Below are positions 1 to 64,000 of a DNA stretch of 64,000 nt, piece by piece. Numbering within the stretch: position 1 is the stretch's first letter; every line of letters starts with the position of its first letter. The notes beneath the pieces were generated by a model. That model saw only the letters and a list, made by a program, of their open reading frames with translations, was not told where the DNA came from and searched no databases. The position numbers and the translations under genes were made by a program. The stretch spans positions 248,001 to 312,000 of the forward strand of contig JAFCMP010000124.1 in the NCBI GenBank assembly GCA_017506865.1, given 5' to 3'. Source of the stretch: Tribonema minus. Taxonomy: Eukaryota > Sar > Xanthophyceae > Tribonematales > Tribonemataceae.

Positions 1-1174
1 AGAGGGTTGAGAGAAACCAGCTGTCCTTCAACCGCGCCCATGAGGTTCTCAAATGCAGTTACCTGAAGCAATGATTGTTTCAAGCCTAACTTCACCAATC
101 ACCTGTTCCTGTCTGGCAATATGTTGCCGGCTGTATGTTGTGACTCATGCCTGCACACACTCTGAAACCTCACCTACCATGAAGCCGTCCGCGCTGCGGC
201 CTATGTATGCATGTTTGTTCAACTGCATGGTTGTGTACCTGCTTGCACTTTCGTTTGAATGTGAATGTTAATGAGAAGTGCAGCCGGCCAGCATCCCAGT
301 CATCACCTTCCGCCACTGCAGCTGCTCTTCATCGTTATTGTCTGCGGAAGTGGGCGCGGAAGTTGTATTTTTTGAGTTTGTGTGCGCACACTCATGTAAA
401 CATGAAGCTGAAACCTCACATAACTTGTGCTCACTGTTACTGCGCGTACTACAGTAATGCACAGAGGTCCAACAGCCACCAGGAGCCTCCCAACATTCCG
501 GACATTGTTGCTGCTACAGCGGGCCGTTGAGCAACACCAGTAGGATGCTTACGAGCACAGCAACTGGGGTGAGGGTTAGCACACGAGTGGGCCGCACCAG
601 TCACACTGTGGTGTCCACTATCTTAGGGTTAGATGCCACAAGCAAGCCACCAGCCAAAGCCAGACGCCATACAACACCACTATGAAAGCGCACCATAGTT
701 GAGGTGGCATTTTTCTTCAAATATGAACACTTCATGAAGTGCGGCAGAGAAGCAGGATGCACTGAAGTGGCCGTTTTTTTTCAGTCAAGGGAACGGCTAT
801 TTTATAGTGAAAGGATGGCGATTGCGGCCAACAGGACACAGTCAATGCACAACAGCAGAGCGAATGAATGACACAATCAGTGCATTTATCACATAAAGGC
901 ACGTAGCTTGCATGCAAAACATGCAGCAGTTTGTGATTCTGCTCCACGTCGGGCTGCTACAAAAGTGATCAAGTTGCAGAGCGCAAGCGCTTTTGCCGCA
1001 ACGACAGGTGGTTGTATCCCAAAAGCTGTGGGGTGAACATGGCACCGCTCTTTCGCTAACCTCGCATAGGTATGGTGTGCTTTCAAGTACAGCAGGAGGA
1101 ATTGCGTATACCATTACTACAAGTGTGCATGTGATGTGCTGATGTGCATGTGTTGTGCTGCCCATTTGCCTGGC
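1..1174. other. Stretch downstream of the FAD monooxygenase gene; no gene recognised
   Basis: No gene is recognised here. The first bases are the only coding-like piece: on the plus strand, bases 3-50 read RVERNQLSFNRAHE followed by a possible GT donor, which could be the edge of another gene lying mostly to the left of the window. The same bases also read open on the minus strand (NLMGAVEGQLVSLNP), so even the strand is uncertain. The rest lacks recognisable motifs. Confidence 0.3.
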
Positions 1175-1318
1175 TCATATGACACGTGCGGCAACCCTGG
1201 CTATGGTGACCATAGTAGCAGCGATGGCCGCGAAGCATAGCGCGATGTTCCTGGAAGTTCGGTTGGCACGCCGCAACACTTCGCTGTAGCGGAGCTCCCT
1301 GCCCACGAGAGACGACAC
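1175..1318 (-). CDS. FAD monooxygenase exon 11, terminal (residues 498-544)
   Basis: Begins after TTGCCTAG. LRYSEVLRRANRTSRNIA matches the Y-x-x-V/A-x-R-R C-terminal helix of the family, and the following ALCFAAIAATMVTIA is a likely membrane helix. It ends ARVI and TGA. Confidence 0.88.
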   Translation of the reverse strand: MSSLVGRELRYSEVLRRANRTSRNIALCFAAIAATMVTIARVAARVI

Positions 1319-4300
1319 CTAGGCAACAGCGCGCAGCAGCAGGCGAGGGCGGAGTAGCATGAGCTTGAGACTTCAATCCAGCTACTGACGCGCATTGACA
1401 CTAAGCATTGCTGTGTTGGTCCATGCGTGTGTGATCGTGGTGCACTTCAGCTTAGCGTACAGCAGAATGGTTTGACGGCAGTCAAGTTTGTTGTCCTCAG
1501 CGGTCGCTGATGCAGCATTGATCGAGCCAAGTGCGTTGCCGTCATGGTGCGCTGCGCCTTGACAGTTCAGCACAGTGATTTGGTGGCAGTGGCAATTGCT
1601 ACCAACAGCGATCATGTCTGCAGCACGAACGGAGCAGGGTCCACTGACGAATCTGTGTGACTCACACACATCCACAGCTTTCCATTAAAAGTGCGCTGGA
1701 ATGGGCCCTGCCATGTGCGGCTCATGCCGCTGCTGTGCCACTGCGGAAGCACGACTTCCTGTCAAGTGTACTGCAGACCTGCACCATGTTGCATCATGCA
1801 CTGCACCTGAGGGCTGCAGCAACAGCATGCATATGCTGTGGTTTCAATGCAGTGCCAGCGCTAATTGCCTCTGCCATACACCCTCACCTGCGGATCAAAG
1901 AACTTGGGAAACTTCTTGGACAGAACCGCCCTGAAGGCCATATTTACAAAGGCCAGCTTCTCACGCAGCGGCGCCTGCTTGTACTGCCAGGGGTAGCCAA
2001 GCACCATTATTCTGGTGATGGCCTTGGCGTCTGGCGCGCGCTGCTGCTGATACGAGCGCAGTGCTGAGCCTATCTGGTCGTCGCATTTGTCCAAGCACTC
2101 GCTCAAGACCTGCAGCAGCGAGGCCAAGTGGTGATGGTTCATAGATAGACGTCAGCAGGCTCATTAAACAGGCTGTTTAATGATGCCCATCAAAAGGGCA
2201 ATTAGCAAGCTACATGGAGCCATTTTTGGGTAATGCCAGCAGGCTCATTGTATAAGTGTTGTTAGCTCGCAGATATGCGCTTAGAAGCAGGCTCCTACTA
2301 GCGGCGCAGAGTAGTAGCAAGCATGAGAGCGGCGACTCTAATAATAACAATGATGCGATGCCTTACCGTCCACAAGCTGACAGGAGTGCCGAGGAGCATA
2401 ACTTTGGGTCCAGCTTCCTGCTGTTCCTAGCAGTGCATTCGCTACGGAGCGAAAATGGGCCACGTCAAATACGCACTGCTCCTCTTGTCAAAATTTCGCA
2501 ATCATTATCAAAAACACTGGATCTGATGCACTGATGAAGAAGCCAGTGCCAAGTTCAAAAAGGGCTCTGCATTGGTCAACACGCTTGGTCAGACGTGCAC
2601 ATGACATGATAGGATATGGCGAAGATGATGACTGCTAGGTGGCATGCTTCCAATACAATGATGACCCCTGGTTCTACTGCAGATACGTGACATCAGTGTA
2701 ACGGGCATTTCTGCACCTTTAAGTAAACTCTTTGTTGCATGAGTACCAATGCAGTATGGACAAAGCATACATGAATGCTTTCAGTCCAGCCTCACAGTGA
2801 GATCAAACGTGATGAATACGGCTGCAAGCGCAATACGCATGCACATAGTAAAAATCAGCAGAGCTCAACTCAGTTCCCGCACCACAACTCAACATGGTTT
2901 GTTCGATCACTGATCACCAAAACAACAGTAACCAAGCGCACGCGTAGACTTAGGGTTAGGACTAGGGTTAGGGCTAGACGGATCCACTTACCGCGACATC
3001 CTCCAGTGCTGCATTCACACCCTGCATATCATGAAGCAGCAGCAACAGCACCACAAGACAAACAGCATGTTGCAGTGTGAATTGCTGGAGAGGAAGCACT
3101 CAGTGGTGACCACGATTAGTGAATTGGCTGCCAAGACCTCAAAGCGAACAGTCACAAGCACAGCGGCTACAACAGATAGGTGGCACCTGTCAGACAACAA
3201 TGACTCCATGTTCGAGTGAAAAGGACAGAATGTCACAGGAACTCAACTCTCTGATCTCGAAAGGGTGCTTCAACGTAGGGAGTGCAAATCATCAACAGCA
3301 CTGGCACTGAGCCGCGCGTGCGTGAATTGAATTGGAGTAGTGGCAGGTACTCAGAATCCAACATCACAGCTTGAAGTGGGCACATAGTGGAAATCAAATT
3401 GGCACTCGCAGCTGGCCAGAAATTGGGACTTGAAGGCTAGCTCGAAGCCCAGTTCGTTGCCCGTAACCAACACTAGCGCCCTCATTTCAATTCACCGCAA
3501 CTACAGCTGCCCTGACCGTATGCATTGCAGATACCACCGCTGTATAAAACTTTGCCCACACTCTTCACATACGTGCACAAATACGGCTGATACAGCATCA
3601 CCGGGCCAGCTCGCTAGCAGCCACATTCGCTGCGCATTCAAGGTGGGTACAGCTGCGCTGGCAGTCATAAATACCGCCGTCATGATGATGCGATGATCAT
3701 ATCAGACCATACATACCTGCCCCAAGTCAGGCGGGAAACAGTGGATGGCATCGCCCACCAGCACAGCTCCGCCGCTGGTTGCGTCGTCGCCCGCAGAGGG
3801 GTCCACCCACTGCAGGCGCTCGCAGTGCTGGCGAAACAGAAAACAAGAACCAATGTCAACACAGTCTTTGTCAGCTCAGGTGGGTTGCCGGGCCACATGG
3901 GTTCATTTCTTGTGCTGAGGTGTGTGACTTCATTTCAAAAGCAATAGAGGTACATAGTTTCTTACAGCAATGCACAGTGCAATACATGTCCAGAAAGCTC
4001 AGTATGGACGCTCTTAGTAATGATGCCCACTGAAAAATCATAACCACCAGCCTGTGCGACAGTGCTTGTTGCTGTGAAAGATGAAGGGCGCACGCAATGA
4101 CACAGTGATAATGAGGCAATGTGGGCACCGGGCATACTTCAAGTGCATTATTGCGATAATGTAGCGTGAACATCAAGTTGAGCGTTGTGCTCAGCGCGCC
4201 TGCATGCTGAATGCTTCACAGGCCTCACCCACGCGACTGTTGCACGGCGCGGAGCAGTGCGTGCGGGCATGCACCCAACAGCTGGCCTGTCTTAAGGGCA

Positions 4301-7300
4301 CACTTCATAGAAAAACATATCATCTACTTCTATAAGCAATTTCACAGATACAGTTTAGAACAAACCGGCGTATAACACACAGCTACAGGCACACACACAC
4401 ACCAGTCATCGACCCTCTCTCGAGGCCTCGGCGAACAGACTGCAGAGCACATCCATGTGTGCTTCTGTGCGGCAGTTACGTACTGTTGCGTCAATGCATG
4501 TGCGCAGCAGTTACTGTATATACATACATACCTGTGGTGGTGGGAAGGCACCGCCCTCGCCGTCCACCCACTCCTGGCAGCCTTCTGGGGTCAGCCACTC
4601 ACTGCAGATCAAAACGGGGTAAGCCGGGGCATGGACAGTGCATGGGTGATGATGATGATTAACACAGCTTCAACTTGAAGTTGATGATGAAGGACAGGAG
4701 GGGCTCTGCAAGTCCTGAAAGTGAGCAATCGGTATGTATGTTTACAGGCAGCGGTGATGCATGTATCGCAACAGATGGCACAAAATGCATAGGCCTATTG
4801 CGCCACAGCCATTAGCGTTGTCGCACTGCAGACCAGTCCAGTCAAACAAGGCTTCACAAAAAAAATAACGCTATATGGCAGCATGCCGCATGTTTCCTGC
4901 CTGACAGTACGCGAGAAATGGAACACGCCGGCTCGCACCTCAGTGGCAGCTGCGGGAAGCTGGCCTGCAGGTAGGCAAACAGCTCCGGCCCCGTCTTTTT
5001 TGTCCACACTTCGTGGGAGGGCCAGGTGATGATGTTGGCGGTGCGCCGAGAGAAGCGGTCCGCAGTGGGCAGTATGCCTAGCCTCAGGGCATTTCTGAGC
5101 AGAGAGGCGCGGTGCAGACAGAAGCATTTGGCGGAGGGGGGGGGGGGCAAGGGAGCTCAGTCACTTGGCATGCAACATGGTGTTGTTGCTGTCCAGCGCC
5201 GTGTGCAGAGGCGTAGCAGTGAAAATTGACTACAATTAGATGAAGGACATTATTATGGCTGGTTGAGAAGGCGGAAATGCACGTATGTAGCTGCTCCACA
5301 CAATTGCGCAACTTCACCGCAGCGCTCAGCATCTGCAATGCTGAGCACTGTCATGAGGCAGTGATAAGCACTGCATGAAAACTGATCAGATTTAGGCAGG
5401 TAGTGTAGTACGAACTAGCCCACTGCAGCTTGTTCAACGCTTCGAAATGCTGCAAGTACATTGCGAGGCAGAGAGAGTGGAGAGTCGCCAGTTCAATTGC
5501 AGCGCGCAAACACACTTCCATACGTCACGACACACTCATATGTGTAGACCAAAGGGTGGCTATCATACCACTGCTAATATCATCGAGTTCAGAACATTGG
5601 TACGCATCCGCAATGTTGAGAACACAAGAACAGTCCCTTTGATTGTAGTTCAGGGCCCCAAGACATGATTGCGCTCACGGTGAGACTTCATTGCTGAAAT
5701 GAGACTACAATGCCAAACACAACAAGCATAGTTAAAAATTGTGAAACTGCTCATTCAAGTAGCGGCACTCACTTGCCCTTGGTGATGGAGGTGGCTACAT
5801 AGCTCATCTCCGCTCGCGCGACGTCGTCATCTGTGCTGTTGTGAGCCAGCTTGAAGCCGGGGGGTATGCTCATCACCTGGAGGCCGACGCACACAATACA
5901 GCTACAGTTGAACCCTAAAAGTTTGGGGCATTTCCGTTTTCAACCGTTTTCAACAGAAACTGCACGTGCATGTGAGGCGACCGACACCAACTTATCTGGG
6001 CAACGTAGCGCTCTCTGCATGTTGATCAGAATGTATCGGCCAAGCAACCAGTCCCTGCAGCGTTGCTCAGTAAAGTTGCGGGTGCTGAACCCTAGCTCTA
6101 TTCCATCCGCCTATACACACATAACCTGGTGTGGACCTTTTTGTCGAGTTCTCTTTGGTCTACATAGTGGTTGTTAGCAAAGGCATTTGTTAAACAGCTT
6201 GTTCGCTAAAGCTGCATTTGTGTCTGGCGGTCTTTGTGACTCATTCAGAGGTAGCCCCCCAAAATCACACTAAATTAAAGTCCTTGATGTGTGCCTAGTA
6301 GACTACTAGGAGAAAACAGGTGTCCAGCAACGCGGACGGTCAGCAGGCACTTGCTGCTTGAAAGAGACCACACGACGGGGGTACAAGGATGCGACAAATG
6401 GCATTCTTCGAATTTCGAAGTATGTTGATGTGATGACTCAACACCAGTTGCCCGACAAGATGTGCCTGGTTGAGATGCTACTACCCTCCGTCTCTCAGCC
6501 CTGATCGAAGGGACCTGCTGCAACAAGTGGCATACTTCAATGTTGAAGTACTCAATGCCACAACTCCTTGACACTCACTTGCCCGAAATGTTGTGTCTGG
6601 CTCAGATAACCGTTGCCTTCTGCCTCTTTCCTGATGCAAATCATCAGCTACTGGCCACTGCTGCTATTGCACGGACAGCGCCTTTGCAGTCTACAATCAT
6701 TGTGAAAATGACCCATCTAATAGTCATCTGGGTTTCCGAGCTCATGATCAGAGTCTTGCAACACCAGTCCTCGACTTCTTGCTGCTAGTTCTGCTCTTCA
6801 GCACCAAAAACGTGCAAAATTGAAAGACACTAAAGAGGGTTATTCAGCACCAAAAACGTGCAAAATTGAAAGCCACTAAAGAGATATTATTTGGCCATGT
6901 ACAACTGGAGCTGGTGAAGTCTGGCTAGCAATTGTGCCGTTGCGGTTTGCTCTCCGTTGTGGGTCCTGTGTAATCTTCATTGCATTTTCACTCCGACCCT
7001 GCTGGTTCTTTATCGCATCAATTCTTCAAGATGCACTTGGCACCTCAAAATTACATTGCATTGTACTTGAAAAGTACCAGGTCCTCTTGTTGATTCTCAC
7101 CGTGGGCACAAATTGTCAACATCAATCTTGCTACCAGGGTCTATACCCTGTTGCAGGAATTTTCAATGCATGCTCACTGACAATCACCTTGTACCTGAGC
7201 CCGGTGCTGCTGGCAACAAATTGTGCATTTGTGACTCATCACGAGTTTGTACTTCATCTGAGCATATTCTCCAAGCGCTTCAAAGCCCACTACCTGAAAG

Positions 7301-10300
7301 TAACTAACCTAACCTTTGAAGCATACATACCACAGACGCGCCCTAGTGCTGCTGCTCTTGCTCTGCTACTTCAGATTGAATAATTACACTTCAAAGTACT
7401 TCTAATTCAGGAGTGTGCATTACAGTGTAAAAATCATGATGATGCACCTTGTGCTTTTATTCAATCTCGCTCGGGGCGCGAAAAAGCCCAGATGAATGGT
7501 ACCGAAGCTTGCCGTACGGAATCTACATGTCATGAACAGTCTGTACTTCTACCTCAAAGTATGTATTTTAAGCGTGAAAAAGTATGATGATGCACCTTGT
7601 ACTTGAGCCCAGTGCTTCCGCTCTTGCTCTTCTGCATATCAAACCCGTGCCCGCTTCCCCCTGTTTCCTTGTCCCACTCCGCCATCTTCCCGCGCACGAG
7701 CGACTTCACTCCATCCGCGCCCTGAAAAATGCCGGAACATGCCAGAATGTGCCAGGAATTAAATGTGATTGTTTTCGTTTCTTTTGCTGAGCACTGCTGC
7801 GCTCACCATGCCCAGCGGTGCTCACCACTGCCAACAAGCATAGCAGTGCTCAGCACGATTAAAGCAAGCGCAGCAGCGCTCATTTCCATCCAGCAGTTCG
7901 GTCACTATCATAAGCGCAGCAGTGCTCACCACTGCCAGACACACATCAGCCAACACTTGCTTGGAAGCGCAGCAGGGGTCAGCACAGCGCAGCAGTGCTC
8001 ACTGCTAGCACGATTGAGCCGCGCTCATCAATGTCAAGGACAGCAGAGTTCACTGCCGCTGTCAGGGTGCAAGCAGTGCTCACTGATACACCATCGAGTG
8101 CAGCATTGCTCACAATGACGCAACCACTACACCATCAAGTACACTGCAGCGCTCACAATGACGCGACCGCTACACCATCAGCAGCGCTAACCACACGCGA
8201 GCACAGCAATGCTCAGCACGCCAGTGCTCACAACTAAGTACACCATCAAATACACCTGTGCTGAGCATCATCAACTGCAGCAGTGCTCGCCACTACCAAG
8301 TGCAGCAGTGCTCACCACTATCAAGCGCGCCGCGATATGCTCGGGCGGCTGCCACCCTCCCCCCACCCGCTCCCCCTTCTCAATGAGTGCGGTAAACGGC
8401 GCGGCTGGCTGTCCGGGGTCTCGCTGAATGTCCACGCAGGTGGCCCCATAAACGATGCGTATCTGGCTGCTCCAGCGTTCGGATGCCGCTTCCGTGTGCA
8501 GCAGGGACAGGAACTCCTGGCGCAGCACCCACTGCCCCACCCACTTTCTGCGTTGAGCACAGCAACGGTTTTGAAGTGAGGGATGGCAGGAGTGCTGATA
8601 TAACAATGTATATAAGATGCGCATTGGGCAATGGGCAAAAAACATAGTTGTGATATTGAATTGAGGAGGGGGATGGGTGAACTGCTGATGCAGTGATGCC
8701 CATTTACACGAGAGGCAAAACATGCGCGGCACCCACTGCCCCACCCACTTTCTGCATTGAACACAAAAGGAGTTGTGTAGTTGTGAGGGAGGGGTTGGGT
8801 GAAGTGCTGATGTAACAATGATGATTTATACGAGATGCAATACATGCCCTTTTGTTTTTCAGCATTGAGCAGAATAAAAAGTTTTGAGATGAGGGAATGG
8901 TGGAAGTGCTGTTGGGTGCAAAGCAAGAGTGGTGATGTTGACGTGAGGGAGGGGGTGGGTGAAGTGTCAATGTAGCACTGACGATGTACACAAGATGCAA
9001 AACAGTCCTTTGTTGACCGTTTTACCATGACTCATGAGTGCAGCACGAGCAGGAGTTCCCAAGTCCTTGGCAGGGACGCAGTCACCTGCCCTACTCTCTT
9101 TTGACAAGCACCATTTGGGCCTGCGAGTGGCACAAGCAGCGCATAGCGCCGCCTCAATGCATGCAAGGGGAAACTTTCATACTCACTCATCACACCCAGG
9201 TCAGTACACTTCGATCCATACTTCTCAAGTATGAACATACATGAACTGCCTTTTTCAAGGTTTTTGACTACCTACTCAAGGGAGGTCTTGTGATCATTTC
9301 GCGCAACTTGCTTCGTGTGTGTATGTATGTGTCTATGGGGCGTTTGAATCAGCGCTTGATGTTACAGGCAACATTCAGGCAACACGCGCCAATAAATAAC
9401 TTCAACTTGAAGGTTGCCCATCCAGCGAGGAACTTGTTGATGCAGCATTGAACTATCGTTCACCGGGAGCCTTACGGTACATACACCCAGCTTGCCACAA
9501 CGCACTTGCCGATGGACAACCTCAAATCGAAGCCAGTGCTGAGTGAGCACTTGCATTGGTGCCGCTAAAGCTTGCGCTGATGGTGTTGCGCATGCTCAGG
9601 TGCGCAACGGACGATTGCGCACATACGCAGTAGATCTGGTAGTGACACATTGTTGTGTGGCACTATCTGGTATCGCCAGCGCCAAGCACTCACGCGTCGG
9701 TGCCGTCGATGTTAGCGTTGATGGTCCTGCGCACTGATGGCACTGGCAGCTGCTGCATGCATAAATCCAAGCTGAAACTTCCTAGATACGGTTACCGGTA
9801 ATTTGCAACTTCAACAGTCGTTACCACAATTAACGGTGACAGTACACGCCGCGCTTCTGCAACATTGGAAGTGGCTGGTACTGCCAGCGCCATGTACTCA
9901 CGCATTGGTGCCGCTGCAGTTTGCGCTGATGGTCCTGCATAATGACTTCAAGTTGAAGCCATCCTGAGCACGTTCACCGTGCAACTTCAACGCATGTGGA
10001 TTGTTACAATAATTGACAGTGGCAACTGCATAGCGTCTGGTCGCAGTACACGCTGCGCATCTGCAACATTAGCTGGGTATCGCCAGCGCACTGCACTCAC
10101 GCGCTGCTGCCGCCGAAGTGTGCGTTGATGGCCCTGCACCAACAACTCTCAGCTTGAAGCTGCCCTAAGGGACGGCAACTGTGCAACTTCAACAGGACTG
10201 CAATAATTGACGCTGTCAATGGCGATTGCATAGCGTGTAGAGTAGCACACGCCGTGCTTCTGGAATATCATGATTTGCAGGCATCGCCAGCGCACTGCAC

Positions 10301-12384
10301 TCACGAGCTGCTGCCGCCGAAGTTAGCGCTGATGGTCCTGCGCGGCTCCTCTGCGGGTAGGTATGTAAGCTCCCTATCCGTCTCGCTCACGCTTGCCTCG
10401 TTGAGCCGTGGAATTAGGTCAAACTGCTCCAGAAAGCGCTGGCCGCGGTCGTTGATGCGGTAGCTGAAGCCCAGGTTGGGGTCAAAGTAGCCGGCTGACC
10501 GGCGACTCTGTAAGAGCCATCATGGCAATGAGTTAATGTCAAGTCAGAGTCTGAGTGGAGATGCCTGCAAGTGGCTTTTCTCATCAAGACAAGCAGATTG
10601 GCAAGTGAGTCTGAGCTGTACCGGGTTGGGAGCGGGTTGCGGCAGGCACAGAATGCTCAGCTCAAGTGACACTATTAGCGTACTTGAAGTATCAGCAACA
10701 TGTGAGCATCATCATGACTGGGTCTACTTCAAGTTGATGTTGACGCTAATCACACACCAGGTCATGACAGTCACTGCGATTTTGCAGTTTGCAACGATGG
10801 ATGCTGCCAAAGTCACAGAGGTGAGGCATGGCATGGCACTGATGATGACAGCCACCGCCGCAGCTGCAACCCACTGCAAATACCGGACTCAGTTCTGTAT
10901 CATGAGGTACTAGAAGTAGTACTACAGTGGAACATCATGTCGTTAATCACACTATTGAAGAGGTTGAATTTCGCAATACTTGCAAGGCGCTGCTACTTGT
11001 AAATTTATCACATTACACTTAAGGCTGTGCAAATGCCAATTACATCAATGCATGACGACATAGCTCGATGTGCAGTATTCTGTGCGCTCGGGTGATGTCG
11101 AGACAACGCATCCAGTTACTTGCCGACATTTTCTGTTGTTTACCGAGATGCGGCATATTGACCAAGTGCAGCACATACAACCCAAGCTATCTCTGCAACG
11201 TGTGCATTTATCATATTCCTCTCGTGGATGTGAAAACAACCATTTCATCAATTCATGACGACATAACTTGTGCCTCAGTTGCAGCATCATGATCGTGCGA
11301 CCCAAGCATGCTGTACTTGACCCCGGCACACCACATCAACCAGATTTCATTTCTCGTCAGCGGCTGCCAATTGCACTCGGGCAGAAAATGAATAGTTCGC
11401 AAAGCGGCTACGCAAATTTCAATCAACAGGCACCCCCGCATCAAGGCCACGCACATGGTACTTTTTGCAGCAGGCCAAGGTCACAACTTGAAACGGCGCC
11501 CAAAATGGGAGCATTTGGCCATCAACTCAGCCACAGGGCACGGAGGCACTAGACACCAGGTGTCACCTGCACTGCCATTGGCATGGTAACCTACTGTGAG
11601 TGCTCCGCAGGTCCATGTAGTATTTTGGTATCACTTGCATATGCTGTTGATGCGTTGTGAGGTAGGGGTGCATGTGAGGCTACTGGCTATCTGGTTAAGA
11701 AGTCTGAAGAGATAGTGCGCAACCTTTTGTGGTACAGTTGGAAGTGCCCCTGTCTTAGCAGCGTGTGCAGAATCATATCATTTGTTGCAATGATTTAGGA
11801 GTAATTGTTGTGTAAGCTGCCAAGTATGAGCTGCAGGCATGGCCAGGTCTCGCTCGTGGCTGTTCCTACTGTTTCGCAGCCATCTGGATGTTTGGATGTA
11901 ATAATCAGCCACCAGGCTGGGAAGCCAGGGTTTCAACCTCCACACGACAAGAGGTCCAATGTATCGAGAGGTTAATTCGCGGGGTGCGGCAGCACGTGCT
12001 GTCCAAAGTGGCTACTACGAATGCAATATAACAATACAACAACCCCTAGCCGCTACGAATGTTGATGTTGAACAGCTCATGACAGGACGCAGCAGCACGG
12101 CGACAATCTGAAAACACCACCTCGTGCGTCACCACTGCTGAAGTTACCTCGATGATGGTGATCCCGCTCCAGCCACGCTTCGCAAGCACCAGCGCTGCGG
12201 CGTATCCCGCAGGTCCAGCGCCAACTATCACAGCTCCCCGCTTCTTCGAATCATCCGATATGGCCTGTGCTGGTGGAGACATGCTCGTCCTAGGGGTGGT
12301 GGTCATGGCCAACCTCGGCCGAGTAGCGAAAGCTGCAACGCCGTCCAATAATGCCCCTAGCAGCAACAGCGGTAGCCGCCGCAT
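1175..12384 (-). CDS. FAD-dependent monooxygenase, kynurenine 3-monooxygenase-like, plastid-type leader, complete 11-exon gene
   Basis: Predicted flavoprotein hydroxylase of the KMO/UbiH/PHBH class, which uses FAD, NAD(P)H and O2 to hydroxylate a small (often aromatic) substrate. I joined 11 exons with GT-AG introns; all phases agree and give 544 residues from ATG 12,384 to TGA 1,175. The three family signatures are present: GAGPAG (residues 55-60, FAD ADP-binding fold), VGADGVKS (DG motif, about 224-231, split by intron 3) and VGDAIHCFPPDLGQG (GD motif, about 400-414, split by intron 8), followed by NAALEDV. The leader has a hydrophobic core (residues 4-18) and then AFATRP, resembling signal plus transit peptides of complex red plastids. 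The end (about 522-537) is a hydrophobic helix, as in membrane-bound KMO. The substrate cannot be read from the sequence; other class A flavin monooxygenases remain possible. The stop of the APC7 gene lies 604 bases upstream. Confidence 0.9.
1888..2109 (-). CDS. FAD monooxygenase exon 10 (residues 424-497)
   Basis: Reads VLSECLDKCDDQIGSALRSY then QQQRAPDAKAI, the L-x-x-x-L, Y-x-x-x-R-x-P-D-A-x-A-I helix that follows the GD motif in KMO-type enzymes. Acceptor GCTGCAG, donor CAG|GTGAGG, phase 0. Confidence 0.92.
2949..2976. repeat. Interstitial TTAGGG-like repeats
   Basis: Imperfect TTAGGG/CTAGGG units next to the donor of the 30-base exon 9 of the FAD monooxygenase. Confidence 0.7.
2992..3021 (-). 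CDS. FAD monooxygenase exon 9, 30-base microexon (residues 414-423)
   Basis: Ten codons, GVNAALEDVA, between ATATGCAG and GCG|GTAAGT. They complete the conserved GQGxNxxLED run begun in exon 8, so this tiny exon is essential to the fold and would be missed by an ORF search. TTAGGG-like repeats lie just past the donor. Confidence 0.9.
3717..3827 (-). CDS. FAD monooxygenase exon 8 (residues 377-413)
   Basis: Carries AVLVGDAIHCFPPDLGQ, the GD motif that contacts the FAD ribityl chain. Acceptor TTCGCCAG, donor CAG|GTATGT, phase 0. Confidence 0.92.
4532..4601 (-). CDS. FAD monooxygenase exon 7 (residues 353-376)
   Basis: Short exon, SEWLTPEGCQEWVDGEGGAF and PPPQ, between ATCTGCAG and CAG|GTATGT. 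Phases match both neighbours. Confidence 0.82.
4939..5094 (-). CDS. FAD monooxygenase exon 6 (residues 301-353)
   Basis: Contains NIITWPSHEVWTKKTGPELF and AYLQASFPQLPLR, resembling the KMO stretch in which a WP/LP motif is followed by a helix and FPxxxP. Acceptor CTGCTCAG, donor CTGAG|GTGCGA, phase 2. Confidence 0.87.
5773..5876 (-). CDS. FAD monooxygenase exon 5 (residues 267-301)
   Basis: Reads VMSIPPGFKLAHNSTDDDVA. Acceptor CCTCCAG, donor GGCAA|GTGAGT, phase 2, which joins exon 6 in frame. It lies in the substrate-domain sheet and has no diagnostic motif of its own. Confidence 0.82.
6783..6882. repeat. Two-unit tandem repeat in intron 4
   Basis: A unit of about 50 bases containing TTCAGCACCAAAAACGTGCA occurs twice, nearly identically, in intron 4 of the FAD monooxygenase. 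Confidence 0.8.
7430..7595 (-). repeat. Echo of the exon 4 donor edge, FAD monooxygenase
   Basis: ATGATGATGCACCTTGT, which spans the exon 4 donor at 7,590-7,600, recurs at about 7,437-7,455. The second copy abuts an inverted copy of the dispersed 110-base repeat. Confidence 0.55.
7445..7566 (-). repeat. Dispersed ~110-base repeat, inverted copy
   Basis: Minus-strand copy of the unit also found on the plus strand at about 13,158, 13,945 and 27,548. The shared core includes CTGGGCTTTTTCGCGCCC, which can fold as a small hairpin, then TGAGCGAGAAT. No coding sense is evident; it may be a MITE- or SINE-like element. Confidence 0.75.
7596..7721 (-). CDS. FAD monooxygenase exon 4 (residues 225-266)
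   Basis: Begins GADGVKSLVRGKMAEWDKET, the DG motif that binds FAD and NAD(P)H in this family. Acceptor TTTTTCAG, donor AAG|GTGCAT, phase 0. Confidence 0.9.
7795..8315 (-). repeat. Short-unit array based on the exon 3 donor, FAD monooxygenase
   Basis: GCAGTGCTCACCACT-like units recur about a dozen times. On the minus strand the unit is the exon 3 donor context GTGGTGAGCACTGC, so the array looks like a run of decayed donor-site copies filling the start of intron 3. Confidence 0.65.
8316..8547 (-). CDS. FAD monooxygenase exon 3 (residues 147-224)
   Basis: Contains WVLRQEFLSLLHTEA and IRIVYGATCVDIQ, the R-x-x-L-x-x-x-L helix and following strand of the class A monooxygenase fold, and ends RLIV just before the DG motif. 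Acceptor AACGCAG, donor GTG|GTGAGC, phase 0. An open frame continues into the repeat array upstream, but the splice junction and phase fix the exon edge. Confidence 0.88.
8548..9015 (-). repeat. Echo array on the acceptor side of exon 3, FAD monooxygenase
   Basis: CACCCACTGCCCCACCCACT plus TTCTGC at the exon 3 acceptor (8,528-8,551) recurs at about 8,730-8,755, and the intervening GTGAGGGAGGGG...GTGCTGATGTAACAATG segment is repeated at about 8,575, 8,785 and 8,950. Confidence 0.75.
9540..10304 (-). repeat. Echo array on the donor side of exon 2, FAD monooxygenase
   Basis: The last ~40 bases of exon 2 with its donor (10,270-10,345) recur at about 10,080-10,140, 9,885-9,940, 9,665-9,740 and 9,543-9,605. 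Units are roughly 130-220 bp. Most copies keep a GTGAGT-like donor and the coding-like TTAGCGTTGATGGTCCTGCG. Confidence 0.85.
10305..10507 (-). CDS. FAD monooxygenase exon 2 (residues 80-147)
   Basis: Follows a TTACAG acceptor. It reads GYFDPNLGFSYRINDRGQRF, the region where KMO-type enzymes have RSINLALSxRG. The donor is TC|GTGAGT, phase 2. Its 3' edge is repeated four times in the next intron. Confidence 0.9.
12148..12384 (-). CDS. FAD monooxygenase exon 1 (residues 1-79)
   Basis: Starts at the only suitable ATG. It encodes the leader LPLLLLGALLDGVAAFATRP, a Thr/Ser/Pro-rich linker and the first Rossmann strand-turn-helix with GAGPAG. It ends GAG|GTAACT, phase 0. Confidence 0.92.
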
Positions 12385-12988
12385 GGTTTTTCAAACGGAC
12401 TTGGCTCCTGATCACCGCTGTTCCATCGGCCGCAAAGAGAATGTGTCTGCGTCACAGCGTTCCCGGAAGAACAGAACAGGGCCGGGGCATGATCCAACGG
12501 TCCTGAACGTTCTGGAGCATGCGAACTTCAAACTTTCCAGCTTGGCAAACTGGCTCTGTCCACGACCAGAAGTGCAGGTCCCGGTGGCTGGTTGATACAG
12601 TTGCCATGCGCATTGCGCGCTGTTTGCACGGTGTGACAAATATGGGCTTTTACCCATGTCTCCAAATCTTGAAACACATGTCATGCCCGCCATCCAGCAA
12701 ACGAATCAGCAGAGCAGCTTATGGATACCTACATGCAATGAGGCGGTCATGCCAGTTCATGGCTCACGATCAGCAGCGAGAAGGCAGACAGATGCCTTAG
12801 ATGCCTGTCGTGTTTCATTGCGAGCGCGATTCTTTTAAAAAAATTCACAGCTATTTTGCCATGCATCAAAATGTGCAAACCCACGGTTAAACAAGCTTAA
12901 CTCAATCACCTCATCATCAAGCAGTTTATTTACATGTCCGCTCGGTATTGGCATTCCGTGGCACTCTGTGGAAGGGGTCCCTGCCTTG
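12385..12988. other. Intergenic spacer between APC7 and the FAD monooxygenase
   Basis: About 600 bases between the APC7 stop and the monooxygenase ATG. It must hold the APC7 3' end and the promoter of the downstream gene, but no TATA-like box or polyadenylation signal stands out. Confidence 0.5.
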
Positions 12989-13024
12989 TTAGTACTCGTC
13001 GCTATCGTCGCCCCTGCCTTGCCA
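12989..13024 (-). CDS. APC7 exon 13, terminal (residues 717-727)
   Basis: Eleven codons, WQGRGDDSDEY, then TAA, after a GACAAAG acceptor. With exon 12 this gives DSEAMHQW, closely resembling the end of human APC7 (DSEAAQW). Confidence 0.85.
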   Translation of the reverse strand, partial: WQGRGDDSDEY

Positions 13025-16000
13025 CTTTGTCAAGAGCAAAGAGCAACGACAGTCAAGCTGTAGATGAGTGAATGATCACAGGTGTGACAGCTGCAGATTG
13101 TGTCTCTACAGTATGCACTGCATAACAGCTTATGCACATGCACTTTGTGTACATGTACAAAAGCGTTGTCATTGACACACTTTCAGACAGTCACACGACT
13201 TGTATATTCCCTACAGCAAGCTTCAAGTTAGATGCCATTCATCTGGGCTCTTTTGCGCCCTGAGCGAGAATTAATAAAAAGTAGAAAAGCGCCAGCGCCG
13301 CAGCAGGAGTTCCTGAAGTACATCCACATCACAACAGGTACAAGTGTTTTGAAAAACAAGGATGTATCCTGAAGTAGATCGCACACCTCTGAGCGCGCAA
13401 TGCCACCACCAAAAGTGCTGTCAAAGGTGCTGTCAAGTGGGAGCCCTGTGACTCCTGTAGTGCCCTAATGCAGGCCACCAGCTGCACTGAAACAACCTTG
13501 TGCTACCCCTAGACAGGCAATTACTAACAAGGGGTTCACATCATAATATGTGCAGCAATGGGGCAGGAACATAGAACGACGATCAACCTCCATTTCTGGC
13601 ATTTGTGTGGCCACACGCACTTCTGAACGGTGAGCAGATGCACGTGATGACAGAGCACTAAAAGAAGTGAGAGTCCACCGAACACATACCTGATGCATTG
13701 CTTCAGAATCATCAAGTTCAAGTTGATCGTCATTGTCCCCGTCGCCATCAATGGTTGCATCTTCGTCGTCGAAGTCGGGGTCGAGGCCACGCAGAATCTG
13801 CAGACAACAAGAAGAAAAAGCGGTTCAACACACTTTACAGAGGCTACAGATCTGAAAAAAACTTTACTGACAAGTAGTGTGCTTCTAAAACAAAAGAAGT
13901 TTTTGTACACAACCACCTTGAGCAAAGATGTACATACATAACCTTCAGACTGTCACACGACATGTGGACCCCGTATAGCAAGCTTCAAGTTAGATTCCAT
14001 TCATCTGGGCTTTTCGCGCCCTGAGCGAGAATTGATAAAAAGTACACAACCTGTAACCTGCTGCAAGGTACACGCACGTTGGCAGATAGTTTGAGGGAGG
14101 GTCATGCACAAAGTGCCAGTGTGCGGCTCATTGCACGGAGAATGTCTGCATCACAAAACGTTGAAACTCTGCACAGCGGATGCCTCCTGCGCTCACCACA
14201 CTTTTAATGCCCAGGAGTCACAGGAAGTTATGCCAGCCTGAAGCAGAAGTGGGGGCAATAAATGACACCCCTGCTAGCACCAGCATCGCATCAGTGCAGC
14301 GCAAACAGTCAAAGTTCTACAGTGACGTTCCTTGAGTTGATGTGATGAGGCACCTGCGGCTCACACCAAGCCCCCTGAGTTTGTTTCTGGCAGTGCCGTA
14401 ACTTCATGTGTTGAGCCACTTCTCAATCGAGCAACACTGGAAGCCAAACGCCAACCAAATCGCTCTGCCTATCACCTCTCGCCCTTGCCCTAACGCTGCA
14501 TTTCTGGATCATCTTGCTCCTCAGCGGTCACAGCAGCGCGGAAAGATTGATTGATAACAAATCAGTACTGCAGCCAGTACTGTTCAAAAAGTGCAGACTG
14601 CTCTCAAGCGTGCAAAGCTACAGCGCGCGCGCAACTTTTATACTTCCATGTGATGTCAAGCCTCCTCAGCCCGTCATGTCGCGACCTTACAAGCACGAAG
14701 GCGGCGCTATTGCAGCAAGGTGCCTAAAACTAGCAACACCTTCCAGCAGCACATGGCTTGCGATGCATCCATCCGCAAACAGTTCCAACATACCCGTTCC
14801 TGTCCTGTTGCCTGTTGAAGTTTGCAACTTGAAGTAATTGTTATTCCTGTGGCACGAGCATCAAACCTCAGTGCTCACCATGTCCAGCCTCATGAGCCCC
14901 TCCCTGGCAGCCTCATTGGCGCCCTTCTGTCGCGTGGCAATGTCGTTCATAGTTGAAGTACTTATTATTCCTGTTTCGTGGGCATCAAGCTCACCATGTC
15001 GAGCCTCCGAAGCCCCTCGTTTGCGGCCTATTCTGTTGCGTGGCAATGTGGTGCATCATTGAAGTACTTTCTATTTCTGTTTTTATGCATCAAACCTCAG
15101 TGCTCACCATCTCGAGCCTCCTGAGCCCCTCCTTCGTGGCCTCATTGGCGCTGTTCCGACTCGTGGCAGTGTGGTTGATAGTTGAAGTACTTGTTCCTCC
15201 TATATCATACGTATCGAAGCTCAGTGCTCACCATGTCGAGTCTCCGAAGCCCCTCCTTTGCGGCGTCGTTGGCGCTGTTCTGTCGTGTGGCGATGTGGTA
15301 GTACCTCAGCGCGTCATCGTAGCGGCGCGCCGCAACGCATGCGTCGCCCAGCTTCGTCGGTAGCGCGTCGGGCGTGCGACTGCAGTTATACGGACACATA
15401 AAATGTCCAGGGAGTGAGCGCGAGAGCAGCAGCAAACGGGATGTGTCTTGACTGAAGTACGATGATATGCCAGCGAACGGCGCATCGATACATGTACTGT
15501 TTTTTGAAGTAATTTTTACAGCATATGTGGCACGCTGCAGCGCACGCGTCGCCCAGCTTGGTCGGCAGAACATCGGGCGTGCGGCCGCAGCTAGACAGAC
15601 ACACAGAACGTCCAGGGACTGAGCGCGACAGCGGCAGCATATTGACGTCTATGGAAACGAATCAATTCCCGCTCACTCGCGCCTCAGCTATCAGCACTTG
15701 CATTTGGGTCCGCAAGGCTTACTGAGCAGCACTTCATGCTGCTTGTGTCCAACAACCAGCACATCCGGAAGGGCATGATTGACATGTTGAGGCGCTCTCT
15801 CTCGCTCACAGCGCCGAGCGCTGCCGCACTGTGACCTGAGCACTGCGCCCGGATGGCCTTGCTGAGCAGAACTTTGCACTCCTCGTGCTCGCCGGCGACC
15901 AGGCCGTCTCCACCTTAAGCTTCAACATGTCATCGCAACCTTGAACTTCGACTGAACCTTTCAGCCGCAACCCTCAACTTCAACACCAGACTTTGAAGTG

Positions 16001-19000
16001 CCAAGATGCAGACTCCAGTGCGCACCTGTTGGTCTCAAAGGCCTTGCTGAGCAGTACTATGCACTCCTCGTGCTTGCCGCCGACCGCAACTTTGAACTTC
16101 CCAGTCGCAAACTTGCACCTCATCATGAACCTTTCAGCCGTCACCTGGAACTTCAATATGGATTCTGCAGCAGCGCACGCACCTGTTGGTCTCAAAGGCC
16201 TTGCTGAGCAGCGCGATGCACTCCTCGTGCTCGCCAGCAACCGTGAGGCAGTCTGCCAGCGCCATAGACGCGCCAACGTGGCCGGGCTCCAGGGCGAGCG
16301 CTGCCTTGTAAGCCTGAGCGGCGCGGCCCGTCTCGCCCTTCACCTTACCGGTTTCCGCGAGCACTTTGCCCATGAGGACGAGGGGGTCCGCACGTGTCGG
16401 AAAGCGCTTCATCGCCTGCAAGCAGCGTAACATGCGTTGAGCTTAAACGCTGAAGTTGAAGTGTGCAAAAATCACTGTTTGAAGCTTTTAACATTGACTT
16501 TTCTGTGCCGCGCGGCCCGTCTCGCCCTTCACACTTGCCGTTTTACCATGCAGTTTGCCTATTGGGAAACGATGGCCCCCACACACGGGAAAGCGCTTCA
16601 TTGCCTGCAAGCGAACAAAATGTGCATGAACCTCACATTCCAAAATTTGTTGAAGTGTGTTAACAGCTTGTTGAGAGTGGTGGTTTCTTTTGCCGTTTTT
16701 CCCTTGCCCGTCTCCACGAACGCATTGCCGATAAGAGCGAGAATGTCCGCGTGAGCGGACAAGTGCCTCATTGGCTACGCACGGCCGCGCGCCAACACAC
16801 ACTTCAACCTCTGAGTTGCAGTTTAAAAAGCATGGTCGACATGCCCTCGTGCCCTGCGGCAGGTGCTCTTGCCGTGAGGGGGCTGCCTGGTTGAAGACCA
16901 TTTTGCCTTGGTGCGCAGGCGACCTTGCATTCAACTCCAATCCTGAAGTTCAGGCAGCAGCCCCCCTGTTGACTGTTTGCAGGCTCATGGAACCAGCAGA
17001 CAAGCGGCTCATGAGCGTACAAGTACTGATACACCAGGCCCGCAAGACTGTCTGCACCGTGCCGGCCAAGGTGTAGCACGTACTTAAATTTACTTCAACA
17101 TACACCTTGGAGTGCATGACACCGACACCCGCTTTAACGAGCACTACTTCAAGTTGAAGCTTGCATTGCATCATTCTTCGATAACGAGCAGCGGCCACTG
17201 TGCTTGCAGAATCGAAGTCCAAGTGCAAATGCGATGGAGAAGAGCCTCGCTGACACACCATGCTAGTGACTTGACTGAAAGCAGAAGTCAAGCTTACCGT
17301 GGCACCACGCCTCGTTCGATTGCGTGGCAAGTGCTACACAACTGCTGGTTCATTCTTCTGATTGTTGATCACAACGACCAAGTACCTCAGAGTATGCAAT
17401 TGAACCGTTGCGTGGGAGCGATCTGCGCTGCTTACTTGTTTTGCGGTAGATACCGCCTCGACGTGCTTCTTGGACTTCAAGTAGCACCGCACCATGCCCC
17501 CGTAGGAGACCATCTCCTGCGGTGGAGAGTCACACAAGGAAGTTGAACTTTGTCAGATTGAGGCGCAGAGATGGCAACACGTTTGACGGAACATTTCTGT
17601 TGTGCACGATTCTGCGCCCGTAGTAAAGCAGCTTATAAACAGCGTGCGTCAAAACAGCAATGTGTCAGATGTGATAGACTTCTTTATCGAAGTTGTACTT
17701 CACAGCCATTGAAGTTGTGGTCCACTGCAGCATGGCTAGTGCTTCTGCAGCCAGCAGCTCCCAACCGCCAAGAAGCAATGAAAGCAGAGCAGGCGCAGGG
17801 AAGCACTTGCAATGTGCTCAGCCACTGTTTTCAATGTACTAAACACAAACGTCAACCGCAGTAGCTTTCCCGTGTCAAGAACTAATCACTGTAGGAATCA
17901 TTCAAAGCGCCAGCACTGCGACTCCCGCCCTTCTGGCAGATGACGTTAGCCGCCGCATCAGAACTCATTTAGTGATTGCAGCAGTGATTGGTGATGACAG
18001 TAGTTTATCACAGTGAAATGAATGATTACACAAAGCGCAGTGGAGCACAAGCGCTGCGAACCTTGCAGATGGCCTTTGCCGCCGCATTGCATACAAGTCA
18101 TTGAAGCATAAATACTTCGCGGTGATCAACACTAATATGTCACAGCCAAAGCTGAAATCACACAAAGAAAGTGCAGTGAAAATTGTCACTGTGAAATGCG
18201 AGCACTGCGCACCTTGCAGATGGCGTTTGCCGCCGCATCAACTCATTCAGTGATTGCAGCAGTGATTGGTGATTACAGTGGTTTATCACAATGAATGAAG
18301 GATTAAACAGAGCGCAGTGGAGCACAAGCGCTGCGCACCTTGCAAATGGCGTTTGCCGCTGCATTGCATACTACGACTTAAGACATGGATACTTCGCAGT
18401 AATCACGGCTTATTTGTCACAACATCGGACGGGATCACACAAAGAAATTGCAGTGACCATCTGTCACCGTAAAGGGCAAGCTCTGCGCACCTTGCCGATG
18501 GCGTTTGCCACCGCATTGCATCCATTCCCCTCTACTACTTGGAGCGTGAATACTTCACAGTAACCAACACTTTTTTGTCAAAGCCACAGCTGAAATCACT
18601 AACAGAAAGCGCAGTGAAAATGCAAGCGCTGCGCACCTTGCAGATGGCATTTGCCGCCGCAAACGTCGACTGCGCCAGCTCGTAGAGCTCCTGCTTGTAC
18701 TGCGAGCGCGCGCGCATCAGCAGCGCCGGCGCAAAGCGCGGATTGCATAGCAGCGCTCGGTCGACAAAGGCGGTGGACTGCAGTGACAAGCAATGGCAGT
18801 GTCAGCAGCGGCAATGGTATTGTCAACAATGGCAGCAGCCGCAATGGCAGCAGTGGCAATGGTAGCATTGGCAACGGCTGTTCGAGCAATGGTACGGCAA
18901 TGGAAGCGATGGCAACGTCAGTGTCAGCAAGAACGGCAACTATGTGTTACTGTAGGCCTTTTTGTTGTGCCTGGCTTTTCTCTCATGTATCATCCGAACC

Positions 19001-22000
19001 TTCAACTGCACTAAGTAGGTGAGGGTGGTAAGTTTACACTTTGTATGTTCATTACATCACCATGGACACCTAATTGGACACAAGGCTTAAATGCCTTGGC
19101 TGCTGGCCATGCTGACTTCTTGATGTAGGCTTGCACACAGTGGCAACATCTGCAATGTCAGCAATCATGGTGGCAATGCTTAGCGCGCCAGCAGCACTCA
19201 GCTTAAAGCTTTGAAATGTGTGTCTTGTGCATGTGCTCTTTGCATGTTTCCAAATGTGCGATGCTTGTGTTGAAGACTGACAACGAGATGTACAGGGGCA
19301 TTTTATAGCACCTACCAGCATCAGTCAGTGTTCAATACGCAGGGTTGAAGTTGAAGTTGCTGTCAGCACACATTTGCTGTTTGCTGGCATGCAGCCGACT
19401 GTTTTTTTGTTCAAGTGGTTGTTGAAATTTACGTCAGAGTTGGAATTCAATTTTTCTGCCGGTGTCGCTGCCGTCTCCATTGTCCACTCAAATATCTGGT
19501 TAAGATTTGAGCAAGATTTGTGTGCTGTGTGCTTCAACGCCTAGGTGCTCTTACATATTGCGTAGTGATACAGGCCCTGACGCCAAGTCTGCCACTTGCA
19601 TCCTGTTCACAGGGTGTAGAAAACAACTGCACGATTGGTGTATGTTGATAGAATTCAAAATTGATCGTAACTTCATACACACCCCACAGGGTGCAAAGAA
19701 CACCCATCACGTGAACATGAGTATTCAACTTCAAATATTGATACAAATCAGCCTTCAAGTTCAATTGATCCGCGGTCACAGGAACTAAGTTTCTGTTATT
19801 TCTCCATCTGCCGCTCGCACCTCGTTGACAGGGTGTAGAAAGAATTAAGCTGCTTATTGGCAAGCAGCAGGCATTTGGGGCAGACATCCGCCAGAGCCAG
19901 CAGAAGTCGTGATGGACTACGCAGTTCAGCGCAACTCTGCTGTGTGGAGGCAAAGCTGGCTCAGGCGCAGAAGCAACGCGCCCTGGGCAGAGATGCGCAA
20001 TCGCAATAATCGAGATTGCGCGCCCAGGCAATCGGTCGTTGAGATTGAGATTATTGAGATTGCGATTATTGAGATTGCGCATCTCTTCCTGGGGGCATTC
20101 CTGCTCCTCCCGAGCTAACTTCGCGCTATCTACAGCAAAGTGCCGCTGAATTGCGTAGTCCACAATGACCTCTGCTGCCTCTGGCGGAAGCTTGCTTCGA
20201 ATTGCCTGCTGCTTGGCCCTATGTACGGCAACGGCGGCGGAACACATGCCATTCCTCACAGCCTTGAGAGAGGCCGCCTCAAACCGTGGCTCGCTTCACG
20301 GCGGAGAACTGTGCGCCGGTGCTGGCGCGCTGCCCGCACACGAGACGCATGGGGTGCGAGGAAATGCCACAACAAGATGTGCAGCTCCTGATGCAGAGAG
20401 TCGACAACAATTGAGAGGCGTTCAGCGCGGCCCTACTAGCGGCCGAAGAGCAGTGGCACCAGCAGCATGCCCCATGCCCGCAGCGCAGGGGGGTGGGGAC
20501 TTTGTGCTGCTAGTCAACGCGGCCGATGGCAGTCCGCGGGGGCGGTGGTCAGCCCTTGTCTGACCTGAAACATCTTGAAGGCGGAGGTGCAACCCATGTC
20601 AATCCTCGAGTCACATGGCATCAGCGCCGAAGCCCATCAGGGGCACGCCACGTCAGGCTGTGCGACATTGGGGGGTGAGCATTGGATGCACCTCCGCGCA
20701 TTGTTCAGGAGGCTTCTCGTCAGAACAGGCGTGACCGCCGCCGGCGCACCATTGGCAGCGTCTACCAGCTGCACAAGCCTGGCATGGCGTCACGCTGCTG
20801 GTGCCATTGATCTGCAGCCGCTCGCAGGGCCGCGCTGTACATCTCTAGGTCGTTGTTGACTCTCTCCATAAAGAGTTACACGTATTGCGGTGACATCTCC
20901 TTAAGCCCATGCCTCCAGTGCACGGGGGCAGCGCGTCAGCATCGGCATACAGCGCCCCGCCACGCAGCGCGCCACGGTGTGAGAGGGCCTCTTTCAAGGT
21001 CGCGATGCCGGCGCGCAATGTGTTCATCCGCACACAGAGACCTGCAGTGTGCATATAGCCGTAATCGCGGTGGCGGTCCACCAGCAAAGCTCCTCGCGTT
21101 TGTGCTGCCCATCGCTCCTGCGCCTTGTTAAAGCACAGACGGTGCATCGTGGGCATCGACGGCGTCGGTTGACGCCATTACGTCGTGGAGCCTCCCGCTT
21201 TGCGCATCCAGAGACGCAGCAAGAATTCGCCAGCTGCCTTCGAAGGCAGGCGGGCCTGCTGCAGCTCCCGCTGATAAGTGAGCAACGGCTTCCATATTGC
21301 CTAACCGTAACCCTAACCCTAACCCTAGGCCGTGCCGCGCCTCAAAACCCTGGTGGCAGCTGCGCCCAGCGAAGCCTCATCCTCCCGCTGGCATCCACTC
21401 ATTTTTTCCTCGGTTGTAGCACGGGGTCGGGTGCGCTGGTAGTCACTGCGCCAGAAGCCCAGCTGCTGCCTCCGCAACCTTGATGCGCCACAGTCTCTCT
21501 CTTCTCCTTGCTCCTCTCTTACCTAGATCTGCGGCTACGCTAGCCGAGTACTCGGCGGGGGGAGGGGTTGGGGACATTGGTTTGCCAAACATGTGTCCTT
21601 CAAGGAGTACACGTAGTTTGAAGTCAGACTAAATCTACTCTCATCATGAATCCTTGTACCTTCTCTACATCGCCCTTGATGTCTGCATACAGAGCGGCGT
21701 TGACCCACGCCCAAGGGACTCTGTTACCTGAGTCACGCTCTTGAGTCTTCTTGAACCCCCCCCCGGAATAAGCCTATGGGTATGGGGGGAACCTTTTGTG
21801 AATGCTCAAACGTCCCGCACACCGAAAAAAAACTTGTTGTGCCAGACAACATATTCTTTAGACACGTGCACGTAGTTTAAAAGCAGGGTATATATACTTC
21901 TATCATATATTCCTGTTACCTTCTCTACGTCGCCCTTGATGTCCGCATACAGAGCGGCGGCGACCCATGCCTCGCCGCGATTTGGGTCCACGTCGATCAG

Positions 22001-25000
22001 CGTGTAAACCAGGCTGTTGAGCCTCCTGCATGTCAGCACGACGTTAGAAAGGGGGTAGGGTCAGGGTTAGGGTCAGAGGCAGCGTGACGTTACGCAGGCC
22101 GACCAACTTCAAGTCTCACAACAACATATCTCCGTCAGTCTGCAAGCAGGTCCATCAAATCGCCCGTCATCAGGGCAACAGGGTGTGTCAACAAGGTATA
22201 CAGGTATACTTAAGGGCCATGCCACTGCCAGCAGGATCACCTGTTCAATTTGCCCTGCGCCAGGCGGGTCAGAGTGCATCGGACATTGGAGGCCTTGCTC
22301 GGTCACGGACTCATACTGTAGGGAATGGGCAGAAAAGCTGAGCTATCCTGATGGAATTAGCTTATGGGTGCTATGCAAGAGGCCCAAGAACAATAGCGAT
22401 GCCGCGGGGGGCATCTCACCTGCGCACTGCGCTCGCGGTAACAGCTGAAATGAGAGGCTGCACATTAGTTTTGTCCCAAGTGGGAGGATGTTCATTATCT
22501 ATGACGGGCCTGCTTTGCAAAACAAGCTGCCCTAACCTTGCCCCTACACAGGCATCTGGCCTGACAAAAGGATGTTGGATGCAGCTACGGCCGCGTCATG
22601 GGACATCACACAAGTGCTGGCTCCACACGAACATGGAAGTCAAACGCGGATAGTTCATACGTGGGGCCTTGAAAATGTTACAGCTGATGCGCAGACACAC
22701 AAGCTCCATGGCCCTGAGACCTCAAACCAACCCGGCTGCTGACCTGACTGACTGACTGCAAGGGGGCCTTAATCAACTGCCAAGACTGTATCTCAAGACG
22801 TGCAAGCTTGTCAACGTTCATGCCAGACCCTACTGCTGACCTGACACTGTCACAGCGAGGCCAATACCCCAATGTAACCCTTCCGCTATTCAAATTCAGC
22901 CCTAAACACTGCAGTGAAACTAGTAGTGACCTGACAAACACGGGCTTTGAGCGCTGCTTTGATGGACAACAACATGTGGTCCCTGCTGCTCCTGAAACAA
23001 AAAGTGGCAAGATCCCTGATTCCAACCTCGAAAGCCTACTGTAGCCCTACTGCTGACCTGACAAAGGGGGTCTTGAGCGCTGCCACAGCAGCGTCGAGCG
23101 GCTGTGCCGGGCGCACATCACCACCCTGACCAACCTCAAAACCCTACTGTAACGCTATCCCTACTACAACTGCTGACCTGACAAAGGGGGCCTTGAGCGC
23201 TGCCACGGCGGCGTCGAGCGGCTGCACCGAGGGCACGTCACCACCCTGACCAACCTCAAAACCCTTCTGTAACCCAACCCCTATTACAACTGCTGACCTG
23301 ACAAAGGGGGCCTGGAGGGCTGCCACAGCGGCGTCGAGCGGCTGCGCCGAGGGCACGTCACCACCCTGACCAACCTTGAAACCCTTCTGTAACCATACCC
23401 CTATTACAACTGCTGACCTGACAAAGGGGGCCTTGAGGGCTGCCACAGCAGCGTCGAGCGGCTGCGCCGGGGGCACATTGCCTGACAGGCACAGCACCTT
23501 GGCATAAGTGTCCATGCCGTCCATGTTGAGGGGGTCGCGGTTGTGGGCCTGTCGAGCGATGCCACGCATAAGGGTGCAACTTCACCGTTTGCTGATGATG
23601 GTGAGGTTGAACGTTGGCATGAGCTCTGGTGGTTGATGTCGCGCTGGCAAGGACAGACACTACCCAAGATAGAACTGTAGAGTAATGAGGCCGCCTGAGT
23701 GTTCATGCCGTCGATGTCAAGGGGGGTCAGACCCGGTCAGCACTGTAGGCGCGCTGAGCGATTAAATTGCAAAGTGCAACTTCAACTGCAGCAAAACTTC
23801 AACTCCCAGAGACGCTGGTAAGGTTGGACTGTGGCATGTGTGGCTTGAACGTCATCACTCTGCAAGCTGCTGCAACGACAGGTGCTGCATGTTTTGTCTC
23901 TTGAATACAGCACAACGTGGAGCACCATTGAAAATGTGTTTACGCCAAACTTTCGCCTTGACGCCACTTGCCAGTGCTAGTTGTTTCAACTCTATGCCTG
24001 ATGATTGCCATAATGTCGCCCTCAACCTGTAACCCTTCTTCAGACTTTACCATGCAGACCTGAACAGAACATGTTATTCTGAAGCATATGCTCCTGGATG
24101 AACATACATGCAGATCACAAGGCGACACGGATCGTTCAGACTTCACCGTCCAACTTTGAGGTGCGCATACACGTTGCAAAGTTTTTACGCACACTTTGCA
24201 AAGTTTTTACATGTTTATATGTATACATTTCTACATACAGGTACAACATACATTAGATACATACATACTCCGCACCTTGGCGAGCAGCAGATCCGCCTTC
24301 TCGAGGTTCCCCAGCTCCAGGTGCGCCTGCCCCATCCCAATCAGCGCACCCGTCGACATCTCGCCGCCGAGCACGGTAATCATGAACCCCCAGCTGTCGA
24401 GCGCTGCCGCGTACTGACCGCGCAACGCGCACGCGTGCGCGTGCAGCCAGTGGCTGAACCACGGCAGCCGCTTTCGTAGCGGCACCTGCGCATTGCAACG
24501 GCGGGCGTGGTGCTTGAGAACAGCTGCTGGCAGGTATGGGTATACGGCGCGATTTGAGCGCTGCCGTGTAGTGCCCGCGCATTGCGCACGCGTGCGCGTG
24601 CAGCCAGTGGCTGAGCCACGGCAGCCGCTTGCGCAGCGGCACCTGCGTGTGGCGGCGGGGCGCAGTGCTTGAGAACATCTGCCTTTGCTAGGGGCGTGTG
24701 CTGGTAGTACAACGTACGATATGAGTGCAGCCAGTTGCTGAGCCACAGCAGCCGCTTGCGCAGCGGCACCTGCGCATCGCAGCGGCGGGCGCGGTGCTTC
24801 AGAACAGGTGCTACTATTGCTGGAGGGGGGGCGGTGTGGCTGTGGGCAGGTATGGGTGTATGGTACGATTTGAGCGCTGCTGCGTGGCTTAGCCATGGCA
24901 GGCGCTTGCGCAGCGGCACCTGCACGTGGCAGCCAGCGGTGATCAACCGGGGAATAGCTGTGGCTGGGGGTAGGTATGGGTATACGTCGCGATTTGAGCG

Positions 25001-28000
25001 CTGCCGCGTAGTGCCCGCGCGCCATACTCGCATGCGCGTGCAGCCAGAGGCTGAGCCACAGCGGCGATTCTTTGCGCAGTTATCACCTAAGACAGCAAAT
25101 GAAGTAGGAATTTCAGGACCATGCGATGAGCAGCGTTGCCGCTAGGGTTTCTGTTACTACAGGGGTAAGGATGCACCATTGTGGCGCACAACTTCAAGCA
25201 CAGGAATGGCAACTACCTCACCTTTCGGGCCCATGACAGCTGCTGATGCAGCTCTCAAATGCTGGCGATGTGCAGTGCGGCGCTGCAACACGTAGAGCGC
25301 TGCTGTAACAGGGGAGTGTCACACTTGTAGATAGTGCTCAGTTGTTGAAGTCGGCAAGCACTTCAACGTTGAGGCCCCGCCCATGGTTGCAACATAACAA
25401 TAGCCGCAGATGGGGGGTATGAACAACAGGGGTGAAGAGGCTCCCCGCTGGCGTGCTGTACCGCACCGCAAAACCTATTCCACAAGTACGCACTATCATG
25501 CAAGTACTGTACACGTCACACTCTATATAGATGTATATGTTACATGATTTTACCAGAGAGAGAACTTCAAGATGCTCCACAAACCTGCGGCGCAGCGGGA
25601 GCCGCCCCCTCCCCTCCCGCACCCCCCGGCGCAGCAGACGGCGCCGACGGCCCAGGCGCGCCGCCGCCGCCGCCGCCGCCAGTTACAGGTGTCGCGAAAC
25701 GGACACTCTTGGCTGGTGTGGCGTGCATGTTGGTGGTCGGCGCGTTTTCAGCAGCGACGGGGGCAACTGCGGACGGCAGAGGGTCTACGGTGGCCCAGAT
25801 GGCGGGTTCGCTGACGTCCAGGCGAAGCAGCGCGAGGGCCGCTTCTAGGGCTAGCGGGCATTGGCGCAGGGCGTGCCTGGCGAGGTCAGGGTTAGAGTTT
25901 GAGTTAGGTCAGAAATAGGGTTAGGGTCAGGGTTAGGTGAGCGGTGGGTTAGGGTTAGGGTTTGCTGACGTCCGAGCGAAGCAGCGCGAGGGCGGCTTCT
26001 AGGGCTAGGGGGCACTGGTGCAGCGCGTGCCTGGCAAGGCCAGGGTTAAGTCAGGGTACAAGAAGGGCAGGGTTAAGTCAGGGTACAAGAAGGTTTGGGG
26101 TGAGGTGAGGGAGGGGTTAGGTCAGAGTTGGCGACGCTTGCCATGCAAAAGCGGCAGAATTCAATGATGGGCAGGGCCTAGTAAGGGTTAGAGGGCACTG
26201 GCGCAGGGCGTGCCTGGCAAAGTCAGAGTTAAAGGTTGGGGCTTGAGTTAGGGTATAAGAAGGGTTAGGTTAGGTTGAGGGTGAGGTGAGGGAGGGGTTA
26301 GGTCAGGGTTGGCGACGCTTGCCACAGGATACAATGACAGGCAGAGTCGGGTAAGGGCTAGGGAGCACTGGCGCAGCGCGTGCCTGGCGAGGTCAGGGTT
26401 AGGAGGGGGGTTGGGTTAGGTTGGAGGTAGGGTTAGGGTTAGGGTTAGGTGAGGGGGGGGGGTAGGGTTAGGGTTGGCAACGCATGCCTGCAAGTGCAGC
26501 AGTACACAATGATAGATAGGATGCGGGGTAATGGTAGGGCGCTGCTGTATGGCTTGCCTGGCCGAATTAGGTTTCTGGTTGGAGCTAGGTTAATGGAAAC
26601 AAACCAAAAGATCGTACAGCTAATAATAGGGTTAGGAGTAGGGTTGAGGCTGGGGTGGGGTAGGGTTAGGATTGGCGGCGCACACCATGCAGAAGCAGCG
26701 GGATGCGAGGACAAGCACTTGGAAGTAGGGTGAGGGGCACGGGAGATGCAGACGCAGCAGGTGTCAACGATACACAGACGGTCTTAGAATCTACATCCTA
26801 AGTTGGCAGCACAGAGTGATGGCATTGCTGCGGCATTGTGCGGTTGCCAGTGCCGGGCGGAGTTGCTGCTGAGTGCGATCATCGTCTGCGTCCGCAGAGA
26901 AGCCTCGCCGCTGTAGTAGGTTAGTCATTCACAGCCAGCCTGCACTTTACACGTGTGATCCTGCGTGTGCTGCAAGACGAAGTGTAAATGTGAGTTGAAG
27001 TTGAAAAGAATCTGCGCATCCTGGTACACCAGCAGCAGGATCAATACTGTTCAACTGAAAGGGAGAAGGGGGCTTTGCAGGCTGCCCAGCCCACTGGGCA
27101 GCCAACCTCAATCGAGCGAGGTGAAACTGCTCGCGTAGTGTGAGGTGATGTGATTTTATGCTAGTAAACGTACAAGCACGTGTTCGTGTATACGTCTCTT
27201 ACAATAGCTTTTGTCACACGCGAGCGCAGGTTGATGCCCGCGTGACTTGGGTTAAGCACTTTTGTTCAAGCCCGGGTTGTTGCAGTGGCAACATGCGTGA
27301 GAAGCGCACATGCCTCGAGAATAGCATCTCAAAATGCACATTCATGTACATACGCATACGTGTATTTGCTTCTGAAGTACAAATTGTCACACGTCAGCAA
27401 AGCTTGATACCAGTACAACCACTTGCTTGTATTTGCTTGTATACATTGATAAGGCTCTTGTTCAAGCCTGTGTTTTGTAGCACTGCCATAAGTGAGAGAG
27501 AGGTGCATAGTTTTGGCGTTTGAGGACATAGATTTGGCGTTTGAGTGCTTGTCATTGAGACACTTTCAGATTGTCACACGACATGTAGATTCCGTACAGC
27601 AAGCTTCAAGTTGGATGCCATTCATCTGGGCTTTTTCGCGCCCTGAGCGAGAATCAATAATAAGTAGAAAGTAGAAGTACATGGTTGCAAGTATGTACAT
27701 GTGGATTTGTCATACATGAGTGCAAGATCCTAGTAAGACCACTCGCTTGTATACATTGATGGCGTTCTTGGTAAGTCCGTGTTCTGCAGCACCGCCAAAT
27801 GCGTTGCATGTACGTAGCTCGAGTATACACATGTTGTCATACGCAAGTGCAGTTTGATACCAGTAAGGCACTCACTTGTAGACATTGATGGCATTCTTGT
27901 TCATGCCCGTGGTTTCGTAGCAGCGGGCGAGGACCAGGTTCATCTCGACCGTGCGCGCAAATAGGACGATGGCCTCCAGCGCAGATATGGCGGCTGCGTC

Positions 28001-30532
28001 CTGCCTGCGATGCATACATACCAGCCATCAGATGTGAAGGTGAGACTTTTGACTTCAGGTTTGAAGTTTACTGTAAAAATTGACAGATTCATCTCCACCA
28101 TTGCGAGCAAGTAGGACGATCGCCTCCAGCAAAAATCTGGAGGCGAAGATGTGGCGGCTGCGTCCTGCCTGCAATGCAAATGCACGTACCGTGCGTCAGG
28201 CGGAGGGTTGAGACACAAAGTTGACCTTGAACGTCACAAATATCTCGACCATGCACGCAAACAGGACGATGGCCTCCAGCGCAGTTATGGCGGCGGCTTC
28301 CTGCCTGCAATTTATACATACCATCCGTCAGACATGGCAATCTACAACTTCAAATTTGAAGTTCACAAAATTCCAACTTCGAAGTTTAAGACAGAGACGG
28401 GTTCATCTCAACCATGTGCGCAAACAACATGATGGCCTCCATCGCAAATATGGCGGCTGCTTTCTGCCTGCAATGCATAGTGTCAGTCAGACGCGCCAAG
28501 GGCTCACTGAAGTTTACTTCAATGACACTTCCCCCGCGCTTACACCGAAGATGAAGCAGCAGGCAGGTCATGCAAGCCGCAGTCGTGGTTGTAAGCAACC
28601 TGAGGCTTTGATGCGCTCCAAAAAATGTTTTTTGTGCAGAGGCCTTCGTCTGCTTGAGCGCTGCTGCAGCTGACGAGCGCTGCTGCCCAAATCAACGCAA
28701 ACTCCACGCCATGTACAACTCGGGGGCAGCGGCCCCATCAGGATACAGCTTTTATGACGGTTGTTGGTGTTGAAGTATGCTCCAACATAGTGTTGATGTA
28801 TGCTCCCAGCAGGAAAAGCGTGCACAAACTCAATCGCCGTTGTACAGAAGTACAATGAGGTGCAGATGTAGGGTGTCCGCCCCTCAAGCGGCAGTAGATA
28901 AAAGGAACAACAATGGCGCGTTCTGCAGCATGTGAGAGCTTCAAGCCCGCATACACACGACAACATCTTGGGTTGCTGAGCGCTGCCTGACCCTAACCCC
29001 AACCCTAACCCTGAAACCAACAAAGTGAGCAGCAGTGCTCAGTAGCCTAGCAGCAGCGCTAGCGCATGAGATGCTGACCTGTCTGCACTCATTAGCACCA
29101 ACGTATGTAATATTTGCTGCCGCTTAAGTGGTGAGGCGTGCCTGCATTCACTAGTGGCGGTGTTGTGCTGGCTGCTGCTGCGCTACCGACGCTATGTAGC
29201 GGCGGCGGTCATATATCATTTGCTGCTCACCTCTTTGAGGCATGAGCCTGTTGCAAACACCACGGCACTTTCTCGCCCTGAAAGAGTCAAGTGACTCATG
29301 TGTACTGGAGTCAAGTGACTCATGTGTAGTACCTAGTGCTTGTACTGCATATGTACTGACACTTGCACTCACCGGCCACCGCCTGCAACCTCAACGGAGC
29401 TCCGGGTTGTCACCCAAGGTCGCTACGTCGATACACTCACAAGTGTATCAAACATCAAAGCAGCGCATGCCACACACGTCAGAGCTGGAAGCGTCACTCA
29501 CTTGTTCTCCATGAGGCATTTGGCCTCCTTGAACTTGAGCTGAGCCTCCTCCTTGTAATCCGCCTGCCACGTGGACCTCCCCTGTACTCCCGCGCCTTCC
29601 GGTGTACCAGCCGTGAACTGCTGCTGCTGCTGCTGCGCAAGCTCCTGCTCTTGCGCCTGCTCCTGTGCCCGCTGCTGCTCCGTAGGCTCCCATGTATCCA
29701 GCGTAGGCTCCCATGTATCCATTGCCTGCGGCTCCTGCTGTTGTGGGGTATTACTGCCCCCGTACTTGTAGGATTGCTGCTCGGCCACCCGCAGCTTGTT
29801 GACCTTGCGCTCCGAGATGGCGCGTTTGTATATGGACTGCGCGCGCAACACGATTCGATGAGTAAGTGAGTCGAGTAAGTGAGTGAGCAAGTGACGGCGC
29901 TCATACATGGCCTGAGCGAAAAAAGCGAGTCAGCGGGTATGCAAGTCATCGAGTAAGTGAGTCAGCAAGCGACGCGGCGCGCGGGACACAGCGGCAAGTC
30001 TGAGAAGGCAGAAGGCAGTGAGTGCTTCAGTGAGTGCACAGAACAAGTCGGCAAACATGCAGACGGCACAAGCCAGTGCGCCACTGACGTGCAACAGATG
30101 CGGTGCACCGTCATGTGAGAATGGTATCGGCAAAGTCCACCAATTTCCTGGATTCGCATGATACTGCTCTACACGCTGTTTGCAGGTTGCCAAAGCCCTT
30201 GTTTATCAACGTGTTTGCCCAATGACAACAGATATGATGAACCCCACACAGACGCATTGTACGAGTCCTGAGTATTCGCGGTGTAAATTAAGACTCACCA
30301 GCGCCCGTTTGTTCTCTCCTTTCCCCTTCAGTGCGTCTGCATAGCACGACAACACCTGCCATCGCAGCTGCGAGAACTCCCGGTCTATCACCACCATTTG
30401 AGACGCTCTGCACAGCAAGGGTTCGCATAGCAAGGCTGCGCTAGCGAACAGCTGCTCACGGATCAGGTGTTGGACAGATTCCAGCATGAATCTTGCTTCC
30501 CGGGCCCACGGGTGGTCCACATATCGCTGCAT
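12989..30532 (-). CDS. Anaphase-promoting complex subunit 7 (APC7), complete 13-exon gene
   Basis: TPR scaffold subunit of the APC/C ubiquitin ligase, which marks cyclins and securin for destruction in mitosis. Thirteen exons with GT-AG introns join with matching phases into 727 residues (2,184 coding bases including the stop). I identify it from collinear matches to animal APC7: YADALKGKGENKRAL near the N-terminus, YKHALRQCPLALEA (human YKEVLRQCPLALDA), the DP..MDGMDTYAKVL repeat, GEAWVAAALYA, the tandem C-terminal TPRs (LGDACVAARRYDDALRYY), and the acidic tail DSEAMHQWQGRGDDSDEY, equivalent to the human DSEAAQW tail. It is longer than the human protein (about 600 residues) because of low-complexity inserts in exons 2 and 4. 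The start is the ATG at 30,532, about 15 codons ahead of the helix aligning with the human start; the next Met at about 30,487 is possible. At least eight exons have edge-echo arrays in flanking introns. Confidence 0.95.
13158..13290 (+). repeat. Dispersed ~110-base repeat, copy 2
   Basis: In APC7 intron 12. Shares GCAAGCTTCAAGTTAGATGC, CATTCATCTGGGC and GCGCCCTGAGCGAGAATTAA with the other three copies. Confidence 0.8.
13690..13797 (-). CDS. APC7 exon 12 (residues 681-716)
   Basis: Acidic tail ILRGLDPDFDDEDATIDGDG and DNDDQLELDDSEAMHQ. Acceptor TCTGCAG, donor CAG|GTATGT, phase 0. Confidence 0.92.
13945..14045 (+). repeat. Dispersed ~110-base repeat, copy 3
   Basis: In APC7 intron 11, about 770 bases from copy 2 and in the same orientation. 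Same core: GCAAGCTTCAAGTTAGAT ... CGCGCCCTGAGCGAGAATTG. Confidence 0.8.
14868..15231 (-). repeat. Echo array on the donor side of APC7 exon 11
   Basis: The exon 11 end and donor (GCTCACCATGTCGAGTCTCC ... GCGTCGTTGGCGCTGTTC, plus strand) recur three times at about 15,098-15,180, 14,990-15,055 and 14,872-14,950. Each unit is 110-130 bp, keeps the GTGAGC donor in most copies, and carries one TTGAAGTA next to it. Confidence 0.87.
15232..15379 (-). CDS. APC7 exon 11 (residues 631-680)
   Basis: Last TPR, LGDACVAARRYDDALRYYHI then NSANDAAKEGLRRLDM, collinear with human LGDFLVAVNEYQEAMDQYSI and DQKSLEGMQKME. Acceptor ACTGCAG, donor ATG|GTGAGC, phase 0. Confidence 0.94.
15515..15615 (-). repeat. Echo of the acceptor side of APC7 exon 11
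   Basis: GCACGCGTCGCCCAGCTTGG ... GCAGAACATCGGGCGTGCGGCCGC-like sequence copies the exon 11 start with its CTGCAG-type acceptor. Confidence 0.8.
15700..16182 (-). repeat. Echo array on the donor side of APC7 exon 10
   Basis: The exon 10 end (GGTCTCAAAGGCCTTGCTGA ... CACTCCTCGTGCTCGCC, plus strand) is copied at about 16,020-16,085, 15,850-15,905 and, weaker, 15,705-15,760. The nearest copy keeps the GCGCACCTGTTGG donor context. Confidence 0.83.
16183..16415 (-). CDS. APC7 exon 10 (residues 554-631)
   Basis: Two TPRs: GRAAQAYKAALALEPGHVGA and LADCLTVAGEHEECIALLSK, matching human KALTQRPDYIKAVVKKAELL..EDGIALL. Acceptor CTTGCAG, donor ACAG|GTGCGT, phase 2. Confidence 0.94.
16490..16775 (-). repeat. 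Echo array on the acceptor side of APC7 exon 10
   Basis: The exon 10 start is copied at about 16,505-16,615 (including GGAAAGCGCTTCATTGCCTG with the acceptor) and more weakly at 16,685-16,775. Exon 10 is thus flanked by copies of both its ends. Confidence 0.8.
17436..17516 (-). CDS. APC7 exon 9 (residues 527-553)
   Basis: Reads EMVSYGGMVRCYLKSKKHVE AVSTAKQ in 27 codons, matching human RLDCYEGLIECYLASNSIRE. Acceptor CCGCAG, donor CAA|GTAAGC, phase 0. Confidence 0.9.
17985..18636 (-). repeat. Echo array on the donor side of APC7 exon 8
   Basis: The exon 8 end and donor (GCGCACCTTGCAGATGGCAT with TTGCCGCCGCA) recur at about 18,480-18,515, 18,325-18,366, 18,205-18,243 and 18,047-18,093. Spacings are 125-155 bp. 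Three of the four keep the exact GTGCGC donor. Confidence 0.88.
18637..18777 (-). CDS. APC7 exon 8 (residues 480-526)
   Basis: TPR reading STAFVDRALLCNPRFAPALL then MRARSQYKQELYELAQSTF. Acceptor ACTGCAG, donor AAG|GTGCGC, phase 0. Confidence 0.93.
18788..18935. repeat. GGCAAT/GGCAGC minisatellite
   Basis: Degenerate six-base units (GGCAATGGCAGCAGTGGCAA and similar) fill about 150 bases of intron 7 next to the exon 8 acceptor. Confidence 0.85.
19856..20222. repeat. Fold-back 1 in APC7 intron 7
   Basis: Plus-strand bases 19,856-20,015 and the reverse complement of 20,060-20,222 are diverged copies of one segment (both contain a version of AAGCAGCAGGCA, CCGCCAGAG and GTGGACTACGCA). The centre is a GAGATTATTGAGATT run. 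One arm reads open on the minus strand (KLPPEAAEVIVDYAIQRHF). Family unknown. Confidence 0.8.
20225..21060. repeat. Fold-back 2 in APC7 intron 7
   Basis: Plus-strand bases 20,225-20,560 match the reverse complement of 20,690-21,060 at roughly 70 percent by eye (shared landmarks: GAGAGAGGCC, ACCGTGGC, GCGCTGCCC, GAGAGTC.ACAAC, TGGCACCAGCAGC). The two fold-backs abut at 20,223. Both arms have coding-like, GC-richer composition than the surrounding intron. I do not recognise the protein. Confidence 0.75.
21301..21329. repeat. Interstitial CCCTAA repeats
   Basis: Four to five CCCTAA units in APC7 intron 7, just beyond the fold-backs. Confidence 0.85.
21640..21725 (-). repeat. Echo of the donor side of APC7 exon 7
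   Basis: TACCTTCTCTACATCGCCCT ... GCATACAGAGCGGCGTTGACCCA copies the exon 7 end with a GT donor, about 260 bp from the original. Confidence 0.83.
21920..22025 (-). CDS. APC7 exon 7 (residues 444-479)
   Basis: Reads RRLNSLVYTLIDVDPNRGEA and WVAAALYADIKGDVEK; the GEAW is equivalent to human AEPW. Acceptor CATGCAG, donor AAG|GTAACA, phase 0. Confidence 0.92.
23040..23417 (-). repeat. Echo array on the donor side of APC7 exon 6, 120-bp units
   Basis: Three full copies (at about 23,048-23,165, 23,170-23,290 and 23,291-23,410) of the exon 6 end, donor and about 60 bases of intron. The period is close to 120 bp, a multiple of three, and the exon frame runs open through two copies, re-reading LDAAVAAL.APFVR each time. 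Confidence 0.9.
23418..23548 (-). CDS. APC7 exon 6 (residues 401-444)
   Basis: Reads AHNRDPLNMDGMDTYAKVLC and LDAAVAALKAPFVR; human APC7 has AQMLDPYLIKGMDVYGYLLA here. Acceptor CTCGACAG, donor TCAG|GTCAGC, phase 2. The reading frame stays open through the downstream array for about 270 bases. Confidence 0.92.
24276..24485 (-). CDS. APC7 exon 5 (residues 331-400)
   Basis: Reads RLPWFSHWLHAHACALRGQY, then TGALIGMGQAHLELGNLEKA, matching human NLDWLSVWIKAYAFVHTG and DLLGSLADLYFRAGDNKN. Acceptor ATGCGCAG, donor AAG|GTGCGG, phase 0. Confidence 0.93.
24486..25065 (-). repeat. Echo array on the acceptor side of APC7 exon 5
   Basis: The exon 5 start and acceptor (GTGCAGCCAGTGGCTGAGCC ... GCAGCGGCACCTGCG) recur four times at about 24,595-24,660, 24,722-24,790, 24,885-24,935 and 25,035-25,060. 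Between copies lies a repeated GGTATGGGTATAC...GCGATTTGAGCGCTGC segment. Confidence 0.88.
25585..25876 (-). CDS. APC7 exon 4 (residues 233-330)
   Basis: Opens HALRQCPLALEAALALLRLD, nearly identical to human VLRQCPLALDAILGLLSL. The rest is a low-complexity insert that includes a seven-Gly run coded by GGC triplets and an Ala/Pro/Gly stretch, ending APQ. Acceptor TCGCCAG, donor CAG|GTTTGT. Confidence 0.93.
25877..26720 (-). repeat. Echo array on the acceptor side of APC7 exon 4, mixed with TTAGGG repeats
   Basis: GGGCACTGGCGCAGGGCGTG CCTGGCGAGG, the exon 4 start and acceptor, recurs at about 26,008-26,045, 26,190-26,225, 26,367-26,400 and weakly 26,540-26,575. The spacers are runs of TTAGGG, GTTAGG and TCAGGG. 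Confidence 0.87.
27548..27668 (+). repeat. Dispersed ~110-base repeat, copy 4
   Basis: In APC7 intron 3. Core GCAAGCTTCAAGTTGGATGC ... CGCGCCCTGAGCGAGAATCA. The flanks include CATTGAGACACTTTCAGA, shared with copy 2. Confidence 0.8.
27876..28004 (-). CDS. APC7 exon 3 (residues 190-233)
   Basis: Reads QDAAAISALEAIVLFAR then EMNLVLARCYETTGMNKNAI, matching human KQDKDAIAILDGI and MMLANLYKKAGQERPSV. Acceptor ATCGCAG, donor ACAA|GTGAGT, phase 2. Confidence 0.92.
28005..28490 (-). repeat. Echo array on the acceptor side of APC7 exon 3
   Basis: The exon 3 start (GGACGATGGCCTCCAGCGCA and ATGGCGGCTGCGTCCTGCCTGC) is copied at about 28,108-28,180, 28,243-28,325 and 28,405-28,480, each followed by a TACATACC.. 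or similar tail. Confidence 0.87.
28985..29015. repeat. Interstitial CCCTAA-like repeats
   Basis: CCTAACCCCAACCCTAACCC in APC7 intron 2. Confidence 0.75.
29502..29836 (-). CDS. APC7 exon 2 (residues 79-190)
   Basis: Begins SIYKRAISERKVNKLR, continuing the TPR of exon 1, and ends EEAQLKFKEAKCLMEN, equivalent to human IEVKYKMAECYTML. Between them is a low-complexity insert with a duplicated DTWEPT and a Gln-rich run. Confidence 0.92.
30299..30532 (-). CDS. APC7 exon 1 (residues 1-78)
   Basis: Encodes the N-terminal helical pair MLESVQHLIREQLFASAALL and the first TPR, ending KGENKRAL. Donor CTG|GTGAGT, phase 0. The 5' end of the transcript is unknown. Confidence 0.9.
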
Positions 30533-32826
30533 AGTTTTGAGAAGTCCTGTGTCCTGCAACCTAAGCTTTTCACAACTTCAACATCAAATGCCAAGAAATT
30601 TGAAGTTCTCCCAACTTCACTTCAACTTCATGACTCTCGTGCACGCGTGTTGAAACGAACTTAAGGGTGTTAAAGAACTTGACTCATTGAGCTTTTTGTT
30701 TTTTTGGAAGACGAGGAGTGTCTGCATTGCGCAACTTGCAGTTGAAGTCCACCTTTTTGCTTTGGCAGAAAGTGTTAGCTCACGAGCGCCGGAGGTCAGC
30801 GCACCTGAACGAAACTCAAGAGTGTATCTACATGTACCTCACAACTCATCATGTGGCCACCAATGAATAACATGGTAGGCAGTGAGTGCGCAAGCCAGGC
30901 AATGTGCCAGTCAGGGCTGAAAGTTGTGGCGAGGTGAGACTGTACAAAGAATCATCGTTTAAAAATTACTACTCCTGTGCAAGGCTTTTCCTGCGCTTCA
31001 TTCAGCTTTCTTGTACAACTTTTAGTTCCAATAACTTGAAGCCTTTCTTTAGTACACCTAGGTTCCTAGGCCACCAGGCCCCACTTGAATGTGAAACTAG
31101 CGTGCTGGTGTTTTTGTGGTACTGCCTGTGCTGCTGTGACCATGCCATTAATGCATCTACTTCCTGAGCTACGCAATTGCTTTTAAGCGACACCATGATG
31201 GTGGGTGCGCATCTAGCAGAGAGGCACTATGATACAAAACATGCAGGCAGAAAAAGCAATTGCCGATAATCTGCATCTATTTATGTGTGTAAAGCTCACT
31301 GGCCCTAAGTTGCGAAAAGCCCAAACTGGTAGACTGCATTATCATGCTGTTCAGACTCCATTTCTTGATGATACTGGCCTTATCTCAGTTTTGATGGCCT
31401 GAAACTTGCCTGCAGTGGGCATGTGTGCACAAGGCAGTTGCAGCAGGACTGGTGATCAGTGGCGACGTACATGGCACCAGCAGTGGTGACCAAAGGTGGT
31501 GCGTTTGGTGACAAGATTTTGACAGGGCCTTGTTTGATCCTGGAGTTCACAAGTAAGTAACTGAAAGGTGGCATTATTCAACTTGGAGATCAGTCACAAC
31601 TTGCATGTCAAAATCTTCCTTCCATGCACGCAAGCACGCGAAAGTATGGAGCAAAGGTGTTGGCACATGGGCGCACTTCAAAGCCGATGATTTTGCTCGT
31701 GGAGTCAAAGATTATTCGAAAGCACTGACAGGAGGTGTCTGCATCATCCCCAATCATCTGCCCATCTGCCATGTCCTTTGTTGCTCGGTGATAGTGATAA
31801 GGCTTCAAGAGCTTGCATGCAATACGGCATGAAGTGCCACAATATGGTGGCCACTGGCACTGGCAGGTGCTGGCACATTAATGCATTCACACCATTGTGC
31901 ACACGCACAGTATGGCAGCATGCCAGCTCTCATATGTGGCAAAAGTGAGCATCGAATTGGGTCGACGAACCAACCCAAATCACAGACATCAACTAGAATT
32001 TTAAGGTTTGCATCACGCCTTCACCTGCAGCAGCCAAGTCACTTTGAAACTGCATGTAAGCACTGGAAGCGTGCAGTAAAACACATCATGCGTCTGCTCT
32101 GGCAAAACGAAGTGGTGGCAAACGTAACGCCGGTCACCTCAGGCTGGTTCTCACATTATCGACCTTGATGCAAGCCAGTGGCAGACCGTTTGACAAAAAC
32201 TATGCACACTGGCAGATACATGTTGTGCGCGTATTACCTGCTAGCGTGGCCATCTTCTTCATATTGCACTCCAGCGCACTGTACAGCCACTACCTCAGTA
32301 CGGGCAGATTGGTCTCCACGTGAGCTTGAGTGCAGTCACGCCCACTCGAACAAAATACAACTTCAACTTGCACTTCTCCTGCTCAGCCCCTTCAGGGAGC
32401 CGCCATAACCTCCTTGCCAGCTTGCGCACTGGCGCAGCAGGGGACAGACCCTGGTGATGTTTGAGAATTAGGACAGAGGATCGCATGGGTCACTGTGAGG
32501 AGCCAATGAGTGATTGGCAACAGTGTGTACTCGTACGCAAGTCTCACTGGCAGGGCGAGCAAGGTAACATGTGTGCGCGATACGTAGGCGGCGATGTGAT
32601 GTGCCCCATGCTTTGGACGGCGGCCCCATCCGTCGGACGTCACGCCATGCATGCGGCCAAACGACTTCGACAGGTTGCGAGTGCTCAGCCACCCAATGTG
32701 GTCTCAAATGGTTGGCCTACCAGAAATAGTCACTGCACAGACAATGGCAACACGCGGGCGACGTCAACCATACCAGCACTTATGCAATATTCACCTCTGA
32801 GTCTGCAGTACGCACCTGGGTCTGCT
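30533..32826. other. Upstream of APC7; no gene recognised
   Basis: Must contain the APC7 promoter. A partial copy of the R1 repeat lies near 30,775-30,925. The open frames in this stretch have no recognisable domain and lack splice-consistent partners. Confidence 0.45.
30775..30925 (+). repeat. Partial, diverged R1 copy
   Basis: Shares GAGCGCC.GAG.TCAGCGCA, TCATGTGGCC and AGTGCGCAAGC...TGCCAG with the R1 copies at 33.8, 44.3 and 44.9 kb. Confidence 0.5.
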
Positions 32827-33730
32827 TCATGCTTCATGTGGCGGGCACCCGTGGGCCAACGCCCAGTGCAGCACCTCAGCGTACCCATGTTCCGCGGCCG
32901 CCTTGCAGGTCTCCGAGTTCCAAGGGCAGCCATTTGCGCGGGCCCACTGAAGTACCTCCAAGTGGCCGCCCTGCGCAGCCGCGCTGCAAGTCCTTGACGT
33001 CCAAGGGCAGCCGTTGTCATGCGCCCACTGCAGCACGTCTAGATGTCCATGCTGTGCAGCAAAGCTGCAGACAAGCTCGCTCCATGGGCATTCATTGGCT
33101 CTGGCCCACTGCAGCACGTGAAGTTGGCCTTTGGCTGCAGCGATGAAGCATGTTTCCTCAGACAAGGGGCAGCCGTTGCTGTGGATCCACTGCAACACCT
33201 GAAGATGGCCTCCGCATACGGCCAACATCCATACTTCCTGAGAGAACATTGAAGGGCACCCGTTGCTGACTGCCCACTTCAACATCTCGAGGTGACCGCC
33301 CAGAGCGGCTAAATTGCAATGTCTCCTGTGTCTTCCACGGACAACCGTTAGCGCGAAGCCACTGCAGCACCTCAAGTCGCCCGCGGCTTGCAGCGATACT
33401 ACAGTGTTTCTCAACAAGTTGCAGGTCTACCACGGAGCGAAGCCGGCGCAAGCCGTCGAGGTTGCCGGAGCATATGCATACTGCCTGCGCCATTCCAGGC
33501 TGCAGACCATTACGGACGGCCCATTCGATGAGCTTGGCGCTGGCAATAGCTTCTGCGGTCAACGTCAAGTGCTGCTGCTGCTCGGTCTCGATGGCGCTGC
33601 TGAAAAGCCTGCATGTGCTTCGGATCATGAGAGATGGGCGCAGGAAGGCCAGAATGTGCTTGACTAGCGATAGATCCGTTAGCGGATGCGCAGCTGCTGC
33701 CGCCGTCCGCATCGCCTTGCTCTGCTGCAT
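32827..33730 (-). pseudogene. F-box/ankyrin-like repeat gene, copy 1, frameshifted
   Basis: From ATG 33,730: an F-box-like N-terminus (LSLVKHILAFLRPSLMIRST), a linker, then seven ankyrin-like units of the GHLEVLQWARANGCPW type, about 26-33 residues each, ending CPPHEA and TGA at 32,827. One frameshift splits it near 33,320-33,325, where ACATTGCAA has one T more than the frame needs. It is either a recent pseudogene or an assembly error. Proteins of this type are common in haptophytes, other algae and giant viruses and may act as ubiquitin-ligase adaptors; that role is inference. Copy 2 at 41.5-42.6 kb is its paralogue. Confidence 0.8.
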
Positions 33731-33825
33731 CGTCTCTTGCTGTATACTACGTAGAAAGCTGAAGATGATGAGTGCCTAAAATTGAACTCCATGAGTTGAA
33801 GTTAGAGTGGGTTCGGCGCCAAAAT

Positions 33826-33964
33826 CGCACTGCTCAGCGCCTGAGCATGCGCACGAGACGTGGTGCTCATCTACATTTACCCCACAAATGATCATGTGCT
33901 CATGACAGAGCAGCATGGCGGGCAAGTGCGCAAGCAACTTGCCAGTAAAATGTATGCGTGGAAT
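33826..33964 (+). repeat. R1 repeat, copy A, left part
   Basis: Matches 44,305-44,455 closely (ACGAGACGTGGTGCTCATCT ... GCGGGCAAGTGCGCAAGCAA). It is interrupted at 33,964 by the LTR element and resumes at 39,038. Confidence 0.88.
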
Positions 33965-34345
33965 TGATACAAGTTCTCCGTTTTATGCTACAAGCAGCAT
34001 GAAATGCCAGGAGCTCTGGAAGAAGAAGACCGTTCCCTGGACCGGTACTTCAACTTCAAGAACCTGTGCCAGCACAAGAGGATCAAGGCTTTTTTTGCTC
34101 ACACACAAGTGTCCTAGACACCTGAGCAAGCTACAAGAGATCATCCTAGCTGGGGGACAGCAAGCCTTCTGGAGCTGAGCCATATCATACTCTGGGCTCA
34201 TCCCTCTTCTCCAGCCATGTCCACAGAGGTGTGTCTTGCTTGCTTCCACTGATGTTGCTCTGCAAGTTTGGCTGCTCTTTGATGTCACTAGCAGTTCAGC
34301 AGCTCTACTGCTCAAGGCATAGTCCCAGGCTGCTTTGCTGTATCA
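33965..34345 (+). repeat. 5' LTR
   Basis: Direct repeat of 38,656-39,037, with 7-base inverted termini TGATACA/TGTATCA. Confidence 0.95.
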
Positions 34346-37300
34346 TGGCTCAACTCCAACTTGCCGACGACAACATCGGTGCTAGACCTTGAAAACTTTG
34401 GTTTGTCTTATACTCCGACAAACACCGTGCACTTGATGTTCTAGCACGAACGTGTTTTAGTGCTGCGTCCGCGACGGGGTCGCGATGGCGGTGCGACAAA
34501 CACATATGGACGCTGCTATGTACTACGACTGCCCAGCGTCTATCAGTTACTTGCATGCCATGGCAAGTTCGTGCTGTTGTCTCAACAGGCAACGGCATGC
34601 AGCAACGGCAACTCATGGTTTTCCCTTCCAGCACACGGCTGCTAGGCACGACTGGCAACATTGCCGGGCTTGGTGCTCCAGCTACTTTAAGGGATTCGTG
34701 AGCATGGACATGCGATCATGCAACAGCGATTTCCGTCAGTTAGTGTGAGCGCCGCTAACTGATTCGTGCACCTTGGCACAACGTCGCATGCAGCGTGAAA
34801 ACTCATGTATGCAACGGGACTGATCACCCCGACGCATTTTGAGTTGACAATGTGGAGTTGAACACGCTGGCTAGACTCGCCTAGGCCGACCCTGACACGC
34901 TTTTTCAAGTGAAAGGGGGAATTGTCGGCTTCTGCATAACCTCTGAGCAGATTGCATAAACTTTGAGCACTCTGAAAAATCTTGAGCGCTCTGGCACGCT
35001 GTTGACGCGCACTTTTTGAGCGTTTGCCCGCTCTACACAGAAGTGCGTACTAGCGACAAGTTGCCAACTTTGATGTGTTTCCGGGAGGAAGTGCTTCCCA
35101 CTCCGGCAACGCCCAGCAGCCTGCGACGGGCTTAGCCTCCATTGGGGAAACGGGTGGCGTGGGAGCCGGCGGCGGGAGTGGCAGTGGTAGTGCGGGTACG
35201 TAGGCACAGCCCCCTGTGCACCCTGTGTCGGCGCCTCCTGCCGGACAGGGTGGTACGCCGGCGAGCACGGTCGTCTCAACTGTCCCCGTGAGTGCTAGGA
35301 CCGCGTCGGCTACCACCCCGCGTGCCATCGTCACTTCAGCTCAAGGTCCCCCTGCGTCCTTCGGAAACCTGCCGGTGGCGACATCCGCCACGACTGTTAC
35401 GACGCCCGGCAGTGGTCAAGAGCAAATGGACGAGATCATCCGGGGACTTCGCGCTGCTCTCCTCACCATCAGTGACGAGGCTCTGCGCAGCGCTGCAGAG
35501 CGCGTCGGTGCGCCCAGCCACGACCACAAGCCTCGACCCTGCAATCCTCTTTAGCGCTCAGCCTGGCCCCATCACGACTTCGCGCGTCGCCGCCCCGACT
35601 CCTCCGCAAGACGTTGAGCGCGTCGTGCGCGATATCGAGGCCGAGCTCGATTTGCGCATCACTCAAGACGACGCTGCTGGCGGCGAAACCCTGCAAGACA
35701 CTCGAGCCGCCGACGCCAAAATCGAGGAGCTCTACAAGGAGCGCGAGTGGCGTCCACGCCCTACTGCTTTTGTTACCTCGCTGCAGCTGGCCATTGAGGC
35801 CGAGTGTGACGCCGACTGGCGCTCGCGCACCGAGGCGGAGCGTCACCACCACGCCTTACGTGCGTCAGACTTGCAGCGTCACGCGGACCGCGTTGAGCGA
35901 TACCGCCGCATCCACGACTACTTCAACATGGCACGCCGCGCGGCACGCCGCGCTAGATCGGCAGCAATGGCGCACTTCGTCAACTTTACCGCGCCAACGC
36001 TCCTTGCTGAAGCCGCCCAGCGCACCCAGGGAGATCAGGCACCGACTTAAAAAAGGGCCAAAACTTCCAGACAACCGATATATCGATTGCCCACGCTACG
36101 CGTGCACAACCGACATATCTCCGAACAGGTCGGATCACCGAACCTTTCGTATCCCGAACCTCTCACAGCCCTCTGGTTTTGGGTGCCCTGCACGCAAAAA
36201 CTTTGTGCGTTGGCAGGAAAGTGTCCACTTCTGTTCATCTGTGAAGCGCCATCTGGAAACACAAGGCCAAACCCCTGACCCTAGCCTTGCCAAGTTTGTC
36301 AGCCAGAACCAAGAGTCTTTCACAGTTGAACCTGACGCTTTGCTCGTGCACTTTATGGCAAGTCGGTCCAAGAAGGGCTCCCTAATTTCTCAGTGGGTGG
36401 TCCCCGACGCTTTGATGCCACTCGTACTCCGTCTTTGCCATGATGATGGCAGTGCTCAGCACCCCTCGACTGCTGCCACGCACGCCAAGGTGCTGGAACG
36501 CATGTATTGGAGAGGGTTAGGCGCTGACGTCCGAGACTATGTACGCTCATGCGTCCCTTGTCAACAAACCAAACCGCAGTCCACTGCCAGGTACAAGCAA
36601 GCACTAATGCCATCTACACACATGTGGCAACGCTTGCACGTGGACTACACCGAAGTCGGCATCCTTTCCTCAGAAGGGCATCGATACTTGCTCATCACCG
36701 AAGCTAGGTCAGGCTACTGTTGGCTTTTCCCCGTAAAGACACGTTCAGCAGCTGAGGCCGCGCCCCTACTGGCAAGAGTGCTCTTTGAGTGTGGCGCGCT
36801 TGTGGAAGAGCTGGTGTCTGACAGAGCCGCAGATTTCATGAGTGCGCTGATAACCACGCTCTGCACCTTCTTCAAAGTGCACAAGATTGAAACCAGCGCA
36901 TATCACCCCCAGTCTACCGGCGTCGTTCAGAACATGAATGGGCGCGTCAAGAGAGCGCTTGCTAGACTCTGTTGTCACTACCAGGCACGCTGGCATGTAT
37001 ACCTTGATGCCGTGCAATCTGACCCCATTCTTCTGTGTTTATGGTCGCGAAGCACGCTTCCCTCTTGACGCTTTGACCTCTGAGATTGCAAGCTCACAAG
37101 ACCTACATGCTGAGGTGAAGCGTCTGCAAGAAAATCTCAAGTTAAAAAATCTCAAGCTTGCTGAGGAGGCGGTTGGCGAGGCGCTGCAGCAACGTGCTGA
37201 GCGCATCCAAGCTTGCAATGACCAAATCCAACGCACTGTGCACTTGGAGGTCGGTGACTATGTGTGGATCAAGAAACCACCTTCACGCGGCCGCGCAAGT

Positions 37301-38655
37301 GCCATTGAGGAGCATTTCACTGGCCCCTGGCAGCTAGTAGCTCCGTACGGTGACTCAGGGCTTTCTTTTCAATGCCAAATCATGGGCACGCGCATACGCG
37401 AGACCACCGCGCATGTTGAAAACATGAAGCCATGTCACCCCAGACCTGCGCGACTTGACATTGAGGGAGTACATGCCCTCCTGGACTCCGCGCAACTGCA
37501 ACAGCTGGACCCTGACCAGCGATTGTGCCAGATACTAGACCGCAGAGCTGATGAGGACGGCGGCTGGGCATGCAAGTGGCTGGCGCGCGATGGCACTACT
37601 TCAGAGTGGGTGCGCAAGAAAGAGCTTGTAGAACTGTTGTTCATACCACCATGGGTGCTGGACACTTTTCATGCTTTGCATGAGCTCAAGCACCAAGGCA
37701 ACGTTCCCGCATATGCTGAGCGTCACCTTCCTCGCGAAGGTCGCACGCTGTCCAAAGATGCTGCATTGCTGCGATATCCTTGCGGCACACAAGTGGTCCG
37801 GCAAGTCAATGATGTGCCAAACTCGACTGACTACTTGTGGGGCCAGGTACGTGACTTCGCGCAATCCCGCTTGCGTGTACGCTACTCTGATGGCACGTGG
37901 GAGGACTTAACGTCTTCTGAAGTACGGGCTGCTAAGCTCATGGCCGAAGGCGTGCGCAACAGCGTAGGCTAGCGCGTCCGCGTAACGAGCCAGAACCTGT
38001 TTTAGCGCTGACCTGCCTGTTAATGTAAGAGTGATCGTGAGTCCATGCTTGCCAACCGACTTTGGACCACTCTATGTTGGCCAAGTTCTCCGCTACCGGT
38101 TCCCTTCTGGATGGAGCCGCGGCGTCTTGCTTAGGCTTGTATCCGCCAAGCGCGATCGTGGAGAGTTCACTTTTGATGTGGAGTTCCCCAACACGCGAGG
38201 AGAAAAGCCTCTAGAGAAGCGTTTGAAGCTCAGAGCCGAATGTTACCGTGATGACGCTCGAGCTGAACCTTTATCCTGGAATCTCATGCTGGCACGCGAG
38301 CTCGCCGAGGAGCCGCTCAAGGCCGACATACAAATTGATTTGCCACCTGCAAGTCACGAGACTGGGAACACTAGACCCCAAAAACGCCTGCGCAAATGTT
38401 GAATCGCGTTGAACTCGCACACGTGGTGCGAAGGAGCGGTGAAGCATTGGTGTTGCCCCTGAAGCCGTGTTGAGCTCGCGCGCCTGGCGTGAAGGAACGG
38501 TGAACGGTGACACACCCTAGACCTAGACAAGACAAGAACCTGGCTGTGATGCGACAGAACAGACGCCTTGCTGAATATCAAGTGTCATAAAACGTCGACT
38601 TCCGCGCACCAGTCTAGTGGGCGCCGGGGACGGCGGCCCTTTCAAAGAAGAGGGA

Positions 38656-39037
38656 TGATACAAGTTCTCCGTTTTATGCTACAAGCAGCATGAAATGCCA
38701 GGAGCTCTGGAAGAAGAAGACCGTTCCCTGGACCGGTACTTCAACTTCAAGAACCTGTGCCAGCACAAGAGGATCAAGGCTTTTTTTTGCTCACACACAA
38801 GTGTCCTAGACACCTGAGCAAGCTACAAGAGATCATCCTAGCTGGGGGACAACAAGCCTTCTGGAGCTGAGCCATATCATACTCTGGGCTCATCCCTCTT
38901 CTCCAGCCATGTCCACAGAGGTGTGTCTTGCTTGCTTCCACTGATGTTGCTCTGCAAGTTTGGCTGCTCTTTGATGTCACTAGCAGTTCAGCAGCTCTAC
39001 TGCTCAAGGCATAGTCCCAGGCTGCATTGCTGTATCA
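38656..39037 (+). repeat. 3' LTR
   Basis: Direct repeat of 33,965-34,345, about three differences. It is preceded by the purine tract AAAGAAGAGGGA. Confidence 0.95.
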
Positions 39038-39450
39038 GAATGTGTGTGTGTTTCACAGGGCTTTGTTGACGAGTAAAGGACCGCATGGCAAGCCAATTAA
39101 CGTTGCTCTTTGTGCGGTGCTTTCACTTAGTATGTACGGCACAGTTGGCTTGCCACTGCATGTGGTATCTGCGTCAGGTGCACACACTAGAGGCACCATG
39201 CCATGATGGCCTGCTCTGGCAAAGGGATCATTCGAAGTCATAGGATCATTCGAAGTCATGGTGAGAATAACTCTTGCCATGGCACTTACTATGGCATGCT
39301 GGTTAATCCCTCGAAACGAGAGCTTTCTCGCCATGACAGCAATGCACAACATCATTCAAGATAATTGAAGGTAACGCTGCGCACTTGTCGGGACATCCAT
39401 GTGTTCCCAGGGATACTGCTGTGCAGGTCATGCTGTGCAGGTCATAGATG
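39038..39450 (+). repeat. R1 repeat, copy A, right part
   Basis: Continues R1 beyond the LTR element and matches 44,461-44,858 with few differences: GGCTTTGTTGA, GCATGGCAAGCCAATT, a doubled GGATCATTCGAAGTCAT, and CACTTGTCGGGACATCCATG. No coding role is recognised. Confidence 0.88.
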
Positions 39451-41541
39451 TATCAATAAATCACTTTTGAGATGCAGCATTGAAGGCAGATGTGGCGCAC
39501 TTGACAAGTCCAGGTCGTTGACTCTAACACACACTAGTAGTGCATGTACATGTGCGTACGCAACTCGAAGTTTGTTTGAGGGCCTTGAAGTGCAGGTCTA
39601 TACCATTGTAGACATTGTGCCCGCCGTCACCCTTGCGTTCCGCATCCCCGCCGGTGCAATGCAACAAATGTGCAAAATCTGTGAGTGAGCAAGTTCCACG
39701 CCGTGCACAGGTATACTTCATCGGTGTACTCAAATCACCTACCACGCCGTTGGGAAGGGGCAGGTGGTTGCACGTAGAGCAGAAAGGCTTTGCGATGTGT
39801 GTTGATACTTAGATAATATTAATCACTCGCGTGCAGCATCAAAGGCAAGGACAGCATCGAGGGCCTCAGATAGTAAGATTGGTTGCATGCAAATGCAGCA
39901 AGGCATATATGTGAACAGTAGTAAGCCCAACTGTTACCTTTGCATGAGCCAACGAAATGTGAAGGAGAGACTGCGGTTGCACTGGTCAGAAAGGCTTTGA
40001 TGCAAATGCCTCATGTTCCACTAACGATAGTCAGAGTGATCCGATCCCATAGAGTAACCCTGACCGCATGCAGCTGGTAATTTACGCACCCCAATGCAAC
40101 GCCAAAAAGCAGACAATGGACACAGCGGTTAATGATTTGCAATATATTTCACTGCGGTGACGCTGCTCCTGTTCGTGGGGTACTTCCAAACACGACCTCT
40201 AATGGATGTTGCTGCGCTTGTAGTGCTTCCGAGCTGCCTGCAGACAAACGACAATGTGAGAGTGGTTCTAATCAATCACAGTTCATCTGACAGGTGGTCC
40301 ATGACCCTCCCTTGGAAAGGGGGCACTTCAGCTAGGTTGGCTAACCAAACTGCAATCGCTTGGGGCGCAAATGAGGCGACCGTAATGAACCTCACTTGGC
40401 TATGCAAACGGCACTTTGCTTGGGGCGCAAATGAGATGACCATAGTGACTAACAGGTACTGTCGTGACCTCAGTGCACGTGACCCGGGTTGCTATGCATT
40501 GCTGTGCTCATGGCAAGCATTCTAGATGACGTCTCAGTGAGTCTCGCTCGTATGCCAAAAGCAGCCCAGATGATGCAGATACCTGCACAGCGTTTTGGGT
40601 TACTCAACATGATATCACACATCACAAGAAGACACCCGTTTCCTGAAGGAGTGGGGGACCAGTAATTTTGCCGGACTGAGCAATGTGACAGCCTCTTACA
40701 AAATAAATTCAGCACGTGGATAGCGGAGTTACACATGGCAATGCTTTGTGAAGCAAACCTCATGGAATATAATGCACTAGGCTACCACTTGCCGGCGATG
40801 GACGTGTATGCATGACACTCGAGCCAGCTGATGATCAAGCCAGCTGATTGATCATCGGCCAAAGCATGCATATACAAGGACACCAACTTGCCTACGGTTA
40901 TGATAATGGAGGATATGTGCTGTCACAATAAGGACACCACGCTTGTATCATGACAACGGGGGATATGTGCCGTCACTCGTACACATCACGAGAGCCCTGC
41001 CTCCCAGTACTGACGGTTTATCAACAGTATACAACGAAAAAGTATGAGCAGGTACAGCCTCATGCTCCGGGCCGAGGTACATACCTGTTCCTTGGCCATT
41101 TCAGCGCACTATGCCACAGTCGCTGCCTCTCCCCTGCCAGATTGAGCCCCTCGTGAGCGCAAATCCTCTCACGCCAGCAGTCACTGTAGGTGTCCTGCCG
41201 TTCCGGTCCCTGGCCTCCTGTAGTGATTGGTTCAGCATGGGACACGAGGATGTAGGTAGGACAGAGAATCACAGGTGTGTGAGGGGTCGAGAGAGTGGGC
41301 AACTTGTAGATTACATCATGCAGCAGCCTCATGGTAAACGTGAATGCGATCCGTGGTCAGATTACCACGGAGCAATCAAGCGAGATGGCCATGTGTCCCT
41401 GCTGAAGATTGTCAGAAGAATTTGACGCGATGCAGTTACGGATCAGGGTTCAACAGGAGCGCATCGCGCCATTGCTACGCCCAACTGCCAAAATGCCTCC
41501 GCATTTGCAAGCCCTCTTCCGCACTCAGGTGGTCCGCCGCC
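39451..41541. other. Repeat-rich stretch, no gene recognised
   Basis: Contains a 60-base tandem duplication near 40,359-40,445 (CTTGGGGCGCAAATGAG twice) and a looser one at about 40,870-40,975 (AAGGACACCA ... GGATATGTGC twice). Nothing else could be supported. Confidence 0.5.
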
Positions 41542-42583
41542 TTACCAGATAACACAGCATTGAGCTATAGGCAAGACCTGCTTGATCTCAGCTTTCAGAT
41601 AGTTACCTGCATCAGTGCCGCATGCAGCATGAGGTGGGCACCCGTTGGCCAACGCCCAGTGCAGCAACTCAGCGTACCCACTTTCTGCAGCCGCTTTGCA
41701 GGTCTCCGAGTCCGCCCGTTTGTACGGGCCCACTGAAGGATCTCCAAATGGCCGCCCTGCGCTGCCGCCTTGCATGTCTCTGCATTCCATGGGCAGTCGT
41801 TGGCTCGAGCCCACTGCAGCACCTCCAGGTGCCCCCCCTGTGCAGCCGAGCTGCATGTCTCTGCATGCCACGGGCAGCCGTTGTCATGCGCCCACTGCAG
41901 TACCTCGAGATGTCCATGTTCTGCAGCGAAGCTGCACACACGCTCGTCCCATGGGCAACCATTGGCTCTGGCCCACTGCAGCACGTGAAAGTGGCCCCCG
42001 CGTGCGGCGAGCACGCAAACAAACTCAGATGATAAGTACCATTACTGTAAGCCCACTGCAGCACGTAAAGATAGCCTGCGGCTGCGGCGAACGTGCATAT
42101 GTCCTCGGAGGAGAAAGGGCACCCGTTGGCACCAAGCCAGTTCAGCACCTCCCAATTCCCGGCATGTGCAGCTAAATACCATGCTGCGACATCCCAGGCG
42201 CAGCCCTCGGCACGAAGCCACTGCAGCATCTCAAGTTGCCCGCAAGATGCAGCGAAAATGCAGTCATCCTCTGTTAGTTGCAGGTCAACCTGTGAGCGAA
42301 GCCGGCGCAGGCCGTCGATGTCGCCGCAGCGAATGCATGATGTCTGCGCCGTCTGAGGCCGCAGACCGTTGTGCACGGCCCATTCGATGAGCTTCACGCT
42401 GGCAACAGCTTCTACGGCCAACGTCAAATGCTGCTGCTGCTCGGTCTCGTTGGCGCTTCTGAAAAGCCGGCATGTGCTTCGGATCATGAGAGATGGGCGC
42501 AGGAAGGCCAGAATGTGCTGGACTAGCGATAGATCCGTTAGCGGATGCGTATCTGTTGCCTGCATCGCCTTGGGCTGCTGCAT
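41542..42583 (-). pseudogene. F-box/ankyrin-like repeat gene, copy 2, broken
   Basis: Paralogue of the gene at 32.8-33.7 kb: the same start MQQPKAM, F-box-like LSLVQHILAFLRPSLMIRST, then about eight ankyrin-like units (GHLEVLQWAHDNGCPW and similar). The frame changes near 42,030 and again near 41,715, so it is a pseudogene or badly called. Its last frame runs past the copy 1 stop to 41,542. An upstream ATG at 42,640 is also open but is not shared with copy 1. Confidence 0.8.
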
Positions 42584-44304
42584 CGTCTCTTGTTGAGTAA
42601 AAAGAGAAGGAAGAAGCGTTGCCTGTGAGTTGAACTTCATGAGTTGAACTTGAAAGGCCGCCGGAGCCTGGGTCGTAGATCAGACCCAGACCCAAGGGGG
42701 GGGGTTTGTGTGCGGCTGAGCAACGTGCTATACATCAGCACTTGACTCTCTTGTCAAAAAAGGCGTGTATGTTAGAAAGTGTGTCATGCAGAGCATATTG
42801 CGTATAGGCACAATATTATTCGCGACGGCTCCCATGGCAGAGCATCCCATCCCACCCAACCACAGCTACCACTACGACGACTGCATACCCTCCCCCTGCA
42901 GTTGCAGAAGTCCCAGCAACTGCTGCACTGTAATCACACTCCAGCACACATGTCCGCCCTCAGCTCGCGGGCGATACTTCAGCGCCATGGTGGTTGCAGC
43001 AAGCACCACAATATGGTGCCGTCACAGTTAGGTCCGGCAAAGCTGCTGCTGCCGCTGCTGCTGGCAAGCGCGCAGGCTTAACGCACTCCAGGCCCTTCTT
43101 GTATCCTGATACGGGCAACACTCCAAAGGAGTGGTAGCAATCATGGGCGCCATTAATCTATAGGCGCCTCTGCTGCAGGTGCGGAACGAAGGTCCTGCTG
43201 CTGCTGGTGCTGCTGCTGCCAACGAGTCCACAAGCGCGCTCCAATCCCTAGCGCTGCCCTGAGCGATGCTGTTGCTAGCAGCAATCCCACAAGCGCGCAC
43301 CGGCCCCTGTCTCTGTCCTCCACATCCGGGCAACACTCCAGGGGAGTGGATGTATGTAGCAATCCTGGGCGCCAACAGGATAGTGCCTCTGCATGCCGCT
43401 GCCGACACTCCAAACGCGCTCTACTTCATAGGTCCATCCTGAGCTGCCAGCGCAGCTGCAGCTGCTGCTCGTCGATCCCACAACCGCAACCCAAACTCCG
43501 TCGTCTGCTTGTGAGCAACGAAGTTATGGGTGTGCTGCTGCTGGTGCTGCTGCTGCTGTTGGTGGTGCTGTCGGTGCTGGTGCTGCTGATGCTGCTCCAG
43601 ACGCTGCTGGTATTGCTGCTGCGGCTTCTGGCATGGCTGGTGCTCCAACAACTCCGTAAGCGCGCCAACCTTCAGCACCGTCCTGAGCCTGCATTGCTGC
43701 TTTCCACAAACGCGCTCCAGCCCCGAGCTGCGGCCTCCGCATGCACTGCAGCAGAGTAGCCATGGCCATCCTGGGCGCCAACAGGCGCCTGCACGGAGGT
43801 CGGTCACAGGTACCGTGCTGTCCTCTTCTAAAGTGCAGGTGCGGGCCATCGCTGTGGCCACCCAACCTCGCTTAGCCTGCTTGCGAGCTGCTTCCTGCTC
43901 AACTGCACACCTTGGGCCTGCATGACGGTGACCGCAAGGCCTGCGAGGCACTGCCGGCGAGCCTCTAAGATGAGCACTTGCTGATTACAACCGCGGCCGA
44001 CCGTGTGACACGTGACAAAAGGACACGCGTCACCCAGTGAATTTGTGCTCTCTGAGCCCATCCACGTGTCAATGAAAAAGCCACGTGGCCCGTTTCACCG
44101 CCTAAGAAATCCGGCTTTTTCCCTCGTGCCGAGGCACGCGGTGGCCGCAGACGGCGGCGACCCCAGAATAAATTTTCCAGTCCCCTAAGCTTTCGCCCAA
44201 GCCCCATCCGCCAGCGCCTCTCGGCCTGCGTCGCTAAATCGTGCTGCACACCAACACGTTTCCAACTTACGACGGAAGCCTGGGTCTACGACCCAGGAAG
44301 TTTA
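42584..44304. other. CAG/CTG-rich and imperfect tandem sequence between ankyrin copy 2 and R1 copy B
   Basis: Between 43,080 and 43,830 a loose unit recurs: GGAGTGG.. GCAATCCTGGGCGCCAACAG and CACAAGCGCGCTCC, with CTG-triplet runs at about 43,195-43,220 and 43,538-43,625. On the minus strand the unit repeatedly reads GARLW. The stretch is bordered by two similar palindromes, CCTGGGTC..GACCCA near 42,667 and CCTGGGTCTACGACCCAGG near 44,279. No gene can be supported. Confidence 0.5.
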
Positions 44305-44858
44305 GAGTTCGCGCCAAATCGCACCTCAGTCGCACGAGACGTGGTGCTCATCTACAGATTCTACATTTACCCCACAAATAATCATGTGCTCATCACAGAA
44401 CAACATGGCGGGCAAGTGCGCAAGCAACTTGCCAGTAAAATGTATGCGTGGTGTCACACTGGTGTGTGTGTGTGTGTTTCGCAGGGCTTTGTTGAGGAGT
44501 TAAGGACTGCATGGCAAGCCAATTGACGTTGCTCTTTGTGCGGTGCTTTCACTTAGTATGTACGGCACAGTTGGCTTGCCACTGCATGTGGTATCTGCGT
44601 CAGGTGCACACACTTGAGGCACCATGCCGTGATGGCCTGCTCTGGCAAAGGGATCATTCGAAATCATAGGATCATTCGAAGTCATGGTGAGAACAACTCT
44701 TGCCATGGCACTTACTATGGCATGCTGGTTAATCCCTCGAAACGAGAGCTTTCTCGCCATGACAGCAATGCACAACATCATTCAAGATAATTGAAGGTGA
44801 CGCTGCGCACTTGTCGGGACATCCATGTGTTCCCAGGGATACCGCTGTGCAGGTCATC
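44305..44858 (+). repeat. R1 repeat, copy B (uninterrupted)
   Basis: Full-length copy of R1 matching 33,826-33,964 plus 39,038-39,450. At the position of the LTR insertion it reads GCGTGGTGTCACACTGGTGT, serving as a near-empty site. Confidence 0.88.
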
Positions 44859-46286
44859 GATGTAGCTCGAGCCTGATGAGTTGAAGTTTAGAGTGAGTTG
44901 AAGTAATGCCACGTCAGTGTCTGCTCATGAGCGCCAGAGCTCAGCGCATGCGCGAGACCGTGGTGTTTATCTGTATTATACCCACATATGATCAATGACA
45001 CGTGGCCTCCAAAATACAAGATAATGATCTTCAACGGCGGGCGTCATACCAATGAAACCCTAATCCAAGTAGTGCAAGCTATGGTGAATGTTCAAAATGT
45101 GGCAATGGTGTCGTGTGTGTAGGTGAGCAGGTCATACTACGGTCAATCGAGCACGATTTGATGTAGGTCATGCATCACCAGTGACTAATCAGGAGGCGCG
45201 TCACGACCAGGCCATTGCAGTAAAGCACAGGCAGTGCTGCATTGTGTTTTGTTGTGCAGGCAAAATTTGGGGAATGTGAGAGCGTATGGCACAGCGACGC
45301 ACGTAGAACTCCTTTGCCAAGCCTACAACATGAGGACTCTGAGACTCAAGCAAATCTGCATGTGCCACAAGTGGTGGCCATCCGGTGATCCTTCTGTAGC
45401 TGGTTGCCCATGTGGCAGCTGCACATGACATTGTGCAATTTGAGGCTCCGATGCGTCCTCGGGTGACGCATCAACTGACGCATTCATGTCATTCTCATGT
45501 TGCGATGGCACACCATCAAAATGCTGGTGACAGCACAGACAGCACACATGCAGCTCACATTGCACATGCATTGACAAATTGACACACACCGTTGTGTGTA
45601 GTGCTGACCAATGGCATGTGTCGGTCCTTGCGCTTTTTTTCCGCATGCACAACTGAGGGTCTTAAAGGCGAGACACACAACATCAATGAGCATCAAGTCA
45701 CTACAGCTAGGTTGGGGCTAGCACCGCATATGCACTAGAAAATCGTCTCTGAGAATGGAGCAGGTTTGACGAGTGGAGGCGATCAAAATAATGCATACTT
45801 CGAAGTACTGCGTACCTACAAGACAGGCGGGACTTGTGCCGGTGTCAGAGGCCACAACATCTATGACACCAATGCAGATTCAACTGAATAATCAACGAAC
45901 AGCTGAACAGCGAGCTGCCATTGCCATTATGATAGCTTATTGCGCCTGCACTGGTGACAGTCAAGGCCATGCTGCATAGGATTGCGCTGCCGCCAGTCTA
46001 TCTGTGCACACACTGTCAGCAGCGGAGCTATACGCGCTCAGGAGGGTTTGACACGCACGCATCACCAAAGGCGACCAGCAACCAGGACAATGTCAAACTA
46101 CGACATGCAGTCTCACAACTGACCACCATGAAAGGCAAAATGACGTGCATTCTTCCAGCAGATGAACAGTGGCCCAGGGCAGGAAGGCACTTTGAAGGCA
46201 GGTTCTTCGAGAGATCTTCAGATAATAATGATCTGGTTTTATTGATGTTGTGGAGTCATGCACACTGCATTGTGGGAGGGCGCCAG
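44859..46286. other. Stretch downstream of the topoisomerase gene; no gene recognised
   Basis: Holds a partial third R1-like copy at about 44,880-45,010 (GAGCGCCAGAGCTCAGCGCA ... TGATCAATGACACGTGGCC) and otherwise no recognised motif. It should contain the topoisomerase 3' UTR. Confidence 0.45.
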
Positions 46287-46358
46287 TCATGCTGCGACAG
46301 CCTCAATTTCTCGTTGAAAGCGGGCTTTGTCTTCTCGTGCCATGGCCTCAAATCTGGC
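46287..46358 (-). CDS. Topoisomerase I exon w16, end of HMG box 2 (829-851)
   Basis: [23 protein letters not shown] then TGA. This is helix 3 of the second HMG box. Acceptor TTGTGCAG. Confidence 0.92.
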   Translation of the reverse strand, partial: ARFEAMAREDKARFQREIEAVAA

Positions 46359-49300
46359 CTGCACAATAAACAAACGAAGCATTTGCAGCAATAATCTTGT
46401 TAAAGACTGCACGTGTCGCATCAGCAGTGGCCAGCGTGGTCATTGTATTTGGCAAGGCGATTTTATGGATGTTCAGATTCATAAAGCACTGGCTTCAACT
46501 GGCTTCACGGGCACCCCATGAAGTATTATGGCATGCGCTCATCTTGGTGGTACTGAAACGATTCCAAGTCTTCCATCCAAGTAAACAACATCACACTGCG
46601 CAAGTGCGCAAGCAAAATGACGTGCCAGTCGTCAGGGGCATGCAGTGAAAGTAAGGGTCGTGTTAAATTGAGCGCTCAACCAGACCAAAATATACATCGA
46701 AGTATTCTGTGCGATGATTGCTATTGCGCGGCAAAGTTGGCTTGGCATTGCATGCTGGAAATTTGTGTGAGGTGTATACTTGAAGTAGAGCCGTCCTAGG
46801 CTTTGGCAAGTTTGAAGATTGACGAATACCGATGCTGTGGCAACTTCCTGCTCAAGGAAGTTGGGCATGCTTGTGACGTTTCTTGGGAAATCCTTCCTCA
46901 ATGCCTCAGGTGCCTGCTCTGCAAAGTCACTTACGGCGGCAGCACTCGACAGAAAAATTTTTCTCAACGTTAGTGTGGAAATTAGGGTAAGCGATAGGGT
47001 GAGGGTTACGTGACGCTGACCGCGCTTGATTATGGTAATCCACTGCTACACCACGCCCTCTATGCAGGCCACCACAACCTCCAGTGCTGCCAGCGGCTCA
47101 AGCCGACAAGCGCAGGATTCACAAGCTTGATTGGCAGATGCGAAATGGAGCGTCACAATCACCTTCTCTTCCGGCGTCGCCTCCTTCCACATGCGCGCTA
47201 TCGCCTTGAGGTCCACCGCCGCCCCTTCGGCGCCCGTCTCCTTGGCTTCCAGCCGTTTCGCGCTGCCATACAGTATGTATGCCGTGCGGGGGCTCTTCAC
47301 CCCCCCCTCGCCCCCCGTGCCACCCCCCCCACGTACTCTACCCCCGTTTGCCACCCGAATCTTGGCTGCCGGTCGTTTCGAGGGCTTGGCAGAGGCGCCG
47401 TTGACGCCAGTTGAAGTTGAACTTGATTGTGGAAGTTTGGCGAGCGCCGCCTCCATCTCCTGGGCCCACCGTAGCTTGTCTTCTGATGCCAGCGCTTCGT
47501 ATTTGGCCTGTCACAGTGACGCGTGAAGCGGGCAGTTTATATGTGTACTCGTGAATTTGCATACTTACGAAGTACATGAATGAGAAGCTGCAAGGGACGA
47601 CAGACGGCTGTGTGTAGCTTGAGTCATGTCACAACACAACATGTACAGCGGGCGGCGGCAGTACAGATTTGAGTTGCCCGTTTGACCGTTTGGCCATGGT
47701 AGTGGCAGTGCCCATGTGACCTCTAATCTCAGCAAGTCGTAATGGCTCATCCCAACACCTTACCAGACAACGAGAGTGCGTGTACAAGATTGTGCCAGGT
47801 TCATTCCTGTCACCCTCAGCTCCTAGTGTTATAGTTGTGAGTGTTGTGAATGCAGTGCGTTGGACACACACATGGACGCATTGACTCATTGTACGATTAG
47901 GACATGAAAGCATGAAAGCATGCAAACTGTACACTCGGGAGCGTGCAGATTTGCGAGATGTCTGTCACCACAGACTTGCACACACCGTACAATCACACAG
48001 GGCAATTTATGGTAGCAACAGCAGACCTGTTGAGACTGTGCATGGAGGCTCTATGCCTCACACCACAGAGCCTGATGTAGCAGGAACATGAGCATTCACA
48101 AGCTGCCATAGCTAATTATTGCACACTTGAGCTCTCAATTATGAGCCTCTGACACATGCCACCTGCCCCCACAGTTTGAGCAGTGGTGGGCTCAAGGCGA
48201 CTCACCTGTATCTCAACACGCTTGCACTCGGTACTTCATCATGGTCTTCAATTGTGCTTTGATGAAGACACTGCATATTTTCTGTCGCCACGCTTTACAA
48301 CTGCTGATGTATGTGCCCACACAAACTTGAAGAACTTCAAGACCTTTGCCACAAAGTCTTTCGAAGTGTGCCACCGCACCCGGTGACTGGTGTGCCAGCG
48401 CTGCCATGCTGACGCCGCCTGTGGTTACACTACCACCGCAATGCTATGATCTACCCGCCATGGCAGTGCAGCATCAGGCAAGCTGAGAGCTAGGGCAGCC
48501 CAAATTTGCACTATGGCCCATCAGCTGCTCATGCGATGCTGCAACAAAGCTGTTGCCACAGATGACACGTGTGCAACACAGGCGATGTCGTGTACGGCGA
48601 CCGTTGTCGTTCAGCATGCGCTGAGACTTGTGTGACAAGGTTGAGACTCTGGCTGCAATTCTTTATCTAAGCTTGCTCGCGCCTTGAGTGAAAAACAAAC
48701 AGTACTTGAAAATGCGTTTATAACCACACACCTTGACCTCCGGGGACGCTGCTTGCCATCTTGCTCCCAGCTCCTTGGCAATGTCGCCAACCTGGTTGCA
48801 CATCGCAGCAACAAGGGCAGGGAGAGGGAGGTCCAGAAGTTTTTTTGGCGCGCTCTAATGATGTCGGAAAATGTTCCTTTTGCACTAAAACGTCACAACG
48901 TGCATTGTAAATATGATGCGAAGTGCGCTTGACATGTGAACTGTAGTGAAGTGCCCATCACTGACGCATGCAGGCACATACATACAGGGCTGGCACTGTA
49001 GCATACATGAACACCGTGCCGCTGGGTCACGCAGTACCCTCTGGCACAGGCATGGTTTGCGTCGTTTCTACACCTGTTTGTGTGCTAGCTGACAGCCAAT
49101 GCAGGCAACAACGTGTACGCTTGTTCAAGAAGAAAAGCGAACAGCGACCAATACGCCATTCTGCCATGCCCATGAATACGTTATCATTGTGTGAACCCTA
49201 GTGAACTGGTGAAGGCAGGAAGCGGGAGAATGCAAACAACCCCAGCTCAAACTCTAGGAACACCACAAATAACCCGACCCTAAGCTTAACCTTATTCAGA

Positions 49301-52300
49301 GTGCATTCGCATGACAGGCATGCAAGAACACTTGCAACTGCATTTTCAGCTACTCGTACACTGTTTTTGTGATGTGCAAACACATGAGGTATGCGACAGT
49401 CAACTTCATGGCATGACATCAGCGAATGGCGATGCGCAGTGGTGTTGTGAGAGCTGGCGTTAGGGTTAGGGTTAGGCTTGAAATTACCTTGGTCAGCCCT
49501 AGCGCTTTGAGCTCCTCCCGTGTATCCGCACTAAACAAGAAGTAAGGATTTCTTGCAGACTTCACTCCCAGCTCCTTCGCAGTGGGCCCCTTCGCCCCCC
49601 CCCCCTTCGAGCTTTTCTCCCCCTTTTTCCCCTTGCCCCCTTTCTTGGAACCCCCTCCCGCAGCCAGAAACTTCTCTATGGCTTCAACAGCAGCGTCATA
49701 GGGGAGCAACGCCGCATCAGCTTTGTACTCGGCGGGGACCTTGACGTTGCACGAGTTCCACCGGATGTATGGTCCGAAGCGCCCTAGCAGCACGCGGATT
49801 TTCTGTGGCGCAGCAGACACGCGCAAGAGCAAGTTGAAACTCTGATCGCGCTTTCATTCAGTTTGCAACTGGAAGTGCGCTCTGCAACGCACTTTTAACA
49901 GGCACTACATGATACGCAAGCCAGGTGAGCTTCAGTTCGCATTGAGACACTTTCTTCAAGTTGGCACAAGATTGTGTAGCAAGGTTGACATCAATCATCC
50001 GGACTTTGTGCCCTATGCGATAATTCGAGCTTGATGTTTGAAGTAGGAAGCACACACCGCCTGGGCCTGGTGCGACCGACATTGCACTTGTGCTAGAATG
50101 ATAAATAGATGCAGTACAAGTCGCCATTGTGAGCTGACGTCACTCGGCGTGCCGGATTCCGCCAATGAACCCTGCTGATGGTGGAGATACCATAGCGTGA
50201 TTGGCCCCGCTGCCACTTAAACGAAAGCTCGCAGGTTTGTGAGCAGGTGTAGTGCTCAGTCTCCTAATCTACAAATTTCACGCCTTCAGCAGCAGATGAG
50301 TTGATTTTCGGCATATTCTTTGCCTAGGCCCAGTGGAGTGAAGGCCTGGCTGAGGGATGGTGCCACAAACAAACATACCTGCCCCCTGTCAGCCTGACTT
50401 ATTTAAAGGACACGAACACATAATCCTCTCACTCACACTGCAGCACAGGGAAGCCAGAGACAGCTGCAACACGTCTCACGTGCCACGCAAGAAGTGATTC
50501 ATATTCTGCTGCTACACCCAAGAAGCTCCCGTTCCTGCCTGGATCATATGCAGGCATTACATGCAGGCGATAGAAGCCACACATTCTCACCCTCCAGCAA
50601 ATGGTACTTTCAAGTATTTGAAGTACATAAAGACGAGGGGTCGTCCCCCGCACACCCGTCAGCCCCCAAATATTCCCCTCTCCCAAATGATTGCTCCTTG
50701 GATGCATGCTGAGCGCTGGCATCTGAACCAGTAGATGCAACACCACATACCTCCCCGTGGTGCTCCCCCAAGTCGGCCAGCGGCTTCTTGGCTTTCTCCA
50801 TTATCTCCAGGAGCTCCAAACACCTCGGCTCCCCTATGGTGAGCACATCTAGAGGGCGGGGACACCGGTACAAACACAATCCAAACACAGTTCAAATACA
50901 GTACAAACCACAGTGATGTCACGTAACGGTAATCAGCCAGCACAGGCATGGTGATGCGATTAGGCTTTATGGATATACTTTGAGGTATAAAGGTACGCAC
51001 TGCAGTTTACAATCATGCATGTTGAAGTGTGTGATGTCGTTCAGTCAACTTCAATTTGGGGCGAGGAGGTGCTGCTTGTTGTGCCCAAACACGGATGCTG
51101 ACATGGTATTATGACCAGGTTGTGGGATCTAGGGAAGTAAACTGTGGCTGTTAGGACTGCATGAGAACTTGGGCGCAGCACTCTTCAACTAGGAGAAACT
51201 GTATTATCCCTGCACCTATAGGCCCTTACCCTAGTATACCTCAGATCGCAAGTCAAATATCAGCGCCGACGCGCGTTATGTTTGAGGTCTGATAAATGAA
51301 GGGTGCTGATTGCGATGCAGACATGGTGTTTGTGGTAAACAAGACAAACGCAGAAAAAAAAAGCACGGCATCTGTCGGCGGACAGCGACATATGACATTG
51401 GGAGCAAAGCAGCACCTTCGCGCTGTAAAAGCACCAAGTATGGGCACGATTAATAAGAGAGTCGCCCTGCAAGCCCACTGTGCCAATGGCGAACACACGG
51501 CCGTTAATGTGAACATCGCTGCTGTGGTTTGCCGGCTCTTCAATGTGCACATGTCATCATGCCTCATATTTACCCAGTCTTGTCTAAGTAGTGAAGCCTC
51601 CTTGCAAATGTTGAATACAGTTGTTGCGCCCAGTGCAAGACACACAATATAGCATCTGACAATGTCTCCCTCACCTTCAGAAGCTGGCAGGGACTTGTAG
51701 TTGCCATCGCAGACCAGGTAGGGCCCATACATACCAATGCCCACTTTGACCTCCTTCCCATTCTCAGGGTGATGCGTCACTAGCCTGCGGTGGCAATAAT
51801 AACAGCGACATTGTTGATTGATCAGCGCTCAGCTCATATTGAGGCCGGTGTTGAGATTTTTTGGTCATGCTGAGCACTGACATCAGGGTGATGCGTCACA
51901 AGCATGCTGTAGCAGCATCAGCACAAATATGTTCGTCATGACAAAGGGAGCACACGTGACTCAGTGACCCAGTTACGGCTCAGGGTGTGCTGCACTTGAC
52001 GCTCTCAGGTAATTTTCGGTTTGAAGTGAGAAAATGCTCAATTTGAAGTCACAGGAATCACGTTTTTCCGCAAATGCGGAAAAAACGTCGCAGCAATATA
52101 TCTGCTCAAAGCGGTTACAGTTGGCAGTCTCGTGTGATCCAGCACACGGCACTTCAAAACTCGTGAGGTGCATGCACCGGCGCACCGTGATGCCCCAATG
52201 TTGGATGTTGCCAGCAGCACTTAGGGTTAGGGTTAGGGTTTAAATACCTAACCCTAACCCTAACCCTAACCCTAAGGCTGTGCACGCTCTTCGGTGTCCG

Positions 52301-55047
52301 CCAGGAGATATCACACGTCTTGAAGCATCACATACTTCTGACAGTACTGATGACCACATTTGGACCTGGTCACAATCAGCAACACCGCTACATAACGAAC
52401 AAACACGCGTCTTGATGGAAAACCAAACCTCGATCCAGATCCCAAACCGAACTCCGATAAATTTTAGTGCGCACCTCGGCAGACTTGGGTATTGGTAGAC
52501 CCTGTCGGGGTTTTGGGAATCAATGTTCTCATTCATAGGGTTAGGGTTAGGGTCAGGCATCCAGCTGCTCCGCCCAGATTGTATCCCTGACGCTGAAACC
52601 TGAGCCAAACTGACCCCAATCCTCACCCTAATCAACAACTGAGTACAGACCTTGGCAGATCAAGGTACTGGCAGGCGCTGTCGAGATTCCAGATGTCCTC
52701 ATTCTTGGGATCTTTATCCCCTACTTTTACCCCTGCACTCTCACCCCGCATAACCCTAGAGACAATTCGAAGTGCGCACCTTGGTAGATCGAGGTACCTA
52801 CTGGCAGGCCTGTCAAAATCAAGATTCCAAATGTCCTCGTTTTTATCCCCTACTCTTACCCCAGAACCCTCAACTCTCATAAGCCGAGAGACAACTCAAA
52901 GCGCGCACCTTGGCAGAGCGAGGTACTGACAGGCCCTGTCGAGATCGAGATTCCATCCCCGTTCTTGGGCTAGCACCGAGCTTCCTAGCCCATTTCTAAC
53001 CCTGAACCCTCAACCCCCATAACCCTAGAGACAACTCAAAGCGCACACCTTCGCAGATTGAGACAACTCAAAGCGCGCACCTTGGCAGATTGAGGTACTG
53101 ACAGGCCCTGTCGAGATCGAGATTACATCCCCGTTCTTGGGCTAGCACCGAGCTTCCTAACCCATATTCAACCCTGACCCTGAACCCTGACCCTCATCAA
53201 CCTCGACCCCAATCCTGAAGAACGGCTTTGAGTAAGTACACACCTTTGCAGATTGAGGTACTTGCAGGTCCTGTCGAGATCGAGATTCCAATGTCATCAT
53301 TCTTGAGCAAGCACTCAGATCCCAACCCCTATTTTTACCCCTGAAACCTCAACCCCCATAACCCTAGAGACAACTCAAAGTGCACACCTTCGCAGATTGA
53401 GACAACTCAAAGTGCGCACCTGGGCAGATTGAGGTACTGGCAGGCCCTGTCGAGATCGAGATTCCATATGTCCTCGTTCTTGGGCAAGCCGCTGCGCACT
53501 GAGCCCGCCTCCACATAGGGGCCATAGCGCCCTATCTTGAGCCTCACGGTCTCCCCTGTGACCGGGTGGTCCCCCAGGGCCAATCCACCTGAGAATTTCA
53601 TTGCAAAGGCATTCGGGGGGGCATGAGAGGCAGGCACCACCGCAGGGCACAATATTGCATGGCAAGCGAGGGGGGGGGGGGGCGACATGTCTTCAGTGAG
53701 TGGCAGGCCGCCCTTGAAACTTTTGATTGCGATGCACCCAGGTTGACATGAGAGCCATACATGGAACAAACAGAACATACTTGGATGCACCCGGGTTGAC
53801 ATGAGAGCCATACATGGAACAAAACAGAACATATTGCGATGCACCCGGGTTGACATGAGAGCCATACCTGGAACAAAACAGAACATATTGTGTGGTCTCG
53901 GGAAGAGCTCAAAAGATGGAGGCAGGGCTCAATGGCTTCCACCTGATCAGACACATATACATACAAGTACACCCCATACAACACTCCTTTTTACTGGGAA
54001 TTAACACGTATTTTGCTGAGGGCACCACAGGAAATGCTGCATCACGCCCACGCCAGTCAGCTTGACATGCACACATGCTTTGAACAGTACATGTACTCAC
54101 AACTTCGCTCAGATAAGCGGAGGTAGTGCTGGATGGCCTCAGCACGCATGAGCACGCATGAACTGTACCAACATGCATAAATACGCTGTACGCGCTGCGG
54201 CATTGCTCAGTGAGATCAAGCGTGCCTACATACCTTGCTCAGACGCAGGCAGTGGACCGCCTTCATGCTTACAAGTTCTACCGTACACATACTTCCATAT
54301 GTACATGGAAGTCACGCTGTAGATACATTTAAAAAACAAACTGTAAAGTATTTGAAGTACTTCAAAAGTATATAGAAGTACCTATACCTTGCTCAGACAG
54401 CCGCAGACGGAGGCTGTATGGTCTCCGCACTGATAAATTTGACATGTACATGTACATACACCCTTGAAGTACATAATTTGAAGTCCCTGTAACCACGTGC
54501 ATACCTTGCTCAGACAAGCGCAGACAGTGCTGTATGGCCTCAACGCTGATCAGCTCAACATCGGCTTGCAGATCCTGCGGTAGCTTGCACTTGTTCAACT
54601 TCTCCTTCTCCCCCTCTTCAACGCTGCCGTCGCTGCCATCGGCAGCAATGATGCCATCGACAGCGCCAGTATCCCCCCCTGCCTTGACGGGTTGCAGCGT
54701 CTCGATATATGCGCCCCAGGGCCCGAAGAAAATGCCCACTTGGTCGTCCAACTGCGTGAAGCAGCAGCGTGTGCAGACATGCGCCATCATTACGGTAATA
54801 TATGCATACCCGACAAAAGAGCCTGCTAGCACCTGAAGTATACAGTCAGAGGAAATTGCACATGCAAACAGGCTGAACAGGGCGCCGCGGCAGAAACGTG
54901 TGGGGGTTGGTCGAGCGTTACTAGCCACCAACAACACTGACTTGAGAAAGTTTGAGGGGGTGAAGCAGACCTTACATACATACACGTCCTGCTTCAATTC
55001 AGCCTGGGGCGACACATTAGAACCGCTACCTGCTACTGCTTGTGCTC

Positions 55048-55084
<37 letters not shown>

Positions 55085-58000
55085 AGCTACTGGTGCAATG
55101 GGGACAACTGATCACAGATGGCCAAGCCACCAACAGCCAAGGTACGGCCAGCTAGCAGGCATTCGAAGCAGGATGTTCGCGCACGTTGCTGCTCTTAGGT
55201 AGGGTTACGCGTCACATGACATGGTTTGCAGTCACAAGCCTCGCAGTTCCACATATCATGTTCCAAAAATGATCATGAACAAAATATATTCAAAGCAGCG
55301 ACACATACATGCCTACGCATGTTCCTACAGCGGAGCTCACCTCAGTGTATAGACTTCTCGATGGTACCACTTCAACCAAAACAAACATGCATGGCTATGG
55401 CTATACGAGTGCTCCTCGCTTGGCGTATGCGTGTACGCGTAACGTGCACCTTGAAGTGCATCTATGTAAAGATACCTAAATGCCTACAGCAGTGCTCACC
55501 TCAGAAAGCGTGGGCAGCCACGCGCGCCTGGCCTCCTCAGAGGGGATCTGAGCCTCCGTGTTGTCAACCTTGGCCTTCAGTCCCTCGTCGCCGCTGTAGT
55601 ACTGCGGACCGAGCACAAGGGGGGAACTTCAAATATGAAGACATTGTGGTACTAGAAATATAGTTCTCCTCGTCATGGCAACGCTGAGAAGTGAGTCGGT
55701 GAGCTGTGCGCATGGCCTGTTTGAACTGCGCCTGTGGGGTAGATCATATACATAAACAGGGGTAGTGCTGCCTCCTCGGGAAAAAAAATGGCAGCCGCTG
55801 AGCGCGATCGCAGTGCAGTGGTACAAGCATGGACGCAACTCACCAGCAGTGAGTACATACAAGGGCGTGGCAAAGAGAGGGGCAACTGTGTAGCAAGTGC
55901 GTGCAAAGCAGCTTGTGATGGTTGTGCTGCACCTTCCCCGCACTCCCCTGGGGGATATCGCTCCAGCAGCTACGTGCATCACCAGATCAGCGACGAACGC
56001 AGTCTGTGATAATAGGAGCTCCTGTCTGCCTGACAGCGAGCCATCTCACAAGTAGTCAGCAACTACACGGGAATGGCAAATATTGAGGTAGCTGTGTAGC
56101 ACAGCAGCTTGCGCTGCCCCGCTGCCCCCCTGAAATAATCGTGCACGGTGGCTATGGCTCCGTTAGCTAAGTGTGCCACCAGCGGATTCAGCAACGCTAT
56201 ATATATACGTATGACAATTAATGTTGAAGTGAAGGTACCTGCTTCACTTAGATCATCCGGTCTGCCTGACTGCGTGATCTGAGCCCGTTCTGTGTGTGCA
56301 ATGCACTTCAATGTTGAACTTTGAGGGATGCAGGAACTGCCAACATTTCAGCAGATAACAGTTGTTGAAGTAGGAGCTGTCTGCCTGGCCAGACCGCTTG
56401 CCATCTGATCGAGCTGCTCCTGGGTGCGCGCAGTGCACTCCAACATTGATATTTGAAATCTGATTGTTGAAAGCAACTGTAACAATGTATAGATACCTGC
56501 TTCAGGCATCCTGACTGCGAACCTCAACGTTGAAGCTTTAAGCAGATGAGAGAACTTGAGTTTCACAAGTCTGGTGATACCTGCTTCAAGTAGGTCATCT
56601 TAACGGCCTGACCCCGCACGATCTGGTCGAGCTGCTCCTCCATGCGCACGGTGAACTTCAATATTGATGTAAACAAATAAAAAAGATGGTGGTGAAGCTC
56701 GTATTCATATTTGAGAAATGATTGTAGAAGCAACTATGATGGTGTATAGACACCTGCGTCGGATCGGTCGTTCTGTCGGCCTGGCCCCGCGCGATCTGGT
56801 CAAGTTGCTCCTCCATGCGTGCGGTGAACTTCAGGAAGGACGCTTTGAGCGGATGAGAGAACTTCAGAGTTTTACAGGTCTGGACATACCTGCTTCAAGT
56901 AGGCCGTCCTGTCCGCCTGACCCCGCGCGATCTGGTCAAGCTGCTCCTCCATGCGCGCGGTGAACTGTGTGTCGACAAAGTCAGGGAAGTAGCGCTCCAG
57001 GAGGCGTGTCACCACAAACGCCGACAGCGAGGGGGCGAGCGCTGACTTCTGAGCCTGCGCACACGCCAGAGAAGGACACGCAAGAAAAAACAAAGCACAC
57101 CGGAGAAGAGGGGAAAGTGGCTGCTGTCAACACTGCAGCTGCAGAAAAGAAGTGGCAGGGATGGTGCGTAGCGTCATTGTTGAACAGGCGCAGAAGAAGT
57201 TTCGACGAGCAAGCGTAGAAGACGAAAAACTAGTGAGAGCAGCACCAAAAAAAAGTTGGGATAGTGCTCTGAGAAAATGAGTATGCGTCTACTTCGAAGT
57301 ACTACAATTGGGTTATTGCCAGCCCAGCGTTTTTGTTTTTTACCTGTTCCAACAATGTTTACCCGCTGCACCAGTTTCTCCACAGCAGCATTGTACATGA
57401 AACGTGTTGCTTTCCGCACAGCACAAAACGCTGGATATGCCATCATGCACTGCTGCTAGCATTGAACTGTGACTATCCTGTCACAGCTCGTAGTCCGAGT
57501 GAAGCAGAGCAGTATACCTGATACATCATTGGAGCAGGTGAAAGAATATTGTAATGTAGTGCAAGCCGCATGAACAAATCACATTAAGCACTTGTAGCAT
57601 GTGTTGATACGCAAACCTACTTAACATGTACGCCTGCCCACATATCCTTGTGTTTCTGCTGCAACTTGTCTTCCAAGTAGCGCCTCTCCTTTAGGGTATC
57701 CAGAATGGTGACGTGCTGGGTCATCAATGACCTCTGGCAGCAATTCTGAGCGCCAACCTGCGCACCCTTACGTTCATACCCTACAGTTCTGCATCAACAC
57801 ATGTACTGTTTACATCCTTTTGTCACATCGCCGACACCCGCACGGCATAGCACACATACTGCATACACACATACCTGTGTGGAGCGCCTCTCTAGGATGG
57901 TGGCGTATGTGCTCTCCAGAAGTGAAGCCCTACCTATCACTACACATACCCCCATGCTCATACTGCATACATACATACATACCTGTATGTAGCGCCTCTC

Positions 58001-61000
58001 TTTGAGCGTCTCCAGGATGGTGGCGTATGTGCTGGGGCGCCCTACGCCTACTGCCTCCAGCTCCTTGACAAAGGACGCCTCCGTGTATCTGCGGCGGCAG
58101 GGGGATTGGTTGCGGGCGGTCAGAGCCAGAAATTGGGAGAACATCGCTGGACCATATGAAAAGGCTAGAAGATCGCTGCATCACTGTGCCGCGCTGTGGC
58201 GTTGGCCGAAAGACTGCAAAAGCCACGGCGCAAGAACGCGACAAGCTGTGCCAAGGCGCGGTTTTGCACCAAGTTGGCGAACTTTGCTTCGTGGGGGTCA
58301 GAGTTAGGGAGACATTTCCTGGGTCACTGCGCGGCGCTGTGGGAAGCTGTGGAGCTCACCAAATAGAATGCAGAAGCCGGGACACAAGAATGCAGCAGGC
58401 TGTGCTGAGGCGTGGTCTTGCACCATGGTCGTGAGTGTGAGCTGTTTGCTGCGTGTCTGCAGAAAAGAGTGGTAATTAGGTTTGGTTTAGCCTAGGTCTG
58501 CTTAGGGTTAGGTTAGGGTTAGCTGTCGCCGTGCACCTTTACTGGTTTGTGGCGCCATTGTTCTGTGCCATACTTTTCAAGCACTTCGTGGCTCCAGCGC
58601 TCGACACACTGACTGCAGCGAACCGCTGCGAGGTTGCTATTGCAGGCAACCTTTACCAGCAGTTTCAACTATGGCACTTACATTTTCAAACAGCACAACC
58701 ACTCAGCCCGCAAACTGTTTGATGTGGCGCTCCGCTTCCGCGCGATATCTTTGCCGGCCAGCAGCATCAGCGTGTCAACGGCTTTTGTGCGTGGTCCACC
58801 TTACAGCCTTAAAGATCATGAACCCTACCCTTGCGTTGAATCACAGCATTCACTCACCGCGCTGGCGGCTTGGTGTGACGCTCCACATACGTGAGCTCCG
58901 CGCAGTCCAGCGGCATGCCCTCCGCCAGCGGCAGCAACAGCCCATCATCATTGGCACGAATGGCAAACACTCTGTGGAACTGCCACCTTACAGTCTTAAA
59001 CGTCTAGGGTTTAATCACAGCGCTCACTAACCTGGTTGGCGGTTTGGTGTGACGCTCCACGTGCGTGAGCTCTGCGCAGTCCAGCGGCATGCCCTCCGCC
59101 AGCGGCAGCAATAGTGCGTCAGCATTGGCGCGAATGGCAAATACTCTGTCAAACTGCCACCTTGCCGTCTTCAACACCAACTTCAGTCTTCAACACTAAC
59201 TTCAACTAACCGGGCTGGCGGCTTGGTGTGACGCTCCACGTGCGTGAGCGCCGCGCAGTCCAGCGGCATGCCCTCCGCAAGCGGCGGCAGCAGCGCGTCG
59301 TCATCGGCCAGCGCAGCAGAAGCGCCGTCTTCGTCGCCGCCGCCGCTAGCGGCATCGCTCTCCGTGTCCTGGTACGCACGCAGCCAGCCAGGCTCTACGA
59401 CCTGCTTACCGGTGGCTCTGAAGGTGGCCACGGGCGTTCCAGCCTGGTGGTACAAGCCACAGTGATGGAGTGAAGTGGCAATAAATACTCTTTAAGTATG
59501 GTGTGATCTAAGATAGATGTTTAAGGTCAATGTGAAGTGAGGGCTCTGGGCCTTTGGCAAGCCAGCCAGGTGCCATGCCAGAGTGATGGAGTTGATGTGG
59601 TATCTCAAGTATGATGCGCTCTGAAGGCTGTCCTGAAGGTGGCCACGGGCATTGCAGCCTGGTGGTACCGGTCACGGTTACGCAGGTGAATCAATACTTC
59701 AATTATGGCGTGATGTGAAGATCGATGCGTTGCATTTTTCAGCAAGTTAGCTGTTCAAAGGTGCTCACAAGGGTACCTGCGCATGGCGATTCAACAGGAG
59801 TATCCATGTATGATACACTGACACTGGTGCAATGTATGGTGAACTGACAGGGGGGCATGTAGGTATGTGCACTGACAGGGTATGTAGATATGGGTAGGCT
59901 CACCTTGGGCTCTGCCTCCAACATGGCGGTGGTGTAGTCCAGTACGGCATCCGCCATGACACTGCGACAGCGGCACGGCAGTGTGGCAGCGAGCACAAAA
60001 TAAGAGGTTTGAAGCAAAGTTTACGGCTTCGAAGTGTTTTGAGGTACATGACCATCATGAGAGATCACGACGCGTACACTAGAGTAATAATATGCATAAA
60101 ATTTACATGAGGCTGCTAGAGGCCTAACTGGACACCATCATACAGTATGATTGTGTATGATTCATTACTGAGCGTCAGGTGCAAAGTACCTGCGCAGCAA
60201 CTTTTGAAAAGTCAGAAAGATTGATCAGTTGGCCATAATCCTCATCAACATGAGCTGGACTCAAGTTCAGGTAATCAATACTTTCGCGTTCTTGTTTTGG
60301 CGGCCGGTCTCAATTGTCGGTAATTTGCGCTACCTGGCATTAATATTCATGAAGGTGAGGTGGTTGAGTCCGTGCAAGATGCTCAACATCATCATGCTCA
60401 ACATCCATTATTCGACACCTGATGCAGCACGATATTTGAGAGCCCACCATCTCGTACTTCAATTCTCAGGAAGCATCACCCGGCCATAGTCCTGGTAATG
60501 ATGACTTGGTGCAGGCGCAGCTGGACGTATGATGAACACAAATGATTAACACATATACTTCAAATACTCATAAATGCAACAAAATTGGATGAATGCAACC
60601 TAATGGGTAATGAATACAGAGCTCATATAGACGCAGGTAGAAAATGAGACATCATCACGCGTACACTTCAAGTACTCATGGATGCAACAAAATTGGATGA
60701 ATTCAATAAACCTGGTCAAAAAATAACATTGTGTAATCATTTGCATCATGTTTATTTAATCTAATTTAGATCTTATACGTATACTTCGAAGTACATGTGT
60801 ATATACTTTGAAGTATATCTATTTGTTTACTGGCCATGGTCCTCATAAATATGAGGTGGTGGAGGCCCAGTTGCACACCTCCAGCCCCGTCTGATAATGC
60901 AACAAAACTGGATAAATTCAACACAAATGGTGATGAATAAAACAATCATTACCTGGCCATGGTCCTCATGAATATGAGCTGGTAACGGCCCAGTTGCACG

Positions 61001-64000
61001 CCCTCCAGCCCCGCCGGTAAATGAATAATACAAAGTTCATTCATACATGTATAATACTTCGAATGGATTAGACTATACTTCGAAGATGCTTACACATTTG
61101 TATATATTTAGAAGTATTTGTTTACCTGGCCATAGTCCTCGTGAAGATGAGCTGGTAAAGGCCCAGTTGCACACCCTCCAGACCCGTCTCCGGCGGCGAC
61201 AGGAAGCGACCCTCTGAGGCCACAGCGGGGCGGATGGCCTCGTGCGCCTCCTGTTGCAGCAGCGCCCAATGCGCAGCGCACGCCATGTTAGAGGCCGAAC
61301 GATGGTGTATAAACTGTGGAGTCTGTGCAGGTGTATACCTCAACGAAGTACTAATAAAGGTACATAGAGCAGCGTCGTAGTTGAAGCGCGGTCCCCTGCA
61401 GGCACAGCAGGCCAGATGGCCTCAAGCGCCTGATGTTGCAGAAACGCTCAATGTACCCACTACATAACATGCTTGAAGTCTCTTCTGTATAGTATCACTG
61501 CCGTGAGGGGGCACAATTACTGTAATCGGGTTAGGGTTAGGGCTAGGGCTAAAATTAGCTTTGATGGAGGGACTTTAGAACCACGCGCTCACCACCGGCA
61601 TCATGCACAAACTAGCGGCAGGGTGCAGGGGCGGTGTGGGTTTGGGATTAGGGTTACGGTAAACCCAAGGGGCAGTCCACGCCATGCTTCCAACAACCAA
61701 TCATTTTCACCACAAGGTACTGCCTCACGAGTGTATGCAGTTCATAAGACATGCGCCCCACTGTCGCAGACTACATTGTGGCATTCAGCACAGGGCTGCA
61801 GAGGGAGGGCAAAGGGATACGTGGCTGCCCTTGGCGTCTTTGTGGTCCTCGCCTAACCCTAACCCTAATTCTAACCCTGACCGTGACCCGAACCCTAAAT
61901 CTAACCTAGCACCAGGTGCTCCGTTCTGTACGCAAGCTCTGTGCGCTCAACAAAAGCAGAATAATCCTTAAAGCGTATGCATACCCTAGCTGCCCTTGGC
62001 TCCATGTTCAGCAGCCCAAATAATTGGAGAGAACGCAATGACATACCTGGCTGCACTTGGGCTTCTTATTTGCACGGTCGCTCGTGGTGGAGGCCAGATG
62101 CTCCGCACCGCACACGCATTCCGTGCACTCAACAAAATCAACTTCGACATGCATAATACCCTAGCTGCCATTGGCTTGATGCTCAGCAGCCTAGCAGGAC
62201 GGAAAAGGAGGCAAAGACATACCTGGCTGCCCTTTGGCTTCTTGTTGGCGCGGTCGCTAGTGGTGGACGCCAGGTGCTCCGCACCGTACACACGCTCCGT
62301 GCACTCCCGTGCCAGCCGACGTGCCTCCTCGCTCAGGTTGGGGTTGTCGGTGCGCATGTAAGTGATGAGGCCGCTCTCGTACAGCTCCTGCGCAATAATC
62401 ATGGTCACCTGCAGCAGCGGCGCATGACAGTGCTCAGTCAGCATCTAGGTATGTAGGTATCGTATCCGGCTCAGTCAGTACGTGATGAGGCCGCTTTCGT
62501 ACCGCTCCTGCGCCACCATCATGGTCACCTCGGCGGAATGTGACAGTGCTCAGTCAGCATCAGGTATGTACGTATTGTATGCTGCTCAAGCAGTGCGTGA
62601 TGACGCTGCTCTCATATAGCTCCTGCGCCACCGTCATGGTCACCTGCGGCGACGTGTGACAGAGCTCAGTCAGCAGCATCCAGGCATGTAGGTATCAGTC
62701 AGCTTCTAAGTAGGTATATGATGAGGCAGCTCTCGTACAGGGCTTGCGCCACAATCATGGCCATCTCCAGCAGCGGTATGCAACAGCGCCCAGTCAGCAG
62801 CATACAGGTATGTAGGGATTATTCAGCATCTAGGTAGGTATTGAATGAAGTAGCTCTCGTTCAGGGCTTGTGCCACCAGCATGGTCACCTGCAGCAGCGG
62901 TACACGGAGCATTCACTCAGCAACCGTATGTATTGGTATGTTTGGGAGTTACTCTGACTCAGACCGTACTCAAAAGAATCAGGCCACTCATACAGCTCCT
63001 GTGCCATGATCATGGTCACATGCAGCCGCTTGCAGACAGGGCTCAATCAGCCACGATCTGATGGCTGTGACTGCTGTCCCAAAGCTTTGCGTGTATGATC
63101 ACGCCGTTCTTGTACCCATGGACAGCTCCTGCGCTACCATCATCAACACCTGCGCGGAAGTGAGCGGTGCTCAGCCAGCATTAGGTATGATGGCATTGGG
63201 GCTTGTCTACTTTGTACCGGTGACGGCGGTGAGCTAAGCTACAGGACATCTTGTTGATGCAAGCGTGTATGCATGCCCATGATAATAAGGGTTGCTCAAT
63301 TTCCACAATGCGGCGCCCTATGTTGCTCAGTGTTCTGTTTCTGGCCTACTTGACGGGCACGAGCTCAACTTCAATTTCAACTTCAAGGCACTGTGCAGTC
63401 GGCTGCATCAGCCCCCTGACCAGCACTTACTGCGATTGCACCATCAAGACAACAGACATAAGTCACAGGATGCGTGCTCGCACCTCAAAAGTGAGACTGG
63501 TGAATATGATGAATGGCGAATGCGATGAAGTAACAGTGGTGCACACACGAGCGAGATGTGTTGAACGCGCACCATGTACAAAACATGCACCATGTACATC
63601 AAAGTACACACACGTTACAAGACGGTAGTCACGGATGTGTGCTCGCACTTTGGAAGTGAGCCTCAGCTTGCGGTTCCCCTCCTGCTGCAGCGTGGAGGTG
63701 ATGAAGGGGGGCGGCGGCTTGCGCCGCGAGCGCCGCGTGTCGAGCGCTGCCACGCGCCACGCAGCAGTGCTCAGCGTGTCCCGCAGCGCAACGGCGGCCT
63801 CGCCTTGCAGGTGCGTCACCTGCGGTCCAATGTTGAAGTGAAAACAGCTGCAGGTTGAAGTCTGTAGTGACCACCTTCAACTGCGGCAGTGCATGCAAGT
63901 ACTTAATGGGTGCACTTGCCGCAAGCGCTACGTGTCGAGCGCTGCCACGCACAATGCAGCAGTGCTCAGTGTGTCCCGTAGCGCGACGGCGCCCCTGCCT
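46287..64000 (-). CDS. Bacterial-type DNA topoisomerase I (type IA) with two C-terminal HMG boxes; 3' part, 16 exons in window
   Basis: Type IA enzymes relax negative supercoils through a tyrosine-linked single-strand break. The 16 exons join in phase into 851 residues ending at TGA 46,287. Landmarks in order (window numbering): [20 protein letters not shown] (~38-55); active-site region [10 protein letters not shown] with Tyr74; HEAIRP (~122); FRATG...[47 protein letters not shown]; four topoisomerase C-terminal repeats ([32 protein letters not shown]); a Lys/Gly linker; HMG box 1 (about 670-735); a basic linker; HMG box 2 (about 775-851). The Toprim/Mg2+ half must lie beyond 64,000. The enzyme core is bacterial in type, so an organellar origin is likely. 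The HMG boxes, DNA-bending domains typical of eukaryotes, suggest work on nucleoid or chromatin; location cannot be judged without the N-terminus. Confidence 0.95.
47163..47507 (-). CDS. Topoisomerase I exon w15, end of HMG box 1 and start of HMG box 2 (714-828)
   Basis: [20 protein letters not shown] ends box 1. A Ser/Lys/Gly-rich basic linker follows, then [17 protein letters not shown] and [14 protein letters not shown] of box 2. Acceptor GTGACAG, donor AAG|GTGATT, phase 0. Confidence 0.92.
48732..48791 (-). CDS. Topoisomerase I exon w14, HMG box 1 helix 2 (694-713)
   Basis: Twenty codons, [20 protein letters not shown], which fit helix 2 of an HMG box (usually VxKxLGxxWKxLSPEEK). Acceptor CAACCAG, donor AAG|GTGTGT. 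Confidence 0.9.
49455..49476. repeat. Interstitial TTAGGG repeats
   Basis: Three TTAGGG units, GTTAGGGTTAGGGTTAGG, 13 bases beyond the donor of topoisomerase exon w13. Confidence 0.9.
49488..49802 (-). CDS. Topoisomerase I exon w13, fourth repeat and start of HMG box 1 (589-693)
   Basis: [20 protein letters not shown] opens the fourth repeat. A Gly/Lys/Ser linker follows, then [20 protein letters not shown], the first helix of an HMG box. Acceptor GCCACAG, donor AAG|GTAATT. TTAGGG repeats lie just past the donor. Confidence 0.92.
50751..50848 (-). CDS. Topoisomerase I exon w12, third repeat, second half (556-588)
   Basis: [20 protein letters not shown] then [12 protein letters not shown]. 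Acceptor CCTCTAG, donor GAG|GTATGT, phase 0. Confidence 0.88.
51675..51784 (-). CDS. Topoisomerase I exon w11, third C-terminal repeat, first half (519-556)
   Basis: [20 protein letters not shown] then [13 protein letters not shown]. Acceptor ACCGCAG, donor GAAG|GTGAGG, phase 1. Confidence 0.9.
51785..51930 (-). repeat. Echo of the acceptor side of topoisomerase exon w11
   Basis: CAGGGTGATGCGTCACTAGC at the acceptor (51,765-51,785) recurs at about 51,888-51,907 as CAGGGTGATGCGTCACAAGC. Confidence 0.75.
52219..52275. repeat. Head-to-head telomere-like repeat
   Basis: TTAGGG units (about three) run into TTTAAATAC and then CCCTAA units (about five). 5'-(TTAGGG)n-(CCCTAA)m-3' is the orientation left by fusion of two chromosome ends. 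It lies inside the topoisomerase intron after exon w10. Confidence 0.9.
52440..53419 (-). repeat. Echo array on the donor side of topoisomerase exon w10
   Basis: GCAGATTGAGGTACTGGCAG GCCCTGTCGAGATCGAGATTCCA, the exon w10 end with its GCGCACC donor, recurs about six times near 53,236-53,300, 53,080-53,135, 52,895-52,960, 52,765-52,840, 52,645-52,705 and 52,465-52,505, with CCCTAA-like runs between some copies. Confidence 0.9.
53420..53588 (-). CDS. Topoisomerase I exon w10, second C-terminal repeat (463-519)
   Basis: [26 protein letters not shown] then [14 protein letters not shown]. Acceptor TTCTCAG, donor CCAG|GTGCGC, phase 2. Confidence 0.92.
54100..54504 (-). repeat. Echo array on the donor side of topoisomerase exon w9
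   Basis: ATACCTTGCTCAGACAAGCG CAGACAGTGCTGTATGGCCTC is copied at about 54,385-54,445, 54,230-54,265 and 54,105-54,155. Confidence 0.83.
54505..54751 (-). CDS. Topoisomerase I exon w9, first C-terminal repeat (381-463)
   Basis: [17 protein letters not shown], an Asp/Gly-rich loop, then [20 protein letters not shown], i.e. a GRFGPYVE...LPxDL..xEAIxLL repeat. Acceptor CACGCAG, donor CAAG|GTATGC, phase 1. Confidence 0.88.
55050..55086. repeat. (CTG)n microsatellite
   Basis: About twelve CTG triplets in the intron between exons w8 and w9. Confidence 0.95.
55500..55601 (-). CDS. Topoisomerase I exon w8 (347-380)
   Basis: Reads [20 protein letters not shown], equivalent to the FYxPFxxxVxxAE segment, and ends WLPTLSE. 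Acceptor TCCGCAG, donor GAG|GTGAGC. Confidence 0.88.
55990..56889 (-). repeat. Echo array on the donor side of topoisomerase exon w7
   Basis: CCGCGCGATCTGGTCAAGCT GCTCCTCCATGCGCGCGGTGAAC, the exon w7 end and donor, recurs at about 56,750-56,835, 56,578-56,660, 56,383-56,445 and 56,238-56,315, with a remnant near 56,020. Each unit includes an ACTTCAA...TTGAA pair. Confidence 0.9.
56890..57048 (-). CDS. Topoisomerase I exon w7 (294-346)
   Basis: Reads [32 protein letters not shown], the LLxxxFPxLVDxxFTAxMEexLDxIA block. Acceptor GCTCAG, donor CAG|GTATGT, phase 0. Confidence 0.95.
57655..57982 (-). repeat. Echo array on the donor side of topoisomerase exon w6
   Basis: Copies of the exon w6 end at about 57,872-57,930 (with ATACCTGTGTGGAGCGCC and a GTATGT donor) and, more diverged, 57,665-57,720. 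Confidence 0.83.
57983..58088 (-). CDS. Topoisomerase I exon w6 (258-293)
   Basis: Reads [20 protein letters not shown] then [16 protein letters not shown], one of the most conserved blocks of TopA. Acceptor TCTGCCGCAG-type, donor CAG|GTATGT, phase 0. Confidence 0.95.
58850..59210 (-). repeat. Echo array on the donor side of topoisomerase exon w5
   Basis: GGCGGCTTGGTGTGACGCTC CACGTGCGTGAGC...CAGTCCAGCGGCATGCCCTCCGC is repeated at about 59,030-59,110 and 58,858-58,935. Both keep the exon-donor junction order. Confidence 0.9.
59211..59443 (-). CDS. Topoisomerase I exon w5 (181-258)
   Basis: Reads [20 protein letters not shown], an acidic stretch ([14 protein letters not shown]), then [15 protein letters not shown] and HTKPPAR. 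Acceptor ACCACCAG, donor CCCG|GTTAGT, phase 2. Confidence 0.93.
59444..59700 (-). repeat. Echo of the acceptor side of topoisomerase exon w5
   Basis: GAAGGTGGCCACGGGCATTG CAGCCTGGTGGTACC at about 59,634-59,668 copies the exon start and ACCACCAG acceptor at 59,420-59,455. Confidence 0.83.
59904..59961 (-). CDS. Topoisomerase I exon w4 (161-180)
   Basis: Nineteen codons and a split one, [20 protein letters not shown], equivalent to SQMADAVFDTT in bacterial TopA. Acceptor GTCGCAG, donor AAG|GTGAGC. Confidence 0.9.
60225..61125 (-). repeat. Echo array on the donor side of topoisomerase exon w3
   Basis: TACCTGGCCATGGTCCTCAT GAATATGAGCTGGTAACGGCCCAGTTGCAC recurs at about 60,950-61,015 and 60,830-60,893, with weaker copies near 60,480, 60,345 and 60,226. 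A 120-base ACTTCAAATACTC.. ATGCAACAAAATTGGATGAA unit also repeats here. Confidence 0.85.
61126..61250 (-). CDS. Topoisomerase I exon w3 (120-161)
   Basis: Begins [20 protein letters not shown] and ends [13 protein letters not shown], the AHEAIRPT...LYxLIWxRFxAS segment of the family. Acceptor GCAACAG, donor CCAG|GTAAAC, phase 2. Confidence 0.93.
61850..61910. repeat. Interstitial CCCTAA-like run
   Basis: CCTAACCCTAACCCTAATTC and variants in the intron between exons w2 and w3. Confidence 0.8.
61985..62222 (-). repeat. Echo array on the donor side of topoisomerase exon w2
   Basis: ACATACCTGGCTGCACTTGG GCTTCTTATTTGCACGGTCGC at about 62,040-62,110 copies the exon w2 end with its GTATGT donor; a further remnant lies near 61,975-62,005. 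Confidence 0.87.
62223..62408 (-). CDS. Topoisomerase I exon w2, active-site tyrosine (58-119)
   Basis: Contains [20 protein letters not shown], with the catalytic Tyr in the TYMRTD motif. The usual TDS is TDN here. Acceptor GCTGCAG, donor CAG|GTATGT, phase 0. Confidence 0.95.
62409..63185 (-). repeat. Echo array on the acceptor side of topoisomerase exon w2, ~120-bp units
   Basis: GTGATGAGGCCGCTCTCGTA CAGCTCCTGCGC..CATCATGGTCACCTGC.GC, the exon w2 start with its acceptor, recurs about six times near 62,480, 62,600, 62,718, 62,842, 62,982 and 63,105, at spacings of 117-140 bp. A GCTCAGTCAGCAT..AGGTATGTAGG tail accompanies most copies. Confidence 0.9.
63649..63819 (-). CDS. Topoisomerase I exon w1 (window residues 1-57)
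   Basis: Reads [20 protein letters not shown] and [20 protein letters not shown]. PPFxTSTLQQ is diagnostic of type IA enzymes. Acceptor ACCGCAG, donor AAA|GTGCGA, phase 0. Confidence 0.93.
63915..64000 (-). repeat. Echo of exon w1 on its acceptor side, cut by the window end
   Basis: CGAGCGCTGCCACGC...GCAGCAGTGCTCAG.GTGTCCCG.AGCGC repeats exon bases 63,738-63,795. This copy contains an in-frame stop relative to the exon, so it is not the functional exon. Confidence 0.8.

Follow-up and report, generated by a model that had tools for sequence, protein, structure and literature searches.

Internal tandem repeats at exon-intron boundaries have been described in human paralogues located in segmental duplications (PMC2812944). 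In the part of that report cited here, the repeats run head-to-tail at the border, like the arrays presented below, and are tied to elongation of both exons and introns; the loci are isolated, with 27 intron modifications after inspection and units averaging 30 bp. In potato, a new intron arose through a duplication that spans an intron-exon boundary (PMC4974935). According to the cited part of that work, the duplicate consists of an intron end and an exon start, like the acceptor-side unit described here; potato gains a new intron, whereas the introns described here, as modelled, were already present and become longer. From Drosophila, partial exon duplication is reported at AG/GY proto-splice sites (PMC2891723). 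Exon sequence is duplicated into the eventual intron in both systems, but the Drosophila cases in the cited excerpt are few and are proposed to create new introns. Introners also add intron sequence in protists and are characterized, in the cited excerpt, as repeated introns that form families and carry inverted and short direct repeats (PMC7789003), whereas each array described here is built from its own exon border.

The present analysis covers a stretch of 64,000 nucleotides from Tribonema minus, hereafter the window. Unlike the isolated human loci, it shows tandem copies at 28 of 77 exon borders in three unrelated genes, mostly spaced 120-190 bp apart. In the open-licence literature, screened by titles and the first lines of abstracts, no paper on pervasive exon-border arrays was found. 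An initial reading of the letters and open reading frames (the sequence-only reading) knew of no earlier description; this agrees with the search as far as pervasiveness is concerned, but not for single loci, for which cases are published in the cited parts of PMC2812944 and PMC4974935. Border tandem repeats are thus already known; no report found in this search describes about a third of the borders as affected, the proportion counted here in three genes of one window.

The three genes and all arrays are listed in Table 1. The 41 exon models were built from coding segments, GT-AG borders and an unbroken frame. All complete introns (n=38, median 938 bp) have GT-AG borders, and the frame is uninterrupted at the exon joins of the modelled exons. 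For the topoisomerase, 17 bacterial TopA loci served as a guide to exon placement and for nothing else. The spliced topoisomerase matches Topoisom_bac (1.1e-78) and HMG_box (3e-23), the former with 265.6 bits, as compared with 48.4 and 41.2 bits for two lone exons; the two stretches of the HMG_box match correspond to two HMG boxes at the end of the gene (46287-49802). A search with a single APC7 frame, with stops written as X, gave no match. Among viral contigs, no relatives of APC7 or of one retroelement ORF were found. In the product of exon k1 a signal peptide precedes an AFA motif, a feature of secondary plastids that makes an alga the probable source. Exon a2 of APC7 contains a perfect 21-bp tandem repeat (29681-29721), adding seven residues in frame.

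Table 1. Gene models and exon-border arrays of the window, in window coordinates.
Feature	Coordinates	Strand	Basis
FAD monooxygenase gene	1175..12384	(-)	exons k1-k12 (n=12); FAD_binding_3 4.5e-19
APC7 gene	12989..30532	(-)	exons a1-a13 (n=13); solved APC7 chains 7e-32 (spliced model)
Bacterial-type TopA with C-terminal HMG boxes	46287..63819	(-)	exons t1-t16 (n=16); 5' end outside window
k2 donor-side array, 4 copies	9557..10343	(-)	edge test + copy alignment
k3 acceptor-side array, 2 copies	8520..8911	(-)	edge test + copy alignment
k3 donor short-unit echo, 16-base sequence matched 16x including own	7794..8318	(-)	fails 60-base test
k4 donor-side echo, 2 short copies	7185..7616	(-)	edge test + copy alignment
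a3 acceptor-side array, 3 copies	27935..28479	(-)	edge test + copy alignment
a3 donor-side array, 2 copies	27379..27925	(-)	edge test + copy alignment
a4 acceptor-side array, 3 copies	25804..26448	(-)	edge test + copy alignment
a5 acceptor-side array, 4 copies	24399..25065	(-)	edge test + copy alignment
a6 acceptor-side echo, 1 weak copy	23502..23725	(-)	edge test + copy alignment
a6 donor-side array, 4 copies	22927..23478	(-)	edge test + copy alignment
a7 donor-side echo, 1 copy	21607..21971	(-)	edge test + copy alignment
a8 donor-side array, 4 copies	18009..18661	(-)	edge test + copy alignment
a10 acceptor-side array, 2 copies	16314..16776	(-)	edge test + copy alignment
a10 donor-side array, 2 copies	15855..16254	(-)	edge test + copy alignment
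a11 acceptor-side echo, 1 copy	15324..15639	(-)	edge test + copy alignment
a11 donor-side array, 3 copies	14822..15299	(-)	edge test + copy alignment
t1 acceptor-side echo, 1 copy, truncated at window end	63723..64000	(-)	copy alignment, outside edge test
t2 acceptor-side array, 6 copies	62354..63196	(-)	edge test + copy alignment
t2 donor-side array, 3 copies	61808..62306	(-)	edge test + copy alignment
t3 acceptor-side echo, 1 copy	61206..61453	(-)	edge test + copy alignment
t3 donor-side array, 4 copies	60230..61189	(-)	edge test + copy alignment
t5 acceptor-side array, 2 copies	59414..59708	(-)	edge test + copy alignment
t5 donor-side array, 2 copies	58852..59308	(-)	edge test + copy alignment
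t6 donor-side array, 2 copies	57677..58036	(-)	edge test + copy alignment
t7 donor-side array, 4 copies	56236..56966	(-)	edge test + copy alignment
t9 donor-side array, 3 copies	54073..54552	(-)	edge test + copy alignment
t10 donor-side array, 6 copies	52466..53489	(-)	edge test + copy alignment
t11 acceptor-side echo, 1 short copy	51764..51914	(-)	edge test + copy alignment

In the edge test, the 60 terminal coding bases of each of the 76 exon edges that adjoin complete introns were aligned to the closest 800 bp of the intron beside them and also to the 37 other introns. For 26 of the 76 edges the own-intron score was 30-103, exceeding the best score in any of the 37 other introns (at most 27); at the remaining 50 edges it was at most 23. 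The own intron ranked first for 28 edges as compared with 2.05 expected, and chance was rejected as a source of the echoes. Two edges were added to the 26. The upstream edge of t1, whose intron leaves the window and which stands outside the 76-edge test, has 83 aligned bases at 86% identity. The k3 donor scored 18 in the 60-base test; its 16-base sequence has 16 matches with at most four mismatches, its own site included, as compared with 0.035 in shuffles. Echoes are therefore counted at 28 of 77 edges, 16 on the donor and 12 on the acceptor side, and involve 20 of the 41 exons in the three genes of this one window. Eight exons (k3, a3, a6, a10, a11, t2, t3 and t5) are echoed on both sides. 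The sequence-only reading had claimed that exon ends are copied into their flanking introns, with about 25 arrays at 20 of 40 exons, 15 on the donor and 10 on the acceptor side; the edge test bears this out, and the counts are close. One correction applies to its statement that the copies fill the flanking introns: exons k5-k12 and t12-t16 showed no echo in the edge test, so not every intron is filled. Echo introns are clustered along the genes (p 0.002 for runs overall and 0.026 within genes), so only some borders take part. Exons with echoes are somewhat longer than the others (median 167 vs 108, p 0.055).

The controls place the echoes at the edges and in direct orientation. The reverse complement scored at 1 of 76 edges as compared with 26 of 76 for the forward strand, and inverted copies were rejected as a description of the arrays. 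No echo was found for the far end of the same exon (0/48) or for the exon middle (0/26), and the deepest reach into an exon is 102 bases; whole-exon duplication and mutually exclusive exons were discarded on these grounds. Random points in intron interiors scored in 37 of 800 cases. Random intergenic points scored in 59 of 800, or in 40 of 800 without two ankyrin ORFs, and 29 of those 40 lie at 43.0-43.75 kb, a stretch with short triplet-rich repeats. The random-point run counts 27 of 76 edges instead of the 26 of the edge test, because its windows extend beyond the next exon.

Long-unit echoes comprise 73 copies at 27 edges, arranged head-to-tail across the exon-intron border; the first alignment row per edge is the query's own intron part and was excluded from the copy numbers. 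Successive copies are a median of 153 bp apart (interquartile range 124-182), and the first copy lies, in register, 116-260 bp from the exon edge. The copies extend 21-102 bases into the exon. In 17 of 21 multi-copy edges, as counted by eye, at least two copies share their exon start to within four bases, so that most arrays look like one seeding event followed by amplification. The tandem duplication proposed in the sequence-only reading stands within the window; for most arrays, repeated independent events at the border look less likely. Inspection by eye revealed no motif at the exon breakpoints. In the AGGT form of intron gain each unit carries both exon borders; such units were not seen in the window. 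An acceptor echo occurs in just 5 of the 15 introns with a long-unit donor echo, and in those five the two arrays occupy separate stretches, so this form of gain was rejected.

Across the 73 copies at 27 edges, first, second and third codon positions are 0.898, 0.895 and 0.782 identical to the exon; the value for the intron part is 0.833. On sequence comparison, this profile fits silent change in the exon together with drifting copies. Copy-to-copy identity is 0.844, 0.833 and 0.732 at the three positions. Two copies agree against the exon in 86 of 1256 cases at position 3 and in 33 of 1289 and 21 of 1276 at the others. This excess fits silent exon changes after copying plus copies taken at different times; it is also compatible, as is the deficit of stops (5 in 1157 codons as compared with 12.7 simulated, P 0.01), with some coding constraint on the copies. 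The simulation overstates the expected stops, since some of the differences are changes of the exon itself. The decay of copies with distance, as claimed in the sequence-only reading, holds for the alignment score, which is higher in the nearest than in the farthest copy at 16 of 20 edges (p 0.012); for coding divergence the trend is not significant (13 edges against 5, of 18 in all; p 0.11), two further edges with too few coding sites having been dropped.

The reading preferred here, with a probability of about 0.75, is that the introns have grown by local tandem duplication straddling splice sites, followed by amplification in place and drift of the copies. The duplication itself follows from the sequence; its cause, for which the sequence-only reading named repair and replication slippage as candidates, we infer. 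Seeding would be a tandem duplication of about 115-260 bp, with one breakpoint about 20-100 bp inside the exon and the other in the intron. Next to the border, the seed would place a copy of the exon end with the splice site and the beginning of the intron, or else of the last part of the intron with the beginning of the exon, and the unit would then be amplified in situ. The exon copy would be kept by selection, while the intronic copies would drift near-neutrally. Seeding would, we infer, be mutationally biased to exon borders. The most plausible route would be staggered breaks whose two ends are filled in before rejoining, and the units, spaced at about the size of a nucleosome, would be compatible with internucleosomal breaks at exon borders. 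Tandem duplications are known to arise from fill-in of staggered breaks (PMC8355091). As reported in the cited part of that paper, fill-in by CST and Pol alpha-primase at break ends yields small direct tandem duplications, like those in the window, but at induced breaks in cells of mouse and human, where the overhangs were 43-49 bp long, shorter than the window units, and with no link to exon borders drawn in that part of the text. Break fill-in with end joining would be expected to depend on Ku, CST and Pol alpha and to leave little microhomology at the junctions; divergence of the window copies is too great for microhomology to be legible in them. That exon-intron borders are hotspots of tandem duplication, and that this is the main route of intron lengthening genome-wide in the lineage, is a tentative extension to which we give somewhat less than even odds. 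If it is true, every intron preserves, in decaying form, the history of the exon borders beside it.

The border bias could instead be one of survival or of visibility. Duplications would then land anywhere, and those at borders would stand out either through the conserved exon copy or through a survivorship ratchet, in which a diverged intronic copy cannot recombine harmlessly with the exon, so that border arrays cannot contract. The visibility part was addressed by masking all exons and searching the remaining window against itself, with local clusters collected at E 1e-5. Of the 22 local clusters, two intergenic ones (ankyrin ORFs) and one pair of a dispersed repeat (13179-14044) were excluded, which left 19 intronic arrays. 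Fifteen of the 19 belong to an echo edge, as assigned by coordinates. Under a null of randomly placed units, wholly intronic or crossing one edge, a 150-bp unit crosses an edge with a chance of 18.6%, which gives p 2e-8 for 15 of 19; with 250-bp units p is 1e-6. The test is conservative, because an edge array is visible in it only with two intronic copies. Exon conservation is therefore not the source of the border bias, and a visual bias towards exons was ruled out. Landing elsewhere does occur, as four arrays are purely intronic (10990-11268, 53726-53887, 58193-58425 and 60554-60706), the last scored as non-edge although it fuses with the t3 donor array at E 1e-3. The array at 53726-53887 is a 54-bp triplication, at most 94.5% identical, outside the edge arrays. 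Differential survival could still be a source of the border bias: copies match the exon at identities between 0.71 and 0.95, with no copy at 0.96 or above, as would be expected of unstable near-identical copies. Very recent events are therefore not seen; duplication may have paused, near-identical copies may be prone to loss, or the assembly may have collapsed them. On balance we regard random landing with later sorting as unlikely.

For the local tandem duplication at splice sites that we prefer, the lengths of the introns are of direct relevance. Taken from the exon edge through the outermost copy, and leaving out the k3-k4 intron and the cut t1 intron, the arrays span 11,795 of 39,783 intron bases, about 30%. 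The median length is 1164 bp for introns with long-unit echoes (n=21) as compared with 696 bp for the others (n=17, p 2e-4), with the k3-k4 intron placed in the no-echo class. After subtraction of the arrays, the median of the echo introns is 622 bp (vs 696 bp, p 0.41). The arrays thus account for the greater length of the echo introns, and the suggestion of the sequence-only reading that tandem duplication centred on borders is growing introns is supported within the window. The same figures bear on the view that the introns were formerly tiny, so that any genic duplication of 120-200 bp took in exon sequence and the border bias is a relic. One intron of 111 bp would suit it, but echo introns stripped of their arrays are still about as long as non-echo introns; the arrays therefore probably formed in introns that were already long, unless the remaining sequence is a later gain, and we consider the relic view quite improbable. 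The lengthening of introns is usually ascribed to transposons. The arrays offer a rare view of this lengthening as distinct from the origin of introns. Each is its own built-in reference, from which ages, breakpoints and drift can be measured, since the exon copy is under selection and the arrays can be dated against it.

Copies might also be kept for a function, for example as donor copies whose binding of U1 protects long introns, or as alternative splice sites. Donor GT is retained in 76 of 78 cells, against 89.7% for the first two codon positions (one-sided p 0.011), and the deficit of stops described above points in the same direction, although the simulated expectation is too high. Acceptor AG, retained in 41 of 46, shows no excess over background, and 22 of the 73 copies carry a deletion in the exon part. 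Splice-site retention was set aside as evidence of function, being a weak signal on the donor side alone, and functional retention appears very unlikely. The copied splice sites are nevertheless natural tests of the cell's choice between near-identical sites.

Introner-like mobile elements, which are known from algae and dinoflagellates in the cited part of PMC7789003, and an assembly artefact, to which tandem arrays are prone, are both scarcely credible here, because the 26 edges score higher in their own intron than in the 37 others and never in the next-but-one intron (0/70), so that the related sequences in many introns expected of introners are absent, and because copies 71-95% identical with a codon-position pattern are not a product of misassembly. 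The remark of the sequence-only reading that the arrays are not a dispersed element is supported within the window by the comparison with the other introns.

Several other features were recorded in the window. Interstitial telomere-like repeats (TTAGGG) form 14 clusters (at 623, 2950, 21308, 22064, 25918, 26430, 28991, 49460, 52221, 52538, 58502, 61528, 61648 and 61854), 13 of them within introns of the three genes. They occur in 7 of 22 echo introns as compared with 2 of 16 others, with the k3-k4 intron counted here in the echo class (p 0.25, not significant). The scattered intronic repeats might be a trace of telomerase capture at breaks. The intron between a7 and a8 contains long imperfect palindromes at 19861-20215 (72% self-complementary) and 20262-20999 (68.5%), perhaps a foldback element. 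A dispersed repeat of about 105 bp is present at 13179-13283 and 13941-14044 (87.6% identical), with a third copy, found by eye, at about 27548-27660. The intergenic sequence contains two ankyrin-repeat ORFs (32830-33775 and 41672-42679) and an integrase-bearing, retroelement-like ORF (35476-37969). The 7-mer TTGAAGT/ACTTCAA occurs 97 times in the whole window as compared with 11 expected, with densities of 2.24 per kb in echo introns, 1.11 in other introns and 0.31 in exons.
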